Positions 1-64,000 of a DNA stretch of 64,000 nucleotides are shown here, one piece after another; position 1 is the first letter of the stretch, and every line of letters begins with the position of its first letter. The position numbers were made by a program, and so were the translations under genes. Below the pieces are notes generated by a model. It made no database searches. It was not told the origin of the DNA and saw only the letters and a program-made list of their open reading frames with translations. The stretch is taken from NCBI RefSeq assembly GCF_018139485.1, contig NZ_JAGSNF010000001.1, positions 1 to 64,000 on the forward strand. Direction: 5' to 3'. This stretch comes from Phycicoccus avicenniae (GTDB lineage: Bacteria; Actinomycetota; Actinomycetes; Actinomycetales; Dermatophilaceae).

Positions 1-58
1 GGGGGCACGACACCCTGGGCGCCCGGGTGGGCCCCCGGCGCGTCGTGACCCCTCGACC
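1..58. repeat. Truncated copy of a ~60-70 bp palindromic repeat
   Basis: The right arm (37-58) reads GGCGCGTCGTGACCCCTCGA followed by CC. The opposite arm is cut by the window edge but is still recognisable as GGGGGCACGACACC at 1-14. The same arms recur at 56695-56756 and 57744-57803, always between genes. Function is unknown; it could be a bidirectional terminator or a REP-like element. The rest of 59-135 holds no gene that I can see. Confidence 0.55.
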
Positions 59-135
59 GCCAGGCGCCCACGTCCTGACGTCTCGACCGTCGGCACCGAC
101 CGGGGGCGACGGCGCGACGGGCGACGATGGACGAG

Positions 136-171
136 GGATCCCCCGGCCGCTCGGGAGCGACCGGGGGATCC
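136..171 (-). terminator. Terminator hairpin of tRNA-Ser
   Basis: A perfect 11-bp inverted repeat (GGATCCCCCGG at 136-146, CCGGGGGATCC at 161-171) with a 14-nt loop lies 8 nt beyond the 3' end of the minus-strand tRNA-Ser. There is no clear T-tract. A hairpin of the same design follows the tRNA-Arg. Confidence 0.7.
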
Positions 172-179
172 TGGTGTGC

Positions 180-267
180 GGAGGCGGAGGGATTTGAACC
201 CTCGATGGGGATGAACCCAAACCGCATTAGCAGTGCGGCGCCATAGACCGGACTAGGCGACGCCTCC
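180..267 (-). tRNA. tRNA-Ser (anticodon GCT)
   Basis: Read on the minus strand, the acceptor arms GGAGGCG and CGCCTCC pair. The anticodon stem CCGCA/TGCGG encloses loop CTGCTAA with anticodon GCT. A long variable arm and the T-loop GGTTCAAATCC are present. The 88-nt length is typical of a class II serine tRNA. The CCA end is not encoded. It reads AGC/AGT codons. Confidence 0.95.
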
Positions 268-401
268 AACGCCCGGACAGACTATCCGTCGCCCCACCCG
301 ACGGGCAAAGCGACCGTGGCATGGCGGCCTGACGGCCCGGCCGTGGCGAGAAGGCGGCCGGCGGTGCACCGGGTGACGCGTCGGCGGGCGATGATGACGC
401 C

Positions 402-890
402 ATGACCGTCGTCGTCCGTCCCGTCCAGCCCGACGAGCTCGAGGCCGTCGGCGCTCTCACCGTCGAGGCCTACGCGGCCGACGGGCGGATCACCCCCGAC
501 CATCCCTACGCCGCGACCCTGCGGGACGCCGCCGCCCGGGACCGGGACGCGGTCCTCCTCGTCGCGGCCGACGGCGACGACGTCGTCGGCACGGTCACCT
601 ACGTCCCGCCCGGCTCCTCGTTCGCCGAGGTCGCCGTCCCCGGCGAGGCGGAGGTGCGCACCCTCGCCGTCGACCCGCGGGCGCGGGGCGCCGGCGTCGG
701 CCGGCTGCTGAGCGAGGAGTGCGTCCGACGGGCCCGGGCCGACGGCTGCCCGGCGCTCGTCCTCTCCAGCGGCACGTGGATGACGTCGGCGCACCGGCTC
801 TACGAGCGGCTCGGCTTCACCCGCGACCCCGCCCTCGACTGGACCCCCCGCGACGGCGTCGACCTGCTGGGGTTCCGGCTGGCGCTCTGA
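402..890 (+). CDS. GNAT-family N-acetyltransferase
   Basis: This 162-residue protein is a single GNAT domain. The acetyl-CoA-binding motif A is visible as VRTLAVDPRARGAGVGRLL (the R-G-x-G-x-G turn) near residues 85-105. The C-terminal LYERLGF motif typical of the fold lies around residue 130. The family moves an acetyl group from acetyl-CoA to an amine; the substrate cannot be told from sequence. The ATG at 402 is the only start consistent with the fold. The gene stands alone between tRNA-Ser and the convergent sensor kinase, with no sign of an operon. Confidence 0.85.
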   Translation: MTVVVRPVQPDELEAVGALTVEAYAADGRITPDHPYAATLRDAAARDRDAVLLVAADGDDVVGTVTYVPPGSSFAEVAVPGEAEVRTLAVDPRARGAGVGRLLSEECVRRARADGCPALVLSSGTWMTSAHRLYERLGFTRDPALDWTPRDGVDLLGFRLAL

Positions 891-963
891 CGCCCGGTCC
901 CGACCTCGGGCCGGAGGGCGGACGAGGGCGGTCGGCGGCGCGCGTCGGTGCCCCGGCCCGGCC

Positions 964-2466
964 TCATCCGGCGGGCAGGAGCACCGAGAACGTCGTCGCC
1001 CCCGGGCGGGACTCGACGTCGACCCGCCCGCCGTGGGCCGACACGACGGCGGAGACGATCGACAGCCCGAGGCCGGTCGACCCCTGGGCCCGGCTCCGGG
1101 AGTCGTCGCCGCGGGTGAAGCGCTCGAACACGGTGGGCCGGAGGTCGTCGGGGATGCCCGGCCCGTCGTCGGACACGGTGAGCCGCACGAGGTCGCCCTC
1201 CGGTCGGACGCCGAGGTCGACCCGGGTGCCCGGCGGGGTGTGGGTCCGGGCGTTGGCGAGCAGGTTGGCGAGGACCTGGTGGAGGCGGGCCGCGTCGCCG
1301 GGCACCTCGACGGGGTCGTCCGGCAGGTCGAGGCCCCACCGGTGGTCCGGCGACGCGGCGTGGGCGTCGCTCACCGCGTTGACGGCGAGGAGGGAGAGGT
1401 CGACCGGCTCGCGCTCCAGCGGCCGGCCGGAGTCGAGGCGGGCGAGCAGCAGGAGGTCCTCGACGAGCCCCTGCATCCGCAGCGCCTCCGCCTCGACCCG
1501 GCCGAGCGCGTGGGTGACCCCGTCCGGGACCGGCTCGGGCTCGCGACGGGTGAGCTCGGCGTACCCGCGGATCGAGGCGAGCGGGGTCCGCAGCTCGTGC
1601 GAGGCGTCCGCGACGAACCTACGCACCCGGGTCTCGCTGTCCTGCCGCGCGCGCAGCGCGGCCTCGACGTCGTCGAGCATCGTGTTGAGCGCGAGGCCCA
1701 CCTGCCCGACCTCCGTCCGCCCGTCGGCGTCGCCCGCCGGGACCCGGACGGCGAGGGAGACGTCGCCCTCGGTGAGCTGGAGGGCCGACACCTGCTGCGC
1801 GGTCGTCGCGACCCGGTCGAGCGGGGCCAGGCTGCGGCGGATGACGACGGCGCCGCCGACCCCGACGACGACGAGGCCGACGAGGGTCCCTCCGACGACG
1901 AGCGCGAGCAGCCGCGCGAGGAGCTCGTCGACCGGCTCCGTCGAGACCCCGACGACGACGGTCCCGCCGCCCCGGACGGCGGCCGAGGTGACGAGGTACT
2001 CGCCGACGCCGTCGCCGAGGGGCACGCGGACCGGCTCGCCGCCGCCCGCCGCGGCGCGCAGCCGGGCGATCTGGTCGTCGTCGAGGCGGCCACCTCCGCC
2101 GTCGCGCTCGACGACGTAGTTCACCGGGGCGCCGCCCACGGAGGCGACGGAGCCGTCCGCCGCGAGCGCGAGGACGAGCGTGCTGTCCGCGCCCGGGGCG
2201 CCGGGCGGCCCGGGACGGCCGCGGTCGTCGTCGTCGCCGTCGGGCTGGACCCCGAGACCTCCGCGTTCGCCGACCCGGGCGAGGGCGCTGCGCAGGTCGC
2301 CCGCCAGCTGCGCGTCGAGGTAGCGCCGCGTCTCGAGCACGGTGAAGGCGCCCGTGACGAGCATGCCGACGGTGAAGAGCACGAGGACCGCGCCGAGCAG
2401 CTTCGCCCGCAGCGTCCACCGGGACGGACGGAGGTCGGGGCGCCGCCGGGGCACGGGGGCGCTCAC
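964..2466 (-). CDS. Sensor histidine kinase of a two-component system
   Basis: A 500-residue membrane kinase. A first membrane segment lies at about residues 23-45 (LLGAVLVLFTVGMLVTGAF). An extracytoplasmic sensor region of about 140 residues follows, then a second membrane segment near 185-210, a HAMP region, and a HisKA box with the phospho-acceptor in FVADASHELRTPLASIRGY. The HATPase domain shows the N box (LLANARTH) and G boxes (DDGPGIP, GSTGLGLSIV). The GTG start overlaps the regulator stop by 4 nt (GTGA), so the pair is translationally coupled. The architecture resembles actinobacterial MprB/TcrY-type kinases. The signal sensed is unknown. The long open frame upstream of the GTG is antisense to nothing real and is ignored. 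Confidence 0.9.
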   Translation of the reverse strand: MSAPVPRRRPDLRPSRWTLRAKLLGAVLVLFTVGMLVTGAFTVLETRRYLDAQLAGDLRSALARVGERGGLGVQPDGDDDDRGRPGPPGAPGADSTLVLALAADGSVASVGGAPVNYVVERDGGGGRLDDDQIARLRAAAGGGEPVRVPLGDGVGEYLVTSAAVRGGGTVVVGVSTEPVDELLARLLALVVGGTLVGLVVVGVGGAVVIRRSLAPLDRVATTAQQVSALQLTEGDVSLAVRVPAGDADGRTEVGQVGLALNTMLDDVEAALRARQDSETRVRRFVADASHELRTPLASIRGYAELTRREPEPVPDGVTHALGRVEAEALRMQGLVEDLLLLARLDSGRPLEREPVDLSLLAVNAVSDAHAASPDHRWGLDLPDDPVEVPGDAARLHQVLANLLANARTHTPPGTRVDLGVRPEGDLVRLTVSDDGPGIPDDLRPTVFERFTRGDDSRSRAQGSTGLGLSIVSAVVSAHGGRVDVESRPGATTFSVLLPAG

Positions 2467-3257
2467 TCCGCGGGCTTGAGGACGTAGCCGACGCCGCGCA
2501 TCGTGTGGATCATCGGGGCGCGCCCGGCGTCGATCTTCTTGCGCAGGTAGGAGATGTACAGCTCGACGACGTTGGCCTGGCCGCCGAAGTCGTAGTTCCA
2601 CACCCGGTCGAGGATCTGGGCCTTGGACAGCACCCGTCGCGGGTTGCGCATGAGGTAGCGCAGCAGCTCGAACTCCGTCGCCGTGAGCCGGACCTCCGCG
2701 CCGCCGCGGGTCACCTCGTGGCTGTCCTCGTCCATCGTGAGGTCGCCGACGACGAGGAGGGAGTCCTCGTCCCGCGCGGAGACCGCGGTCCGGCGCATGA
2801 GGGCGCGCAGCCGGGCGACGACCTCCTCGAGGCTGAACGGCTTCGTCACGTAGTCGTCCCCGCCGGCGGTGAGCCCGGCGACCCGGTCCTCGACGGCGTC
2901 CTTGGCGGTGAGGAAGAGGACCGGCACGTCCGGGTCCTCGCCGCGCATCCGGCGCAGCACCTCCATGCCGTCGAAGTCCGGCAGCATCATGTCGAGGACG
3001 ACGGCGTCCGGGCCGAACTCCTTCGCGGTCCGCACGGCCTGCAGCCCCGATGCGGCGGTCCGCACGTCCCACCCCTCGTAGCGCAGGGCCATCGACAACA
3101 GCTCGGTGAGGTGCGGCTCGTCGTCGACGACGAGGACGCGGACCGCGCCGCCGTCGGGACGGGTCAGGGCGTTTGCGGTCCGGCTCGCGGGCATGGGAGC
3201 AGTGTCGACCCCGGCGTCGTCCGGAGTCCATGGGTCCGCTGTGTGCTTCCTGTGCAT
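2463..3257 (-). CDS. OmpR/PhoB-family response regulator
   Basis: A receiver domain is followed by a winged-helix DNA-binding domain. The acidic pocket (VVDDEP), the phospho-acceptor Asp in VVLDMMLPD (about residue 89 from this start), the Thr in FLTAKD and the Lys in YVTKPF are all present. The C-terminal half has the trans_reg_C pattern (LTATEFELLRYLM, VWNYDFGGQANVVELYISYLRKK). I chose the ATG at 3257 because GGAG sits 6 nt upstream. An ATG at 3194 would give a 243-residue protein starting MPASRT but has no clear Shine-Dalgarno sequence. It partners the overlapping kinase downstream. The target genes are unknown. Confidence 0.88.
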   Translation of the reverse strand: MHRKHTADPWTPDDAGVDTAPMPASRTANALTRPDGGAVRVLVVDDEPHLTELLSMALRYEGWDVRTAASGLQAVRTAKEFGPDAVVLDMMLPDFDGMEVLRRMRGEDPDVPVLFLTAKDAVEDRVAGLTAGGDDYVTKPFSLEEVVARLRALMRRTAVSARDEDSLLVVGDLTMDEDSHEVTRGGAEVRLTATEFELLRYLMRNPRRVLSKAQILDRVWNYDFGGQANVVELYISYLRKKIDAGRAPMIHTMRGVGYVLKPAE

Positions 3258-3356
3258 CGGGAGCTCCGTGCGGGCACCGTCCGGGGCGGGCCGGACACGA
3301 TTTCTCGGCGGCCGCGGGCTCCGGTAGTCTTCCCTGGCGTCGCCCTCGGGCGACGG

Positions 3357-3429
3357 GCGCCCGTAGCTCAACGGATAGAGCATCTGACTACGGATCAGAA
3401 GGTTAGGGGTTCGAATCCCTTCGGGCGCG
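3357..3429 (+). tRNA. tRNA-Arg (anticodon ACG)
   Basis: The acceptor arms GCGCCCG (3357-3363) and CGGGCGC (3422-3428) pair. The anticodon stem TCTGA/TCAGA holds loop CTACGGA, anticodon ACG. The T-arm carries GGTTCGAATCC. CCA is not encoded. This is the tRNA that reads the abundant CGN arginine codons. Confidence 0.95.
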
Positions 3430-3455
3430 CACTGTGCCCCTGTCGAGCACATGAC

Positions 3456-3490
3456 GGAGCCCCCGGCCGCGCATCGCGACCGGGGGCTCC
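3456..3490 (+). terminator. Terminator hairpin of tRNA-Arg
   Basis: A perfect 11-bp inverted repeat (GGAGCCCCCGG / CCGGGGGCTCC) with a 13-nt loop lies 27 nt after the tRNA. It matches the tRNA-Ser terminator in layout and almost in sequence. Confidence 0.7.
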
Positions 3491-3499
3491 GGCGTGTTC

Positions 3500-3673
3500 C
3501 CCCGGGCCGCGCCCCTCGTGCGGGCGGACCCGCACGAGGTCAACGACCCGGATCCCGTTGGCCGGGCCGATGAGCCCCTCGGTGGTGTCTGGGGCAGCGG
3601 CGATCGAGTGGGCGACGAGGAGGTGGTCTTCGACGATGACGACGGACACGGCGTCCGCCGCGGAGGATCGCAT
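3500..3673 (-). other. Coding-like stretch, possible gene remnant
   Basis: An ATG at 3673 opens a minus-strand frame (MRSSAADAVSVVIVEDHLLV...) that keeps a strong G/C third-position bias for about 58 codons. It then runs without a stop through the tRNA-Arg terminator and into the tRNA gene, which cannot be coding. It lies 47 nt downstream of the A1 hydrolase stop, in the same direction. I do not recognise the peptide. It may be the eroded end of a lost gene or a very short unannotated protein. The rest of 3491-3719 shows nothing else. Confidence 0.25.
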
Positions 3674-3719
3674 TCCGACGAGCTGCGCAGCCTGTCCGGG
3701 CCGGAAGGCCGACCCGCAC

Positions 3720-5891
3720 TCAGCCGGTCGTCAGCGTCGCGACCTCGAGGTCCTCGACCGTCGGCACCACGAAGCGGACACCGTCGGGGGTGTGCTCGAG
3801 CGCGGCCTCCACGTCGGCGCGCAGCAGCCGCACGGACGTGGCGGCGACGTGCACCGTCACCGTGAACGGGCCGAGCGGACGGAAGGACTCGACGGGCTCG
3901 TCGTTGGTGCCGGCGTTGTCCAGGTTCACGAGGACGACGACGGGGCCGCCGGGGGTCTCCCAGCAGCGCACGTCGACGTACCCCCCACCCTCGACCGTGA
4001 CGAGCGGCCCCGTCGGTTCGAGGGTCCACCTCGCGAGGTTTCCCAAGAGGGTGCGGTGGTCGACCGTGCGGTGGACGAAGAACTGCGCGTCGAGGTCCGT
4101 CGCGAGGTACGCCGTCCGGGACCCGCCCGTCGACGAGGTCGCGAGGACGGACCGGCCGCTCCCGGCGGGCAGGCCCGCCGCGTGCGTGGGGATCATGTGC
4201 TCCGAGCGGGTCCACTCCAGGGAGGTCGGGTTGTCGGTCTCGAAGCGCGTGACCCAGCTTCCGCCCGTCACGACCTCGTCGGGCTCGAACCCCGGCAGGA
4301 GGGTGTGGGCGAAGGGATCGTCGCCGAGGCGGAGGTACGAGACGAGGTCGAAGCCGTCCGGCGCGGGCGGCTCGCGGCGGACGCCGGCCGCGCGGCCCAC
4401 AGGGTCCCCCTCGTGCGGCCGACCCCACTCGTCGAGCATGCCGGCCGTCCCGACGACGACGAGGGAGCCACCGCGGGCGACGAACGCCGAGACCCGGTCC
4501 ACGGCCTCGACCGACAGCGACAGCCCGCTCGGCAGGACGAGGGTCCGCAGGTCGTCCCACGACTCTCCCGAGTCGGCGTTGACGAGCTGGGTGGGAACCC
4601 GGTTCCGCAGCAGGGCGAGGTACCAGCCGGACACGGCGTCGCCGTGCTCCGGCCCGGGGTGCGCGCAACCCCAGTCCGCGAGCCACGAGCTCGCCTGGGA
4701 CCACAGGACGCCGATGTCGGCGACCGGTCGCCGGTCACGGAACACCTGAGCGTGCTCGGCGACCCACGCGTCGAGCGCGACGACCCCGTCGATCCAGCTC
4801 CGTCGGTACTGGCGGGCGGAGACGGCGTGCCAGACCGGCAGCTCCCCGTGGGCGAGGGCCTGCGCCATCTGGAGTCGCAGCTCCGCGGGCTCCTTCGCCG
4901 TGTGGCGACCCCCGCCGCGGAACCGGTAGGTCGCCTGGATGCGCAGCGTGGGTGTCGCCTCGGCCACGGACCGGAGGATCTCCGAGCTGAGCCCCACCTC
5001 CCACAGCGCGTGCGACGGCGCCAGCCGCCCGTAGTTGCCGGACCGGTCCTGGTTGTCGCAGAAGACGAGGTCGAGCTCGTCGGCCCACTCCCGCCACGGC
5101 AGCCCGCCGCGGAGGGTCGGTGTGGCCGAGGTGATGAAGGTCATCCCCTCCCCGAGCGAGCGGGTGTACGCCTGGAGGTCACGCAACCGCGTGAGGGACG
5201 TCTCCTGGAGGAAGCGCACGTAGCGCCGGAACACCGGGTCGTCGGGGTCGTCGGCCGCGGGGTAGGCCTCCTGGCCGCTCGCCTCGGCCCACAGTCGACG
5301 GCAGGCATCGCAGTGGCACGCCATCCGCAGCGACGGGGTCGCGAGCGCGACCGTGGGGAAGCCGTTGGTGAAGAAGCCGGCGACGTCGTATCCCTCGGCG
5401 ACCTCCGTGAGCAGCCGGGGGAGGTAGTCGTCGAAGAGTCCGGAGTTGATGCACGAGTAGTACATCTGGTTCTCCAGGCGGTGACCGCCCGGCTCGCCCC
5501 ACGTCCCTCCGGTCACGTCGTTGAGGGTGCGCGAGCGGCCGTGCTCGTCGGTCATCATCCAGTCGGGGTGGAGGTCGCGGAACCGCTGGTCGACGACCCC
5601 GACGTCGAGACGGCCGACCACCTGGATCCCGGCCCCACGGGCCGCGGCGACGAGCTCGCCGAAGACGTCGCGGCGGTCCACCCCGGCGGCGACGGGGTGA
5701 CCCTCGAGTCGGGTCGGGTGGTAGGCCATGATCCCGCCGCAGTTGAGCAGCACGGCCTCGAGCCGGGCCCGGGTCCAGACGTCGAGCCAGAAGTCGACGT
5801 CGACGAGGGGGACGTCGGCCTCGGTGAGGTTCACCTGCCCGACGCGGGTGAGCCCGGACAGTCGTGCTGCGGGGGAGGGGGATGCGGACAT
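3720..5891 (-). CDS. GHL6-like putative glycoside hydrolase, subtype A (A1)
   Basis: A 723-residue protein with no signal peptide, so cytoplasmic. The N-terminal ~400 residues look like a TIM-barrel hydrolase of the 'hypothetical glycosyl hydrolase 6' type. They are followed by a beta-galactosidase-trimerisation/GATase-like domain (LVLPSGLSLSVEAVDRVSAF, near 460-490) and a beta-sandwich tail. Landmarks shared with three other proteins here are N50-x-G-G, H108-P-D-W111, FFTNGF (173-178) and a possible metal site C192-H-C-x-x-C197. It is a close paralogue of A2 (31480-33633). GAGAGG precedes the ATG by 7 nt. It is transcribed away from its transporter across a palindrome-containing promoter region. 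The glycosidic substrate is unknown; a uronate-bearing oligosaccharide is inferred from context. Confidence 0.65.
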   Translation of the reverse strand: MSASPSPAARLSGLTRVGQVNLTEADVPLVDVDFWLDVWTRARLEAVLLNCGGIMAYHPTRLEGHPVAAGVDRRDVFGELVAAARGAGIQVVGRLDVGVVDQRFRDLHPDWMMTDEHGRSRTLNDVTGGTWGEPGGHRLENQMYYSCINSGLFDDYLPRLLTEVAEGYDVAGFFTNGFPTVALATPSLRMACHCDACRRLWAEASGQEAYPAADDPDDPVFRRYVRFLQETSLTRLRDLQAYTRSLGEGMTFITSATPTLRGGLPWREWADELDLVFCDNQDRSGNYGRLAPSHALWEVGLSSEILRSVAEATPTLRIQATYRFRGGGRHTAKEPAELRLQMAQALAHGELPVWHAVSARQYRRSWIDGVVALDAWVAEHAQVFRDRRPVADIGVLWSQASSWLADWGCAHPGPEHGDAVSGWYLALLRNRVPTQLVNADSGESWDDLRTLVLPSGLSLSVEAVDRVSAFVARGGSLVVVGTAGMLDEWGRPHEGDPVGRAAGVRREPPAPDGFDLVSYLRLGDDPFAHTLLPGFEPDEVVTGGSWVTRFETDNPTSLEWTRSEHMIPTHAAGLPAGSGRSVLATSSTGGSRTAYLATDLDAQFFVHRTVDHRTLLGNLARWTLEPTGPLVTVEGGGYVDVRCWETPGGPVVVLVNLDNAGTNDEPVESFRPLGPFTVTVHVAATSVRLLRADVEAALEHTPDGVRFVVPTVEDLEVATLTTG

Positions 5892-5993
5892 CGGGTGGCC
5901 TCTCGGGTCGCGGGTCGTGGTCCCGCCAGGGGCGGGAGGTGACGGCGCGTCGCCCGGGTTGCGATGGCGCCGCTGCCGAGACCACGATAGTCC

Positions 5994-6015
5994 GACAGGT
6001 AAACCTGTCAGTCAA
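5994..6015. promoter_or_regulatory. Palindromic operator upstream of hydrolase A1
   Basis: GACAGGT-AA-ACCTGTC (5994-6009) is a perfect 7-bp-arm palindrome. On the minus strand it falls between a TTGACT (-35-like) and GACTAT (-10-like) pair facing hydrolase A1. Adjoining it, TGTCAGTCAA (6006-6015) matches a motif seen at 17.9 kb. This looks like a repressor site. Whether one or two regulators bind is not clear. Confidence 0.5.
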
Positions 6016-6077
6016 CATCAGGTCCACCGGATGGGCCGCGAAGGGACACCCACGCCCCCGCGCGCGGGGCCGGCCCG

Positions 6078-6132
6078 TGATTGTCTTGTTAGACGTGTCC
6101 TATTGACAGACAACTTTACGGGTGCCCATACT
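6078..6132 (+). promoter_or_regulatory. Promoter and operator of transporter module 1
   Basis: A consensus -35 TTGACA (6103-6108) and a -10-like CATACT (6127-6132) are spaced by 18 nt and point at the lipoprotein gene. TGATTGTCTTGTTAGAC (6078-6094) and the inverted TTGTCTGTCAATA (reverse of 6101-6113) flank and overlap the -35. Both resemble sites upstream of the GntR gene and of hyi. The placement suggests repression. Confidence 0.55.
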
Positions 6133-6165
6133 CGAGCGATCACTTCAACGAGGAAGGTCATCACC

Positions 6166-7449
6166 GTGGACAGAGGCATCCTGAAGCGCGCCGTCGCGAC
6201 CTCCGCCGGGATCGCGGTCGGAGCAGCCATGCTCGCCGGCTGCGGCCAGCGCGAGGGCGGCGAGACCGCAGCACCCACCGCCACCGTCGACAGCTCCCCC
6301 GCCACCGGCGAGATCGTCGTCTGGGCGGCCGAGAACGAGGGGCAGACCCTCGAGGCCCTCGCGGAGACGTTCCAGGAGGAGAACCCCGACGTCACGGTGA
6401 CGATCACCCCGATCACCTTCGACGACCTCCCGCGCAAGATCGACACCGCCGTCGCGGGCGGCGAGGTCCCGGACATCGTCCAGCCCTCGACGGGCCTGCA
6501 GACCTTCGTGACGAACGGGGCCATCGCCCCCGTCCCCGCGGACCTGGTCGACACGAGCATCTACTTCGACGGCGCACTCGACGCGGCGACCTTCGACGAC
6601 GTCCTCTACGGAGTGCCCTGGTACGTCACGGTGCAGTCGTACTACTTCCGCGAGGACATCGCCGAGGAGGCCGGGTTGGAGGCCCCGACGACGTGGGACG
6701 AGGCGGTCGAGTTCGCCGGCGCGATGCAGGAGGAGGGCGTCGACATCGGCAACGCCCAGTTCACGACCGGCGTCGGCGCCTGGCAGACCGTGCTGCCGCT
6801 CATCTTCCAGGCCGGCGGGAACGTCGTCGACGACGAGGGGAACTTCGTCCTCGACAGCCCGGAGGTCGTCGAGGCGCTCGACCACTACCAGCGGTTCTTC
6901 CGCGAGGGTGTCGCCGACCCGACGTACACCATCACGGCTGCCGGTGAGGTCGAGGCCGACCTCGCGGACGGCAGGGTCGGGTCCTACACGACCGGCTCCT
7001 ACTCTTACGGCATCGCCCTCGACGCGCTCGACGGCGACGAGTCCAAGATCGGCGTCTCCCCCCTGCCGGCCGGCCCCGAGTCGAACGCGGGCTACCTCGG
7101 CGGCTCGACCCTGTCCGTGATGGAAGGTGCCGAGAACGCCGACGCGGCGTGGAAGTTCATCCGGTACGCGACGACCGTCGAGGCGGAGCAGCAGGCGTAC
7201 GACGTCTCCGGCGTGCTGCCGGCGGCCCGGGACTCCTGGAACTCCGGGCCCCTCGCCGACTCGGCCGAGGGCCAGGCCTTCGCCGCGCAGCTCGAGGAGA
7301 GCGTCCCGGCCCCCAAGGTCCTCACGTGGACCGAGGTCCGTGACGTCATCGCCGAGTACGCCGAGCAGGTGGCTCGCGAGGTCATCACGCCCGAGGAGGC
7401 CGCCGCCGCGATCCAGGACGAGGCCGAGCGGATCGGTACCGGCGAGTGA
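6166..7449 (+). CDS. ABC sugar transporter solute-binding lipoprotein (module 1)
   Basis: A 427-residue extracytoplasmic binding protein. It has a lipoprotein signal peptide with lipobox L-A-G-C (Cys26), then a family-1 (CUT1, maltose-binding-protein type) fold seen in GEIVVWAAENEG, NPDVTVTITP and VPDIVQPSTG. It captures an oligosaccharide and delivers it to the two permeases that follow. The GTG at 6166 was chosen because GGAAGG lies 8 nt upstream and the signal peptide begins there. The protein at 26274-27557 has exactly the same length and is a clear paralogue. A strong promoter with operator-like repeats lies just upstream. Confidence 0.9.
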   Translation: MDRGILKRAVATSAGIAVGAAMLAGCGQREGGETAAPTATVDSSPATGEIVVWAAENEGQTLEALAETFQEENPDVTVTITPITFDDLPRKIDTAVAGGEVPDIVQPSTGLQTFVTNGAIAPVPADLVDTSIYFDGALDAATFDDVLYGVPWYVTVQSYYFREDIAEEAGLEAPTTWDEAVEFAGAMQEEGVDIGNAQFTTGVGAWQTVLPLIFQAGGNVVDDEGNFVLDSPEVVEALDHYQRFFREGVADPTYTITAAGEVEADLADGRVGSYTTGSYSYGIALDALDGDESKIGVSPLPAGPESNAGYLGGSTLSVMEGAENADAAWKFIRYATTVEAEQQAYDVSGVLPAARDSWNSGPLADSAEGQAFAAQLEESVPAPKVLTWTEVRDVIAEYAEQVAREVITPEEAAAAIQDEAERIGTGE

Positions 7450-7493
7450 GCACGGCCCCGACGCTGGAGGGACCGCGCCAGGAGGAGGAGACG

Positions 7494-8414
7494 ATGGCCG
7501 AGGGCGTGACCACGCCACCGCGGAGGCGACGTCGGACGTCGATGCAACGGTCGCAGGCCATCGCCGGCTGGGCGTTCTCGTTGCCCTTCGTCCTCGTCTT
7601 CCTCGTCTTCAGCGCGTGGCCGATCCTCTGGTCGCTCTTCATGAGCTTCACGAACATGACGAGCCGGGACCTGCGGGACCCGTTCTACGTCGACTTCGTG
7701 GGGCTCGAGAACTTCGCGCGAGTCCTGGGCGACCCGGACTTCCGTCGGGCGATGCTCGTCACCGCCGCGATCGCGGTCGTCGCGGTGCCGGTGACCATCG
7801 TCGTCGCCCTCCTCATCGCCGTCGCCCTGAACCGCGGCATCCGGCGGTTCAAGACGTTCTTCCGCACGGCCTTCTACGTGCCCGTCGTCACGAGCATCGT
7901 CGCCATCGCCGTGGTGTGGACGCTGCTCTTCGACCGGAACGGCGTCGTCAACGGGCTCCTTGACACGGTCGGCATCGACGGTCCGGACTGGCTCGGCGAC
8001 ACGACGTGGGCCCTGCCCACGGTCACCCTGCTCGTGATCTGGCGGCTCTTCGGCCTCATCATGGTGCTCTTCCTCGCCGGCCTCCAGGCCATCCCCGACG
8101 ACCTCTACGAGGCCGCGGAGATCGACGGCGCGGGCACCTGGCGGCGGCTGTTCTCGATCACGGTGCCGCTCATGGTCCCGAGCATCCTGCTCGCGACCGT
8201 GCTGCTCACCGTCGCGATCATCCAGGTCTTCGAGGAGCCCTACGTCATCACTCAGGGCGGCCCGCTCGGGAGCACCACGTCCGCCGCGATGTACATCTTC
8301 AACGAGTTCGGCTACGGGCGGTACGCGGCGGCCTCGGCCGCGAGCTACCTGCTCTTCGCCTTCATCGCGTTCCTGTCCTTCCTGCAGTTCCGCCTCCTGA
8401 GGAGTCGCACGTGA
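7494..8414 (+). CDS. ABC sugar permease, MalF type (module 1)
   Basis: A 306-residue inner-membrane permease with about six membrane segments, opening with WAFSLPFVLVFLVFSAWPIL. The cytoplasmic EAA loop is DLYEAAEIDGAGTWRRLFSI (about residues 203-222), the contact point for the ATPase. I start it at the ATG at 7494, behind a strong GGAGGAGGAG. A GTG at 7446 overlapping the lipoprotein stop would add 16 residues. It forms a heterodimer with the next gene. No ATP-binding subunit is encoded anywhere in the window, as is usual for actinobacterial CUT1 systems that share an MsiK-type ATPase. Confidence 0.9.
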   Translation: MAEGVTTPPRRRRRTSMQRSQAIAGWAFSLPFVLVFLVFSAWPILWSLFMSFTNMTSRDLRDPFYVDFVGLENFARVLGDPDFRRAMLVTAAIAVVAVPVTIVVALLIAVALNRGIRRFKTFFRTAFYVPVVTSIVAIAVVWTLLFDRNGVVNGLLDTVGIDGPDWLGDTTWALPTVTLLVIWRLFGLIMVLFLAGLQAIPDDLYEAAEIDGAGTWRRLFSITVPLMVPSILLATVLLTVAIIQVFEEPYVITQGGPLGSTTSAAMYIFNEFGYGRYAAASAASYLLFAFIAFLSFLQFRLLRSRT

Positions 8415-9280
8415 GTGCCGCCACCGACGAGACCGTCCGCCCCGCCCCGGCGACCGGACGCGACCCCGACCGCCTGGCGAGGGTGGTGCTCTACGCCCTG
8501 CTCCTCCTGGGCGTCGTCATCACCCTTAGCCCGCTCGTGTGGACGGCGGCCAGCTCGTTCCGGCCCTCCGGCGAGATCCTCCGCCAGGGCAGCTGGCTCA
8601 CCGGGACGTGGACCGGCGAGAACTTCCGGGCGCTGTGGTCCGACCCGCTGTTCCCCCGGTACTTCCTCAACAGCGTCGTCGTCTCGGCCGCCATCGTCGC
8701 GGGCAACATCGTCCTCGCGTCGGGGGTCGGCTACGCCCTCGCGAAGCTGCCCTTCCCCGGGCGACGGCTCGTGTTCGGAGCGGTCCTCGTGACGTTCATG
8801 ATCCCCTCGCTCATGCTCTTCGTCCCGCTGTTCGTCACCGTCGCCTTCCTCAACATGACGAACACGTACGCCGGGCTCATCCTGCCGTTCCTCGTCACCC
8901 CGCTCGGGGTGTTCGTCATGCGGCAGTTCATCGGGCAGCTGCCCGACGAGCTCCTCGAGGCGGCCCGGATCGACGGGGCGGGCGAGGGACGGATCTTCTT
9001 CCGGATCGTCTTCCCGCTGTGCCGGCCGGCGATCGCCACCGTGGGGATCCTGTCCTTCGTCACCTCGTGGAACAACCTGCTGTGGCCGCTCGTCGTCGCC
9101 CAGCGCGAGGAGATGTACACGCTGCCGGTGGCGCTCGCGACCCTGTCGAGCAGCGAGGGGGCGGTGAGCTACGGGCCGCTCATGGCCGGGTCGCTCGTGA
9201 CCATCCTGCCGATCGTCATCGTCTTCATCTTCTTCCAGCGCTACTTCGTCGCCGGTATCGCCTCGACGGGGATCAAGTGA
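8411..9280 (+). CDS. ABC sugar permease, MalG type (module 1)
   Basis: A 289-residue carbohydrate ABC permease. A leading membrane segment (VVLYALLLLGVVITLSPLVW) is followed by the 'NS(V/I)xVS' region (YFLNSVVVSAAIV) and the EAA motif LLEAARIDGAGEGRIFFRIV typical of the second subunit. The GTG start overlaps the previous stop by 4 nt, with GAGGAG 6 nt upstream. It pairs with the preceding permease. The next gene (alpha/beta hydrolase) again overlaps its stop by 4 nt, so the operon continues. The paralogue is at 28502-29395. Confidence 0.9.
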   Translation: MSAATDETVRPAPATGRDPDRLARVVLYALLLLGVVITLSPLVWTAASSFRPSGEILRQGSWLTGTWTGENFRALWSDPLFPRYFLNSVVVSAAIVAGNIVLASGVGYALAKLPFPGRRLVFGAVLVTFMIPSLMLFVPLFVTVAFLNMTNTYAGLILPFLVTPLGVFVMRQFIGQLPDELLEAARIDGAGEGRIFFRIVFPLCRPAIATVGILSFVTSWNNLLWPLVVAQREEMYTLPVALATLSSSEGAVSYGPLMAGSLVTILPIVIVFIFFQRYFVAGIASTGIK

Positions 9281-10134
9281 GCGCCGCGGAGGCGGCCGAC
9301 CGGGGCACCGCCCCCTTCGGCGGGGCGTCGACGTGGCACAGCGCGCACTTCCCGGCCCGCCGGGCCACGCCGGCCGAGCCCCTCGTGCTGCTCAACTCGC
9401 TCGCGACGACGACGGCGATCTGGGAGCCACTCCTGGACGACCTCACCGAGTGGAGCCCCGTCCTCTGTCTCGACTACCCCGGGCACGGGCGCTCCCCGGC
9501 CCGGGACGTCCCGGTGACGATGGACGCCCTCGTCGACGGCGTGCTCGCCGTCCTCGACCGCGCGGGCATCGCGCGGGCGCACGTCGCCGGCGTGTCGATC
9601 GGCGGCATGTGCGCCGTCGCGCTCGCGGCGAGGGCTCCGGACCGCATCGCCTCGATCAGCGTCATCGGCTCGGGGCCGCGGCTCGACCCCCGGATGTGGG
9701 CCGACCGCCGGCGGCTCGTCGAGGAGTGGGGCACCCGCGGCATCGCGACCGACGTCCTCCGGCGCTGGTTCACCCCGGACTACGCCGCGGCGAACCCCGT
9801 CGTCGTCGCCGCCTACCGCGAGATGCTCCTCGGCACGAGCGACCACGCCTACGCTGCCCTCAGCGAGCTCCTCGGGGCGACCGACCTGCGCCCGCTCCTC
9901 GACGACGTGCGGTGTCCGGCCCTCGTCGTCTGCGGCGAGCACGACCCCGCCGCCCCGGTCGCCGGTGGCGAGGTCTTCGTGCGCGGCATCGAGGACGCCC
10001 GCCTGGAGGTCGTCCCGGGCGCGGCGCACATGGTCCAGGCCATGGCGCCGGAGGACCTGGCCGCGCTCGTCGTCGCGCACATGGCGAGGGCGACCGTCGA
10101 GAGCCCGGACGACGCACCGCTGGCCCGTCCCTGA
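9277..10134 (+). CDS. Alpha/beta hydrolase, enol-lactonase-like
   Basis: A 285-residue cytoplasmic alpha/beta-fold hydrolase similar in style to 3-oxoadipate enol-lactonases (PcaD). The oxyanion region is LLNSLATTT. The nucleophile elbow is G-V-S107-I-G-G. The acid and histidine are in VVCGEHDPAAP and PGAAHMVQ. It is translationally coupled to the permease upstream (4-nt overlap) and lies 19 nt before hydrolase B1, so it belongs to the sugar-uptake operon. No other beta-ketoadipate genes are present, so an ester or lactone on the imported glycan or its acid product is a better guess than an aromatic intermediate. A second member is at 13054-13815. Confidence 0.75.
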   Translation: MSAAEAADRGTAPFGGASTWHSAHFPARRATPAEPLVLLNSLATTTAIWEPLLDDLTEWSPVLCLDYPGHGRSPARDVPVTMDALVDGVLAVLDRAGIARAHVAGVSIGGMCAVALAARAPDRIASISVIGSGPRLDPRMWADRRRLVEEWGTRGIATDVLRRWFTPDYAAANPVVVAAYREMLLGTSDHAYAALSELLGATDLRPLLDDVRCPALVVCGEHDPAAPVAGGEVFVRGIEDARLEVVPGAAHMVQAMAPEDLAALVVAHMARATVESPDDAPLARP

Positions 10135-10153
10135 CCCCCACGAGAGGCCGCCG

Positions 10154-12181
10154 ATGACCGACCACGACCAGTGGTGGACCCACCCGTTCCGGCTGTTCCA
10201 GACGAACCTGCGCGAGGTCGACGCCGGCCTCGACGTCGAGCGGACACTGTCGGAGATGACGGGGCTCGGGTACGACACGTGGCTGTGCAACGCGGGCGGG
10301 ATCATGTCCTTCTACCCGACGTCGAACCCGGTCCAGCGGGAGGCCTCGGGGCTCGCGGAGCGGGCCTCGGGCGACCTGGTCGCCGACGTCATGGCGGCCG
10401 CGGCCCGGCACGGTGTGCGGGTGCTGTCCCGCTTCGACTTCTCGCGCCTGCCGTCGGACCTGCTCGAGGACCACCCGGAGTGGCGCTTCGTCGGCGCCGA
10501 CGGGCGTCCCTACGTCGCCGACGGGCTCACCGCCATCTGCCCCCGCAGCGACTACCACGAGGTGCACGTCCCGCAGATCCTGCGGGACTTCGTCACCCGG
10601 TACGAGCCGCAGGGGGTCTTCTTCAACTGGCTCCAGTACCCCGAGGTGTCCTACGAGGGGGACTACCACGGGGTGTGCCGGTGCGACCGCTGCGTCGCCG
10701 CGATGCGGGAGGCCCACCCCGACCTGGCGCACCCGTCGGGACGGGGCGGGGCCGGCTACGAGGAGTGGCTCGAGCTCTCCCGGGCCCACCTCACCCGGCT
10801 CGCGCACCGGTACCGGGAGGTCGTCAACGACATCCGGCCCGGCACGCCGCTCATGCTCGCCGACGTCCGGATGGACATCGCCTTCCTCGAGACGAACAGC
10901 CACCTCGGCGGGGAGTCCGAACGATGGTGGGTGCACACCCCGAGCGAGCTCGCGAGCCTGCACCGGGCCCTCGACCCGCCCGTCCCGTCGGTCGTCCACT
11001 CCTCGGCCAACGTCGGCCTCGCGCACCGCCAGGTCGCCGAGCAGCCGGACCAGTTCCGCCGCTACGCCGCGCAGGCGCTCTCGCGGGGGGCCTGGCCGTC
11101 GACGGTCGTCATCGGCGACGTCGACCTCGGCCGCTACCCGTGCATCCCGGGGGCGTCGGACCTGCTGGGTCTCCTCGTCCGGCACGACCGGCTCTACGAC
11201 GCCTTCCGCTCCGCGGCCCCGGTCGCGCTGCTGCGCCCCGAGGGTGGGACGGCGATGGCCGCGATGCAGTCCGGCAGCGACTTCACCGAGTACCGGGGCC
11301 TGTACTCCGCCCTCCAGGAGGCACACGTCCCCTTCGACGTCCTGGGCCTGCAGGACCGGGACCGGCTCGCCGACCCCGACCTGCTCGGCCGCTACCGGCT
11401 GCTCGTCGTCCCGGGGACCGCCGGGCTCGGCCCGCGGCTCGCGGCCGCGATCGACGCGTTCGTCGAGTCCGGCGGAGCGGTGCTGCTCACCGGGCAGTCG
11501 TTCGAGGACGGCCGACCGGTCCTCTCCTGCGCCCCGGCCGCCTCGCTCGTGGAGGCGGTCACCGACGAGAAGGCGCTCGGCGGTCGCTACGTCGGGCCGG
11601 CCGACGGAGGCGTCTCGACGACGCTGCTGCCGGTGCTCGGTCGGTTCGACGTCGTCGTCCCCGTCGGCGGGACGGTCACGGGTGACGCGGTGCTCAGCAC
11701 CCGGTCACCCTTCGGGCCACCCGAGGTGTCGGGAGGGAACCGGCCGCGCGACGACGCCCCCACGGTCCTGCGCGGCACGTACGGCGCGGGCCGGACCACC
11801 CAGCTGCCGTGGACGGTCGGGACGACGTTCCGGCGCTCCGGCCTCGCCTCCGTCGCCGAGGTCGTCGTCGCCGAGACGCTCGCGCTGCTCGGGGACCACC
11901 TGTTGTTCGTCACGGACCTGCCGGCGCCCGTCGAGGTGACGGCGGGGAGGTCGGGGGCGACGATGGTCGTGAGTCTCGTCAACCACACCGGGGGGCGGCC
12001 CGACCGGACCGGACCGCCGGTCCCGGTGCGCGGTGCCGTGACCTTCGCCGCCGGGGTCCCCGTGAGCCGCGTACGGGCGCTCGTCGCCGGCGTGGAGCTC
12101 CCGGTGTCCTCGCTGCCGGACGGCAGGACCCGGGTCGAGGTCGGGCTCGACGGCGTCCTCGAGGTGCTCACCGTCGACTGA
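10154..12181 (+). CDS. GHL6-like putative glycoside hydrolase, subtype B (B1)
   Basis: A 675-residue cytoplasmic protein, last gene of transporter operon 1. It shares the landmarks of the A-type enzymes: N46-x-G-G-x-x-S-F-Y-P, H107-P-E-W110, VFFN (155-158) and the possible metal site C175-R-C-x-x-C180. The opening WWTHPFRLFQTNLREVDAGLD is specific to subtype B, as is the shorter segment before the Cys cluster. A trimerisation/GATase-like domain follows (YRLLVVPGTAGLGPRLAAAI), then a beta-rich C-terminus. GAGAGG lies 6 nt before the ATG. It is probably a glycoside hydrolase acting on imported oligosaccharide. Substrate and catalytic residues are not known to me. It is paralogous to B2 (29392-31437). 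Confidence 0.62.
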   Translation: MTDHDQWWTHPFRLFQTNLREVDAGLDVERTLSEMTGLGYDTWLCNAGGIMSFYPTSNPVQREASGLAERASGDLVADVMAAAARHGVRVLSRFDFSRLPSDLLEDHPEWRFVGADGRPYVADGLTAICPRSDYHEVHVPQILRDFVTRYEPQGVFFNWLQYPEVSYEGDYHGVCRCDRCVAAMREAHPDLAHPSGRGGAGYEEWLELSRAHLTRLAHRYREVVNDIRPGTPLMLADVRMDIAFLETNSHLGGESERWWVHTPSELASLHRALDPPVPSVVHSSANVGLAHRQVAEQPDQFRRYAAQALSRGAWPSTVVIGDVDLGRYPCIPGASDLLGLLVRHDRLYDAFRSAAPVALLRPEGGTAMAAMQSGSDFTEYRGLYSALQEAHVPFDVLGLQDRDRLADPDLLGRYRLLVVPGTAGLGPRLAAAIDAFVESGGAVLLTGQSFEDGRPVLSCAPAASLVEAVTDEKALGGRYVGPADGGVSTTLLPVLGRFDVVVPVGGTVTGDAVLSTRSPFGPPEVSGGNRPRDDAPTVLRGTYGAGRTTQLPWTVGTTFRRSGLASVAEVVVAETLALLGDHLLFVTDLPAPVEVTAGRSGATMVVSLVNHTGGRPDRTGPPVPVRGAVTFAAGVPVSRVRALVAGVELPVSSLPDGRTRVEVGLDGVLEVLTVD

Positions 12182-12208
12182 CACACCGTCAGCCGCGCCG
12201 TCGGACCG

Positions 12209-12237
12209 GGCGGCACCGGCTCGCGGCGCGTGCCGCC
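12209..12237. terminator. Hairpin between convergent B1 and GntR genes
   Basis: GGCGGCAC (12209-12216) pairs with GTGCCGCC (12230-12237) across a 13-nt loop in the gap between two converging genes. There is no T-tract, as is common at this base composition. It could serve both strands. Confidence 0.5.
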
Positions 12238-12279
12238 GGGGCCGGCGCCCCGGTCGACGGCGGGAAGGACCAACCGAGA

Positions 12280-12957
12280 TCAGGACGTCCCGGCGCGTGC
12301 CTCGTACGCGTCGCGGACCCGCTCGTGGGCGGCGTCGAGGTGTGCCCTCAGCAGGCGGCTCGCGGTCTCGGGATCGCGGGACCGCAGGGCCTCGAGGATG
12401 GCGGCGTGCTCGGCGGCGACCTTGCTGATCCGGGCCTTCTGGTGCCCGTGACTGCCGATGGTGAGGAGGATCTCGCCGGTGATGAGCGCGTGCATGCGGG
12501 TGAGCCGCTCGCTGCCGCTCGCCCGCACCATCGAGGAGTGGAACGCGATGTCGGCCTTGACGAGGCCGGGGCGGTCGTCGAACTCCCCGGCGATGTCGAG
12601 GGCGTGCTGCGCCTCGTGCATGGACCGGGGCACCTCGCCGGTCGCGGCGAGGCGCCTCGCCGCGGCGTCCTCGACGGTGAACCGCGCGAAGAAGAGGTCG
12701 TCGATGTCGTCGAGGTCCAGGACGGTGACGGTCGCGGACTTGTGCGCCGCCCGCTGGAGCAGCCCGGTCGCGACGAGGCGCTCGATGCAGGCCTTCGCCG
12801 TGGGCCGCGCGACGTTGTACTCGCTGACGACGCGCGCCTCGGTCACCCGCTCCCCCGGCGGCACCTCACCGGTGGCGATGCGGTGGCGCAGCGACTCGTA
12901 GACGGCGTCGGTGAGCGTGGTCGTCGCGACGGCGATCGAGGGGGAGCCGGCAGTCAT
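12280..12957 (-). CDS. GntR-family transcriptional regulator, FCD type
   Basis: A 225-residue regulator. The N-terminal winged helix is AVYESLRHRIATGEVPPGERVTEARVV..NVARPTAKACIERL. The all-helical FCD effector domain has the usual metal-binding pattern (ADIAFHSSMV, AEHAAILEAL). FCD regulators generally bind small organic acids. It is the last gene of a minus-strand array (glcD-glcG-glcB-hydrolase) but has its own upstream gap containing a palindrome, so autoregulation is likely. The MTAGSP start at 12957 is favoured; longer frames would run through the operator. The related motif upstream of hyi and of the module 1 lipoprotein suggests it controls both (inference). Confidence 0.85.
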   Translation of the reverse strand: MTAGSPSIAVATTTLTDAVYESLRHRIATGEVPPGERVTEARVVSEYNVARPTAKACIERLVATGLLQRAAHKSATVTVLDLDDIDDLFFARFTVEDAAARRLAATGEVPRSMHEAQHALDIAGEFDDRPGLVKADIAFHSSMVRASGSERLTRMHALITGEILLTIGSHGHQKARISKVAAEHAAILEALRSRDPETASRLLRAHLDAAHERVRDAYEARAGTS

Positions 12958-12973
12958 CGCGCCAGTATGGCAC

Positions 12974-12995
12974 CTGATTGTCAGATTGTCTGACA
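12974..12995. promoter_or_regulatory. Probable operator of the GntR/FCD regulator
   Basis: Two overlapping dyads lie just upstream of the regulator: CTGA-TTG-TCAG (12974-12984) and TGTCAGA-TTG-TCTGACA (12979-12995). CTGATTGTCAG is repeated exactly at 17894-17904 before hyi. The position fits autoregulation. Confidence 0.55.
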
Positions 12996-13053
12996 TCGGT
13001 GCGTGCCGGTGCGCGGACCGTCCGGGGTCGCGCACCGGCACGCGGCGCGGAGC

Positions 13054-13815
13054 TCAGGCGCGGGCGAAGCCCTCGCGGAGCAGTCGGGCGACGTCCGCCG
13101 GCCGTTCGACCGGCAGCCAGTGCGCACCGTCGAGCTCCTCGTAGCGCGCGCCGAGGACGCCCTCGGCGATCTCGCGGCCCATCCACGGCGGGGTCGAGGG
13201 GTCTTGCGACCCGGCGACGACGAGGGTCGGCGCGACGACGTCGGCGAGCCGGTCGCGCAGGTCGAGCGCGCCGACGGCCTCGGCGCTGCGGGCGAACCCC
13301 TCCGGGTCGGTCGAGAGGAACTGCCGCCGCGCCTCGGCCATCCCGTCGGGGTGTGCGCTCGCCCACTCGGGGGTGAACCATCGGGCCAGCGAGCCGTCGG
13401 CGAGGGGCTCGAGGCCGTCCGCGCGGGCCTGCTCGACCCGCGACGCCCAGGTCGCCTTGTCGGCGAAGTACGCGCTCGAGCACAGGACGCCGAGGGAGGC
13501 CACCCGCTCGGGGTGCGCGGCGGCGAGCGCGATGCCGACCATGCCCCCGAGCGAGAGCCCGACGACGTGGGCGCGCTCGACCCCGGCGGCGTCGAGCACC
13601 TCCAGTGCGGCGTCGGCGAGCGTGTCGACGTCGACGCCCTCACGCAGCGGCGAGCGACCGTGTCCCGGCGGGTCGTAGCGCAGCACGCGGTGGTCGGCCG
13701 CCAGGTCGTCAGCGAGGGCGTCCCACACCTCCAACGGGGCGCCGAGGGGGTTGGACAGCAGGACGGGCTCCCCGGAGCCGGCGGGGCCGGTGTCCGTCCG
13801 GTGCAGCGCGGTCAC
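13054..13815 (-). CDS. Alpha/beta hydrolase coupled to malate synthase
   Basis: A 253-residue alpha/beta hydrolase of the PcaD/enol-lactonase style. It shows [13 protein letters not shown] at the oxyanion hole, the nucleophile elbow G-L-S88-L-G-G, an acid in [10 protein letters not shown] and a histidine in [10 protein letters not shown]. The GTG start overlaps the malate synthase stop by 4 nt, so it is the distal cistron of the glcD-glcG-glcB operon. It is related to 9277-10134, with similar spacing of motifs (including RWFTP before the cap helices). It presumably opens an ester or lactone that yields a hydroxy- or oxo-acid. The actual substrate is unknown. Confidence 0.75.
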
Positions 13816-15974
13816 CGGGCGCCCGCCTTCTTGCGCCGGCGCAGGTCGTGCAGGAGCGGCTCGGTGTAGCCGCTCGGCTGGCGGGCCCCCTCGACGACGA
13901 GCCGGCGCGCGGCCTCGAAGGCCACCCCGGGACCGTCGTCGCCGATCAGGGGCTCGTAGCCCGGATCGCCGGCGTTCTGCTCGTCGACGACCGCCGACAG
14001 CCGGCGCAGGCTCTCGTCGAGCCGGTCCTCGTCGATGACACCGTGGTGCAGCCAGTTCGCGAGGAGCTGGCTCGAGATCCGCAGCGTGGCACGGTCCTCC
14101 ATGAGGGCGGTGCCGTGGATGTCCGGCACCTTCGAGCAGCCGACGCCCTGGTCGACCCAGCGCACGACGTACCCGAGGATCGACTGGACGTTGGTGTCGA
14201 GCTCGGTCGCGACGACGTCGTCGGCGGGCGGCGCGTCGGCGAGCGGCAGCCGCAGCAGGTCGTCGACCGGCTCGGGGTCGCGCCGGGCGAGCTCGTCGGC
14301 GACGGCGAAGACGTCGACCGCGTGGTAGTGCAGCGCGTGCAGCGTCGCGGCGGTCGGCGAAGGCACCCAGGCGGTCGTCGCACCCGCCTGCAGGTGGCCG
14401 ACCTTCTGCTCGAGCATGTCGGCCATGAGGTCGGGCATCGCCCACATGCCCTTGCCGATCTGACCGTGCCGGAGCAGCCCGGCCTCCAGGCCCGCGTCGA
14501 CGTTCGAGCGCTCGTACGCGGCGAGCCAGGGCTGGGCCTTCATCTCGCCCTTGGGCACCATGACGCCGGCGTGCAGCGAGGTGTGGATCTCGTCCCCCGT
14601 GCGGTCGAGGAACCCGGTGTTGATGAAGACCACCCGCTCGCGAGCCGCGTGGATGCAGGCGCGGAGGTTGACGCTCGTGCGTCGCTCCTCGTCCATGATC
14701 CCCATCTTCATCGTGCCCCGGGCCAGGCCCAGGAGGTCCTCGACGCGCTCGAACAGCTCGACGGCGAAGGCGACCTCGTCGGGCCCGTGCATCTTCGGCT
14801 TGACGACGTACATCGAGCCGGCGCGCGAGTTGCCGTCGCCCGTCCGCCGCAGGTCCGGGAGCGAGCCGAGGGCGGTCATCGCCGCGTCCAGGACGCCCTC
14901 GGGGACCTCGGCCCCGTCCCGGTCGAGCACCGCGTCCGTCGTCATGAGGTGGCCGACGGTGCGCACGAGGAGGAGGGAGCGGCCGGGGACGGTGACGGGT
15001 GACCCGTCCGGTCCGGTGTACGTGCGGTCCTCGTGCATCCGGCGGGTGAAGGTGCGACCGCCCTTGCTCACCTCCTCGGTGAGGCTGCGGTCCATGAGGC
15101 CGCGCCAGTTGCGGTAGCCGAGCACCTTGTCCTCGGCGTCGACGGCGGCGACCGAGTCCTCGAGGTCCATGATCGTCGTCACGGCGGACTCGAGGACGAC
15201 GTCGGCGACCCCGGCGGCGTCGTCCCGGCCGATCGGGTGCTCGCGGTCGAGGACGACCTCGACGTGCAGGCCGTGGTGGCGCAGGAGGACGGCGGTGGGC
15301 GAGTCGGCGTCGCCGGTGTGACCGACGAAGGTGGACGGCTCGCGCAGCGCGGCCTCCCCGTCCGCGGTCGTGACGAGGAGGGCGCCGTCGACGACCCGGT
15401 ACCGGGTGGAGTCCGCGTGCGACCCGCTCTCGAGCGGGGCGACCTCGTCGAGCAGCTCGCGGCCACGCCGGACCGCGACGGCGCCCCGCGCCGGGTTGTA
15501 GTCACCCTCCTGGCGGGTCTCGCCCTCGTCAGGGATGGCGTCCGTGCCGTAGAGGGCGTCGTAGAGCGAGCCCCAGCGGGCGTTCGCGGCGTTGATCGCG
15601 AACCGGGCGTTGAGCAGCGGCACGACGAGCTGCGGCCCGGCGACGAGCGCGATCTCGTCGTCGACCCCCTCGGTCGAGACGGCGAACGGCCCGGGTGCGG
15701 GGCGCAGGTAGCCGATCTCCTCGAGGAACGCCCGGTAGTGCCCGGCGTCGGGCCGGCCCGGGTGCTCCGCGTGGTAGGCGTCGATGCGGGCCTGGAGGTC
15801 GTCCCGGACCTCGAGGAGGCCGCGGTTGCGCGGTGCGAGGTCGTGGACGAGGTCGGCGAGGCCCTGCCAGAAGGTCTCCGCCTCGATGCCGGTGCCGGCG
15901 AGTCCCTCGTGCTCGACCCAGGCGGCCAGCTCCTCGGCGACGGCGAGCCCGGCCCGCTCGACCCGGGCGCTCAC
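13812..15974 (-). CDS. glcB: Malate synthase G
   Basis: A 720-residue enzyme, the normal length for the G isoform. It condenses glyoxylate with acetyl-CoA to malate in the cytoplasm. Sequence hallmarks include [26 protein letters not shown] in the N-terminal region, the metal/acid region [37 protein letters not shown] and [19 protein letters not shown]. The GTG start overlaps the glcG stop by 4 nt, and its own stop overlaps the next hydrolase. The operon supplies glyoxylate by way of GlcD, so this is assimilation of glycolate or a related 2-hydroxy acid rather than the isocitrate-lyase shunt. Confidence 0.93.
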
Positions 15975-16405
15975 TGCAGCATCCCGGTGTCGGCGCCGAT
16001 CTCGGCGAGGACCTGCGCGGCGATCTCCGCGTCCTGGTCCGGTCGGCCGCCGGCGACCCCGAGGCCTCCGACGTGGACGCCGTCGAGGACGATCGGCACG
16101 CCGCCGGCGATGCTCGTGAGGAGGCCGCCCGTGCCGTGCTCGAGGGCGACGGCGAGCTCCGGCACCATCGCGGCGCTCGGCTTGCGGGTGGACGCGGCGG
16201 TCATCGCCTTGCGGCGGCTCGTCTCCACGGAGTGGGGGGTCGCGCCGTCGGCCCGGCCGAAGGCGACCATCGCCATCATCGGGTCCGCGACGGTGACGAC
16301 GCCACGGACGCCGGCCCGGGCGGCCGCGTCGATCGCGACGGCGACGGTGCGGGCGGCGAGCTCGTAGGTGACGACGGGGACGGTGGTGTGACCGGTGTCG
16401 CTCAT
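15971..16405 (-). CDS. glcG: GlcG/HbpS-family protein
   Basis: A 144-residue single-domain protein of the GlcG/HbpS family (heme-binding-like). The N-terminal pattern [29 protein letters not shown] and the conserved [20 protein letters not shown] loop are clear. Members are often encoded beside glycolate oxidase genes, but their role is unsettled. It sits between glcD and malate synthase with 4-nt overlaps on both sides, so all three are made together. Confidence 0.85.
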
Positions 16406-17799
16406 CGGGTCTCCTGTCGGGCGCCGAGGACGGCGCCGGGGTTGAGGATGTTCTGGGGGTCGAGGGCGTCCTTGATGCGCTGGTTGAGCTCGAGGACGTC
16501 GGGGCCGAGGTAGTCCTCGAGCCAGGGCCGCTTGAGCCGGCCCACGCCGTGCTCGCCGGTGATCGTGCCGCCGAGCTCGATCGCGAGGTCCATGACCCGA
16601 CCGTAGGCGACCTCGGCGCGGCGCTGCTGGTCCTCGTCGGTGGGGTCGACGACGACGAGCGGATGGGTGTTGCCGTCGCCGGCGTGCGCGATGAGGGCGA
16701 TCGTCGTGTCGGCCTCGGCGGCGATCCGCTCGATGCCGAGGACGAGGTCGCCGAGCCGGGGGAGGGGGACGCCGACGTCCTCGAGGAGGAGCCGGCCCTT
16801 GGTCTCGACGGCGGGGATGGCCATCCGGCGCGCGACGACGAAGGCCTCGCCCTCGTCGGGGTCGCTCGTCGTGTAGCACTCGCTCGCGCCGTGCTCGAGG
16901 CAGAGCCCCTCGATCGCCGCGATCTCGGCGGCGCCCGCGGCCTCGGGCTCGTCGGACTGGACGATGAGCATCGCGGCCGCGTCGCGGTCCAGGCCCATCC
17001 GGGTCTCGTCCTCGACGGCGTTCACGGAGACGCGGTCCATGAACTCGAGCATCGACGGGCGCAGCGTCCGGCTCGTGGCGAGGACGGCGTCGGTCGCCCC
17101 GGCGAGGGTGGGGAAGGTCGCGACGAGGGTCGACGGGGTCCGCTGGGCCGGGACGAGGCGCAGGACGACCTCGGTGACGACGCCGAGGGTCCCCTCGCTG
17201 CCGACGAAGAGCTTCGTCAGCGACAGGCCCGCGACGTCCTTCAGCCGCGGCCCGCCGAGGCGGACGGCGCGACCGTCGGCGAGCACGACCGTCATCCCGA
17301 GGACGTAGTCGGTCGTCACGCCGTACTTGACGCAGCACAGCCCGCCGGCGTTCGTCGCGACGTTCCCGCCGATCGAACAGAACTCGTACGACGAGGGGTC
17401 CGGCGGGTACCAGAGGCCGTGGGCCGCGGCAGCCATCTTCACCTCGGCGTTGAAGGCGCCCGGCTGGGCGACGGCCACGCGCGTCACGGGGTCGACCTCG
17501 ATGTCCCGCATGCGGTCGAGCGAGACGACGACGCACCCGTCGACGGCGGAGCTCCCGCCGGAGAGGCCGGACCCGGCGCCGCGCGGGACGACGGGCACGC
17601 CGAGCCGGGCCGCGACGGTGACCGCCGCCTGGACGTCCGCGGTGCTGCGGGCCCGCACGACGACGGCCGGCTCCCCGGCGCCCGGGTCGTTGGCCCGGTC
17701 CCAGCGGTAGGCCTGCATCGAGTCGGCGTTCGTGACGAGCGCCTCGGCGGGCAGCACGTCGGCGAGCGCCGCGGCCACGGTGGGGGCGTCGACCGGCAT
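16402..17799 (-). CDS. glcD: FAD-linked 2-hydroxyacid (glycolate/D-lactate) dehydrogenase
   Basis: A 465-residue FAD enzyme. A PCMH-type FAD domain ([41 protein letters not shown]) is followed by the FAD-oxidase C domain with its HAGDGNTHP and [14 protein letters not shown] motifs. It oxidises glycolate to glyoxylate, or a similar D-2-hydroxy acid. The MPVDAP start at 17799 has AAAGGAG 7 nt upstream; the longer open frame is untranslated leader. The partner subunits GlcE and GlcF are not in the window, so the electron acceptor is unclear and it may work alone. It is first in a four-gene overlapping operon. Confidence 0.88.
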
Positions 17800-17833
17800 G
17801 GAGGCTCCTTTCGTTGCTGAAATCGGAAACAGT

Positions 17834-17850
17834 CTTCCACGATATGGAAG
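17834..17850. promoter_or_regulatory. Palindrome in the glcD promoter region
   Basis: CTTCCA-CGATA-TGGAAG is a perfect 6-bp-arm dyad, 35 nt upstream of the glcD start. TTCC/GGAA dyads suit IclR-family regulators, one of which is encoded at 21835-22599. The assignment is inference. Confidence 0.45.
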
Positions 17851-17891
17851 CATGGGCAAGGATCGTGGCGCTCGACAAGAACGTCATGCAA

Positions 17892-17910
17892 GACTGATTG
17901 TCAGTCAATA
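17892..17910. promoter_or_regulatory. Operator-like dyad upstream of hyi
   Basis: GACTGA-TTG-TCAGTC (17892-17906) is a perfect dyad. It contains CTGATTGTCAG, identical to the site in front of the GntR gene, and runs into TCAATA as seen at 6.1 kb. It lies 33 nt before the hyi start. Confidence 0.55.
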
Positions 17911-17938
17911 AAGACGACACACGACCCCTGGAGGCCAC

Positions 17939-18778
17939 GTGACGACCGACGACCCCGTGTCGGACGCCGGCGGGCGGACGCTCGCGGTGAACTGCTCGAT
18001 CCTCATGACCGACCGTCCGCTGCCCGAGCGGCTGCGCCGGGTGCGTGAGGCCGGAGGTGACGCCGTCGAGCTCTGGTGGCCGTTCGCGTCCGCCGACCCC
18101 GCGGCGGACGAGGTGGACGCCCTCGTCCGCGCCGTCGAGGACGCCGGCGTCGCTCTCGTCGGCCTCAACCTCTTCGCCGGCGACATGCCGGCCGGCGACC
18201 GCGGGGTGCTGTCCTGGCCCGGGCGTGAGGCCGAGCTGGACGCGAGCGCCCGGGTGGCGGTCCGCATCGCCGAGCGGCTCGGCACGCGCCGCTTCAACGT
18301 CCTGTACGGCAACCGTCTCGAGGGGCACGACGCCGCGGAGCAGGACGCGCTCGCGGTCCGCTCGCTCGCCGCGCTGGCGCCCCGGTTCGAGACCTTCGAC
18401 GGGATCCTCATGATCGAGCCGGTGAGCGGCGCGGCCGCCTACCCGGTCCGCACGGCGACTCAGGCCGCGGACGTCGTCGACCGCGTCGCGGCACACGGCG
18501 GGCCGACGAACCTCGGGGTCCTCCTCGACCTGTTCCACCTCGCGACCAACGGCGACGACGTCGGGGCCGCGATCGAGACCTTCGGGGCCGTGGCCGCCCA
18601 CGTCCAGGTCGCCGACGCCCCCGGCCGGGGCGTGCCCGGCACCGGGGACCTACCGATCCGTGACTGGCTGCGGCGGCTGCGGTCGGTCGGCTACACCGGC
18701 CGCGTCGCCCTCGAGTGCACCACGGACGGCGACCCCTTCGACCACCTCGACCTCCACGACTGGAAGGACCTCGCATGA
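17939..18778 (+). CDS. hyi: Hydroxypyruvate isomerase
   Basis: A 279-residue AP-endonuclease-2-type TIM barrel. The hydroxypyruvate isomerase signature is visible as LVGLNLFAGDMPAGDRGVLSWPG. Probable metal ligands are the Glu in LMIEPVS, the Asp in LLDLFHLA, the His in AAHVQVADAPGR and the Glu in ALECTTDG. It interconverts hydroxypyruvate and tartronate semialdehyde. The GTG at 17939 has GGAGG 4 nt upstream. The next gene, tartronate semialdehyde reductase, overlaps its stop by 4 nt (ATGA), so substrate flow and translation are both coupled. Confidence 0.87.
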   Translation: MTTDDPVSDAGGRTLAVNCSILMTDRPLPERLRRVREAGGDAVELWWPFASADPAADEVDALVRAVEDAGVALVGLNLFAGDMPAGDRGVLSWPGREAELDASARVAVRIAERLGTRRFNVLYGNRLEGHDAAEQDALAVRSLAALAPRFETFDGILMIEPVSGAAAYPVRTATQAADVVDRVAAHGGPTNLGVLLDLFHLATNGDDVGAAIETFGAVAAHVQVADAPGRGVPGTGDLPIRDWLRRLRSVGYTGRVALECTTDGDPFDHLDLHDWKDLA

Positions 18779-19674
18779 CCACCATCGGATTCATCGGGCT
18801 GGGGGTCATGGGTGCCCCCATGGCGGCCAACCTCGTCCGCGCCGGCCACGACGTCGTCGGCTACAACCGCTCGCCCGGGAAGGTCGCCGCGCTCGTCGAG
18901 TCCGGCGGCCGCGGCGCCGACACCGTCGCCGACGCCGTGCGCGGCGCCGACGTCGTCATCACCATGCTGCCCGACAGCCCGGACGTGGAGGAGGTCGTCC
19001 TCGGCGAGGACGGCGTCCTCGCGCACGCCTCCGAGGGCACGATCCACGTCGACGCGAGCACGATCCGCCCGGACGTGGCGCGCGCGGTGGCCGACGCGGC
19101 CCGGGCGCGCGGCGTCCGGCCGCTCGACGCCCCCGTGAGCGGGGGTGAGGCGGGGGCCGTCGACGGCGTGCTGTCGATCATGGTCGGCGGGGACGCCGCA
19201 GACCTCGAGGAGGTCCGGCCGGTCCTCGAGGCCGTGGGGCGCACCATCGTCCACGTCGGTCCCTCCGGCGCCGGCCAGACGGTCAAGGCCGCGAACCAGC
19301 TCATCGTCGCCGGCAACCTCCAGCTCGTGGCCGAGGCCCTCGTCTTCCTCGACGCCCACGGCGTCGACCTCGAGCCGGCCGTCGAGGTGCTCGGCGGCGG
19401 TCTCGCGGGAAGCACGGTGCTCGAGCGGAAGGCCGCCGGGATGCTCTCCCGCTCCTTCGCCCCGGGCTTCCGGGTCGACCTGCACCACAAGGACCTCGGC
19501 ATCGTCCTCGACGCCGCCCGGGCGGCCGGTGTGGCCGTGCCGGTCGGGTCGCAGGTCGCCGACCTCGTCGCCTCGCTGCGGGCCCAGGGCGGGGGCGGCC
19601 TGGACCACTCCGCGCTGCTGCTCCAGGTCGAGCGGCTCTCCGGCCGGGACACCGAGCTCGGACGCGAGGCGTGA
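18775..19674 (+). CDS. garR: Tartronate semialdehyde reductase (2-hydroxy-3-oxopropionate reductase)
   Basis: A 299-residue beta-hydroxyacid dehydrogenase. The Rossmann motif is TTIGFIGLGVMGAPMAANL. The family substrate motif appears as DAPVSGGEAGA, and the catalytic lysine is K171 in GAGQTVKAANQ. It reduces tartronate semialdehyde to D-glycerate with NAD(P)H. Its position after hyi and before glycerate kinase supports this over 3-hydroxyisobutyrate dehydrogenase, which has the same fold. Confidence 0.88.
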   Translation: MTTIGFIGLGVMGAPMAANLVRAGHDVVGYNRSPGKVAALVESGGRGADTVADAVRGADVVITMLPDSPDVEEVVLGEDGVLAHASEGTIHVDASTIRPDVARAVADAARARGVRPLDAPVSGGEAGAVDGVLSIMVGGDAADLEEVRPVLEAVGRTIVHVGPSGAGQTVKAANQLIVAGNLQLVAEALVFLDAHGVDLEPAVEVLGGGLAGSTVLERKAAGMLSRSFAPGFRVDLHHKDLGIVLDAARAAGVAVPVGSQVADLVASLRAQGGGGLDHSALLLQVERLSGRDTELGREA

Positions 19675-20642
19675 TGCCGCCCGGCGAGCCCGATGGGCGG
19701 CTGCTCGTCGTCGCCCAGGCCCCGATGGGCGAGGAGGACCTCGGGCGGGTCCGGGCCGCGGCCCCCGGGGTCGAGGTCGTGGCCACGACCACCCCGGGGC
19801 GAGACCTCCTCGCCCGGGCGGACGCCTGGGCGGGCCACCTCGACCCCGACGACCTCGCGCTCGCCGGACGACTGCGCTGGAACCACCTGTGGACCGCGGG
19901 CGCCGACGCCGACCTCTCGCCCCGGTCCCTCGCGGCGGAGGACGTCGTCCTCACGACGTCGGCGGGGAACGGCGCCGTCCCGCTGGCCGAGCACGCCCTC
20001 ATGCTCATGCTCGTGCTCGACCGGGACCTGCCCCGGTGGCTCGACGCCCAGCGGGCGCACACCTGGGAGCGACGCCGGCACCCCGAGCTCGCCGGCCAGA
20101 CCGTCGGCATCGTCGGGATGGGCGCGGCCGGACGGGACCTCGCGCTCAAGTGCGCCGCCTTCCACATGCGGGTGCTCGGGCTGCGCAGCCGTCCGGACCG
20201 GCCCGCCGACGGGGTCGAGCGGATGTACGGTCCCGGCGACCTCGCGGCGATGGCGGCGGAGTGCGACTACCTCGTCCTCGCCGCGCCGCTCACGGAGGAG
20301 ACCCGCGGGATGGTGGACGCGGACGTCCTCGCGGTGATGCGGCCGACCGCCCGCGTCGTGAACATCTCGCGCGGCGAGGTCGTCGACGACGCCGCGCTCC
20401 TCGAGGCGGTGACGTCGGGCCGGATCGCCGGTGCCGGGCTGGACGCCCACGCGGTCGAGCCGTTGCCCGAGGACTCGCCGTGGTGGGACGTCCCGGGGGT
20501 CGTCGTCACCCCGCACAACGCCGCGACGACACCGCAGACCCTCGCGCGGGCGGTCGACATCTTCGTCGACAACGTCGCCCGCTGGGCGCAGGGACGACCG
20601 CTCGTCAACGTCGTCGACAAGCGCAGCGGCTACGCGCCGTGA
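19674..20642 (+). CDS. D-isomer-specific 2-hydroxyacid dehydrogenase
   Basis: A 322-residue NAD(P)-dependent dehydrogenase. It has the nucleotide-binding motif TVGIVGMGAAGRDLALK and the catalytic triad Arg (NISRGEVVDD), Glu (HAVEPLPEDSPWW) and His (VTPHNAA). It probably reduces hydroxypyruvate or glyoxylate to glycerate or glycolate, given its neighbours. The ATG at 19674 overlaps the garR stop by one base (TGATG); an in-frame GTG 3 nt earlier is equally possible. The glycerate kinase start overlaps its stop. Confidence 0.82.
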   Translation: MPPGEPDGRLLVVAQAPMGEEDLGRVRAAAPGVEVVATTTPGRDLLARADAWAGHLDPDDLALAGRLRWNHLWTAGADADLSPRSLAAEDVVLTTSAGNGAVPLAEHALMLMLVLDRDLPRWLDAQRAHTWERRRHPELAGQTVGIVGMGAAGRDLALKCAAFHMRVLGLRSRPDRPADGVERMYGPGDLAAMAAECDYLVLAAPLTEETRGMVDADVLAVMRPTARVVNISRGEVVDDAALLEAVTSGRIAGAGLDAHAVEPLPEDSPWWDVPGVVVTPHNAATTPQTLARAVDIFVDNVARWAQGRPLVNVVDKRSGYAP

Positions 20643-21784
20643 CGGGCCGAGGCAACGGCCGACCCGGCCGTCGCCGGGTCGTGCTCGCCCCCGACAGCTT
20701 CAAGGGGTCGGTCGGGGCCGCCCGTGCCGCACGGGCGCTCGCCGACGGGTGGCGGTCGGTCGCGCCGGACGACGACCTCGTCCTGCGACCCGTCGCCGAC
20801 GGTGGCGAGGGCACGCTCGAGGCCTTCGCCGCCGCCCACCCCGGCGCGGTCCGTCGGCCGGTGACGGTCACCGGCCCGTCGGGCCGGGCCGTGGACGCGG
20901 AGTGGCTGCACGTCCCCGACGGCGACGGCGGGACCGGGGTCGTCGAGCTCGCCCTCGCCTGCGGGATCGAGCGGTACGCGCCCGGCGAGCCGATGCGGCC
21001 CCTCGACGCGAGCAGCGCCGGTCTCGGGGAGGCGGTCCGGCACGCCCTCGGGCACGGAGTCGACCGGCTCGTCCTCGCGATCGGGGGCAGCGCGTCGAGC
21101 GACGGGGGTGCCGGGATGCTCGTCGCGCTCGGGGCGCGGCTGCTCGACGGTGCGGGCCGGCCGGTCGCGGCGGGAGCCCGTGGCCTCGGGACCGTCGCCT
21201 CGGTCGACCTCGCCGGGCTCGTCCCGCCGCCGCCGGGTGGGGCCCTGACCCTCACGGACGTCGACTCCCCACTCCTCGGCCCCCACGGCGCCGCCGCGGT
21301 CTTCGCTCCGCAGAAGGGGGCGACGCCGGCCGACGTCGAGCGGATCGAGGACGCCCTCGACGGCTGGGCCCGACGCCTCGGCCGCGACCCCGGCACCCCG
21401 GGGTCCGGTGCGGCCGGCGGGGTCGGGTACGCCCTCGCGGTCTGGGGGGCCGAGCGGCGCCCGGGGGCGGCAGCGGTCACCGACCTCGTCGGGCTGGGCG
21501 ACGCACTCGCCGGGGCCGACCTCGTCGTGACGGGTGAGGGGCGGTTCGACGAGCAGTCCGGCCGGGGGAAGGCCCCGGCGGTCGTCGTCGCCGCGGCGGC
21601 CGCTGCCGGTGTGCCGGCGGCGCTCGTGGCGGGCAGCCTCGGCACCACCCCGGAGCACGTCCTCTCGGCGGTCTCGCTCGTCGACCTCGCCGGCGACGAG
21701 GCCGACGCGATGGCCCGACCGGAGCACTGGCTGTCCCGCGCGGGCGCGGCTCTCGCCGCGGCCGGCACGCGCCCGGGCGGCTGA
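20639..21784 (+). CDS. Glycerate kinase
   Basis: A 381-residue glycerate kinase of the GK-I (GlxK/GarK) family. The entry motif VVLAPDSFKGSVGA is followed by the phosphate-handling VADGGEGTLEAF. IGGSASSDGGAGML and DLVVTGEGRFDEQSGRGKAP are hallmark blocks. It phosphorylates D-glycerate, usually to 2-phosphoglycerate, feeding glycolysis. The GTG start overlaps the preceding stop by 4 nt. With hyi, garR and the 2-hydroxyacid dehydrogenase it completes a route from hydroxypyruvate/tartronate semialdehyde to central metabolism. Confidence 0.9.
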   Translation: MTGRGNGRPGRRRVVLAPDSFKGSVGAARAARALADGWRSVAPDDDLVLRPVADGGEGTLEAFAAAHPGAVRRPVTVTGPSGRAVDAEWLHVPDGDGGTGVVELALACGIERYAPGEPMRPLDASSAGLGEAVRHALGHGVDRLVLAIGGSASSDGGAGMLVALGARLLDGAGRPVAAGARGLGTVASVDLAGLVPPPPGGALTLTDVDSPLLGPHGAAAVFAPQKGATPADVERIEDALDGWARRLGRDPGTPGSGAAGGVGYALAVWGAERRPGAAAVTDLVGLGDALAGADLVVTGEGRFDEQSGRGKAPAVVVAAAAAAGVPAALVAGSLGTTPEHVLSAVSLVDLAGDEADAMARPEHWLSRAGAALAAAGTRPGG

Positions 21785-21834
21785 TGCGCTTCGCTATCGT
21801 CGGCCCCAGTCGAGCGGGAGCGAGGCACTCGGAC

Positions 21835-22599
21835 GTGGAGCCTGTCCAGCCCACCGGGGGCGTGCAGTCGGTGGCGCGCGCCTTCGGGCTGCTCGAGGTG
21901 CTCGGTGACCGCGGCGGCCAGGCCGGCCTCAGCGAGCTGTCCGAGGCGATGGGTCTGCCCTTGCCGACGATGCACCGCCTGCTGCGCACGCTCGTCCAGC
22001 TCGGCTACATCCGCCAGCTCCCGTCGCGCCGGTACGCCCTCGGCCCTGGTCTCATCCGGCTCGGGGACCAGGCGACCCGCCTCCTCGCGTCGTGGGCCGG
22101 TCCCGCGCTGGAGCAGCTCGAGGAGGCGACCCGGGAGACGGCGAACCTCGCGGTCCTCGACGGGGTGCAGGCGGCCTACGTCGCGCAGGTGCCGTCGCGA
22201 CACCAGATGCGGATGTTCACCGAGGTCGGCCGCCGCGTCTACACGCACTCGACGGGTGTCGGGAAGGCGCTCCTCGCGGGTCTGCCCGACACCGAGGTGC
22301 TCTCCGTCGTGCGCCGTGCGGGGATGCCGGGCTTCACGGCGACGACCCTCACCGACGAGGCGGCGCTGCTCGCCGACCTCGCGGGCATCCGCGACCGGGG
22401 CTACGCCGTCGACGAGGGGGAGCAGGAGCCAGGAGTGCGCTGCTTCGCGCTCGTCGTCCCCGGCGCGCCGACCCCGACCGCCGTCTCGGTGTCCGGGCCG
22501 GACACCCGCGTCACGCTCGAGGCCGCGGGCTGGATGGTCCCGGCGCTGCGCGAGGCGGCCGACCGGCTCGCCGCGGTCCTCGCGACCCTCCCGGAGTGA
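21835..22599 (+). CDS. IclR-family transcriptional regulator
   Basis: A 254-residue regulator. The N-terminal winged helix is GVQSVARAFGLLEVLGDRGG..GLSELSEAMGLPLPTMHRLLRTL. The C-terminal GAF-like effector domain includes RRVYTHSTGVGKALLAG and ALVVPGAPTPTAVSVSGP. Members of this family control glyoxylate/allantoate and sugar-acid genes in other actinobacteria. I prefer the GTG at 21835, which starts the usual N-terminus. An ATG at 21784 overlapping the kinase stop would add 17 residues. A TTCC/GGAA dyad near glcD is a possible target. Confidence 0.83.
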   Translation: MEPVQPTGGVQSVARAFGLLEVLGDRGGQAGLSELSEAMGLPLPTMHRLLRTLVQLGYIRQLPSRRYALGPGLIRLGDQATRLLASWAGPALEQLEEATRETANLAVLDGVQAAYVAQVPSRHQMRMFTEVGRRVYTHSTGVGKALLAGLPDTEVLSVVRRAGMPGFTATTLTDEAALLADLAGIRDRGYAVDEGEQEPGVRCFALVVPGAPTPTAVSVSGPDTRVTLEAAGWMVPALREAADRLAAVLATLPE

Positions 22600-22658
22600 C
22601 TCGTGGGGACGTGACGTCCGAAGCGCACCGTCGAGCGGACGGGCAAGGTCTCGAGTTT

Positions 22659-22698
22659 GGCAACCGATTGTCGAATTGTGGCATTCCGGTGCTACCGT
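22659..22698 (+). promoter_or_regulatory. Operator and promoter of the GH3 gene
   Basis: GGCAA-CCGA-TTGTC (22659-22672) resembles the LacI-type sites at 26151 and 36732. The TTG of its right half begins a -35-like TTGTCG, followed by a weak -10-like sequence around 22693-22698. GATTGTC and ATTGTG repeats (22666-22680) also resemble the GntR-type motif, so either regulator could act here. Confidence 0.45.
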
Positions 22699-22759
22699 GG
22701 CGCGACCCCGACCGGGTCCGGCGCGCCGGCCCGCGGGCCGACCGACGACGGAGGACCTC

Positions 22760-24922
22760 GTGGACGAGCACCTGCCCGACTGGAAGAACCCCGCCCTGCC
22801 GCCGGCCGACCGGGCCCGGGCACTCGTCGCGGCGATGACGCTGGAGCAGAAGATCTCCCAGCTGCACGGGAACATGGAGACGGTCGACATCTACGCCCTG
22901 TCCAACGCGATCGGCACGGGCGCCGACGACGAGTCGGACGAGGAGCGGATGGGTCAGCTCATGGCCCAGATCCGGATCGACCGCCACGTCGTCGGCATCG
23001 ACGAGCTCGGTGTGCCCCGGATGCGCGTCACGAACGGGCCGGTCGGCGTGGGGATGGGGGACGGGACACCGTCGCCTCCCGCCACCGCCCTGCCGATGAC
23101 CATCGGGGTGGCGGCGTCCTTCGACCCGGCGGTCGCCGCCGCGTACGGCGACGTCATCGGCGCGGAGGCCGCCCACCTGGGGCAGCACGTGCTCGAGGGG
23201 CCGGGGGTCTGTCTGCACCGGACGCCGATCGCCGGACGCAACTTCGAGTACTTCTCCGAGGACCCCTACCTCTCCGGGGTCATGGGCGTCGAGGTGACGA
23301 AGGCGATCCAGGGTCACGACGTCATCGCGATGGCGAAGCACTTCGTCCTCAACGACCAGGAGCACGAGCGCTTCCGGGCGAACGTCGTCGTCGACGAGCA
23401 CGTCCTGCGCGAGCTCTACCTCATCCCGTTCGAGATGTGCTGCAAGGACGCGGAGGTCGCGGCCGTCATGAGTGCGTACAACCGCATCCGCGGGACGTAC
23501 GCCACGGAGAACCACGCCACCCTCACCGACATCCTCCGTAGCGAATGGGGGTGGGAGGGGTACGTCCAGTCCGACTTCTGGTCGTGCCGGTCCGCGGCGC
23601 CCTCGCTCAACGCCGGCATGGACCTGGAGATGCCGGACGCCAAGTGGCTCAACGAGGAGGCGGTGACGGCCGCGCTGCGGGACACCTCGCTCGAGATCGA
23701 GACGGTCGACCGGGCCCTGAGCCGGCGGTTCACCCAGATGTTCCGCTTCGGCCAGTTCGAGCGGCCGTACGCGCCGACCGCCATCCCGGCGGAGCGGCAC
23801 GGTGCGGTCGCGCGCCGGATCGGGGCCGAGATGGCCGTGCTCCTGAAGAACGACGTCGACCTACTGCCGCTGCCGGCATCGGTGGGGCGGGTCCTCCTCG
23901 TCGGCATGGCCGAGTACGCCGGTCGGGCCTGCCAGGGCGGGGGAGGCTCCTCGAAGGTCGACCCGCTCTACACGGTCGACCCCCTCTCCGGGACCCGGGA
24001 CGTCCTCGCGGAGCTGGGGTCGGACGCGACGGTCGACCTCGTCGTCGTGGAGCGCGACCGGTCGAACCTCGCCGAGGCCACGGAGGCGGCGGCCACGGCG
24101 GACGTCGTCGTCGTCATGGCGGGTCTCGTGGCCACGGAGGGCGTCGACCTGGCCTCCCCGTCGCTCCCGTTCGGCCAGGACGAGATGGTCGAGGCACTGC
24201 TCGCCGCGAACCCGCGCACCGTCGTCGTCCTCAAGGACTCGACGCCGGTGCTCCTGCCCTGGATCGACCGGGCGGAGTCCGTCATCGAGGTGTGGAACCA
24301 GGGGGCGGAGGACGGGCACGTCGTCGCCGAGCTGCTCTGGGGTGTCGTCAACCCGTCGGGGAAGGTGCCGACGACCTACGCGGCCCGCGCCGAGGACCTC
24401 ATGCACCACGGTGACCCGGTGCGCTACCCGGGCACGGACGAGGGCTCGGGCTACCCGACGATGCGGTATACGGAGGGGCTGCGGGTGGGGTACCGGTGGT
24501 TCCAGTCGGAGGGGATCGCCCCGCTCTTCCCCTTCGGGCACGGCCTGTCGTACACGACGTTCGCCCTCGAGGACGTGGCGGTCGCGACGGCCGCCCCGGA
24601 CGGCACCCGGCCGGTCGAGGTCTCGGTGACCGTGCGGAACACCGGCACTCGCGACGGGGCGGAGGTCGTCCAGGTGTACCTGGGACTGCCGGTCGACGGG
24701 CAGCCGCCCCGACGCCTCGTGGGCTTCGCCAAGGTCCGCGTGGCGGTCGGCGGGAGTGAACGCGTCACGGTGACGGTCGATCCCGCGGCGTCGCACCACC
24801 CCTTCTCGGTCTGGGACCACGCCGCCGGCGACTTCCGGGTCCGGCCGGGACGCTACGCGGTCCACGTGGGCACCTCGAGCGAGGACGACGCAGCGGTGGT
24901 GGAGCTCGACCTCCGGGGCTGA
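22760..24922 (+). CDS. Glycoside hydrolase family 3 enzyme
   Basis: A 720-residue GH3 enzyme without a signal peptide. It has the N-terminal barrel with the K-H-F-x-x-N substrate-binding motif (MAKHFVLNDQEHERF), the nucleophile Asp272 in YVQSDFWSC, and the second alpha/beta domain. A fibronectin-III-like C-terminal domain (VSVTVRNTGTRDGAEVVQVYLG) follows. GH3 enzymes remove beta-linked glucose, xylose or related residues from the non-reducing end; the exact sugar is open. The GTG at 22760 has GGAGG 5 nt upstream. It is monocistronic, with its own operator-bearing promoter, and converges on the dehydratase gene. Confidence 0.9.
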   Translation: MDEHLPDWKNPALPPADRARALVAAMTLEQKISQLHGNMETVDIYALSNAIGTGADDESDEERMGQLMAQIRIDRHVVGIDELGVPRMRVTNGPVGVGMGDGTPSPPATALPMTIGVAASFDPAVAAAYGDVIGAEAAHLGQHVLEGPGVCLHRTPIAGRNFEYFSEDPYLSGVMGVEVTKAIQGHDVIAMAKHFVLNDQEHERFRANVVVDEHVLRELYLIPFEMCCKDAEVAAVMSAYNRIRGTYATENHATLTDILRSEWGWEGYVQSDFWSCRSAAPSLNAGMDLEMPDAKWLNEEAVTAALRDTSLEIETVDRALSRRFTQMFRFGQFERPYAPTAIPAERHGAVARRIGAEMAVLLKNDVDLLPLPASVGRVLLVGMAEYAGRACQGGGGSSKVDPLYTVDPLSGTRDVLAELGSDATVDLVVVERDRSNLAEATEAAATADVVVVMAGLVATEGVDLASPSLPFGQDEMVEALLAANPRTVVVLKDSTPVLLPWIDRAESVIEVWNQGAEDGHVVAELLWGVVNPSGKVPTTYAARAEDLMHHGDPVRYPGTDEGSGYPTMRYTEGLRVGYRWFQSEGIAPLFPFGHGLSYTTFALEDVAVATAAPDGTRPVEVSVTVRNTGTRDGAEVVQVYLGLPVDGQPPRRLVGFAKVRVAVGGSERVTVTVDPAASHHPFSVWDHAAGDFRVRPGRYAVHVGTSSEDDAAVVELDLRG

Positions 24923-24937
24923 CGGGCGTCGCGGGGC

Positions 24938-26086
24938 TCAGTCGCGCGCCGAGCGGGTGGCCCGGGCGGTGACCCGCTCGTCGGCGAGGCGGATGCCGAA
25001 CCCCGGGGCCTCGGTGAGGGCGATGCGGCCGTCGACCGGCGTGGGAGCGTCGCGCTCGAAGTGGTGCCTGTCGCGCATGACGTGCAGCAGGTACTCCGCC
25101 CGTGGTGCCTCGGTCGCGGGCCGGCTCGCGACGACGTGCAGCGCGGCGTGCAGGCCGTGTCCGTGCGGCATGACGGGGATCCCGAAGGCCGCGGCGAGCG
25201 TGCAGATGCGGAGCAGCTCGGACACCCCTCCGCACCACTCGGGGTCGGCCTGCATGACCGAGACGAGACCCTCGGTGAGGTAGGGGAGGGTGTCCGCGGT
25301 GCCGTACAGGTGCTCGCCGGCCGTCAGGGGGACCTGCGACCGTCGGCGCAGCTCGCGGTAGCTCGCCAGGTGGGTCGGCCGGAAGGGCTCCTCGAGCCAC
25401 GTCGGACGAGCCGAGCGCACCTGCTGCTCCCAGGCGGTCGCGTAGCCGAGCGACCACGCGCCTCCTGCGTCGAACATCACGTCCGCCTCGTCCCCGAGGG
25501 CCTCGCGCAGCGCGTGCGCCAGCCGGACGTTCCGGCGCAGACCCTCCTCGCCGGCGGTGTCGCCGTCCCGCGGGAACCACTTCTGGGCGGGGTAGCCCTC
25601 GGCCCGCAGCTCGAGCCCGGTCCGGACGGCGGCCTCGGCCTCGAGGTCGCTGCCCAGGGTGCTGACGTAGACCGGCACGGCGGTGCGCGACCCGCCGCCG
25701 AGCAGACGCCACACCGGCAGCCCGAGCGCCTTGCCCCGGACGTCCCACAGCACGTTGTCGAGCGCGCTCAGCGCCATGCGCAGGTGGCCGACGTGGGCGT
25801 GGCGGTCCGAGCCCGCGAGCAGGTGCCACAGGTCGCCGAGGGCGCCGGAGTCCCGCCCGAGCAACAGCGGGCCCAGCTGGCGGAGGACCGGCTCGACGGT
25901 CTCGGGGTCGATCGGACCGTACAGCCCGCGGATCCCGGCCGCCGTCTCGACCTCGACGTAGCGAGAGGTCAGGACGGCGGACCGGGTGAAGGGCTGCGGG
26001 TCGGCCGGAGCCGGCCCGCTCACCTCCACGACCCGGACGTCGACGACCGGATCCGGGGACCACGTGCTTTCGTTGGGCGGATTCAT
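24938..26086 (-). CDS. Enolase-superfamily acid-sugar dehydratase
   Basis: A 382-residue member of the mandelate racemase/muconate lactonising group. The three metal ligands appear as Asp (VMFDAGGAW), Glu (WLEEPF) and Glu (TAGEHLY). The barrel also carries a catalytic Lys in PAQKWFPRDG and a His in PVMPHGHGLH. This acid/base set is typical of enzymes that dehydrate aldonic or aldaric acids to 2-keto-3-deoxy acids. The substrate cannot be assigned. It is clearly different from the ManD-type enzyme at 38126. It is divergent from the module 2 lipoprotein, which suggests co-control. GGAAGA precedes the ATG. Confidence 0.75.
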   Translation of the reverse strand: MNPPNESTWSPDPVVDVRVVEVSGPAPADPQPFTRSAVLTSRYVEVETAAGIRGLYGPIDPETVEPVLRQLGPLLLGRDSGALGDLWHLLAGSDRHAHVGHLRMALSALDNVLWDVRGKALGLPVWRLLGGGSRTAVPVYVSTLGSDLEAEAAVRTGLELRAEGYPAQKWFPRDGDTAGEEGLRRNVRLAHALREALGDEADVMFDAGGAWSLGYATAWEQQVRSARPTWLEEPFRPTHLASYRELRRRSQVPLTAGEHLYGTADTLPYLTEGLVSVMQADPEWCGGVSELLRICTLAAAFGIPVMPHGHGLHAALHVVASRPATEAPRAEYLLHVMRDRHHFERDAPTPVDGRIALTEAPGFGIRLADERVTARATRSARD

Positions 26087-26150
26087 TCTTCCACCCTACG
26101 GAATGTATGTCCCGTCCAGCGAGGGCCGTCCATCCGCGATGCCTTGTTGC

Positions 26151-26189
26151 GGCAAAGGCTTGCCACTTTCTGCCAACCTGTGCTTCACT
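26151..26189 (+). promoter_or_regulatory. Operator and promoter of transporter module 2
   Basis: GGCAA-AGGC-TTGCC (26151-26164) is a perfect dyad. Its right half doubles as the -35 (TTGCCA, 26160-26165), 18 nt before a -10-like TTCACT (26184-26189). The same arrangement is found at 36732 beside the LacI gene. Confidence 0.55.
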
Positions 26190-26273
26190 CGACCGCAGGC
26201 CACCCCGACGACGGGGGCGGCGACCTCCCGGTGACCCGCCTCGGCGGGCGGCGGATGTTCTCAAGGAGGAGAC

Positions 26274-27557
26274 ATGCGAGCAGGACGTGGACGAACCGTA
26301 TCCGTGGTGACGGCGGCGCTCGTGACCGTGTCGATCGCGCTGGGCGGCTGCGGGCGGTCCGACGACGGGCCGCAGACGAACGACGTCGCGTCCGTCGACG
26401 ACTCACCCGCCGAGGGCGACCTCACGGTATGGGCCTTCACCAACCAGGCGGCGGCGGTCGAGCAGATCTCGGAGGGCTTCGTCGCGGAGAACCCGGACGT
26501 CAGCGTCTCGGTCACCCCGGTGTCCGTCGACGAGCTGCCCCGCAAGCTCGAGACCGCGATCGCGAGCGGTGAGGTTCCCGACATCATCCAGCCCTCGACG
26601 GGTCTGCAGACCTACGCCGAGACGGGCGGCATCGCCCCCGTCCCCGAGGACCTCATGGACTGGGACGCCTTCTTCCCCGGTGCCATCGACACGGTCACCT
26701 TCGACGAGGTGAAGTACGCGGTGCCGTGGTACGTCACCGTCTTCGGCTTCTACTACCGCGCCGACCTCGCCGAGGAGGCCGGGGTCGAGGCCCCGACGAC
26801 GTGGGACGAGGTCCTGGACTTCGCCGCCGCGCTGGAGAGCTCGGAGGGCATGGCGAACCCCTACTTCCAGTTCCAGTCGGGCACGGCGGCCTGGCAGACC
26901 CTCGTGACGTACATGTACTCCGCAGGAGCGGAGCTCGTCGTCGACGACGAGTTCGACTTCGACTCGCCGGAGGTCGTGGCCGCCCTCGAGTACTACCAGC
27001 AGGTCTTCGCCGACGAGTACACGAACATCAACTTCGCCCCCACAGCAGTGGGCGAGGTGGAGGCGGCCTTCGCCGACGGGCGCGTCGGGTCCTACGTCAC
27101 CGGCTCCTACTCCTACGACGTCGCCCTCGAGGCCCTCGGCGGTGACGACTCCAAGATCGGTGTGGTGCCGCTCCCGGCCGGCCCGGCGGGCGGGAACGCC
27201 TATCTCGGCGGGTCGGGGCTCGCGGTCACGGCCGACTCGCAGAACAAGGACGCCGCCTTCAAGCTGCTGCGCTGGATGTCGACGCCGGAGTCCCAGCAGG
27301 AGCTCTACGAGGTCTCGAGCGTGCTGCCCGCGGCCACGGGGGCCTGGGAGTCCGGTCCGCTCGCGGAGAGCGAGAGCGGTCGGGCCTTCGCGGCGCAGCT
27401 CGAGAACAGCACGGCGCTCCCGGCGGTCGAGACGTGGACCCGCGTGCGCGAGGTGCTCGCGACGTACGCGGAGCAGCTGGCTCGGCAGGTCATCACGCCC
27501 GAGGACGCCGCTGCCGCGATCCAGCAGGAAGCCGCCGCGATCGGCACGGGTCGCTGA
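26274..27557 (+). CDS. ABC sugar transporter solute-binding lipoprotein (module 2)
   Basis: A 427-residue lipoprotein with lipobox L-G-G-C (Cys26) and a CUT1 binding-protein fold. Long blocks match the module 1 protein, such as GEVPDIIQPSTGLQTY, VEAPTTWDEV and VGSYVTGSYSY. A strong AGGAGGAG precedes the ATG. It starts an operon of lipoprotein, permease, permease, hydrolase B2 and hydrolase A2. The two lipoproteins probably bind related but not identical oligosaccharides. A LacI-type operator overlaps the promoter. Confidence 0.9.
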   Translation: MRAGRGRTVSVVTAALVTVSIALGGCGRSDDGPQTNDVASVDDSPAEGDLTVWAFTNQAAAVEQISEGFVAENPDVSVSVTPVSVDELPRKLETAIASGEVPDIIQPSTGLQTYAETGGIAPVPEDLMDWDAFFPGAIDTVTFDEVKYAVPWYVTVFGFYYRADLAEEAGVEAPTTWDEVLDFAAALESSEGMANPYFQFQSGTAAWQTLVTYMYSAGAELVVDDEFDFDSPEVVAALEYYQQVFADEYTNINFAPTAVGEVEAAFADGRVGSYVTGSYSYDVALEALGGDDSKIGVVPLPAGPAGGNAYLGGSGLAVTADSQNKDAAFKLLRWMSTPESQQELYEVSSVLPAATGAWESGPLAESESGRAFAAQLENSTALPAVETWTRVREVLATYAEQLARQVITPEDAAAAIQQEAAAIGTGR

Positions 27558-27560
27558 CCT

Positions 27561-28505
27561 ATGTCGATGCTGCGTCCGACCTTCGGCCGCCGCCCTTCCG
27601 AGGGTGGCGGCCGCGGGCCCCGTGGGGCCGGCGGCCGGCGCGAGGAGGCGGTCGCCGGCTGGCTGCTCGCGCTGCCCTTCGTCGTCGTGTTCCTCGTCTT
27701 CAGCCTCTGGCCGATGCTGTGGTCGCTCTTCATGAGCTTCACCGACATGACGAACCGCGACCTGCGCTCGCCCTTCAACGTCGAGTTCATCGGGTTCGAC
27801 AACTTCGTCACCGTGCTCTCGAGCGGGCAGTTCCTCCGCGGGATCGTCAACACCCTCGTCATCGTCGTCGTGGGCGTCCCGGCGACGATCGTCCTCGGGC
27901 TCCTGCTCGCCGTCGCGCTCAACAACGGCATCCAACGGGCCAAGCCGCTGTTCCGCACGATCTACTACGTCCCCGTCGTGACGACCGTCGTCGCGATCGC
28001 CGTCGTGTGGAAGTTCCTCTTCGCCGACCAGGGTGTCTTCAACGCCGTGCTCGCCACCGTGGGGGTCGACGGACGCCCATGGCTCACCGACACGTTCTGG
28101 GCGCTGCCGACGATCATCCTGCTCATCGTCTGGCGGAGCTTCGGCTTCATCATGGTGCTCTTCCTCGCCGGCCTGCAGGCCATACCCCAGGACCTCTACG
28201 ACGCCGCCCGCGTGGACGGCGCCTCGGCGCCCCGGCGGCTGTTCTCCATCACGGTGCCGTTGCTCATGCCGACCATCCTCCTCGCGATGGTGCTGCAGAC
28301 GGTCTCCTTCCTCGAGATCTTCGAGGAGCCGTTCGTCACGACGCAGGGTGGTCCCCTCAACTCCACGGCGACGATGTCGATGCTCGTCTACGAGTTCTTC
28401 GGCTTCGGCGCCTACGGGGAGGCCGCAGCGGCGAGCTACGTGCTCTTCGCGATCATCGGCCTCCTGTCACTCGTCCAGTTCCGCGTCCTGAGGAGCCGCA
28501 CGTGA
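27561..28505 (+). CDS. ABC sugar permease, MalF type (module 2)
   Basis: A 314-residue membrane permease with about six helices. The first is VAGWLLALPFVVVFLVFSLWP, after a Gly/Arg-rich cytoplasmic leader. The EAA loop is DLYDAARVDGASAPRRLFSI. It begins 3 nt after the lipoprotein stop. Extended identity with the module 1 permease (LWSLFMSFT.MT.RDLR, GLQAIP.DLY.AA) marks it as a paralogue. Confidence 0.9.
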   Translation: MSMLRPTFGRRPSEGGGRGPRGAGGRREEAVAGWLLALPFVVVFLVFSLWPMLWSLFMSFTDMTNRDLRSPFNVEFIGFDNFVTVLSSGQFLRGIVNTLVIVVVGVPATIVLGLLLAVALNNGIQRAKPLFRTIYYVPVVTTVVAIAVVWKFLFADQGVFNAVLATVGVDGRPWLTDTFWALPTIILLIVWRSFGFIMVLFLAGLQAIPQDLYDAARVDGASAPRRLFSITVPLLMPTILLAMVLQTVSFLEIFEEPFVTTQGGPLNSTATMSMLVYEFFGFGAYGEAAAASYVLFAIIGLLSLVQFRVLRSRT

Positions 28506-29395
28506 CCCTCACGTCCACCCGTCCCGCCGCCGCGCCCACCACGCCCGAGCCGCGCCGCCGTCGGCGCCGCGGCTCCGAGAGGGGTCGCGCCTGGCGTGCC
28601 CTCCTCTACGTCGTCCTCTCGATCGGCGCGATCGTCACGTGCAGCCCGCTCCTGTGGACCCTCGTCAGTGCCTTCAAGCCGACCGGGCAGATCCTGCGGA
28701 GCGAGTCGTTCTGGCCGGACCCGGTGACCCTGGACAACTTCCGGTTCCTCATCGAGAACCCCGAGTTCCCCCGGTACTTCCTCAACAGCGTCGTCGTGTC
28801 GACCTCGATCGTCGTCGCGAACCTGCTCCTGGCCTCCGCCGTGGGCTACGCCCTCGCGAAGCTCCGGTTCCCCGGCCGCCGGGCCGTGTTCGTCGCGGTG
28901 CTCCTGACCTTCATGATCCCCGCGATGGTGCTCTTCGTCCCCCGCTTCGTCACGATCGCCCAGCTCGGTCTGGCGAACACCTACGCGGGGATGATCCTGC
29001 CGTTCGTCGTCACGCCGATCAGCGTCTTCATCATGCGGCAGTTCATCTCCCAGCTGCCGGACGAGCTCCTCGAGGCCGCGCGCATCGACGGTGCGGGCGA
29101 GATCCGGATCTTCGCCCGGGTCTTCCTGCCGCTCTGCGGCCCGGCTCTGGCGACGGTCGGCATCCTCACCTTCGTCACCTCATGGAACGCCCTCCTGTGG
29201 AACCTCGTCGTGGCACAGCGGACCGACATGTACACCCTCCCCGTCGCGCTCACCGTCATGTCGCAGAACGAGGGGATGACGAACTACGGCGCGCTGCTCG
29301 CCGGCTCGCTCGTGACCTTCGCGCCCATCGTCGTGCTCTTCCTCTTCTTCCAGCGCTACTTCGTCTCGGGCATCGCGACGACCGGCATCAAGTGA
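28502..29395 (+). CDS. ABC sugar permease, MalG type (module 2)
   Basis: A 297-residue permease with an Arg-rich N-terminus, then helix ALLYVVLSIGAIVTCSPLLW. The EAA motif is LLEAARIDGAGEIRIFARVF. It ends in the same FQRYFVSGIATTGIK tail as its module 1 counterpart. The GTG overlaps the previous stop by 4 nt, and hydrolase B2 overlaps its own stop by 4 nt. Unlike module 1, no alpha/beta hydrolase gene intervenes. Confidence 0.9.
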   Translation: MTLTSTRPAAAPTTPEPRRRRRRGSERGRAWRALLYVVLSIGAIVTCSPLLWTLVSAFKPTGQILRSESFWPDPVTLDNFRFLIENPEFPRYFLNSVVVSTSIVVANLLLASAVGYALAKLRFPGRRAVFVAVLLTFMIPAMVLFVPRFVTIAQLGLANTYAGMILPFVVTPISVFIMRQFISQLPDELLEAARIDGAGEIRIFARVFLPLCGPALATVGILTFVTSWNALLWNLVVAQRTDMYTLPVALTVMSQNEGMTNYGALLAGSLVTFAPIVVLFLFFQRYFVSGIATTGIK

Positions 29396-31437
29396 CGACG
29401 TCCGAGCGGGAGTGGTGGCGACGCCCCTTCGCCACGTTCCAGACGAACCTGCAGGAGATCGACGCGGGGATGGACGTCCCGGCGGTGCTGGACACGATCG
29501 AGTCCGTCGGGGCGGACACCTGGCTCCTCAACGTCGGAGGGATCGTCTCGTTCCACCCGAGCGACCTGCCGTTCCAGACCCCGACGTCGTACCTCGCGAC
29601 GCGACCCTCCGGCGACCTCGTCGGCGACGCCGTCGCTGCGGCGCACGCGCGCGGGGTGCGCGTCATCGCGCGGATCGACCTGTCGAAGGTCGCCGAGCCG
29701 ATCGCCCGTGAGCACCCGGACTGGCTCTTCGTCTCGGCTCGGGGGGAGCCACAGGTCTACGAGTCGCTCCACTCCACGTGCCCGAACCGCGCGTACTGGC
29801 AGACGCACGCCGTCGACATCGTCGGTGAGGTCCTCGACCGGTACCCCGTCGACGGGTTCTTCTTCAACTGGTTCAGCTTCAACGCGCACGACTACGCAGG
29901 TCGGGACCACGGCGTGTGCCACTGCGAGGACTGCGCGAGGGCGTACGCGGCCTTCGGTGACGGTGCGCGCCTCCCGGTCGACGCCGACGACCCGGAACAC
30001 CCACGGTGGCAGGAGTTCACCCGGGCGTGCATCGCCGACCTCGGCGGCCGCATCGCCGAGGAGATCGAGCGCCGTTCCCCGGGGACACCGCTCGTCCTCC
30101 AGCGTGGGACCGCCCTGCCGTACGGCGAGGTCGGCAACAGCCTCGGGCGCGTCGCGTGGCCGCACGCGAGCGGCGACGTCGTCAGCGTGCGGAAGAGTCT
30201 CGCCCCCGAGGTCCCCGTCCTCGTGCTCCTCGTGTCCTTCCTCGACATCGGGTACCGGTTCGCGGCCGACCAGACCGAACGGTTCCTCCAGTACCTCCTC
30301 CAGGCGATCGCCCGGGGCGGGAACCCCTGCGTCTACGTCATGGGCGATCCCACTCGTGTCCCGTCCCCGCACCTCGAGGCCGTCGGCGAGGTCGTCCGGC
30401 TCTTCCGGTGGCACGCCGACGTCTACGACGGTCTCCACCCGGCCGCGCCGATCGCCCTCGTGCGCCCCTCCCTGACGTCCCGCTCGGCGGGCTACGAGGG
30501 TGACGGCGACGCGGCGCTCGCCCTCGACGAGTACCGCGGACTGCACCGGGCGTTGCAGGAGCGGCACCGACCGTTCGACGTCGTCGACCGCAGCGCGCTG
30601 GCGGGGATCACGGCGGAGGCGCTCGAGCGCTTCGAGCTCGTCGTCCTGCCGGCGCTCGGCCCGCTCGGGGCCTCCGTGTCGGCGGTGCTCGACGAGTACG
30701 TCCGCCGCGGCGGACACCTCCTCCTCACCGGTGACACGGCCCTGGACGGCGGGGCGGTCGAGGTCTCGACGCACCCGGCGACCACCCTGTCCGACACCGA
30801 GCGCCACGGTTCCGCCCTGAGGTCCGTCTACGCCCTGCCGTCCCCGCCACCACCCGGCGGTCTCCCTTCGTCGTTCTCCGCCCCCGTCCTCCCCGTCCTC
30901 GGTGAGCTGCGACGCTTCGCCTGGCGTGACGATGCGGTCCCGTTCGGCGCAGTGACGACGGCCGCGCCGTGGGGTCCCCCGGAGAAGAGCTTCGGGCACC
31001 GGGTGACGGAGGACCCGATGGGTGCGACCCGTCGGTCCGGGCGCGGTGCGGTGACGGCGCTCGCGGTGACCCTCGGGGCGGCGTACTCGGCCGCGGGCAC
31101 CCGTGAGGTGCGGGACGAGCTCGTGCGGCGTGTCGACGACCTCGCGAGGCCATGGGTCGAGACCGACCTCCCGGAGCAGGTCGAGGTCGTCGTGGCACGC
31201 AGCGGTGACCGCCTCGTCCTCCACGTGCTGAACCAGACGGGAGTCCGCGACGGCACGGTCCTGCGCCACGTGCCCCTGCGAGAGGTGTCGATCCGGATCC
31301 GGACGGTGGACGCCGTCGGACGGGTCGACCTCCTCGTCGACGGGACCTCCCAGCGGTCGGAGCGCGACGCCGCCGGAGTCGTCACCGTCACCATCCGGCA
31401 CCTCGGGCTCTTCGAGGTCGTCGTGCTCGCACCGTGA
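29392..31437 (+). CDS. GHL6-like putative glycoside hydrolase, subtype B (B2)
   Basis: A 681-residue cytoplasmic enzyme, translationally coupled to the permease (GTGA overlap). It carries N47-x-G-G-x-x-S-F-H-P, H108-P-D-W111, FFFN (156-159) and the putative metal site C176-H-C-x-x-C181. The subtype B start signature WWRRPFATFQTNLQEIDAGMD is present. A trimerisation/GATase-like domain follows (FELVVLPALGPLGASVSAVL), then a beta-rich tail. It is paralogous to B1. Its role is inferred as a glycosidase on oligosaccharides imported by module 2; specificity is unknown. Confidence 0.62.
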   Translation: MTTSEREWWRRPFATFQTNLQEIDAGMDVPAVLDTIESVGADTWLLNVGGIVSFHPSDLPFQTPTSYLATRPSGDLVGDAVAAAHARGVRVIARIDLSKVAEPIAREHPDWLFVSARGEPQVYESLHSTCPNRAYWQTHAVDIVGEVLDRYPVDGFFFNWFSFNAHDYAGRDHGVCHCEDCARAYAAFGDGARLPVDADDPEHPRWQEFTRACIADLGGRIAEEIERRSPGTPLVLQRGTALPYGEVGNSLGRVAWPHASGDVVSVRKSLAPEVPVLVLLVSFLDIGYRFAADQTERFLQYLLQAIARGGNPCVYVMGDPTRVPSPHLEAVGEVVRLFRWHADVYDGLHPAAPIALVRPSLTSRSAGYEGDGDAALALDEYRGLHRALQERHRPFDVVDRSALAGITAEALERFELVVLPALGPLGASVSAVLDEYVRRGGHLLLTGDTALDGGAVEVSTHPATTLSDTERHGSALRSVYALPSPPPPGGLPSSFSAPVLPVLGELRRFAWRDDAVPFGAVTTAAPWGPPEKSFGHRVTEDPMGATRRSGRGAVTALAVTLGAAYSAAGTREVRDELVRRVDDLARPWVETDLPEQVEVVVARSGDRLVLHVLNQTGVRDGTVLRHVPLREVSIRIRTVDAVGRVDLLVDGTSQRSERDAAGVVTVTIRHLGLFEVVVLAP

Positions 31438-31479
31438 CCGACCACACCGTTCCCGACGACCCGAAGAGGACCCGAGACG

Positions 31480-33633
31480 ATGACCCGACTGGACGGCCTG
31501 ACCCGGTTCGGACAGGTGAACTTCACCGCCGCCGACGTCGACGAGATGGACCCTGAGTACTGGCGGGAGGTCTGGTCGCGCGCGGACCTCCAGGCCGTGA
31601 GCCTCAACGTCGGGGGCTCGGTCGCCTACTACCCGAGCGACGTCGAGGGACACCCTCGGCTCCCGGGGGTCGGCGACCGTGATCCCTTCGGCGCGATGGT
31701 CGAGGTGGCCCGGGGCCTGGGGATCGAGGTCGTCGCCCGCCTCGACGTCTGCGTCGTCGACCAGCGGTTCTGCGATCTCCACCCGGACTGGATGATGACC
31801 GGCCCGGACGGTCGTCCCCTGACGCTCCACGACGTGACCGGCCGGCCCTGGGGCAGGCCGGGGGCGCCGCCGATCGAGGACGAGCTCTACTACACGTGCG
31901 TCAACTCGGACCTCTTCCGCACGTACCTCCCGGCGATGCTCACGGAGATCGCGGAGCGCTACGACGTCGCGGCGTTCTTCACCAACGGGTTCCCGACGCT
32001 CGGCCTCGTCCCGCCGTCCACCCGGCTGCTCTGCCACTGCCCCCGATGCCTCGAGGCGTGGGCGGACTTCAGCGGCGGCCTCGCCTACCCCGCGGCGGAC
32101 GACCCGGACGACCCGGTCTTCCGGACCTACGTCGCGTTCCTCCAGCACTGCACCCTCGAGGTGCTCCGGAGCATCCAGGCCCACACCCGCGCCCAGCGTG
32201 GCGGTCCGACGTTCATCACCTCGGCGATCCCCAGCATGGCGGGTGCCCTGCCGTGGTCGCAGTGGGCGGACACGCTCGACGTCGTCGTCACCGACAACCA
32301 GGACCGGGCCCTCGACCACGGCCGCGCGACCCCTCCGGCAGGACTCTGGGAGGTCGGCCTCAGCACCGCCCTCATGAAGTCCGTGGCACGTGGTCGCCCC
32401 GCCGTCCGGATCATGGGGGCGTACCGGTTCCGCCAGGGGCGGCACACGTCGAAGGACCCCGCCGAGCTGAGCCTGCAGCTCGCGCTGTCCTTCGCGCACG
32501 GAGAGCATCCGAAGTGGCACACGATCTCCGGACGCCAGTGGAGCCGACGATGGACGGACACGGCCGTCGCCTTCGACCGCTGGCTCGCCTCGTCCGGGGT
32601 GGACCTCGGAACCCTGCCCTCCGCGGCGCGGGTCGGTGTCGCCTGGTCGCAGCAGAGCGCCTGGCACGAGACGTGGGTCTCCCCGCCCTCGCGCGGCGCC
32701 CACTACGACGCCGTCGCCGGGTGGTACGTGGCCGTGCAGCGGTCGGGTGTGCCGGTCGACCTCGTCAACGCCGACCTCCTCGACGGGCTCGAGGGGCTCG
32801 ACGCCCTCGTCCTCCCGTCCGGCTTCACGGCGAGCGAGGCGACCCTGGAACGCATCGCCCGCTTCGTCGAGGGCGGGGGCGGGCTCGTCGCGGTGGGGAA
32901 CGCCGGGCTGCTCGACGAGTGGGGCCGGCCGCACCCGCGGGACATCGTCGGCGGCTTGCTCGGCATCGTCCGGGGGGAGACCCGTGGTCCCGCGTTCACG
33001 ACGTACCTCCGGCGGACGGGAGTGCCGGTCGAGGAGCGCCTCATGCTCGCGCCGGACGACGACGACGTCGTCCCGTCGGGGCAGTGGGTCACCGCCTTCG
33101 AGGCGCACGACGCGGAGCCGGCGTTCGCGGTGAACCCCCAGGAGTGGGTCATCCCGACGCACGCGGCGTGGCTCCCCGGGGCGTACGACGGTCCGGCGGT
33201 AGCCCTGGCGACCCGCCCGGGCCGGACCGGGGCCTACCTCGGTCCCGACCTCGACGTCGCGTACTTCCACCAGCGGGTCGGCGACCACCTCGCCGTCCTC
33301 CGCGGCGCGCTCGACCACGCCCTAGGGGACCGGCGGCCGCCGGTCCGCGTCCTCGGGGACGCGCACGTCGACGTCCACGCCCTCACCGCGTCGGACGCCA
33401 CGTACGTCACCCTCGTGAACCTCCACCATCCCGGGGCGTCCGGCGGGGTCGTGGAACACCTCGCGCCGCTGCGGGAGGTGCGCATGGTCCTGTCCGGTGG
33501 TCTCGCTCCGAGCCGAGCCGAGCTGCTGAGGTCGGGGACCAGCCTCGAGGTCCCAGCCTCCGGCGAGCTCGTCGTCGACTGCGTCACCGACGTCGAGGTC
33601 GTCCGCATCACGCCCCACCCCGGGTCCGACTGA
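31480..33633 (+). CDS. GHL6-like putative glycoside hydrolase, subtype A (A2)
   Basis: A 717-residue cytoplasmic enzyme ending transporter operon 2. It aligns with A1 along nearly the whole length: LTRFGQVNFTAADV, N43-x-G-G, H101-P-D-W104, FFTNGF (166-171), CHCPRC (185-190), YPAADDPDDPVFR and LLDEWGRPH. It starts 42 nt after B2 with a GAGGA-type Shine-Dalgarno. The A/B pair in each module suggests two sequential or complementary cleavages of the same glycan (inference). It converges with gluconokinase 17 nt away. Confidence 0.65.
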   Translation: MTRLDGLTRFGQVNFTAADVDEMDPEYWREVWSRADLQAVSLNVGGSVAYYPSDVEGHPRLPGVGDRDPFGAMVEVARGLGIEVVARLDVCVVDQRFCDLHPDWMMTGPDGRPLTLHDVTGRPWGRPGAPPIEDELYYTCVNSDLFRTYLPAMLTEIAERYDVAAFFTNGFPTLGLVPPSTRLLCHCPRCLEAWADFSGGLAYPAADDPDDPVFRTYVAFLQHCTLEVLRSIQAHTRAQRGGPTFITSAIPSMAGALPWSQWADTLDVVVTDNQDRALDHGRATPPAGLWEVGLSTALMKSVARGRPAVRIMGAYRFRQGRHTSKDPAELSLQLALSFAHGEHPKWHTISGRQWSRRWTDTAVAFDRWLASSGVDLGTLPSAARVGVAWSQQSAWHETWVSPPSRGAHYDAVAGWYVAVQRSGVPVDLVNADLLDGLEGLDALVLPSGFTASEATLERIARFVEGGGGLVAVGNAGLLDEWGRPHPRDIVGGLLGIVRGETRGPAFTTYLRRTGVPVEERLMLAPDDDDVVPSGQWVTAFEAHDAEPAFAVNPQEWVIPTHAAWLPGAYDGPAVALATRPGRTGAYLGPDLDVAYFHQRVGDHLAVLRGALDHALGDRRPPVRVLGDAHVDVHALTASDATYVTLVNLHHPGASGGVVEHLAPLREVRMVLSGGLAPSRAELLRSGTSLEVPASGELVVDCVTDVEVVRITPHPGSD

Positions 33634-33650
33634 GGCCCCCGGGCCCGCGC

Positions 33651-34208
33651 TCAGCGCAGGAGTGTGGCGCGCCCGGGAGCGAGTGCCCGGAGGTGCTCGA
33701 GGGCCACCGCCACGACGTCGTCCACCGTGCCCTCCGGCGCGACGACGGCGCCCCTCTCGTCCGGGGCGAGTGGCTCGAGGGTGCTCAGCTGGGAGTCCAG
33801 CAGCGCCGGGGGCATGAAGTGGTCCCGGGTCCGCATCCGGGTGTCGAGCAGCGCGCGGCTGCCCTCGAGGTGCACGAACACGACGTCGACCATGTCCGCC
33901 CCGCGCAGGACGTCGCGGTACCGCCGACGCAACGCGGAGCAGGCGACGACGACCGCGCCGGCGGACCTCGTCTCGCGCTCCATGCGGGCGACGACGCGCC
34001 GCAGCCAGGGAGCGCGGGCCTGGTCGTCCAGCGGCCTGCCGGCGCTCATCGACGCCCTGGCCTCGGCGGAGTGGAGGTCGTCCGCGTCGACGAAGGGAGC
34101 CGTGAGGCGAACCGCCACGGCCTCGCCGACGACGGACTTTCCGCACCCCGACGCGCCCATGACGACGACTCCCAGGGGCCGGGGTCCCCCCGACGGGGGG
34201 CGGCTCAC
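33651..34208 (-). CDS. gntK: Gluconokinase
   Basis: A 185-residue P-loop kinase of the GntK/shikimate-kinase fold. The Walker A motif is VVVMGASGCGKSVVG. The family blocks FVDADDLHSAEARASMSAGRPLDDQARAPWL and RRRYRDVLRG are present, and RDHFMPPALLDSQLSTLEPL is the classic gluconokinase signature. It makes 6-phosphogluconate from gluconate. The GTG start overlaps the uxaC stop by 4 nt, placing it last in lacI-uxaC-gntK. In this context it may act on gluconate or a related acid released during uronate use. Confidence 0.9.
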   Translation of the reverse strand: MSRPPSGGPRPLGVVVMGASGCGKSVVGEAVAVRLTAPFVDADDLHSAEARASMSAGRPLDDQARAPWLRRVVARMERETRSAGAVVVACSALRRRYRDVLRGADMVDVVFVHLEGSRALLDTRMRTRDHFMPPALLDSQLSTLEPLAPDERGAVVAPEGTVDDVVAVALEHLRALAPGRATLLR

Positions 34209-35614
34209 GCGGGCGCCCCGGGAAGGCGGAAGGCGGTGCGGGGGATCACCCCGACGAGATCCGTGGCGATCCGCGTCGCCTCCTCGGTCCCCAGGCGTCC
34301 GGTGACGACGAGCTCGGCCAGCCACCCCGCGTCCGTCCGGCGGGACACGTCGTGCCTCGCCGGGATGGAGAGGAAGGCCCGGGTGTCGTCGATGAACCCG
34401 CTCGTCTTGTAGAAGCCCGCCGAGTCCGTCACGGCCTCACGGAACCGCCGGATGCCGTTCGGGCTGTCGAGGAACCACCAGGGGGCCCCGGCGTAGACGG
34501 AGGGGTAGAAGCCGGCCAGTGGGGCGATCTCGCGCGAGAACGTCGTCTCGTCGACGGTGAAGAGGACGAGCCGGAACGCGGGATGCGTGCCGAAGTCCTC
34601 GAGCATCTGCCGGAGCGGCTGCGTGAACGTCGTCGCCGTCGGGATGTCGTGCCCGGTGTCGGCGCCGTAACGGGCGAGGGTCCCCCCGTGGTGGTTGCGG
34701 ACGACGCCGGGGTGCAGCTGCATGACGAGTCCGTCCTCGCTCGACATGCGCGCGAGCTCCCACAGCATGTGCGCGCGGTAGGCGGCGGCGTCGTCGGGGG
34801 AGACCGTGCCGGCGAGCGCGTCGCGGTGCACCCGCTCCAGCTCCGACGGCTCGAGGCGGACCGTCCACGGGTCGATGGTGCTCGTGTCGGTCGCGGTCGC
34901 ACCGCACGCCCGGAAGTGCTCGCGACGTGCCTCGAGGGCCCGGATGAGCCCGGCGGCCGTGCCGCAGTCGACTCCGCCGGCGTCCTCGAGCTCCGTGACA
35001 GCCGTGCGCCACACGGGGGCAGAGGGGTCGAGGAAGCGGTCCGGTCGGAACGTCGGGAGCACGTGTCGGGAGAAGGTCGGGTCGTCGCGCAGCGCCTGAT
35101 GGGCGGCGAGGTCGTCGACCGGGTCGTCCGTCGTGGCGAGCACCTCGATGTCGAAGGACTCGACGAGCGCGCGGGGTCGGGAACCGGGGGCGTCGATCCA
35201 GGCCTGGACGGCGTCGTACTGCTCGTCGGCGTTCGCGGTGTCGGGGTGCTCGGTGAGCCCGAACACGGAGCGGAAGGTCTCCTCGAGCCAGGCCCGGACC
35301 GGAGTCCCGGCGAAGAGGTGCCAGCGGGAGGCGAACTCCCGCCAGATCTCGCGTGGGTCGACGGGCTCGCCCCGACCCAGCCGGTCGAGCGGGACGCCGT
35401 TCGCGTGCAGCATGCGGAGCACGTAGTGGTCCGGGACGATGAGCAGGTGCGCCGGGTCCGGGAAGGGCAGGTCGTCGAGGACGAGCCGGGGGTCGACGTG
35501 TCCGTGCGGCGAGACGATCGGGTGGTCCCGGACCGTGTCGTGGAGGGCCGCGGCCACGCGGCGGGTCGCGGGGTCGGCGGGCAGGAGCCGGTTCGGGTCG
35601 TCAAGCAGGCGCAT
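34205..35614 (-). CDS. uxaC: Glucuronate (uronate) isomerase
   Basis: A 469-residue amidohydrolase-fold isomerase of normal UxaC length. It shows the metal-binding SPHGHVDPRL and the family blocks VMQLHPGVVRNHH, GHDIPTATTF, FYPSVYAGAPWWFLDSPNGI and TDSAGFYKTSGFIDDTRAFLSIPARHD. It converts D-glucuronate to D-fructuronate, the first committed step of uronate catabolism. It starts 32 nt after the LacI gene and overlaps gluconokinase, so the three form one unit divergent from uxuB-manD. Confidence 0.93.
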   Translation of the reverse strand: MRLLDDPNRLLPADPATRRVAAALHDTVRDHPIVSPHGHVDPRLVLDDLPFPDPAHLLIVPDHYVLRMLHANGVPLDRLGRGEPVDPREIWREFASRWHLFAGTPVRAWLEETFRSVFGLTEHPDTANADEQYDAVQAWIDAPGSRPRALVESFDIEVLATTDDPVDDLAAHQALRDDPTFSRHVLPTFRPDRFLDPSAPVWRTAVTELEDAGGVDCGTAAGLIRALEARREHFRACGATATDTSTIDPWTVRLEPSELERVHRDALAGTVSPDDAAAYRAHMLWELARMSSEDGLVMQLHPGVVRNHHGGTLARYGADTGHDIPTATTFTQPLRQMLEDFGTHPAFRLVLFTVDETTFSREIAPLAGFYPSVYAGAPWWFLDSPNGIRRFREAVTDSAGFYKTSGFIDDTRAFLSIPARHDVSRRTDAGWLAELVVTGRLGTEEATRIATDLVGVIPRTAFRLPGAPA

Positions 35615-35646
35615 GGGTGCCGTTCGTCGTCGCGGTCGGGGGTGGG

Positions 35647-36669
35647 TCAGGTGGGGGCCGGGCCGCTGCTCTCACGGGTCGTGAGGTACGTCGGGAGGAC
35701 GGTGCGCGACCTCGAGCCCCCGGCGGAGCCGAGCTGCGACAGCAGCATCGTGACCGCGACCCGTCCGGCCTCCTCGATCGGCGCCGACACCGTCGTGAGC
35801 GGCGGGTTGCAGAACGACGCGCCGAAGATGTCGTCGCACCCGACGACCGAGAGGTCGAGGGGGACGCGGACTCCGCGCTCCTGGAGCCGGCCGAGCATGC
35901 CGATGGCGAGGAGGTCGTTGAAGACGACGGCGGCCGTCGCCGACGAGGCGATGACGGCGTCCGCCGCGGCCGACCCGGCGGCCGCCGTCGGGGCCCACGG
36001 CCCGATCATCGTCATCTCGACACCGAGCTCCTCGCCGGCGGCGAGGAGGGCCTCCCAGCGCCGGGCGCTCGACCACGAACCGGACGGTCCCGCGACGAAC
36101 ACGGCGCGGGTGTGTCCGAGCGAGCGGAGGTGGACGACGGTCTGACGCATGCCCTCCGGTGTGTCGAGGATGACGGTCGGCACGTCGGGGACGTCGCGGT
36201 TGATCGTCACGAGCGGCTGTCGCGCGGCGGCGGCCGTCAGGGTCTCGTCGTCGAGCCGCGACGCGGCGAGAACGACACCGTCGGCGTTCTTCAGCATGAG
36301 CTCGACCATCGAGGACTCGATCTCGTGCGACTCCTCGGTGTCGAGCAGCAGCTGGGCGTAGCCGGCCGCGCGGAGCTGGCGTTGCGCCCCGCGGATGAGG
36401 TCGAAGTAGAACGGGTTGGCGATGTCGGGCACGAGAACGCCCACGACGCCGGTCCGCCCGGAGGTCAGCGACCGTGCCTGGGCGCTCGGCACGTAGCCGA
36501 GCTGGCCCACGGCCTCCTCGATGCGCTGCCTCGTCACGTGGTTCACCCGCGCGGGGTTGCTCAGGGCGCGCGAGACGGTCGAGGTGGCGACGCCGGCCAG
36601 CTTGGCCACGTCGGCGATGGTCGCCGCCCGTCCGCGTCGTTGCGTCAGGTCGTTGGCGGTCAACGCCAC
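35647..36669 (-). CDS. LacI-family transcriptional regulator
   Basis: About 340 residues. The N-terminal helix-turn-helix and hinge read ATIADVAKLAGVATSTVSRALSNPARVNHVTRQRI. A periplasmic-binding-protein-like effector domain follows (VGVLVPDIANPFYFDLIRGAQ, VFNDLLAIGMLGRLQERGVRVP). The start is uncertain. The GTG at 36669 sits almost on a GAGGGG, while a TTG at 36663 would have ideal spacing; upstream ATGs lie inside the operator. It is divergent from uxuB, shares the GGCAA-N4-TTGC region with it, and is probably a repressor relieved by a uronate-pathway sugar acid. Confidence 0.88.
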   Translation of the reverse strand: MALTANDLTQRRGRAATIADVAKLAGVATSTVSRALSNPARVNHVTRQRIEEAVGQLGYVPSAQARSLTSGRTGVVGVLVPDIANPFYFDLIRGAQRQLRAAGYAQLLLDTEESHEIESSMVELMLKNADGVVLAASRLDDETLTAAAARQPLVTINRDVPDVPTVILDTPEGMRQTVVHLRSLGHTRAVFVAGPSGSWSSARRWEALLAAGEELGVEMTMIGPWAPTAAAGSAAADAVIASSATAAVVFNDLLAIGMLGRLQERGVRVPLDLSVVGCDDIFGASFCNPPLTTVSAPIEEAGRVAVTMLLSQLGSAGGSRSRTVLPTYLTTRESSGPAPT

Positions 36670-36731
36670 CCCCTCATGGTTCCGGTCGTGTCGGCGCAGC
36701 ATATCGAGCGCGAGGCGGGATGGCAAAGAGC

Positions 36732-36770
36732 GGCAAGCGATTGCATAAATCGTTGCACTCGGGCTAGCGT
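36732..36770 (+). promoter_or_regulatory. Operator and promoter between lacI and uxuB
   Basis: GGCAA-GCGA-TTGCA (36732-36745) overlaps a -35-like TTGCAT (36741-36746), with TAGCGT (36765-36770) as a weak -10 after 18 nt. A further dyad CGATT-GCATA-AATCG covers 36738-36752. It is expected to control uxuB-manD and possibly lacI itself. Confidence 0.55.
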
Positions 36771-36801
36771 GACCGCACCCACCGGCACACGAGGAGGTGC
36801 G

Positions 36802-36873
36802 ATGCCGTCGAACGACGTCCAGAACGGACCCGGCGCTCCCGCTCGCCCGTCGCAGAGGCGAGGCCCGCTATGA
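36802..36873 (+). CDS. Short leader ORF coupled to uxuB (23 residues)
   Basis: An ATG with an ideal GAGGAGG at a 4-nt distance encodes MPSNDVQNGPGAPARPSQRR plus GPL. Its stop overlaps the uxuB ATG by 4 nt (ATGA). The uxuB start itself has only a modest GAGG inside this frame. The peptide has no recognisable motif and no run of one regulatory amino acid. It may exist to deliver ribosomes to uxuB by reinitiation. It could also be chance, though the placement is tight. Confidence 0.45.
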   Translation: MPSNDVQNGPGAPARPSQRRGPL

Positions 36874-38129
36874 CGGAGGGTCGGGCTCCGGTACGGATGG
36901 CGCACCTCGGACTCGGGGCCTTCCACCGCGCCCACCAGGCGTGGTTCACGGAGGTGGCCAACAGGTGCGGTGGGGAGCAGTGGGGTGTCGCGGCCTTCAC
37001 CGGTCGCCGTCCCGACGCCGCCCGCGCGCTGCGCGCGACCGGATGCCGGTACGACCTCGTCGTCCGTGGCCCCGACGCGGACCGCCGCGAGACCGTCTCC
37101 GCCGTCGTGGAGGCCCACGACGGTGCGGACGCCGTGGCCTGGCGCCGGACGATGGCGACGGTGGCGGTGCTCACCGTGACGGTGACCGAGGCCGGCTACC
37201 TCGATGACGAGGCGCGGGACGCCGAGGACGTCAGGGCGCTCGCCGCCGGGCGGCTGCCCCGGTCCCCGGCCGCGCGGATCGTCGACGGGCTCCGGGCCCG
37301 GCTGGCGACGGGGGGCGGCGGGATGGCCGTCGTGGCGTGCGACAACCTCGACAGCAACGGGGCGCTGCTCGGACGCCGGGTGGGAGGCCTTGCCGGCCGG
37401 CTCGACCCCGACCTCGCGGACTGGATCGGGGACGAGGTCTCCTTCGTCTCCTCGGTCGTCGACCGCATCACCCCCGCACCGACCGACGAGGGCCTCGTCA
37501 CCGAGCCTCACGCCTCATGGGTGCTGGCCGGGGACTTCCCGGCCGGGCGCCCGGCGTGGGAGGTCGCGGGCGCGTTGTTCGTCGACGACGTGCGGCCCTA
37601 CGAACAGCGCAAGCTGTGGCTGCTCAACGCCGGCCACAGCCTGCTGGCCCTCACGGGCCTGCCGCGGGGTCACCGGACCGTCGCCGACGCGATGCGCGAC
37701 CCGGAGTGCGTTGCGCAGCTCGGCGAGCTGTGGGACGGGCTCGGTCCGGTGCTTCCGTTCACGCCCGACGAGCTCGACCGCGAGCGCGAGTCCGTCACCG
37801 CGCGTTTCGCGAACGCCCGGATCGAGCACTCCCTCGCCCAGATCGCGGTCGACAGCGCGCTCAAGCTCGGCATCCGCGTCCTGCCCGTCGTCGAGGAGCG
37901 GCGCCGCCGTGGCCTCGACGCCGGCCGGGGCCAGCTCCGGACCGTCGCGGCGTGGGCCGCGGCGGTGCGCGGCGGCCTCCTCGACGGTCCCGACCTGCCG
38001 GGCAGCCCAGCGGACCTCGCGACGTCCGCCCTCCGTCATCTCTCGTCGAGCCTCGCCGACGACCCCGACGTCGTCGCGGAGCTCGCCGAGCTCGTCTCCG
38101 TCCCCGACCCGACAGGAACCCCCCGATGA
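36870..38129 (+). CDS. uxuB: Fructuronate reductase / mannitol dehydrogenase family
   Basis: A 419-residue polyol-type long-chain dehydrogenase. The N-terminal nucleotide-binding motif is [17 protein letters not shown]. The catalytic Lys/Asn/His block is [16 protein letters not shown]. It reduces D-fructuronate to D-mannonate using NADH. Placement between UxaC and a ManD-type dehydratase supports UxuB over mannitol dehydrogenase. Its ATG overlaps the leader ORF stop, and its stop overlaps the manD start, each by 4 nt. Confidence 0.88.
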
Positions 38130-39364
38130 AGATCGCCGCCGCCGACGTCGTCGTCACGAGCCCGGACCGCAACTTCGTGACCCTCAGGATCACGACCGAG
38201 GACGGCATCACCGGTCTGGGTGACGCGACGCTCAACGGGCGCGAGCTCGCCGTCGTCGCCTACCTGCGCGAGCACGTCGTGCCGCTGCTCGTCGGCGCCG
38301 ACGCCTCCCGCATCGAGGACATGTGGCAGTTCCTCTACCGCGGCGCCTACTGGCGACGTGGCCCCGTGACGATGGCGTCGATCGCGTCCGTCGACATGGC
38401 CCTGTGGGACATCAAGGGCAAGGCGGCGGGAATGCCCGTCTACCAGCTGCTCGGCGGCGCGTCCCGGGAGGGGCTCCTCGCCTACGGCCACGCCTCGGGC
38501 AAGAGCACCGAGGAGCTGTTCGAGTCGGTCCGGGACCACCTCGAGCAGGGATACCGCGCGATCCGGGTCCAGACGGGGGTGCCGGGGCTGCGCTCGATCT
38601 ACGGCATCGCCTCGAACACGACCTCGGGCGGCAACGCGGGGGTGCGCTACGACCACGAGCCCGCGCAGCGGGGAGCGCGACCCGCGGAGGAGGACTGGGA
38701 CACCCGCGCCTACCTGCGGCACGTGCCGGCCGTCTTCGAGGCCGTGCGCAACGAGTTCGGCCCGGAGCTGCCGCTGCTGCACGACGCCCACCACCGGCTC
38801 ACCCCGATCCAGGCGGCGTCGCTCGGGCGGTCCCTGGAGCCGTACGACCTCTTCTGGCTCGAGGACGTCACTCCCGCCGAGAACCAGGAGGCGCTGCGGC
38901 TCGTCCGGCAGCACACGACGACCCCGCTCGCCATCGGTGAGGTCTTCAACTCCGTGTGGGACTACCAGCACGTCATCCGCGAACAGCTGATCGACTACGT
39001 CCGCAGCGCGGTGACGCACACCGGTGGCATCACGCACCTGCGCAAGGTGCTCGACTACGCGGCGATGTACCAGGTCAAGTCGGGGATGCACGGACCCACG
39101 GACGTCTCTCCCGTGGGCATGGCGGCCGCGATGCACCTGGCCCTGTCGATCCACAACTTCGGGATCCAGGAGTACATGAAGCACGGTGCGCGGACCGATG
39201 CGGTCTTCCGTCAGTCCTTCACCTTCGAGGGCGGCCTGCTCCACCCGGGCGACGCCCCGGGGCTCGGGGTCGAGCTCGACGCCGACGAGGCCGGCCGTCA
39301 CCCCTACGAGCAGGCGTACCTGCCGTACAACAGGCTCGCCGACGGGACCGTGCATGACTGGTGA
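38126..39364 (+). CDS. manD: D-mannonate dehydratase, enolase-superfamily ManD type
   Basis: A 412-residue ManD/RspA-type enzyme, slightly longer than the usual ~405. It starts [20 protein letters not shown]. The metal ligands are the Asp in LLHDAHHR, the Glu in WLEDVTP and the Glu in AIGEVFNS. The ManD loop [13 protein letters not shown] and the C-terminal [14 protein letters not shown] are conserved. It dehydrates D-mannonate to 2-keto-3-deoxygluconate. KDG kinase and KDPG aldolase, the next steps, are not encoded here. It replaces the unrelated UxuA dehydratase of enteric bacteria. Confidence 0.92.
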
Positions 39365-41495
39365 CGTGCAGCCGTCCGACGTCACCGCACCGACGGCCGG
39401 GACGGCCGTCACGATCGCCTTCCCCGGGGGCAGCCCACGGGTCGCCTTCGGCGTCGAAGAGCTCGCCGCGGCCTTGCACGGCCGCGGGCTCGTCGCCCGA
39501 CGGCAGGACCTCGATCGGGCGCCTCGGCGCCCCTCCGGTCCCGCGGTCGTCGTCACCGCCCCGCGGGCCGACCTCTCCGGGGAGTTCCGGGCGGCCGTGC
39601 GGGGGGACGAGGTCCCACCCGTCGCGGACGAGTCGTTCGAGATCGTGTCCCACGACGACGGCGTCGTCGAGGTCTCGGGCACGACGCCGAGCGGGCTGCT
39701 CTACGGACTCCTCGAGGTGGCTGAGCTCGTCGAGCGGGCCGGCTGGCCGGCGCCCGGCCTCGTCGTGCGCCGCGCCGCCGCCATCGCCCTGCGCGGCTTC
39801 AAGTTCAACCTGCCCTACGCCCCCTACGCCGACGGCGAGCCGTTCGAGCGGAACCTCGAGACGGCGTGGTCGATGGAGTTCTGGGGCGGTTTCCTCGACG
39901 AGCTGGCCCGGGGCCGCTACAACCTGCTATCCCTGTGGTCGGAGCACCCGTGGCACCTGCTCGTGACCTCGGACCGGTTCCGGGGCGCGAACCCGGCGAG
40001 CGACGCCGAGATGGCCCGGCGGCGGGAGTTCTTCGACGAGCTCCTCCGCCGCGCCGACGACCGGGGCATCGGGGTGGTGCTCTTCACCTGGAACATCTCC
40101 CTCACGGCGGAGGCGGCGGAGCACCTCGGGGTCCCTCCGGTCCCCGATGGCTTCGTGGGGTCGAGCGAGCACGTGCGGGTGCGCCAGGCATCCCCCGTGG
40201 TCCGGGACTACATCGAGGAGATGATCCTCCGGACCCTCGTCACCTACCCCTTGCTCCGCGGCATCGGGACGTCCGCGTCCGAGACGATGGTCGGGTCCGC
40301 GAGGGACCGGCAGGCGTGGGTCGCCGACGTGTTCGTCGCCGCCTACGAGCGGTCGGGGCGGCGGCCATGGTTCATCCAGCGCACGAACCTGCAGGGCGCG
40401 GGGCAGGAGATCAAGGAGCTGGTCCAGCCGAGGTTCCCGCCGGAGCGGTTCTTCGTGAGCTGGAAGTACGCCAACGCCCACGCGCTGTCCCACCCGAGAC
40501 CTCGGTTCGAGGACCTGCGTCGGGCCTGGGACGGCGTCGACCTCGAGAGCACCAACGTGCTGTTCACCGTGCGCAACGACGACGTCACCACTCACCAGTG
40601 GGCCGATGCCGAGTTCGTCCGGGACTTCGTCGAGGGCATGCGCAAGCCCTACGTCCGCGGCTTCTACTGGGGAGCCGACGGGTACGTCTTCGGCCGTGAC
40701 TTCCAGCACGTCGACCACGGCCACAAGACGTGGCGGTGGGACTACGAGCGGCACGTCCTCCAGTTCCGGCTGTGGGGCCGGCTCGCGTTCGACCCCGACG
40801 CGGCCGACCATCTGCCGGTGACCGTGCTCCGGCGGGTCCACGGGGAGCACGCCGAGGTCGTCGCCGAGGGACTCGCCCACGCCTCCCGCATCGTGCCCGC
40901 GGTCAACCGGCTGCTGTGGCGGGACTACGACTACCAGTGGCACCCGGAGATCTGCCTCGGGCGGGCCGACGGGTTCCGGACCGTCCTCGACCTCCTCGAG
41001 GCCGAGCCGATGCCGGGGCAGGACGTCGTGTCGATCGCGGAGTGGGGTCGGACCGGAGTCGCCGGGGCCACGAGCGAGACCCCCGCCTCCGTCTCCGCCC
41101 TGCTGCGCCGGGAGGCCGGTGCGGCGCGCTCGTCCGCGGACGACCTGGCGGCGCACGGGCCGCACGTCGGTGCCACTGCGTGCGTGGAGCTCGACCTGCG
41201 GGGGTTGGCCTCGCTCGGGGAGTACTACGCGGCGAAGATCGACGCAGCCGTCGAGCTCGTGCGCGCCGTCGACGACCCGCAGGCGCGGGATCGGGCGGTC
41301 GAGGCCCTCGAGTCGGCGGTCGGTCACTGGAAGGACGTCGGGCACCACTGGAGCCGGCACTACCGCGCCTACGACATGCCGCGGACCGGTCGGACGTTCG
41401 GTTACCCGTTCTACCTCGACGACGTCGAGCACGACGTCGCCCTGGCGCGCCGGTACGGGCGCCCGGACCTCGACGGCGCGATGCTGCCGGAGTGA
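39354..41495 (+). CDS. Putative glycoside hydrolase, GH67/GH20-like architecture
   Basis: A 713-residue cytoplasmic protein. An N-terminal alpha/beta domain ending in [17 protein letters not shown] resembles the GH20/GH67 N-domain. A barrel follows with [59 protein letters not shown] and [13 protein letters not shown]. The C-terminus is helical. I could not place it in a named family. Its place as third gene of the uxuB-manD operon, overlapping manD by 11 nt, makes an alpha-glucuronidase-type role attractive but unproven. The start (39354 or GTG 39366) is not settled by a clear Shine-Dalgarno. Confidence 0.55.
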
Positions 41496-41507
41496 GCCGG
41501 GCCGGCG

Positions 41508-42134
41508 TCAGTCGGGACCCGGCAGCGGCCTGAGGAGCCTGCCCTCGATCCCCGCACGCAGGGCGTCCGGCAGGTCGAAGGCCCGGCCGAGGTGGAGCCA
41601 CTGCACCTGCAGTCCGTCCCACGTCGCGACGGTCCCCAGCGCGAGGGAAGCGGGGTCCGCCCCCTCGGGCAGCCATCCGCGGTCGCCGAGGTCGTCGTAG
41701 ACGGCGGTCAGCCGGTCGAGGAGCCGTTCGCAGCGGTCCCGGAAGAACGCGGCGGCCGGGTGGTCGGGGTCGGTCGCCTCCGCCGAGAGCACGACGAAGA
41801 GCTCGATGGCGCCCTGGGCGCGCACGTTGCGGGCCGCGACCTCGACGAGCTGACGCAGCACCTCCGGTCCCGGGGCGGAGAAGTCGAGGTCGGCCTCGGT
41901 CACTTCGTCGCGCCGCCGCAGGGTCTCGACGAGGAGCCGGTCCTTGCTGCCGAAGTGGTGCAGCAGCCCCGCCTCGCTCATCCCCACGCGGTCGGCGACG
42001 GCACGCAGCGACCCCCCGCGGTAGCCGACGACCGCGAAGACCTCCAGCGCGGCGTCGAGGATCTCCTGCCGTCGTCGGACGGTCTTGCGGTACGGCCCAC
42101 GACGGCCGCCAGTGGTGTCGGCGGGGGTGCTCAC
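41508..42134 (-). CDS. TetR-family transcriptional regulator
   Basis: A 208-residue regulator. The helix-turn-helix is RRQEILDAALEVFAVVGYRGGSLRAVADRVGMSEAGLLHHFGSKDRLL. The ligand-binding half is helical and lacks recognisable specificity. The GTG at 42134 follows an Arg-rich basic leader typical of the family. It is divergent from the GH3-PA14 gene, with a dyad between them, so it probably represses that gene and itself. It converges with the hydrolase at 39354-41495. Confidence 0.87.
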   Translation of the reverse strand: MSTPADTTGGRRGPYRKTVRRRQEILDAALEVFAVVGYRGGSLRAVADRVGMSEAGLLHHFGSKDRLLVETLRRRDEVTEADLDFSAPGPEVLRQLVEVAARNVRAQGAIELFVVLSAEATDPDHPAAAFFRDRCERLLDRLTAVYDDLGDRGWLPEGADPASLALGTVATWDGLQVQWLHLGRAFDLPDALRAGIEGRLLRPLPGPD

Positions 42135-42150
42135 CGGCCCAGTGTCACAG

Positions 42151-42182
42151 AACGAATACCTAGCGATTGCTCGGCTTTCGTT
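42151..42182. promoter_or_regulatory. TetR-type dyad between regulator and GH3 gene
   Basis: AACGAATACC (42151-42160) and GGCTTTCGTT (42173-42182) form an imperfect 10-bp inverted repeat (8 of 10 paired) around TAGCGATTGCTC. It lies in the shared promoter region of the divergent TetR and GH3 genes. Confidence 0.45.
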
Positions 42183-42242
42183 GGTAGGGTCGGGCGTGGG
42201 TCGCCGGAGCCCGTCCGGGACCCGCGAACGGACGGAGCGGAC

Positions 42243-44720
42243 ATGACCGACCTCGACCTCGACCACCCCGTCGTCACGGCGGCGTGCGAGCGCCTCACCC
42301 TCGAGCAGAAGGTGCGCCTCCTCACCGGCCAGGACTTCTGGAGCACCTACCCCGTCGAGGAGGTCGGGCTGCGCAGCCTCGTCCTGTCCGACGGGCCCTC
42401 GGGGGTCCGCGGTCCGGTCTGGGACGAGCGCAGCCCGTCGCTCAACCTGCCGTCGGCCACCGCCCTCGCCTCGTCGTGGGACCCCGACGTCGCCCGCCGG
42501 TACGGCGAAATCTCCGCCGCCGAGGCCCGCCGCAAGGACGTCGACGTCGTCCTCGGCCCGACCATCAACCTGCACCGGTCCCCGCTGGGCGGGCGCCACT
42601 TCGAGGCCTTCAGCGAGGACCCGCTCCTCACGGGGCGGCTGGCCGCCGCCTACGTCGCGGGCTGCCAGGGGCGGGGGGTCGGCGCCACCCCGAAGCACTA
42701 CGTCGCCAACGACTGGGAGACCGACCGGTTCACCGCGAGCGCGCAGGTGTCCGAGCGGGCGCTGCGCGAGCTCTACCTCGCCGCCTTCGAGGAGGCGGTC
42801 GTCGAGGGCCGGCCGTGGATGCTCATGTCGGCCTACAACTCGGTCAACGGCACGACGGCGTCCGAGCACCCGCTGCTGGCCGACCCGCTCAAGGAGGATT
42901 GGGGCTTCGACGGGGTCGTCGTCAGCGACTGGGGTGGGGTGCGCAGCCTCGACGCTGCGCGGGCCGCCCAGGACCTCGCGATGCCCGGACCGGACGGGCC
43001 GTGGGGCGAGGCCCTCGTCGCCGCCGTCCGGGAGGGGGCGGTGCCCGAGTCCGCGGTCGACGACAAGGTGCGTCGCATCCTCCTGCTCGCTGCGCGCGTC
43101 GGCGGTCTCGAGGGGGTGGCGGTGGAGCCCGTCGAGCACGTGGGCCCCGCTGCCGGTGTCGCGTTCGCCCGCGAGGCCGCGGTCGAGGGGACGGTGCTCC
43201 TCGAGAACGACGGTGTGCTGCCGCTGGACCCGCAGCGCGTGCGCCGGGTCGCCGTCCTCGGGCAGAACGCCGACACCGCCCGCACCCAGGGCGGCGGGTC
43301 CGCGACGGTCCTGCCCGAGCGGGTCGTGAGCCCGCTCGAGGGCATCCGGGAGGCCCTGCCCGACGCCGACGTCACCTACGCCGTCGGGGCGCTCGCCCAC
43401 ACGGGCCTGTCGGAGCTGCCGCTGTCGGAGGTCACGGACCCCGAGACCGGGGAGCCCGGCGTCCTCGTGCGCTTCCTCGACGAGGACGACGGCGTCCTGT
43501 GGACCGAGCACCGGCGCTCCACGGCGCTGGTGTACTTCGGCGGCGAGGCGCCGGTCGCGGCCTCGACGTGGTTCGAGGTCGTCGCCGAGTGGACGCCCTC
43601 GGAGGACGGGCCGGTCGACCTGGGGTTCGAGTCCGTCGGCCACGGGACCGTCGACCTCGACGGCGAGCGCGTCCTCGAGGAGACCGCCGAGGCCATCGGC
43701 GACCAGCTCGGCGCGAGCATCCTGCACCCCCCGGCCGCCCGGGCGACCGTCGAGGTCGTGGCCGGCCGCCGGCACACCGTGCGGCTGCGCTTCGACATGC
43801 GGACACGGGACCGGATGATGGAGGGCGCCTTCGGGCTCACCCTCGGGACCGCACCGGCGCCGCGTGACCCCGAGGCGCTCGTCGCGGACGCGGTCGCCGC
43901 GGCCCACGGGGCCGACGTCGCCGTCGTCGTCGTCGGCACGAGCAGCAAGGAGGAGTCGGAGGGCTTCGACCGCGAGAGTCTCGAGCTGCCGGGCGCCCAG
44001 GACCGGCTCGTCGCCGCGGTGGCGGCGTCGGGCACCCCGACGGTCGTCGTCGTGAACTCCGGCTCGCCGGTGCTCCTGCCGTGGCGCGCCGACGTCGCCG
44101 CGCTCCTCGTCGGCTACTTCGGCGGCCAGGAGATGGGCCGTGCCGTGGCCGACGTCCTCACCGGCGCCGCCGAGCCCGGCGGCCGCCTGCCGACGACCTG
44201 GCCCGCGGCGCAGGCCGATCTTCCCGTCCAGGACGTGACTCCGGTCGACGGCGTCCTCGCCTACGACGAGGGGGTCCACATCGGGCACCGGGCGTGGCTG
44301 CGCGCCGGCACGACCCCCGCGTACTGGTTCGGCGCCGGGCGGGGCTACACGACCTGGGAGGTGGACACCCCGACGCTGGACGGGGCCCCGGACGGGGTCA
44401 CGGTGCGGACCCGGGCCACGAACACCGGCGACCGGGCGGGAAAGCACGTCGTGCAGGTCTACCTCGAGCGCCCTGGGTCGGCCGTCGACCGGCCCGCGCG
44501 GTGGTTCGCCGGTCACGCCGTCGTGCGGGCGGTCGCCGGAGAGGGTGCCCCGGTGACGGTCGACCTCGGTCGCCGCCGCTTCGCGCACTGGGACGAGGCG
44601 GCCGGCGACTGGGCGGTGGAGCCCGGCGAGTACCTGGTCCACGTCGCGGAGTCGGTCGACCGGGTGCTGCACACCGCCCGGGTCGTCGTGGCCGACGACT
44701 GGGGCGTGGTGCCGGCCTGA
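42243..44720 (+). CDS. Glycoside hydrolase family 3 enzyme with PA14 insert
   Basis: An 825-residue GH3 enzyme without a signal peptide. It has the barrel with KHYVANDWETDRF, the nucleophile Asp229 in VVVSDWGG, then the second domain (GTVLLENDGVLPL, GQNADTARTQGGGSA). A PA14-like insert lies near residues 405-500 (LVYFGGEAPVAASTWFEVVAEW). A fibronectin-III-like end follows (RTRATNTGDRAGKHVVQVYLE). This layout is common in beta-glucosidases and beta-xylosidases. It is controlled separately from the other GH3, by the adjacent TetR protein. Confidence 0.9.
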   Translation: MTDLDLDHPVVTAACERLTLEQKVRLLTGQDFWSTYPVEEVGLRSLVLSDGPSGVRGPVWDERSPSLNLPSATALASSWDPDVARRYGEISAAEARRKDVDVVLGPTINLHRSPLGGRHFEAFSEDPLLTGRLAAAYVAGCQGRGVGATPKHYVANDWETDRFTASAQVSERALRELYLAAFEEAVVEGRPWMLMSAYNSVNGTTASEHPLLADPLKEDWGFDGVVVSDWGGVRSLDAARAAQDLAMPGPDGPWGEALVAAVREGAVPESAVDDKVRRILLLAARVGGLEGVAVEPVEHVGPAAGVAFAREAAVEGTVLLENDGVLPLDPQRVRRVAVLGQNADTARTQGGGSATVLPERVVSPLEGIREALPDADVTYAVGALAHTGLSELPLSEVTDPETGEPGVLVRFLDEDDGVLWTEHRRSTALVYFGGEAPVAASTWFEVVAEWTPSEDGPVDLGFESVGHGTVDLDGERVLEETAEAIGDQLGASILHPPAARATVEVVAGRRHTVRLRFDMRTRDRMMEGAFGLTLGTAPAPRDPEALVADAVAAAHGADVAVVVVGTSSKEESEGFDRESLELPGAQDRLVAAVAASGTPTVVVVNSGSPVLLPWRADVAALLVGYFGGQEMGRAVADVLTGAAEPGGRLPTTWPAAQADLPVQDVTPVDGVLAYDEGVHIGHRAWLRAGTTPAYWFGAGRGYTTWEVDTPTLDGAPDGVTVRTRATNTGDRAGKHVVQVYLERPGSAVDRPARWFAGHAVVRAVAGEGAPVTVDLGRRRFAHWDEAAGDWAVEPGEYLVHVAESVDRVLHTARVVVADDWGVVPA

Positions 44721-44736
44721 GCACCAACGGCACGAG

Positions 44737-44766
44737 GAGGGCCCGGGCCGTACGGCCCGGGCCCTC
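44737..44766. terminator. Strong bidirectional terminator hairpin
   Basis: A perfect 13-bp stem (GAGGGCCCGGGCC / GGCCCGGGCCCTC) with a GTAC loop lies 16 nt after the GH3 stop and before the converging PA2169-type gene. It marks the end of the catabolic island. Confidence 0.8.
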
Positions 44767-44780
44767 GTCGTCCTCCCGCC

Positions 44781-45221
44781 TCAGGAGCGGGGCAGGCTCT
44801 TCAACGTGCTCTTGGCCTGCGCGATCTCCTCGTGCTGGCGCGCGACGACGGTGCGGAAGCCCTCGCTGATGTCGGCGTCCAGCGCCTTGCGGTACTCGTT
44901 CTCCGCGTGCTCCTCGCCGCTCACCGCGGCGTCGACGACACCACCGGCGTCGTCGCCCGAGATCGCGTCCTTCATCGACAGCCAGCCGCGGTGCAGACGG
45001 GCCGCGAACGACCCGCTCTCGTCGACCTCGTCGCCGTACTCGTGGCCCATCTCGACGATCTCGCGCGCGAACGTGGCGCGCTGGTCGGCGTACTGCTGCA
45101 TGGTGTCGGCGAGGTCGGGGCGGTCGCTGTCGCGCAGCTTCTCCGCGGCGGCGAGGAAGCCGTTGCGGCCGTCCTTGAGGGTCTCCACGAGGTCCTTCGC
45201 GACCTTCTCGTCGGTCGACAT
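44781..45221 (-). CDS. PA2169-family four-helix-bundle protein (DUF2383-like)
   Basis: A 146-residue soluble, helical, highly charged protein. The opening MSTDEKVAKDLVETLKDGRNGFLAAAEKL and the central MGHEYGDEVDESGSFAARLHRGWLSMKDAI match the ferritin-like PA2169/DUF2383 style. Its function is not established; stress-related or metal-related roles are guessed for the family. GAAGGAG lies 6 nt before the ATG. It is monocistronic and sits beyond the terminator that closes the GH3 gene. Confidence 0.7.
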   Translation of the reverse strand: MSTDEKVAKDLVETLKDGRNGFLAAAEKLRDSDRPDLADTMQQYADQRATFAREIVEMGHEYGDEVDESGSFAARLHRGWLSMKDAISGDDAGGVVDAAVSGEEHAENEYRKALDADISEGFRTVVARQHEEIAQAKSTLKSLPRS

Positions 45222-45343
45222 CGATGTCTCCTTCGTCGGTGTGATCGGTCGACGGGCCAGTACCCCGCGCCGCGTCCCGGCGAAACATCGCCTGCCGGCG
45301 GGCTGTCGAACCTTCGTCGACCGGGACGAGGACGAGCCGGCCG

Positions 45344-45361
45344 GCGGTCCGGGCGGACCGC
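45344..45361 (-). terminator. Hairpin after the SDR-like gene
   Basis: GCGGTCC / GGACCGC with a GGGC loop abuts the SDR stop codon on its downstream side. It is short and has no T-tract. Confidence 0.4.
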
Positions 45362-46069
45362 TCAGCGGCGTCGGCGGCGGAGGAGGACCGCGGTCCCCGT
45401 CGCGACGGCGGCCCCACCGCCGACGGCACCGGCGCGCAGCAGCCGGCGGCCCCGGTGCGCCGGCCGGTGGGCGATCCGGACGACCTCCCGCGCCACGGCG
45501 GAGACGTCGTCGTCCGGCCCCACCTGGAGGTGGTGGAGGCGGACCGGGCTGCGCTCCGTCCGCAGCTCGGCGGCGAGCGCGTCGGCGAACCCGCGCGCGG
45601 CCGCGAGCGCCCCCGCCTCCGCCGCCCGGCCCGCGGCCTCGCGCCCCGCGAGCCCGGGGACGACCTGGACGACGGTCCCGCCGCCGCGGGCCGTCATGCG
45701 CTCGAGGACGGCGAGGGTGGTGTGGGCGAGCGCGAGGTACACCTCGTCGGTCGTGACCCGCAGCCGGACCGGGTGCAGGTCCCCCGACGGGCACCCGGCG
45801 ACGGCCGGGACCGTGCCCACCCACACCTCGACCGGGCCGAGCAGCTCCTCGACCTCGTCGAGGACCAGCTCGACGGCGTCGGGATCGCGGACGTCGGCGA
45901 CGACGCGCAGGGGTGTGCGGCCACGCGTCCTGGCCCGGAGGTCCCCGACGATCAGGTCCGAGGTGGGGTCGACGACGACGGCGACCCGGTCCCCCGAGGC
46001 GGCGAGGTCACGCGCCAGGGCACGGGTGAGGTCGGCGGAGGCGCCGACGAGGACGACGACACGTGACAT
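45362..46069 (-). CDS. Degenerate SDR-like protein with C-terminal membrane anchor
   Basis: A 235-residue Rossmann-like protein of the short-chain dehydrogenase type that has lost its signatures. The nucleotide motif is VVVLVGASADLTRAL instead of T-G-x-x-x-G-x-G. The usual Y-x-x-x-K is replaced by Ala-rich sequence (AAEAGALAAARGFADALAAEL). A C-terminal hydrophobic stretch (AGAVGGGAAVATGTAVLL) followed by five Arg predicts a membrane tail. It is unlikely to be an active oxidoreductase. The C-terminal anchor suggests a scaffold or sensor role at the membrane (inference). Confidence 0.6.
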   Translation of the reverse strand: MSRVVVLVGASADLTRALARDLAASGDRVAVVVDPTSDLIVGDLRARTRGRTPLRVVADVRDPDAVELVLDEVEELLGPVEVWVGTVPAVAGCPSGDLHPVRLRVTTDEVYLALAHTTLAVLERMTARGGGTVVQVVPGLAGREAAGRAAEAGALAAARGFADALAAELRTERSPVRLHHLQVGPDDDVSAVAREVVRIAHRPAHRGRRLLRAGAVGGGAAVATGTAVLLRRRRR

Positions 46070-46291
46070 GCCGGTGTGTGCTCCCTGCTGAACGTCCGAC
46101 GGAGGCGGCCCTCGAGGGCCGCGGCCCATGGTAGGAAACGGTGCGTCGCGTCCCGGTCGTGTCCGCACCACTGTCGAAGGTCGTCCGCCTCAGGGCGCTC
46201 ACAGCAGGGCCCGCCGCCCGCCGACGCCCCGCCACCTAGAGTGGGATCCGGCCGGGCGGACCCGGACGACCACCGACGACGGACGGACGGG

Positions 46292-46789
46292 ATGGACCTC
46301 GACCTCGCGGCGCTGCTCCTGCGCCTCGCCCTCGGACCGATGCTGCTCGTGCACGGCGCGAACAAGGTGTGGGGCGGCGGCGGCCTCTCCGGCACGGCCG
46401 GCTGGTTCGAGTCGCTCGGCCTGCGCCCCGGGGCCCTGCACGCGCGGCTCGCGGCCTTCACCGAGATCGGCGCCGGCGTCCTCGTCACCGTCGGGCTGCT
46501 CACCGGCCCGGCCGCGGCCGCGTTCGTCGGGCTGATGACCGTCGCGGGCCTCACCGACCACCGCGGCAAGGGCTACTTCGTCTTCAAGGGCGGCTGGGAG
46601 TACGTCCTCCTCGTCGCGATGGCCGCCGTCGCGCTCGCCGTCCTCGGACCGGGGGCGTGGTCCCTCGACGCGGCGTTCGGCCTGCCCCTGTCGGGCGTCG
46701 TCTGGGGCGCCGTCGCGGCGGTCGGTGGCGTGCTCGCGGCCCTGGCCCTCCTCGCGGTCTTCCGGCGGCCCGCGCCCGACGGGTCCTGA
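46292..46789 (+). CDS. DoxX-family membrane protein
   Basis: A 165-residue protein with four hydrophobic segments. It opens with the DoxX-style LAALLLRLALGPMLLVHGANKVWGGGG and continues with GWFESLGLRPGALHARLAAFTEIGAGVLVTVGLLT. Function is not defined in this family; some members associate with redox or thiol proteins. Its stop overlaps the gpgS start by one base (TGATG), making it first of a four-gene operon. Confidence 0.78.
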   Translation: MDLDLAALLLRLALGPMLLVHGANKVWGGGGLSGTAGWFESLGLRPGALHARLAAFTEIGAGVLVTVGLLTGPAAAAFVGLMTVAGLTDHRGKGYFVFKGGWEYVLLVAMAAVALAVLGPGAWSLDAAFGLPLSGVVWGAVAAVGGVLAALALLAVFRRPAPDGS

Positions 46790-47715
46790 TGCCCGTCCGT
46801 CCCGTCGAGCCGGCGCGAGCGGCCGACGCCGTCCTCGCGGCCAAGGGCGCGACCCGGGTCAGCGTCGTCGTCCCCGCCCGCGACGAGGAGGACACGGTCG
46901 GCGACGTCGTCCGGGGCGTCCGTCGGGCCTGGATGGAGCAGGTCCCGCTCGTCGACGAGCTCGTCGTCGTCGACTCCGACTCCACCGACCGCACCGCCGA
47001 GGTGGCCCGCGCCGCCGGGGCCACCGTCCACGCGGCACGCGACGTCCTCCCCGACCTGCCGCCGCTGCCCGGCAAGGGCGAGGCGCTGTGGAAGTCCCTC
47101 CACGTGACGAGCGGCGACGTCCTCGTCTTCCTCGACGCCGACCTCGTCGAGTGGGGTGTCCACTTCGTCACCGGGCTCCTCGGCCCGCTGCTCACCGACC
47201 GCGACGTGGCGCTCGTCAAGGCGGTGTACGACCGCCCGCTCCTCGGGCCCGACGGGCGGGAGGTCGAGGCCGGCGGCCGGGTCACCGAGCTCGTGGCGCG
47301 CCCGCTCCTCGCGCTGCACCACCCGGAGCTCGCGGGGCTCGTCCAGCCCCTGGCGGGGGAGTGGGCCGTGCGCCGGGCGGCCTTCGAGACCGCGTCCGTC
47401 CCGGTCGGCTACGGGGTCGAGATCGCCGCCCTCGTCGACGTCGCCGCCCGCTACGGGCCGGACGCCATCGCGCAGGTCGACCTCGGCCGACGCGCGCACC
47501 GCCACCACCGGCACGACACGCTCGGGCCGATGGCCGTGCAGGTCATGGCGGCGGTCCGGTCCCGGGCCGGCGGGGAGCCCGTGCCCGAGCGGGCCGAGCT
47601 GGTCCAGTACGCCCACACGGGCGAGGGCCATCAGCCGCGCCCGCGGCTGGTCGACCTGCGCGAGCGTCCGCCCGCCGTCGAGGTCCCCGGCTACGGCGGG
47701 GGCGTCGTCCGATGA
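46789..47715 (+). CDS. gpgS: Glucosyl-3-phosphoglycerate synthase
   Basis: A 308-residue GT-A glycosyltransferase (family 2/81 style). VSVVVPARDEEDTVGDVV opens the nucleotide-binding fold. VFLDADLVEWG supplies the D-x-D metal motif. GLVQPLAGEWAVRRAAFE and VGYGVEIAALVD are GpgS hallmarks. It makes glucosyl-3-phosphoglycerate, the precursor of glucosylglycerate and methylglucose lipopolysaccharides. The next gene is a folP2-type dihydropteroate synthase overlapping by 4 nt, the same order as in mycobacteria. Confidence 0.88.
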   Translation: MPVRPVEPARAADAVLAAKGATRVSVVVPARDEEDTVGDVVRGVRRAWMEQVPLVDELVVVDSDSTDRTAEVARAAGATVHAARDVLPDLPPLPGKGEALWKSLHVTSGDVLVFLDADLVEWGVHFVTGLLGPLLTDRDVALVKAVYDRPLLGPDGREVEAGGRVTELVARPLLALHHPELAGLVQPLAGEWAVRRAAFETASVPVGYGVEIAALVDVAARYGPDAIAQVDLGRRAHRHHRHDTLGPMAVQVMAAVRSRAGGEPVPERAELVQYAHTGEGHQPRPRLVDLRERPPAVEVPGYGGGVVR

Positions 47716-48587
47716 GCACCGGAGGCCCCCTGCTGCTCGGCCGCCGCGAGTACCCGGCGACGGCCCGGCTCGTCATGGCGATCGTCAACCGCACGCCGGA
47801 CTCGTTCTACGACAAGGGCCTCACCTGGGCCGAGGACGCCGCCCTCGACCGGGTCCGCCAGGTCGTCGACGAGGGGGCGGACCTCGTCGACATCGGCGGC
47901 ATCAAGGCCGCCCCCGGGGTCGAGGTCGACGCGGCCGAGGAGAAGCGCCGGGTCGTGGGCTTCGTCGAGCAGGTCCGGTCCGAGTTCCCGGACCTCGTCA
48001 TCAGCGTCGACACGTGGCGCAGCGAGGTCGCCCGGGCGGTCTGCGAGGTCGGGGCGGACGTCATCAACGACGCCTGGGGAGGCGCCGACCCCGGTCTGCC
48101 GGCCGTCGCCGCCGAGTTCGGGGCCTCCCTCGTGTGCACCCACACGGGCGGGGTGACGCCGCGCACCCGGCCGCACCGGATCGAGTACGACGACGTCGTC
48201 GACGACGCGCGGCGCTCGCTGCTCGCGCAGGCCGAGCGGGCCGAGGCGGCGGGTGTCGACCGGCGCCGCGTCGTCATCGACCCCGCGCACGACTTCGGCA
48301 AGAACACCTGGCACAGCCTCGAGGTGACCCGTCGGCTCGAGGAGCTGACGGCGCTCGGCCGCCCGGTGCTCGTCTCGCTGTCGAACAAGGACTTCGTCGG
48401 GGAGGCGCTGGACCGGCCCGTCGGGGAACGACTCACCGGCACCCTGGCCGCCACCGCGCTGTGCGCCTGGAAGGGGGCGCAGGTCTACCGGGTGCACGAG
48501 GCCCCGCAGACCCGGCAGGTCCTCGACCTCGTGTCCGTCGTCGCCGGCGACCTGCCGCCGGCCCGCACCGTCCGGGGTCTCGCGTGA
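47712..48587 (+). CDS. folP2: Dihydropteroate synthase-like protein, FolP2 type
   Basis: A 291-residue TIM barrel of the pterin-binding family. The first signature is present in altered form (MAIVNRTPDSFYDKG). The second loop reads DIGGIKAAPGVEV rather than the canonical G-G-E-S-T-R-P. Downstream blocks (SVDTWRSEVARAV, VINDAWGG, IDPAHDFGKN) are recognisable. Mycobacterial FolP2, which shares this neighbour, is reported not to act as a normal dihydropteroate synthase, so canonical folate activity is doubtful here. It overlaps gpgS by 4 nt. Confidence 0.8.
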   Translation: MSTGGPLLLGRREYPATARLVMAIVNRTPDSFYDKGLTWAEDAALDRVRQVVDEGADLVDIGGIKAAPGVEVDAAEEKRRVVGFVEQVRSEFPDLVISVDTWRSEVARAVCEVGADVINDAWGGADPGLPAVAAEFGASLVCTHTGGVTPRTRPHRIEYDDVVDDARRSLLAQAERAEAAGVDRRRVVIDPAHDFGKNTWHSLEVTRRLEELTALGRPVLVSLSNKDFVGEALDRPVGERLTGTLAATALCAWKGAQVYRVHEAPQTRQVLDLVSVVAGDLPPARTVRGLA

Positions 48588-49210
48588 CCGGGTCGCTCGT
48601 CGTCGTCCCGTCGGCGCCGCTCCTGCTCCCCGAGTACACGGGCCGGCTGGACGCCGGGGCGGACCTGCGACGGTCCGCCGTCGAGGCGGTGGCCGCCGCG
48701 ACCGACGCCGACGGCACCGACGCCGTGCTCCTCGTCGTCGCGACCGACCGCGAGCCGCGCACGACCCGGTCACCGCTCGGCGAGCGCGTGGGGCGACACC
48801 TCGCGGACCTCGCGGGGGTCTCCGTCGCGGGGGTCGTCACGGTGGCCTGGGACGCGTCGGTCGACGACTGCCGCGAGCTCGGCCGCGAGGAGGCAGCGGG
48901 GCCGTCCCCGACCCTCGTCGTCGTCGCCGACGGCAGCGCCCGGCGCAGCGAGAAGGCCCCCGGCCACCTCGACGACCGGGCCGCGGGGTTCGACGACGCC
49001 CTCGTCGCCGCGCTGCGCGACGCCGACCTCGAGGCGGTGCTCCGACTCGACCCCGGGCTCGCGGCCGACCTGCTCGCCCACGGGCGGGCCCCCCTCCAGG
49101 TGGGCGCCGCGACGCTGGTCGCCCGGGAGGGTGAGGTGACGTGCGCGGGGGTCGCCGTCGACGACGCCTTCGGGGTGCTCCACGTCGTGGCCCGGCTCGC
49201 GCTCGCCTGA
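48584..49210 (+). CDS. Conserved actinobacterial protein, extradiol dioxygenase-like fold
   Basis: A 208-residue protein starting with SLVVVPSAPLLLPEYTG, the style of actinobacterial proteins annotated as having a class III extradiol dioxygenase subunit B-like fold. The metal ligands expected of an active dioxygenase are not obvious, so I do not assign a reaction. The GTG overlaps the folP2 stop by 4 nt. It ends the doxX-gpgS-folP2 operon and is followed by a strong terminator. Confidence 0.5.
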   Translation: MTGSLVVVPSAPLLLPEYTGRLDAGADLRRSAVEAVAAATDADGTDAVLLVVATDREPRTTRSPLGERVGRHLADLAGVSVAGVVTVAWDASVDDCRELGREEAAGPSPTLVVVADGSARRSEKAPGHLDDRAAGFDDALVAALRDADLEAVLRLDPGLAADLLAHGRAPLQVGAATLVAREGEVTCAGVAVDDAFGVLHVVARLALA

Positions 49211-49241
49211 CGGCACCCGTCGGTCCCGCCGGCGGACGGAC

Positions 49242-49273
49242 GACGGCCCCGCGGCCGGAGCCGCGGGGCCGTC
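49242..49273. terminator. Terminator hairpin of the gpgS operon
   Basis: A perfect 14-bp stem (GACGGCCCCGCGGC / GCCGCGGGGCCGTC) with loop CGGA lies 31 nt after the operon stop and 35 nt before the converging CHRD gene, so it may serve both. Confidence 0.8.
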
Positions 49274-49307
49274 TGCCCGTCCCACCCGGTGACGGGCGAT
49301 CCGGGGG

Positions 49308-49958
49308 TCAGTTCGCGATGCCGCCGCAGAGGACGGGGATCGTCGCCTCGAGCGGTGCGGCGTCGGTGAGCGAGGACGGACCGGCCTCGAAGTCGTAGGC
49401 GCCGTTGCCGTTGATGTCGATGCCGTGGACGACGACCTGGACGGTGTCGGCGTTGGCGAGCGCGGCGTCCTGCGAGAAGGTGCGGGTGTACTCGAGGGTC
49501 CCGTCCTCGTCGGCGACGGCGAACCGGTCGAGCGCGAGCGCGCTGGCGGCGGAGATGTCGCCGGTCGTCGTGAGCGAGGTGAGGATGCCGCCGTAGCTCG
49601 GGATGCCCTCGACGACCGTGACGTAGCCGTCACCGTCGGCGTCCTGTGCCGGGCCGGGGCAGCCCATGTCGGTGCTCGGCCCGTCGACCCCGTGCAGGTG
49701 CATGGCGTGCGGGGCGTTCGGCATGAGTCCGGAGGCGGTGACCTTGACCTGGACCTTGCCGTTCGGCAGGGCCTTGACCCGGGTGGACCCGGTGGCCTGG
49801 CTGTTCGGGACCGACTCGGCCTGGACCGGGTCGAGCGAGTACGAGTAGCTCGCCACCCTGGGCGAGGGGTTGCCGTCGTGCGCGGCCTGGGCGGCGCCGG
49901 CCGTGACGAGCGAGAGTGCCGCGGCGGCACCGAGAGCGATGGGGGCGGTGGCCTTCAT
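49308..49958 (-). CDS. Secreted CHRD-domain-like protein
   Basis: A 216-residue exported protein. A Sec signal peptide (MKATAPIALGAAAALSLVTA) ends near AAQA. The mature part has a CHRD/superoxide-dismutase-like beta pattern: VKVTASGLMPNAPHAMHLHGVDGP, YGGILTSLTTTGDIS and VQVVVHGIDINGNGAYDF. The H-x-H pair and two cysteines are seen, but no full metal set can be assigned. An AGGAGG lies 5 nt before the ATG. The function of such proteins is unknown. It is divergent from the ArsR gene. Confidence 0.7.
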   Translation of the reverse strand: MKATAPIALGAAAALSLVTAGAAQAAHDGNPSPRVASYSYSLDPVQAESVPNSQATGSTRVKALPNGKVQVKVTASGLMPNAPHAMHLHGVDGPSTDMGCPGPAQDADGDGYVTVVEGIPSYGGILTSLTTTGDISAASALALDRFAVADEDGTLEYTRTFSQDAALANADTVQVVVHGIDINGNGAYDFEAGPSSLTDAAPLEATIPVLCGGIAN

Positions 49959-50053
49959 GAGGTCCTCCTGGGGTTTCCCTGCGGGTCGGACGGCAGCATC
50001 GGTGGTGCCGTCCCGCGGAGGGTTCGACGTGGTCCGGCCAGCGGATTGTTCTC

Positions 50054-50071
50054 ATCAATGTGACAGTTGAT
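50054..50071. promoter_or_regulatory. ArsR-type dyad in an AT-rich promoter
   Basis: ATCAA (50054-50058) and TTGAT (50067-50071) flank TGTGACAG. The surrounding 50041-50094 is unusually AT-rich for this genome, as expected of a promoter. It lies 23 nt before the ArsR start and suits autoregulation. Confidence 0.4.
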
Positions 50072-50094
50072 AAACTATTTGGTTGAATACAACG

Positions 50095-50436
50095 GTGAGC
50101 ACCGACGACGAGCTCGTGGACCGCGGCTTCGCGGCCCTCGCCGACCCGGTCCGGCGCGCGATCGTCGCCCGGCTCGGCCGGGGGCCGGCCACGGTCGGCG
50201 AGCTCGCCGCACCCTTCGAGATCTCCGTCCAGGCGGTCTCGAAGCACGTCCAGGTCCTCGAGCACGCGGGCCTGGTCACCAAGGGACGGCAGGCGCAGCG
50301 TCGCCCCGTCCGCCTCGAGCCCGCCGCCCTCGAACGCCTCACGGCGTGGATCGACGGCCACCGGCTCCTCGCCGAGCAGCGCTACCGACGGCTCGACGCC
50401 GTGCTCGGCGACCCATCCCGCAGGAGAGACACATGA
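50095..50436 (+). CDS. ArsR-family transcriptional regulator
   Basis: A 113-residue winged-helix repressor: FAALADPVRRAIVARLGRGPATVGELAAPFEISVQAVSKHVQVLEHAGLV. It lacks the metal-binding cysteine motif of metal sensors and belongs to the group paired with SRPBCC proteins. I take the GTG at 50095; a TTG 12 nt earlier is less likely. Its stop overlaps the SRPBCC ATG by 4 nt, so the two are co-translated. Confidence 0.85.
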   Translation: MSTDDELVDRGFAALADPVRRAIVARLGRGPATVGELAAPFEISVQAVSKHVQVLEHAGLVTKGRQAQRRPVRLEPAALERLTAWIDGHRLLAEQRYRRLDAVLGDPSRRRDT

Positions 50437-50912
50437 GCAAAGCACTGCACCTCGACGTCCCGGCCGGCGTGCCGTGGATCGACTTCACCCGCGAGTTCGA
50501 CGCCCCCGTCGCGGCCCTCTTCGCCGCCCACACCGACGCCGACCTCGTCCGCCGCTGGCTCGGCCCGCACGGCTACGAGATGGAGGTCCCGCTCTGGGAC
50601 TGCGTCCAGGGCGGCGCCTACCGCTACGTCCACCGCGACCCGAAGGGCCACGAGTACGCCTTCCGCGGGACCTTCCACACCGTCCGCCAGGACGAGCTCG
50701 TCGTCCAGACCTTCGAGTTCGAGGGGATGCCCGACCAGGTGGCGCTGGAGTTCCTCGGCTTCGAGGACCTCGGGGACAACCGCTCGCGGCTCACCGGCCG
50801 CAGCCTGGGCCGGACCGTCGAGGGACGGGACGAGATGGTCGCCGGCGGGATGGAGTCCGGGATGACGGACGGCTACGTCAAGCTCGACGCCCTCCTCGCC
50901 GAGCGGCGCTGA
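50433..50912 (+). CDS. SRPBCC (AHSA1-like) domain protein
   Basis: A 159-residue START/AHA1-like fold. FTREFDAPVAALFAAHTDADLVRRWLGPHGYEM and YAFRGTFHTVRQDELVVQTFEFEGMP give the helix-grip pattern, and the C-terminal helix has GGMESGMTDGYVKLDALL. These proteins bind hydrophobic ligands and are routinely encoded with an ArsR repressor, which may sense the same ligand. It overlaps the ArsR gene by 4 nt. Confidence 0.83.
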   Translation: MSKALHLDVPAGVPWIDFTREFDAPVAALFAAHTDADLVRRWLGPHGYEMEVPLWDCVQGGAYRYVHRDPKGHEYAFRGTFHTVRQDELVVQTFEFEGMPDQVALEFLGFEDLGDNRSRLTGRSLGRTVEGRDEMVAGGMESGMTDGYVKLDALLAERR

Positions 50913-50917
50913 CGGCC

Positions 50918-51343
50918 GTGGACTGGACCCTCGAGGTCGTCGTCCTGCCCGTGTCCGACGTCGACGCGGCGGTCGCGTTCTACCGGGACGCGGTCGGGTT
51001 CCACCTCGACCACGACACCGACACCCCGGGTGGCCGCGTCGCCCAGCTGACCCCCCGCGGCTCGGGGTGCTCGGTCGTCGTCGGCACGCTGCCGACCCTG
51101 ACGCGGATGGCCCCGGGGTCGCTCCAGGGGCTCCAGCTCGTCGTGTCCGACGCCGAGGCCGCGCGGGCCGAGCTCGTGGGCCGCGGCGTCGAGTGCGACG
51201 AGATCTTCGCCTTCGACGACGAGCGGGACGGCTCGACGTTCTTCGGGTTCCGCGACCCCGACGGGAACGGCTGGGCCGTCCAGCAGCTGCGGGCGCGGGC
51301 CGACCGACCCCTCCTGGGTCCCCGCTCGGAGGACGGCGGCTGA
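50918..51343 (+). CDS. VOC (glyoxalase/bleomycin-resistance) superfamily protein
   Basis: A 141-residue VOC protein. The paired beta-alpha-beta motifs are visible in VVVLPVSDVDAAVAFYRDAVGFHLDHD and LVVSDAEAARAELVGRGVECDEI..FFGFRDPDGNGW. Members bind a metal and a small ligand in dioxygenases, glyoxalases or antibiotic-binding proteins. It begins 5 nt after the SRPBCC stop at a GTG, completing an ArsR-SRPBCC-VOC operon. No substrate is assignable. Confidence 0.8.
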   Translation: MDWTLEVVVLPVSDVDAAVAFYRDAVGFHLDHDTDTPGGRVAQLTPRGSGCSVVVGTLPTLTRMAPGSLQGLQLVVSDAEAARAELVGRGVECDEIFAFDDERDGSTFFGFRDPDGNGWAVQQLRARADRPLLGPRSEDGG

Positions 51344-51375
51344 CGGCGGGGGCGTCCCGGCGGTCGCCGTCCCGC

Positions 51376-51573
51376 TCAGCGGCCGCCGCCCGGGTCCTCC
51401 ACGGCCTCCCGAGCCGCGGACGCCCGGTCGCGGAGCCGGTCGCGGACCTCGTCGGGCGAGTAGGCGCGGCGGGTGCGCTCGTCGCGGGTCACGAGGACAC
51501 CGGTCGCGACGACACCCGCGGCGCCGGCGACGCCGAGCAGCTTCCACATCCGGTTGCGGTCCACGTCCGTCAC
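51376..51573 (-). CDS. Small membrane-anchored hypothetical protein
   Basis: About 65 residues: a short basic start (DRNRMWKLLG), one hydrophobic segment (GVAGAAGVVATGVLV), then a charged helix (RTRRAYSPDEVRDRLRDRASAAREAVE). GTG starts at 51573 or 51564 are both possible. The first directly follows TAGGGT, which suggests a leaderless transcript. Function is unknown; the layout is like many small actinobacterial membrane proteins. Confidence 0.5.
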   Translation of the reverse strand: MTDVDRNRMWKLLGVAGAAGVVATGVLVTRDERTRRAYSPDEVRDRLRDRASAAREAVEDPGGGR

Positions 51574-51604
51574 CCTAGCGACGGGCCCCGGCAGACTGAC
51601 CCGC

Positions 51605-52279
51605 ATGGCGCGCACCGAGCACCCGACCGTCCCGTTCGACGAGGCCGTCTCCGCGACCCGGACGGGCGACCTCTGGATCTTCCGCGGCGGCACCGTCGCG
51701 GACCGGGTCATCCAGACGGCGAGCAACGCGCCGGTCAACCACGTCGGGATGGCGCTGGTCCTCGACGACCTGCCGCCGTTCATGTGGCACGCCGAGCTCG
51801 GTCGCTCGATGCGCGACCAGTGGACCGGTGACCACCACCGCGGGGTGCAGCTGCACGACCTCGCCGAGGCCGTGACGACGTGGCAGGTCCGCTACGGCCA
51901 ACGGGCCTGGCTGCGCCAGCTCGAGCCGGCCGCGGGCCGGGGCGAGGAGGACGCGGCGCTGCGGGCCGTGGCCCGGCTGGACGGGGTGTCCTTCCCGTCC
52001 TCGGTCCGCCTCGGCTGGCGGTGGCTGCGCGGCCGGGACGCGCACCTGTCCCGCCGGGCGGGGGAGCGCAAGGGCCTGCGCCCCGAGGACGCGTACTGCG
52101 CCGAGGTCGTCGCCGCCACGCTCGAGGAGATGGGCGTCCTCACCGGGGACGTCCCGACGAACTGGTACGACCCGGGACGCTTCTGGAGCGGTGACTCGCT
52201 GCCCCTGGCCGACGGCTGGACCTACGGGCGTGAGGTGGAGGTGGCGGCACCCGCGGGCGGGTCCGGGGCCGCCGACTGA
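51605..52279 (+). CDS. YiiX/NlpC-P60-like permuted papain-fold protein
   Basis: A 224-residue cytoplasmic protein. It carries GDLWIFRGGTVADRVIQTASNAPVNHVGMAL with candidate catalytic His46, and later AYCAEVVAATLEEMGVL with candidate Cys165. The His-before-Cys order is that of permuted papain-like enzymes (YiiX/YebB, poxvirus G6R type), which are amidase, peptidase or acyltransferase-like. The substrate is unknown. It is divergent from the small membrane protein. Confidence 0.6.
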   Translation: MARTEHPTVPFDEAVSATRTGDLWIFRGGTVADRVIQTASNAPVNHVGMALVLDDLPPFMWHAELGRSMRDQWTGDHHRGVQLHDLAEAVTTWQVRYGQRAWLRQLEPAAGRGEEDAALRAVARLDGVSFPSSVRLGWRWLRGRDAHLSRRAGERKGLRPEDAYCAEVVAATLEEMGVLTGDVPTNWYDPGRFWSGDSLPLADGWTYGREVEVAAPAGGSGAAD

Positions 52280-52353
52280 CCGGGCCCGGTCGTCGGGGTC
52301 CGGTCGTCGCGGGCGTGGGGGCGGCGCCGTCGGCGTATCGGCGGGTCGGCGGG

Positions 52354-52692
52354 TCAGCGACCGCGACGACGGGCCCACGGCAGGGCCACCACGACGACGC
52401 CGAGGGCGAGGGAGACCGCGCCCGCGAACAGCGCCCACAGCAGGCACCAGGCGACCACCGCCAGGCCCTCCCAGATGACCGACGCGTACTCGACGTCGGG
52501 CAGCCGGTCGGACGCGAGCCAGCCCCCCGCGATCGCGCCGAGGCTCGTGAGCACCATGAGGACGAGCGTGACGCCCGCGGCCCGGGCCATCGAGCCGACC
52601 CCGGGGCCACCGGTGCGGTGGTCCGCGGAGGCCTCGTGCGGGGGCGCGAGCTCGTCGAGGAGGTCGGGCCGGCCGAGGTCGTCGGAGCGCAT
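52354..52692 (-). CDS. Small two-helix membrane protein, hypothetical
   Basis: A 112-residue protein. A hydrophilic N-terminus of ~35 residues is followed by two membrane segments (AGVTLVLMVLTSLGAIAGGWLA and LAVVAWCLLWALFAGAVSLALGVVVVAL) and an Arg-rich tail (WARRRGR). I do not recognise a family. It stands alone on the minus strand. Confidence 0.55.
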   Translation of the reverse strand: MRSDDLGRPDLLDELAPPHEASADHRTGGPGVGSMARAAGVTLVLMVLTSLGAIAGGWLASDRLPDVEYASVIWEGLAVVAWCLLWALFAGAVSLALGVVVVALPWARRRGR

Positions 52693-52839
52693 GAGGACCG
52701 AGCATACGGACCGTGCCCTCGCGTGCTCCCCGCGCTCGTCCTAGGCTGGTCCCCGGTCGACCGTTCGGGCGTGGCCACGCCGCCCCCGTCGGCCGACCCC
52801 CGCCGGGACCGAGGGCCCACGGGTCCGGCGGACCTCGGA

Positions 52840-52869
52840 GGCCGCCCGCTCGACGATGCGCGGGCGGCC
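52840..52869. terminator. Terminator downstream of the crcB pair
   Basis: GGCCGCCCGC (52840-52849) pairs with GCGGGCGGCC (52860-52869), loop TCGACGAT, followed by TT on the plus strand. It sits 39 nt past the crcB stop on the minus strand. The rest of 52693-52907 shows no gene. Confidence 0.6.
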
Positions 52870-52907
52870 TTCCCCGCGTCGGGCGGCGCGGTCCGGGCGG
52901 CGACCGG

Positions 52908-53267
52908 TCAGCGCCCGAGGACCCAGCCCGCGGCGGCGGCGCCGAGCCCGAGGACGAGCGACCCGGCGACGAGCCCGGCCGCGGCCCGCCGGCCGTCGTC
53001 CTCCGCGACCTCCCGGACCTCGAGGGCGAGGCTGCTGAACGTCGTGAAGGCACCGCAGAACCCCGTCCCGCCGACGGCGAGCCACCCGTGCCCCGCCCCG
53101 CCGCCGACGAGCAGGCCGAGGACGAACGAGCCCGCCACGTTGACGACGAGCGTGCCGACCGGGGCGCCGACCGCGAACCGCTGCCGGACCCAGTGGCCCA
53201 CGAGCATCCTGGCGGGCGCCCCCACAGCGGCCCCGACCGCGACGAGCAGCGCGTCGGCAGCGGTCAC
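52908..53267 (-). CDS. crcB: Fluoride channel subunit CrcB (second copy)
   Basis: A 119-residue Fluc/CrcB protein with four hydrophobic segments. Family motifs are GAPARMLVGHWV, TLVVNVAGSFVLGLL and the GFCGAFTTFSSLALE track that lines the fluoride path. It exports fluoride passively. The GTG start overlaps the stop of the first crcB by 4 nt. Tandem crcB genes usually form a heterodimeric channel. Confidence 0.88.
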   Translation of the reverse strand: MTAADALLVAVGAAVGAPARMLVGHWVRQRFAVGAPVGTLVVNVAGSFVLGLLVGGGAGHGWLAVGGTGFCGAFTTFSSLALEVREVAEDDGRRAAAGLVAGSLVLGLGAAAAGWVLGR

Positions 53268-53674
53268 GGGCCCGCCCACAGGGTCCGCCCGAGGCGCAGG
53301 CCCCCGACGACCGCGAGGACCCCGACGACGACGGTCGCAGCGAGGTAGAGGGCCGCGACCCCGAGACGGCCGGAGTCCCCGAGGGTCACGGCGTCGACGG
53401 CCAGGGCCGAGAACGTCGTCCAGCCACCGAGCAGCCCGACGCCCACGACCGGTCGGACCAGCCGGTGGGTCCCGGGGCGCTCGACGAGGACGGCGACGAG
53501 CAGGCCCATCGCGAGGGCCCCGGTGACGTTGACGAGGAACGTCGCCCACGGGAAGCCGCCCGGCGTGGGCGGCAGCGAGAGGCCGACGCCCCACCGGCCG
53601 AGCGAGCCGGCCGCGCCCCCGGCGGCGACCCCCGCGAGGACCGTGACGTCCGGGCCGCGCGCCCCAGTGGTCAC
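53264..53674 (-). CDS. crcB: Fluoride channel subunit CrcB (first copy)
   Basis: A 136-residue CrcB homologue: GGAAGSLGRWGVGL, WATFLVNVTGALAMGLLVAVL and LLGGWTTFSALAVDA are the conserved blocks. It probably dimerises with the following subunit. The GTG overlaps the aminotransferase stop by 4 nt, so it is transcribed with that gene. I see no fluoride riboswitch upstream, and there is no room for one between the cistrons. Confidence 0.87.
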   Translation of the reverse strand: MTTGARGPDVTVLAGVAAGGAAGSLGRWGVGLSLPPTPGGFPWATFLVNVTGALAMGLLVAVLVERPGTHRLVRPVVGVGLLGGWTTFSALAVDAVTLGDSGRLGVAALYLAATVVVGVLAVVGGLRLGRTLWAGP

Positions 53675-54888
53675 GCCCGGATCGTCTCGAGGTACTCGGC
53701 GATGCGCCCGATGGCCTCGGTGAGGGTCTCCTCGTCGGGCAGGGTGACGAGGCGGAAGTGGTCCGGCTCGAACCAGTTGAAGCCGGTGCCGTGCGTCACG
53801 AGGATCTTCTTCGCCCGCAGGAGGTCGATGACGAACGCCTCGTCGGACTCGATGGGGTAGACCTCCGGGTCGAGGCGGGGGAAGCAGTACAGGGCCCCGC
53901 TCGGCTCGACGCACGAGACCCCCGGGATGTCGTTGAGCAGCCGGGACGCCAGCTTGCTCTGTTCACGGAAACGGCCCCCGGGCCCGATGAGCTCCTCGAC
54001 CGACTGGTACCCGCCGAGCGCCGTCTGGATCGCGTGCTGCGCGGGGACGTTGGCGCACATCCGCATGTTCGCGAGGAGGGTCAGGCCCTCGAGGAAGTCC
54101 TGGGCCAGGTGCTTGGGTCCGCTCACCATGACCCAGCCGGCGCGGTAGCCGCACACCCGGTAGGCCTTGGAGAGGCCGCTGAAGGTGAGGCACAGGACGT
54201 CGTCGCCGGCGAAGGCGGCGGTGTGGTGGTGCACGGCGTCGTCGAAGAGGATCTTCTCGTAGATCTCGTCCGCCATGAGGACGAGGTCGTGCCGCCGGGC
54301 GATGTCGACGAGACCGCGGACCGTCGCCTCCGAGTAGACCGCCCCGGTGGGGTTGTTCGGGTTGATGACGACGAGCGCCTGGGTGGCCGGGGTGATCTTG
54401 GCCTCGATGTCCACGAGGTCGGGGTCCCACCCGTTCGACTCGTCGCAGCGGTAGTGCACCGGCGTGCCCCCGGACAGCGACACCGCGCCGGTCCACAGGG
54501 GGTAGTCCGGCGCCGGGACGAGGATCTCGTTGCCGTCGTCGACGAACGCCTGGAGGACCATCGAGATGAGCTCGGAGACACCGTTGCCGATGTAGACGTC
54601 CTCGACGACCGTGTCCTTGAGCCCCCGTGCCTGGTAGTACTGCGCGACGGCCGTCCGGGCCGAGTAGATGCCGCGCGAGTCGGCGTACCCCTGGCTGTCC
54701 GGCAGGTTGTGCACCATGTCCGCGACGATGGCGTCGGGAGCCTCGAAGCCGAACGGCGCGGTGTTGCCGATGTTGAGCTTGAGGATCTTGTGGCCCTCGG
54801 CCTCGAGCCGCTGGGCCTCGACGAGGATCGGGCCCCGGACGTCGTAGCGGACGTGCTGGAGCTTCTTGCTCTGGACGATCCGGCGCAT
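53671..54888 (-). CDS. Pyridoxal-phosphate aminotransferase, AlaA-like
   Basis: A 405-residue class I/II aminotransferase resembling glutamate-pyruvate aminotransferases (AlaA). IGNTAPFGFEAPDAIVADM begins the substrate domain. INPNNPTGAVYSEA and MADEIYEKILFDD bind the cofactor phosphate and ring. The Schiff-base lysine is in TFSGLSKAYRVCGYRAGW. It makes alanine from pyruvate and glutamate. I start it at MRRIVQSKK (54888), with GAGGATGAG upstream; longer frames add non-homologous sequence. It is first in an operon with the two crcB genes. Confidence 0.9.
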   Translation of the reverse strand: MRRIVQSKKLQHVRYDVRGPILVEAQRLEAEGHKILKLNIGNTAPFGFEAPDAIVADMVHNLPDSQGYADSRGIYSARTAVAQYYQARGLKDTVVEDVYIGNGVSELISMVLQAFVDDGNEILVPAPDYPLWTGAVSLSGGTPVHYRCDESNGWDPDLVDIEAKITPATQALVVINPNNPTGAVYSEATVRGLVDIARRHDLVLMADEIYEKILFDDAVHHHTAAFAGDDVLCLTFSGLSKAYRVCGYRAGWVMVSGPKHLAQDFLEGLTLLANMRMCANVPAQHAIQTALGGYQSVEELIGPGGRFREQSKLASRLLNDIPGVSCVEPSGALYCFPRLDPEVYPIESDEAFVIDLLRAKKILVTHGTGFNWFEPDHFRLVTLPDEETLTEAIGRIAEYLETIRA

Positions 54889-54976
54889 GGGCTCATCCTC
54901 GCACCGGGGTCCCGCCGCCCGCGCGGGCATTCCGGCGACACGGTCGGCGCCGACGGCGGTCCGGCACACTCGGGGG

Positions 54977-55315
54977 ATGGACGACGTCGTGGTGGAGCGG
55001 GTGCTCCGGGCGGTCGAGCAGGTGCCGCGGGGCCGGGTCGTCTCCTACGGCGACCTCGCCGCGCTCGTCGGCTGCGGTCCGCGCTACGTGGGCTCGATCA
55101 TGAAGGCCTACGGCGGCAACGTCACGTGGTGGCGGGTGACGAACGCCGCGGGGGACCTGCCGGCGCCGCTGCGGGAGCGGGCCCGCCCGGTGTGGGCGCA
55201 GGAGGGCATCCTCGTGAAGCCGAACGGGCTGGGGTGCCGCATCGCCGACCACCGGGCCGACCTCGACGCGCTCGCCGCGGCGTACGAGCGGGCGGTGGCC
55301 GACCTCCCGGGCTGA
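54977..55315 (+). CDS. Alkyltransferase-like (ATL) DNA repair protein
   Basis: A 112-residue MGMT-type DNA-binding domain: VLRAVEQVPRGRVVSYGDLAALVGCGPRYVGSIMKAY. Where O6-methylguanine methyltransferases have the reactive Cys in P-C-H-R, this protein reads TWWRV. It therefore cannot accept an alkyl group. ATL proteins bind O6-alkylguanine lesions and recruit nucleotide excision repair. It is divergent from the aminotransferase. Confidence 0.85.
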   Translation: MDDVVVERVLRAVEQVPRGRVVSYGDLAALVGCGPRYVGSIMKAYGGNVTWWRVTNAAGDLPAPLRERARPVWAQEGILVKPNGLGCRIADHRADLDALAAAYERAVADLPG

Positions 55316-55423
55316 CCGGGTCCTCCGAGCACGGCCGGCCGGTCGGGGCGGGCACGTGGGACGGCGTCGTCACGATCCTGCATCGGAGCGCGACCCCGAC
55401 CGGTCCGTTTGTGAGACTGGGGT

Positions 55424-56662
55424 ATGCGCCCCGCGATCCCCGCCGCCGCCGCGGCCCTCGCCCTGCTCGCCACCACCGCCTGCGGTGCCGACGACGACGG
55501 CGTCGGGCAGGTGCCGGGCACCCCGAGCACCGCGTCCGGCTCCCCGGACGCCTCGCCGAGCCCCGCGCCGGAGAGCACCGTCGTCCCCGAGCTCGCCGTC
55601 GAGGAGGTCGCGAGCGGCTTCGAGCACGGCTGGGACATCGGCTTCCTCCCGGACGGGCAGGTCCTCGTCACCGAGCGTCCGGCCCGCATCTCCCTCGTCG
55701 ACGGCACCGCGCCCGGCAGCGAGCGCACCGAGGTCGAAGCCGACCTCGACGACGTCTACGTCGAGGGGGAGGGCGGCCTCATGGGCATGGTCGTCCACCC
55801 GGACTTCGAGGAGTCGCGGGAGTTCACGACGTGCCAGACGCACATGGACCCCTCCGGCGCGCCCGACGACATCCGGCTCGTCACGTGGCGGCTCGCCGAG
55901 GACGGGGCGTCGGCGGAGCGGGTCGACGACCTGCTCACGGGGCTGCCGATCTCGACCGGGCGGCACTCGGGCTGCCGGCCCGAGATCGCGGACGACGGGG
56001 CGCTGCTCGTCGGGACGGGCGACACGGCCGTCGGCTCGCTGCCGCAGGACCTCTCCAGCCTCGGGGGCAAGGTGATCCGGCTCGACCTCGAGACGGGCGA
56101 GCCCCTGCCGGACAACCCGTTCGCGGACGAGTCCGGCCGGCAGCGCTACGTCTACAGCTACGGCCACCGGAACATCCAGGGCGTCGCCGTGCAGCCGGGG
56201 ACGGGCGAGGTCTACACCGCCGAGCACGGCCCGAGCAACAACGACGAGGTCAACCGCATCGAGGCCGGGGCGAACTACGGGTGGGACCCGGCTCAGGGCG
56301 GGACCGTCGGCGGGTACGACGAGAGCGTCCCGATGACCGACCGCGAGCGTTACCCCGACGCGGTGCCGGCGGTGTGGCAGTCGGGCGAGACGACGCAGGC
56401 GGTGTGCTCGGCGGAGTTCCTGGAGGGCGAGCAGTGGGGCGCGCTCGAGGGGGCGCTCGTCGTCACGGCGCTCAAGGGGGCGAAGCTGCTCCTCATGCAG
56501 CTGGGCGACGACGGGGCGCTCGCCGAGGTGTCGGTCCCGGAGGCGACGAACGGGCCGTACGGGCGGCTGCGGGCGGCGCGACTCGGCCCGGACGGCGCGC
56601 TGTACGTCACGACGACGAACGGCGACGACGACGTCCTGCTCAAGGTGACCCCGCAGGCCTGA
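55424..56662 (+). CDS. PQQ-dependent sugar dehydrogenase-like lipoprotein
   Basis: A 412-residue exported lipoprotein (Cys20 in LLATTAC), then a Ser/Pro-rich linker and a beta-propeller of the glucose/sorbosone dehydrogenase family. Landmarks are WDIGFLPDGQVLVTERPARISLVD, GLMGMVVHPDF, GGKVIRLDLETGEPLPDNPF, YGHRNIQGVAVQPGTGEVYTAEHGP and NYGWDPAQGG. It oxidises aldoses if PQQ is available; the physiological substrate in actinobacteria is seldom known. It is monocistronic. Confidence 0.87.
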   Translation: MRPAIPAAAAALALLATTACGADDDGVGQVPGTPSTASGSPDASPSPAPESTVVPELAVEEVASGFEHGWDIGFLPDGQVLVTERPARISLVDGTAPGSERTEVEADLDDVYVEGEGGLMGMVVHPDFEESREFTTCQTHMDPSGAPDDIRLVTWRLAEDGASAERVDDLLTGLPISTGRHSGCRPEIADDGALLVGTGDTAVGSLPQDLSSLGGKVIRLDLETGEPLPDNPFADESGRQRYVYSYGHRNIQGVAVQPGTGEVYTAEHGPSNNDEVNRIEAGANYGWDPAQGGTVGGYDESVPMTDRERYPDAVPAVWQSGETTQAVCSAEFLEGEQWGALEGALVVTALKGAKLLLMQLGDDGALAEVSVPEATNGPYGRLRAARLGPDGALYVTTTNGDDDVLLKVTPQA

Positions 56663-56664
56663 CG

Positions 56665-56693
56665 CCCGAGGCGGCGCCTCCGCCGCCCTCGGG
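56665..56693 (+). terminator. Terminator after the sugar dehydrogenase gene
   Basis: CCCGAGGCGGCG pairs with CGCCGC-C-CTCGGG across a CCTC loop, with one bulged C, starting 2 nt after the stop codon. It runs directly into the palindromic repeat at 56695. Confidence 0.6.
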
Positions 56694-56694
56694 T

Positions 56695-56756
56695 GTCGAG
56701 GGGTCACGACACGCCGCAGGAGGCAGCGCAGGTGCGGCGTGTCCCGACCCCTCGAC
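56695..56756. repeat. Palindromic intergenic repeat, full copy
   Basis: The arms 56695-56718 and 56733-56756 are 24 nt each and pair at 22 positions around a 14-nt centre. The core arm reads GTCGAGGGGTCACGACACGC. Other copies are at 1-58 and 57744-57803. Confidence 0.65.
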
Positions 56757-56811
56757 CGCGGCCTGTGGATGACGAGCCGGGCCGGTGCCCCGATCCGGTC
56801 ACCCTGTGGAC

Positions 56812-57735
56812 ATGCCACGACCGCTGCCGAGGACGGCCTTCCCGGCCGGCCCGTTCCGACCGGCGGACCTCGTCGCCGCCGGTCACCCGGTCGCGCGGAC
56901 CCGGCACCCGTCGCTGGCACGACCGACGCGGGGCGTCCGGTCACCCGCCTGGCCGTCCGACCTGCAGGACCGCGTCGCGGCGTTCACTCTCGCGCTGCCG
57001 GCCGACGTCGCCTTCTCCCACCGGACGGCCGCGCTGCTCCACGGGATGCCGATGCCCCGGTCGGTGGAACGTGACCCGGTGCTCGACATCATGCGCCGCT
57101 CCGACCGCACCCGGATCCGCAGAGCGGGGTGTCGTGGGCACCGGGGCCTGGAGCGCCGTGCGGTGGACGAGGTGTCCGGGGTCCGGGTCGTCGGGCTCGC
57201 GGACACGTGGTGCGACCTGGGGGAGTGCGTCGGTCCGACGCTCGGGCGGGACGACCTCGTCGTCGCGGCGGATTCCGTCGTCGGCAGGCTCGAGGCCGGG
57301 GCGGGCTCGCTCCGGCAGGTCCTGGACGGTCGGTGCCGTCCTCGAGGCCGACGCGTCCTCCTCGACGCCCTGTCCCTCGTCCGGCCGGGGGTGCGGTCCC
57401 CGATGGAGACCCGGGCGCGCCTGATGTTCCACGACGCCGGCTTCCCCGAGCCCGAGGTCAACGGCGTGGTGCGCGACGCCGCCGGCGGATGGCTCCTCGA
57501 GGGCGACCTCGTCTGGCGGGACCAGCAGGTCGTCGGTGAGTACCAGGGCGAGGACCACGCCGACCGTCGCCGCCGCAGCACCGACGCGCAGCGAGCCGGA
57601 CTGGCCTCGGACCTCGGCTGGACGGTCCTCGAGCTCTTCGCCGAGGACGTGTGGCGGTCGCCGAGGCGACGGCTCACGCTGCTGCGGTTCGCCCGCGAGC
57701 TGGGGCTGGAGACGAGCGGGCTCCGGATCGGGTGA
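56812..57735 (+). CDS. DUF559/AbiEi-like hypothetical protein
   Basis: A 307-residue protein of a type common in actinobacteria. The N-terminal half has the AbiEi-like AFSHRTAALLHGMPMP and SGVRVVGLADTWCDLG. The C-terminal part looks like a Vsr/DUF559 endonuclease-like fold (GGWLLEGDLVWRDQQVVGEYQGEDH, with the D...E-x-Q arrangement of PD-(D/E)xK enzymes). ATG 56812 and GTG 56806 are both usable. No antitoxin partner is adjacent. It lies between two copies of the palindromic repeat. Confidence 0.6.
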   Translation: MPRPLPRTAFPAGPFRPADLVAAGHPVARTRHPSLARPTRGVRSPAWPSDLQDRVAAFTLALPADVAFSHRTAALLHGMPMPRSVERDPVLDIMRRSDRTRIRRAGCRGHRGLERRAVDEVSGVRVVGLADTWCDLGECVGPTLGRDDLVVAADSVVGRLEAGAGSLRQVLDGRCRPRGRRVLLDALSLVRPGVRSPMETRARLMFHDAGFPEPEVNGVVRDAAGGWLLEGDLVWRDQQVVGEYQGEDHADRRRRSTDAQRAGLASDLGWTVLELFAEDVWRSPRRRLTLLRFARELGLETSGLRIG

Positions 57736-57743
57736 CTGAAGAG

Positions 57744-57803
57744 GTCGAGGGGCCACGACACGCCGAGGCCGCGGCCCTCGGACCGGCGCGTCGTGACCCC
57801 TCG
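57744..57803. repeat. Palindromic intergenic repeat, third copy
   Basis: The left arm 57744-57764 begins GTCGAGGGGCCACGACACGC. The right arm 57785-57803 reads GGCGCGTCGTGACCCCTCG, essentially the same as in the copy at 37-55. It starts 9 nt after the DUF559-like stop. Confidence 0.6.
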
Positions 57804-57841
57804 TGGAGCCGGCGGCACCGGTGTGGCGGGCGTCGGCGGCG

Positions 57842-58474
57842 CTAGAGGTCGACGATGGTCGTCGTCACCGACGTGACCGACGGCCGGCGCGGCGTCGAGG
57901 AGAACCCGAACCGGCACGGCGGGTCGACCGGTGCGAGCGAGCCCAGGTCCACCCCGTCGAACGTCCCCGCCATCGTGGTGACGGCGTGCACGTCGGTCGC
58001 GCCGTAGTACTCCCGGCGCCCTCGCCGGGCGACCCCGCGCGTCCGCACCCCGCGGACGACGACTCGGGCGACCGGGTCGGCGAGGGTCGCGAAGGCCGGG
58101 GTCTCCAGCAGCGGTCGGGGCAGCACCTGCAGCAGCCGGCCGAGCGGGATGCGGTCACCGACCTCCAGCGACATCGTCAGCGACGGGGACGACGGACCCC
58201 AGCGCCCAGGCCGGGGATCGCCGTCCACCCGTCCGCGGTCGCCGTCGATGTCGACGTCCTCGATCCGCACCTCGTCGAAGGTGTAGGTGCTCGACACGAG
58301 GTCGGCGACCTGCTCGCTCGGCGCGAGGAGCACCCGGTGCCCGTCCGGCCGCTCGACCATGACGTCCGCGAAGTCCCCGAACGGCGACTCGAGCCACCAG
58401 CCCACGACGACGCGCACCCCCGAGGTGGACCCCACCCCGGCGATGCGGCCCCGGAACCTGCGACGTGACGACAT
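57842..58474 (-). CDS. Hypothetical protein, conserved actinobacterial style
   Basis: A 210-residue soluble protein with no signal peptide or membrane segment. It starts RFRGRIAGVGSTSGVRVVVGWWLESPFGDFADVMVERPDGHRVLLAPSEQVADLVSSTYTFDEVRIEDV and ends in a beta-rich region. I do not recognise a domain. Codon usage matches its neighbours, so it is very likely expressed. It is divergent from the MFS gene, with 30 nt between the starts. Confidence 0.6.
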   Translation of the reverse strand: MSSRRRFRGRIAGVGSTSGVRVVVGWWLESPFGDFADVMVERPDGHRVLLAPSEQVADLVSSTYTFDEVRIEDVDIDGDRGRVDGDPRPGRWGPSSPSLTMSLEVGDRIPLGRLLQVLPRPLLETPAFATLADPVARVVVRGVRTRGVARRGRREYYGATDVHAVTTMAGTFDGVDLGSLAPVDPPCRFGFSSTPRRPSVTSVTTTIVDL

Positions 58475-58504
58475 GACCCCATCATCGTCGCTAGGGTCCG
58501 ACGG

Positions 58505-59842
58505 GTGAGCCGCCCCACCGCCGCACCGGTCGGCGCCGCGCTGCCTTCCGCGGCGCGTCGGGGGTACGGCCTCGGGTCGGTCGCCACCGGGGCCTTCGGG
58601 ACGGTCCCCGGGCTGCTCCTCCTGCCCTACCTCACCGACCGGCTCGGGGTGGCCGCGGGGCTGGCGGGACTGCTCGTCCTCCTGCCGAAGCTGTGGGACG
58701 TCGTCCTCGACCCGGTCGCCGGCCGGGTGAGCGACCGCTCGACGCATCCGGGCGGGCGACGCCGGCCGTTCCTCCTGCGGGCAGGGCTGGCCCTCGCCGT
58801 CGCGTTCGTCCTGCTCTTCGCCGGCCCGACGTCGCCGACCGGGCTCGCCGCGACGTGGGTCGTCGTCCTCTTCCTCGTCTGCGCGACGGCGTACTCGTTC
58901 TTCCAGGTGCCCTACCTCGCGATGCCTGCGGAGATGACCGACGACTACCACGAACGGACCCGGCTCATGACGTGGCGGGTGGCGATCCTCGCCCTCGCGA
59001 TCCTGCTGAGCGGCGGGCTGTCCCCGCTCGTGCGGGACACCCTCGGCCCGACGTGGGGCTACCGCGGGGTCGGGCTGTTCGTCGGCGTCCTCATCGTCCT
59101 CGGCACGCTCGGCGCCTGGTGGGGGACCCGTCTCGCCCCCGCGCGACGCGCTGCGACCGCCGGGGGGAGCCTGCGGGACCAGCTGCGGATCGTCGCCGCC
59201 GAACGCGACTTCCGCACCCTCCTGCTCGTCTTCGTCGTCCAGGCGCTGGGGATCGGCATGATGCTCGCCGGGGTCGACTACGTCGCGCGGGTGCTGCTCG
59301 GCGGGTCGGGGGCCTCGACGGTGCTCTTCGTGTGCTTCGTCGGCCCGGCGCTGCTCGTGACCCCGCTGTGGCAGCGGGTGGGCGAGGCGCGGGGCAAACG
59401 GGCCGGGTACGTGTGGGGGTCGCTGCTGCTCGGCGGCGGGGCGCTGGCGACGCTCGCCGCGATCCCGGTGGGTCTCGCCGCGACCGCCGTGACGGTGGGC
59501 GTCGTCGGGGTCGGGTACGCCGCCTGCCAGATGTTCCCGCTCGCGATGCTGCCGGACGTCGCCGCGGCGGACACGGCGCGCACGGGGGAGGACCGGGCCG
59601 GGACGTACACCGGCGTGTGGACCGCCGGCGAGACGGCGGGGCTCGCCGTCGGGCCGTTCCTCTTCGCCGGCATCCTCCAGGTCGGTGGGTACGTGTCGTC
59701 GACGGACGCCGCGGCCGTCCAGCCCGACACGGCCCGGCTCGCGATCGCGCTCGGCTTCACCGTCGTCCCCGCCGTCCTCGTCGCCCTTTCCCTCGTCGTC
59801 CTCCGTCGCTCCCGGCTCGACCCGCGCGCCTCCCAGGGCTGA
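58505..59842 (+). CDS. MFS transporter, GPH-like (MelB-type) family
   Basis: A 445-residue, 12-helix transporter. The start GYGLGSVATGAFGTVPGLLLLPYLTDRLGV and the loop LWDVVLDPVAGRVSDRS..GRRRPFLL match the glycoside-pentoside-hexuronide:cation symporter group (MFS_2). The substrate is not assignable, but hexuronides or glycosides fit the family. It starts at GTG 58505. A tandem palindromic repeat array follows its stop. Confidence 0.82.
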   Translation: MSRPTAAPVGAALPSAARRGYGLGSVATGAFGTVPGLLLLPYLTDRLGVAAGLAGLLVLLPKLWDVVLDPVAGRVSDRSTHPGGRRRPFLLRAGLALAVAFVLLFAGPTSPTGLAATWVVVLFLVCATAYSFFQVPYLAMPAEMTDDYHERTRLMTWRVAILALAILLSGGLSPLVRDTLGPTWGYRGVGLFVGVLIVLGTLGAWWGTRLAPARRAATAGGSLRDQLRIVAAERDFRTLLLVFVVQALGIGMMLAGVDYVARVLLGGSGASTVLFVCFVGPALLVTPLWQRVGEARGKRAGYVWGSLLLGGGALATLAAIPVGLAATAVTVGVVGVGYAACQMFPLAMLPDVAAADTARTGEDRAGTYTGVWTAGETAGLAVGPFLFAGILQVGGYVSSTDAAAVQPDTARLAIALGFTVVPAVLVALSLVVLRRSRLDPRASQG

Positions 59843-59879
59843 CGTCCTCTCCCAGCCCTCCTCAGTGCTGTTCTCCTGC

Positions 59880-59966
59880 CAGCACTGACGTCACTGCTGG
59901 TGTGAGAGCAGCACTGACGTCGCTGCTGGCGTGGGTGCAGCAACGACGTCACTGCTGCGGTGGGTG
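59880..59966. repeat. Three tandem 29-bp units, each with a 20-bp palindrome
   Basis: CAGCACTGACGTCACTGCTG (59880-59899), CAGCACTGACGTCGCTGCTG (59909-59928) and CAGCAACGACGTCACTGCTG (59938-59957) are spaced by 9-nt linkers (GTGTGAGAG, GCGTGGGTG, CGGTGGGTG). A partial fourth unit (CAGCACCGAGG) starts at 59967. Each unit is centred on GACGTC. CAGTGCTG at 59863-59870 is an inverted partial unit. The array lies 100-190 nt upstream of the PLP decarboxylase and right after the MFS gene. Confidence 0.8.
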
Positions 59967-60065
59967 CAGCACCGAGGAGGTCTCGCGGACGCCCCTCGTC
60001 GTGGCGCCGTGCGACGATCCGTGACGTACCCGAGCCCGCCCGCGCGGCCCGACGAGGAGACACCG

Positions 60066-61562
60066 ATGTCCGTCATCCGCCCCGACACCGCCGGCCTCGC
60101 CGTGGAGGAGGTCCTCGCCGCCCTCCACGCGCTCCGCGCCGCCGACCTGCCGACGCACGGCGGTCGCACTCTCGCCTACGTCTACGACTCCGGGCTCGCC
60201 GACGCCGACGAGCTGGGGCGCGAGGCGGTCGCGATGTTCGCCGGCTCCAACGGCCTCGACCCCACGGCGTTCCCGTCCCTGCTGCGGATGGAGAACGACC
60301 TCGTCGCGACGGCGGCCGCGCTGCTCGACGGGCCGGAGGGCGCCGTCGGCGTCGCGACGTCCGGAGGCACCGAGTCGATCCTGCTCGCCGTCCTCGCGAC
60401 GCGGACCGCCGGTGCCGAGGCGGGGGTCACGGCGCCGTCGATGGTCCTGCCCGCGACGGCGCACGCCGCCTTCCTCAAGGCGGCCCACCTGCTCGGGGTG
60501 CGTCCGGTCGTCGTCGATGTCGACCCGGACACCCTGCGCGCCGACCCCGCCGCGACGGAGGCCGCGGTCGACGACACGACCGTCCTCGTCGTCGCCTCCG
60601 CCCCCTCCTACGCGCACGGGGTGATCGACCCCGTCGGGGAGATCGCCGCCGTCGCAGCGGCCCGGGGGGTGCGCTGCCACGTCGACGCGTGCATCGGCGG
60701 CTGGGTCCTGCCCTTCCTCGACGGGGCCGCGTCCGACACCGGCACCGACCGGGGCGCCACCGACGCCCCCGGCCCCTGGACCTTCGCCGTCCCCGGCGTG
60801 ACGAGCATCAGCGTCGACCTCCACAAGTACGCCTACACCCCGAAGGGTGTGTCGCTGCTGCTGCACCGGGACGCCGACCTGCGCCGCGGGCACCTCTTCG
60901 CCTCCGCCGCCTGGCCCGGCTACACGATGCTCAACAGCACGGTGCAGTCGACGAAGTCCGGTGGCCCACTGGCCGCGGCGTGGGCGGTCACCCGACGGAT
61001 CGGCGTCGACGGGTACCGCGACCTCGCCCGGACGGCACGGTCCGCGACGCTCGAGGTCGCCGCGGCGGTCGAGGGCATCGACGGTCTGAACGTCCTCGTC
61101 CCGCCGGACTCGACGCTGCTCGCCCTCGTCTCGGACGGCTCGTGCGACGTCCACACCGTCGCCGACGAGATGCTCGCCCAGGGGTGGTTCACCCAGCCGC
61201 AGATGGCCTTCGGTGACGTCCCGGCGACCCTGCACCTCACCCTGTCCGCGGCGACCGCGCCGTCCGTCCCCGACCTGCTCGTCGCCCTCCGCGAGGCGGT
61301 CGCCGCCGCCCGCGCGGCCGGGCCGGTGGTGGCCGACCCGACGCTCGTCGGGATGCTCGCCGCGCTCGACCCGTCCACGCTCGACGCCGACGCCTTCGAC
61401 GGGCTGCTCGCGGCCGCGGGCCTCGCCGGGGGAGACGGTGGGATCGCGCTGCCCGAGCGGATGGCACCGGTCAACGCCCTGCTCGACGCGGCCCCGCCCG
61501 CCGTCCGTGAGGCGCTGCTCGTCGGTGTCCTCGACCGACTGGCCCGCCCGACGACGGCCTGA
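60066..61562 (+). CDS. PLP-dependent decarboxylase/lyase, group II, SPL-like
   Basis: A 498-residue fold-type I PLP enzyme resembling sphingosine-1-phosphate lyase and tyrosine/glutamate decarboxylases. ATSGGTESILLAVLATR binds the cofactor phosphate. HVDACIGGWVLPFLD carries the Asp to the ring nitrogen. The Schiff-base lysine is K254 in SVDLHKYAYTPKG. It cleaves or decarboxylates an amino compound; the substrate is open. GAGGAGA precedes the ATG at 60066. The palindromic array upstream may regulate it. Confidence 0.82.
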   Translation: MSVIRPDTAGLAVEEVLAALHALRAADLPTHGGRTLAYVYDSGLADADELGREAVAMFAGSNGLDPTAFPSLLRMENDLVATAAALLDGPEGAVGVATSGGTESILLAVLATRTAGAEAGVTAPSMVLPATAHAAFLKAAHLLGVRPVVVDVDPDTLRADPAATEAAVDDTTVLVVASAPSYAHGVIDPVGEIAAVAAARGVRCHVDACIGGWVLPFLDGAASDTGTDRGATDAPGPWTFAVPGVTSISVDLHKYAYTPKGVSLLLHRDADLRRGHLFASAAWPGYTMLNSTVQSTKSGGPLAAAWAVTRRIGVDGYRDLARTARSATLEVAAAVEGIDGLNVLVPPDSTLLALVSDGSCDVHTVADEMLAQGWFTQPQMAFGDVPATLHLTLSAATAPSVPDLLVALREAVAAARAAGPVVADPTLVGMLAALDPSTLDADAFDGLLAAAGLAGGDGGIALPERMAPVNALLDAAPPAVREALLVGVLDRLARPTTA

Positions 61563-61637
61563 CGGGTCGGCGGGTTGCCGCCCCCGCCGCCCGGGTGTTG
61601 GCTGGCAGGACCAGGCACCGCCGCCGGAAGGACGTCG

Positions 61638-63272
61638 ATGAGCACCGCACCCGACCCCGCCCTCTCGCACACCGTGGGCCCGACCGAGCCCCCACTCCTC
61701 GAGGGGACGATCGGCGCCGCGTTCGACGCGACGTCCGCCCGGCACCCCGACCGTGAGGCCCTCGTCGACGTCTCGGCCGGCCGCCGGTACACCTACGCGG
61801 TGCTCGCCGAGGAGGTCGACCGGCTCGCCCGCGGTCTGCTCGCCGCCGGTCTGGCGAAGGGTGACCGCATCGGCATCTGGGCGCCGAACTGCGCGGAGTG
61901 GACCCTCACCCAGCTCGCGACCGCGAAGATCGGCGCGATCCTCGTGACGATCAACCCCGCGTACCGGACGCACGAGCTGACGTACGTCCTGGGCCAGTCG
62001 GGCATCCGGATGCTCGTCCTCGCCGAGTCCTTCAAGACCTCGGACTACGTCGCGATGCTCGAGCAGGCGCGTCCCGACTGCCCGGGTCTGGAGCAGGCGT
62101 TCGTCATCGGGCAGGAGTCCTGGAACGCCCTCGTCGCCAGCGCCGACGAGGTGCCGGCCGAGCGGCTGGCGGAGGTCGCGGCGGGGCTCGACGCCGGCGA
62201 GCCGATCAACATCCAGTACACCTCCGGGACGACCGGGTTCCCGAAGGGCGCGACCCTGTCGCACCGGAACATCCTCAACAACGGGTACATGGTCGGCGAG
62301 ACGTGCCGGTACACCGAGGAGGACCGGATCTGCATCCCGGTGCCCTTCTACCACTGCTTCGGGATGGTCATGGGCAACCTCGCGGCCGTCACCCACGGCG
62401 CCTGCATGGTCATCCCGGCGCCCGGCTTCGACCCGGCGGCGACGCTCGCGGCCGTCGCCCAGGAGCGGTGCACGTCGCTCTACGGCGTCCCGACGATGTT
62501 CATCGCCGAGTGGAGCCTGCCGGACTTCGCCTCCTACGACCTGTCGTCGGTGCGCACCGGGATCATGGCCGGGTCCCCGTGCCCGGCGTCGATGATGACC
62601 AAGCTCATCGAGTCCGGCATCGAGGAGGTGACGATCGCCTACGGGATGACGGAGACCTCCCCCGTCTCGACGCAGAACCGCACCGACGACACCTTCGAGC
62701 AGAAGGTCGAGACGGTCGGCTCGGTGCATCCCCACCTCGAGATCAAGGTCGTCGACCCCGCCACCGGCGAGACGGTGCCGCGCGGGACGCCGGGGGAGTT
62801 CTGCACGAAGGGGTACTCGGTGATGCTCGGCTACTGGGAGGAGCCGGAGAAGACGGCCGAGGTGCTCGTCGACGGCTGGATGCGGACCGGCGACATCGGC
62901 GTCATGGACGACGAGGGGTTCGTGCGGATCACCGGCCGGATCAAGGACATGGTGATCCGCGGCGGCGAGAACGTCTACCCGCGCGAGATCGAGGAGTTCC
63001 TGTACACGCATCCCGACGTCCAGGACGTCCAGGTCATCGGGGTCCCCGACGAGCGCTACGGCGAGGAGCTGTGCGCCTGGGTGCGGATGAACGACGGCGC
63101 CGAGCCGCTCACCGCCGAGGTCGTCCGCGAGTTCTGCGCCGGCCGCCTGGCGCACTACAAGATCCCCCGGTACGTGCAGGTCGTCGACGAGTTCCCGATG
63201 ACGGTCACGGGCAAGGTCCGCAAGGTCGAGATGCGGGAGAGGACCGTCGCCGACCTGGGCCTGCGCGGGTGA
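61638..63272 (+). CDS. Acyl-CoA synthetase (AMP-binding family)
   Basis: A 544-residue ANL-superfamily ligase. The adenylation P-loop is [16 protein letters not shown]. Core motifs A5 ([10 protein letters not shown]), A7 (WMRTGDIG) and A8 ([23 protein letters not shown]) are present, and the catalytic Lys lies in [12 protein letters not shown]. It activates a medium- or long-chain fatty acid, or similar acid, with ATP and CoA. GGAAGGA lies 5 nt before the ATG. It is probably monocistronic, 75 nt after the decarboxylase. Confidence 0.9.
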
Positions 63273-63339
63273 CCGCCCCCGGGGCGCGGCGACGGTAGTT
63301 TGTCCCGGTGATCGTCCTGCCGCATCCCCGGGAGACCCG

Positions 63340-64000
63340 TTGAACACCACGCAGCTCCTCGTCCTCGTCCTCGTCGTGGTCCTCGCCGTGGCGCTCGTCT
63401 GGTTCCTCGTCCAGCGCTCCTCCGGCAAGAAGGACCAGGCCCGGGCCGAGGCGGCCGGGCTGCGGGCCGAGGCGGAGGAGGTCGGTGCAGGGCTCGCCGG
63501 CCAGGAGGCCTTCGCGGCCCAGGCGTCCGAGCGGGCCGACCTCGCCCGCGCGGAGGCCGACGAGGCCGCCCGCCGGGCCGCGGACCTCGGCGCCGAGGCC
63601 GAGCAGCAGCAGGCCGCCACCGACACCGCGCGCTCGCGCTACGAGGCGATGCTGCGCCAGGCCGACACCGTCGACCCCGACGTCGACACCCCGGACGAGC
63701 CCGCCCTGCCCCCGGCCCCCGAGGGCGTCGCCGTCGAGCCGGCGGCCGGCCCCGAGACGCCCTCGTCCACCGTCCCCCCGTCCGACGCGGGCTCGACCGA
63801 GGCCCTCACCGACGGTTCGGCCGCCCCGGCGACCCGCGCCGAGGCCCGACGGATGCGCGAGGAGGCCGAGCGGAACGCGTGGTCCGCCGCCCCGGCGGCC
63901 CCGGTGGCCGGGTCCGCGGTGGCCGTGCGGCCCGACGTCCCCGAGGACGACGTGGACCGCAGCGCGCGCATCGCGTCCGCCGCCGACTACCGCGACGAGG
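63340..64000 (+). CDS. N-terminally anchored coiled-coil protein (truncated by window end)
   Basis: A TTG with GGGAGA 4-5 nt upstream opens a frame that stays open to the window end (220 codons). It starts NTTQLLVLVLVVVLAVALVWFLV, one membrane segment. A long Ala/Glu/Arg-rich heptad region follows (DQARAEAAGLRAEAEEVGAGLAG...) predicted as a coiled coil to about residue 100. Next come a Pro/Asp/Glu-rich low-complexity linker and more charged sequence. I do not recognise a family. The bulk should be cytoplasmic or cell-wall facing depending on orientation. The C-terminus is not visible. Confidence 0.65.
   Translation, partial: MNTTQLLVLVLVVVLAVALVWFLVQRSSGKKDQARAEAAGLRAEAEEVGAGLAGQEAFAAQASERADLARAEADEAARRAADLGAEAEQQQAATDTARSRYEAMLRQADTVDPDVDTPDEPALPPAPEGVAVEPAAGPETPSSTVPPSDAGSTEALTDGSAAPATRAEARRMREEAERNAWSAAPAAPVAGSAVAVRPDVPEDDVDRSARIASAADYRDE

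Follow-up and report, generated by a model that had tools for sequence, protein, structure and literature searches.

Asn in place of the GH151 nucleophile, with a conserved carboxylate on the neighbouring strand, in a class of GHL6 proteins from Phycicoccus avicenniae and other bacteria

Four genes in a 64,000-nucleotide stretch of the genome of the actinobacterium Phycicoccus avicenniae (contig NZ_JAGSNF010000001.1; hereafter the window) encode GHL6-type proteins that are ordinary in their likeness to glycoside hydrolase family GH151. What is notable, judging from the sequences, is that they have lost the known GH151 nucleophile and carry nearby a conserved carboxylate that GH151 lacks. They belong to a group that we call here the N-class, defined by Asn at the catalytic position of strand beta-4 and [R/H]-x-Asp on beta-3. 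We propose that N-class proteins have the fold and ancestry of GH151 with a rearranged active site, and that they are cytosolic inverting exo-glycosidases, perhaps acting on an acidic sugar; we give this reading a probability of about 0.4. A more far-reaching version, which we regard as tentative, sees in the N-class a glycoside hydrolase family of its own beside GH151, not described so far, present in at least four phyla with two to three co-encoded subtypes and acting on acidic glycans; in it, the catalytic carboxylate would have shifted from beta-4 to beta-3 and catalysis from retaining to inverting. Among the papers listed in the literature searches, titles and abstract openings gave no description of the N-class and no assigned reaction. 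If the rearrangement is true, comparison with GH151 may reveal how the catalytic carboxylate of a glycosidase changes its place, and the linkage to genes for tartronate-semialdehyde reductase (TSR) and 2-hydroxyacid dehydrogenase described below offers a concrete substrate class for assays.

The four genes, named A1, B1, B2 and A2 after their subtypes, lie at 3720..5891 on the reverse strand (723 aa) and at 10154..12181 (675 aa), 29392..31437 (681 aa) and 31480..33633 (717 aa) on the forward strand, with start codons chosen among the possible ones. An ABC sugar importer, made of a solute-binding protein and two permeases, is encoded between A1 and B1 (6148..9280, forward), and another of the same composition directly 5' of B2 (26274..29395, forward). 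The start of B2 overlaps the preceding permease gene by 4 bases, and the spacing between B2 and A2 is 42 bases. Inspection of A1 by eye revealed no signal peptide. Genes for a hydroxypyruvate-isomerase-like protein, a TSR scoring above the TIGR01505 cut-off, a 2-hydroxyacid dehydrogenase and a glycerate kinase occupy 17939..21784 (forward). The region 3' of A2 (34205..39364) encodes the glucuronate isomerase UxaC and a LacI protein on the reverse strand, followed on the forward strand by a UxuB-like protein, which is of the mannitol-dehydrogenase family and scores below the NCBIfam cut-offs, and the D-mannonate dehydratase ManD. The product of the gene at 39366-41495 is a distant relative of an alpha-galacturonidase, and relatives of this gene were seen in 3 of 40 loci from Bacteroidota and other bacteria. 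The genome (3.54 Mb in 26 contigs; GC across the window of 70-76% in 4-kb steps) holds a fifth GHL6 paralogue, without the CxCxxC cluster, on contig C5.

A sequence-only reading of the window had claimed that the four proteins share a set of motifs in the same order and split into two subtypes, and both statements were confirmed with a single exception in the motifs. In A1 these are NCGGIMAYHP (residues 50-59), HPDW (108-111), FFTN (173-176) and CHCDAC (192-197). The corresponding series, starting with the NxGG-type motif, is found at 46-55, 107-110 (HPEW), 155-158 (VFFN) and 175-180 (CRCDRC) in B1, at 47-56, 108-111 (HP[DE]W), 156-159 (FFFN) and 176-181 (CHCEDC) in B2, and at 43-52, 101-104 (HP[DE]W), 166-169 (FFTN) and 185-190 (CHCPRC) in A2. 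The exception is the VFFN of B1, which departs from FF[TF]N at the first Phe. Further conserved features lie outside this set: R-x-D (B2 94-96), Q-x-N (B2 17-19) and a Cys (B2 C130). Since all four proteins score above the GHL6 cut-off and A1 aligns with B2 at an E-value of 3e-24, their sequences indicate common descent, not chance resemblance. A and B are two old subtypes, with pairwise identities of 48% for A1/A2, 35% for B1/B2 and 26% for A1/B2, a distance from HP[DE]W to the Asn that is 17 residues longer in A types, an N-terminal WW-x-x-PF that A types lack, and positions in different supported groups of the tree described below.

The assignment to GHL6 was right, with PF14871 scores of 50.4 (A1), 68.9 (B1), 89.2 (B2) and 43.0 bits (A2) for a gathering cut-off of 35. 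The accompanying beta-galactosidase-trimerisation domain (Glyco_hydro_42M, PF08532, cut-off 25.8) was recovered in A1 (39.0) and A2 (40.4); B1 falls short of it (19.8) and it is unlisted for B2, whose model matches both GH151 and GH42 chains along approximately its whole length. NCBIfam listed no family for A1, A2, B1 or B2. The view that proteins of this architecture are catalogued only as hypothetical hydrolases is outdated: Mfuc3, a protein with GHL6 and 42M domains, was reported to be expressed as an alpha-L-fucosidase (PMC4723247), and a GH151 crystal structure exists (PMC10154630). The fucosidase activity of GH151 has been called poor and has been questioned (PMC8395109). For the GH151 enzyme ALfuk2, the residues described are the nucleophile D154 on beta-4, the acid/base E235 on beta-6 and His503 from a neighbouring subunit (PMC10154630).

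AlphaFold2 models of B2 (pLDDT 92.3, pTM 0.93) and A1 (pLDDT 83.0, pTM 0.88) both have the ALfuk2 structure 6tvk as their first match in the PDB, with an E-value of 1.0e-36 and TM-scores of 0.74/0.76 for B2, and 1.4e-37 and 0.74/0.81 for A1. Among the matches listed, GH42 and GH164 structures come after it. In line with the models, a family profile of 52 rows matches 6tvk with an E-value of 1.8e-35 and the best GH42 entry with 7.6e-11. Models and profiles thus place ALfuk2, rather than a GH42 enzyme, as the closest solved relative.

We collected relatives by scanning 84,980 species genomes with a mixed alignment of nine rows, which gave 388 relatives among 398 pattern matches. The best 80, ranked by likeness to B2, were kept, which leaves A types under-sampled. 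Their sources are actinobacteria, Chloroflexi, Firmicutes (chiefly Paenibacillus), Bacteroidota and one unplaced bacterium for the 80 together. A motif-bearing ORF was available for 77 of the 80 loci (L077, L087 and L090 were dropped), and these were aligned with nine other sequences to give 86 rows, in which one genome occurs twice. All 77 relatives carry the Asn and R-x-Asp, and twelve positions are invariant in the 86 rows (B2 numbers: Q17, N47, G49, G50, P56, R94, D96, W111, N159, P195, R289 and G383). A larger set of 165 sequences combines the earlier loci with some of the GHL6-type genes found in 24 N-class-bearing genomes (30 loci, 60 stretches), after removal of pieces shorter than 380 residues and near-copies from 227 profile matches. 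Because this sample was drawn with N-class queries, it under-represents the diversity of sequences with Asp at the beta-4 position (Asp-type). Closer to P. avicenniae, some GHL6 match occurs in 32 of the 186 genomes of its family, and this genome alone exceeds the cut-off. None occurs in the other 11 genomes listed for the genus, so the GHL6 set is best seen as an accessory of this species. Scans of phylum samples, in which two candidates were scored per genome, found relatives of A1 in 5 and of B2 in 9 of 396 genomes, some of them GH42-like.

The FF[TF]N motif marks, according to the alignments, the site where the GH151 nucleophile Asp is replaced by Asn. An HMM alignment puts N159 of B2 on residue 183 of the 6tvk chain, which is D154 given an offset of 29 that we counted from the printed alignment (the same count puts a His at 503). 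The profile-profile alignment of N-class with Asp-type sequences (E-value 8.5e-62) pairs N159 with Asp, D96 with Ser and R94 with Tyr. In the B2 model, D96 ends beta-3, N159 ends beta-4, and E246 is found at the end of beta-6; D279 of A1 also lies on beta-6 of its model, and the profile alignment leaves position 246 unpaired with E235. The beta-4 Asn is encoded at 5361..5372 in A1 (reverse; FTNG, Asn176), and on the forward strand at 10619..10630 in B1 (FFNW, Asn158), 29860..29871 in B2 (FFNW, Asn159) and 31978..31989 in A2 (FTNG, Asn169). The beta-3 motif, with its candidate catalytic carboxylate, is at 5598..5615 in A1 (reverse; GRLDVG, R94 and D96), and at 10427..10444 in B1 (SRFDFS), 29668..29685 in B2 (ARIDLS, R94 and D96) and 31735..31752 in A2 (ARLDVC), all three forward. 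The candidate general acids are D279 of A1 (CDNQD, 5046..5060, reverse) and E246 of B2 (GEVGN, 30124..30138, forward).

The exchange is consistent across the larger set. Among the 165 distinct sequences, the beta-4 position is Asn in 135, Asp in 17, Ala in one (L190, which has M-x-D on beta-3) and a gap in 12, of which seven read GIW[E/H]N, four are GH42-like with Asn-Glu and one is a fragment. The N-class comprises 142 sequences, 141 with R-x-D and one with H-x-D on beta-3, and the 17 Asp-type sequences all have Y-x-[S/T] there (R-x-D in 0/17). Over a piece of 97 residues, four of the latter share 71-74% identity with 6tvk. Position 246 is Glu (in B) or Asp (in A) in 134 of the 142 N-class rows, the other eight being the seven GIW[E/H]N rows and one gap. 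In a tree of 53 barrel sequences sharing less than 62% identity, the 10 Asp-type rows form one side of a branch with a support of 97, and the 40 Asn rows fall, with the long-branched L190, on one weakly supported branch (SH-aLRT 82). Together, the alignments, counts and tree suggest that the N-class shares the ancestry of GH151 without its catalytic residue and has the beta-3 Asp instead. The split between Asn with [R/H]-x-D and the Asp-type may be a single event, and the pattern of mutual exclusion is hence unreplicated. Both classes occur within single genomes, e.g. those of L171, L172 and L173. We considered R289 as a uronate binder and dropped it: Arg or Lys is also kept there in 14 of the 17 Asp-type rows and is therefore no sign of uronate.

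Catalysis of the GH42 kind was ruled out, given the missing beta-4 Glu and the better structural match to GH151. In all 142 N-class rows the beta-4 Asn is followed by M, W, A, S, R, G or C, and no Glu column conserved above 80%, as expected for the GH42 nucleophile on beta-7, was found between B2 positions 265 and 301 in the 86 rows (beta-7 spans 277-281 in the model). A barrel is predicted, and the position of its carboxylate pair matches that of neither GH42 nor GH151. The same residue exchange, and the Glu or Asp at position 246, would also suit retaining glycosidases that kept double displacement while their carboxylate shifted from beta-4 to beta-3, so that the beta-3 Asp is itself the nucleophile. 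However, a carboxylate carried by the adjacent strand would probably lie at a greater distance, and we regard this alternative as unlikely.

The Cys cluster had been read as metal-binding, as in GH42, and is borne out as part of a site of four Cys, at columns 130, 176, 178 and 181, which is shared with the GH42-like rows L058, L059, L060 and L062. All four are present in A1 (cluster at 5301..5318, reverse; fourth Cys C147), B1 (10676..10693, forward), B2 (29917..29934, forward; fourth Cys C130) and A2 (32032..32049, forward), in 13 of the 17 Asp-type rows and in 92 of the 142 N-class rows. C130 accompanies every intact triad (92 rows); it is missing in 46 rows, all 46 without any triad Cys, occurs without the triad in three, and in one row a single Cys was lost. 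Most Bacteroidota rows, several actinobacterial A types, the C5 paralogue and L084 have lost the site. Since 49 of the 142 rows are without the triad, it would be dispensable for catalysis by some members, and its loss in whole lineages makes a structural role probable. CxCxxC is probably part of an old, inherited four-Cys site that putatively binds a structural metal.

The neighbourhoods were searched with the window genes as queries (E-value 1e-20). Relatives of TSR or 2-hydroxyacid dehydrogenase are present in 20/20 actinobacterial, 3/4 Chloroflexi and 11/15 Firmicutes loci, i.e. 34 of the 39 loci in these three groups, a number to be read with the partial non-independence of the loci (15 Firmicutes loci from 11 assemblies, 4 Chloroflexi loci from 2, and several genomes giving two). 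None of the 20 control regions, which are of comparable size and were drawn from 20 of the same 24 genomes (Bacteroidota in two cases), contains such a relative. The same search found none in the 40 loci of Bacteroidota and other bacteria nor in the one unplaced locus, and the link is absent from locus L107. In 15 of the 20 actinobacterial loci, TSR is no more than 400 bases away from the B-type match; the same is true of the dehydrogenase in 11 and of either gene in 18. Within this distance, either gene is found in 8/15 Firmicutes and 2/4 Chloroflexi loci. The TSR score exceeds the curated TIGR01505 cut-off in three of the four tested. These genes flank the paralogue in the C5 locus; in the window they are not adjoining, and some 6.6-9.7 kb separate them from B1 and B2. 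Because B-type genes outside Bacteroidota lie near TSR and 2-hydroxyacid dehydrogenase genes, acid-sugar products are hinted at, and we read the neighbourhood as one of acid-sugar catabolism that is not uniform.

Uronate genes as a general neighbour were unsupported, with relatives of UxaC, UxuB and ManD in 1, 2 and 1 of the 20 actinobacterial loci, respectively. The remaining neighbours were tallied with Pfam after exclusion of the importer, regulator-like and dehydrogenase clusters, using 59 of 88 candidate ORFs from actinobacteria (including L049 and L053) and 50 of 74 from Firmicutes and Chloroflexi, some of them possibly spurious. Among the families listed (the best 25 of 64 and 25 of 56), the highest counts are those of solute-binding proteins (4 and 8), alpha/beta-hydrolase (4), sigma-factor parts (3) and AraC-type regulators (3), followed by glycerate kinase, sugar-diacid regulator and Mannitol_dh with 2 each, and by single counts of UxuA, heparinase II/III and GH29. 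The ORFs from Firmicutes and Chloroflexi included two sugar-diacid regulators and two glycerate kinases. The GH29-type alpha-L-fucosidase gene in locus L090 speaks for a fucosylated glycan there.

At least two N-class genes are present in 7/20 actinobacterial loci (B with A), 8/15 Firmicutes loci, 2/4 Chloroflexi loci (one being a split gene) and 1/40 loci of Bacteroidota and other bacteria; the 20 control regions gave a single weak profile match (E-value 1.1e-7, L251). Loci that hold both subtypes agree with the earlier suggestion that A and B cut different linkages of one glycan.

We propose that short oligosaccharides would be imported by the adjoining ABC importers and then cut by active cytosolic exo-glycosidases, with A and B each suited to its own bond or position in a single glycan. 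In these enzymes, the Glu or Asp of beta-6 would serve as general acid while the Asp of beta-3 acts as general base, in a single displacement with inversion that follows a precedent in GH97, and the four-Cys site would be structural. With lower confidence, the released sugar may be acidic, uronic or aldaric, because of the TSR and 2-hydroxyacid dehydrogenase neighbours outside Bacteroidota and of UxaC and ManD in the window. Some substrate-assisted families, such as GH85, have Asn at the catalytic position. As every N-class row has Asn there, N159 could instead orient a 2-acetamido group or carboxylate of the substrate, with E246 as the acid, an option made improbable by the lack of any amino-sugar family among those listed for the scanned neighbours. 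We also find it quite improbable that N-class proteins are functional equivalents of GH151 alpha-L-fucosidases, with Asn for Asp and an unchanged substrate: 6tvk is indeed the nearest structure, both classes form one superfamily and L090 has its GH29-type gene, but no N-class row has the catalytic nucleophile, the genomes of L171, L172 and L173 hold both classes, and the 30 window proteins run against Pfam include no fucose isomerase or fuculokinase family, though an MR_MLE dehydratase (24938-26086) is present. Finally, although the catalytic pairs of GH42 and GH151 are both incomplete here, we give little credence to catalytically dead sugar-binding proteins or regulators, as R94, D96, W111 and N159 are invariant in 86 rows from four phyla and the genes are neighbours of importer genes and, except in Bacteroidota, of genes for dehydrogenases.

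Among known systems, ALfuk2 of Paenibacillus thiaminolyticus shares with the N-class, over its full length, the barrel, Rossmann-like and beta-sandwich domains, as well as the four Cys columns of its Asp-type relatives. It differs in its nucleophile Asp (Asn in the N-class), in the Y-x-[S/T] of Asp-type rows on beta-3 where the N-class has R-x-D, and at B2 position 17, which is Gln in the N-class and His (or Leu) in GH151-like sequences; identity to it is only 17-18%. In our reading, its His503 stretch lines up with the GPPE-x-x-x-GH seen in many B types, and A1 and A2 have IPTH near it. GH42 enzymes (e.g. 5dfa and 3tts) have in common with the N-class the barrel, a trimerisation-type domain and the four Cys columns, whereas the N-class is without the Glu after the beta-4 Asn and without the conserved Glu near beta-7, and the structural match is weaker. 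Mfuc3, from a soil metagenome and later placed in GH151, has the same Pfam pair, GHL6 and 42M, and was compared by its domains alone. GH97 is a separate and calcium-dependent family, yet it provides the precedent for enzymes in which the nucleophile Asp is missing and another part of the sequence supplies the base: its inverting members are reported to have Gly where their retaining relatives have the nucleophile Asp, and to use a Glu from elsewhere (PMC2670981). By analogy, the N-class has possibly gone through a similar switch from retaining to inverting.

A glycolate/glyoxylate-type block occupies positions 13054-21784 of the window, with genes for malate synthase G, a GlcG-like protein, an FAD-linked oxidase, a hydroxypyruvate-isomerase-like protein, tartronate-semialdehyde reductase (TSR) and glycerate kinase. 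Three of these genes, encoding the FAD oxidase, malate synthase G and the GlcG-like protein, also lie downstream of the B gene in Microbacterium suaedae (locus L068). A fifth paralogue, of B type, lies on another contig of the same genome (C5; L053, 10048-12024), between genes for TSR and 2-hydroxyacid dehydrogenase; it lacks CxCxxC and keeps C130.

Among N-class proteins (GHL6/GH151-like, with Asn at beta-4 and [R/H]-x-Asp at beta-3), those with GIW[E/H]N on beta-4 form a subgroup (L192, L215, L217, L222, L226, L092:3-2213 and L131:13288-14667). None of its rows has an acid residue at position 246 (B2 numbering), the candidate general acid at the end of beta-6, and the general acid has perhaps moved once more. 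One Chloroflexi N-class gene is split into two ORFs in one frame (L087, 8857-11064). Three N-class genes of three subtypes stand side by side in a Fusicatenibacter MAG (L093, 6507-13196), followed by a 2-hydroxyacid dehydrogenase gene; a Clostridiales locus (L090) likewise has three, together with a GH29-type fucosidase gene (4241-5716).

The window also encodes a 709 aa protein (39366-41495) that matched no family in the Pfam search and is distantly related to alpha-D-galacturonidase (NF049878, PDB BPa0997). A stronger match (139.6 bits) immediately precedes an N-class gene at L098.
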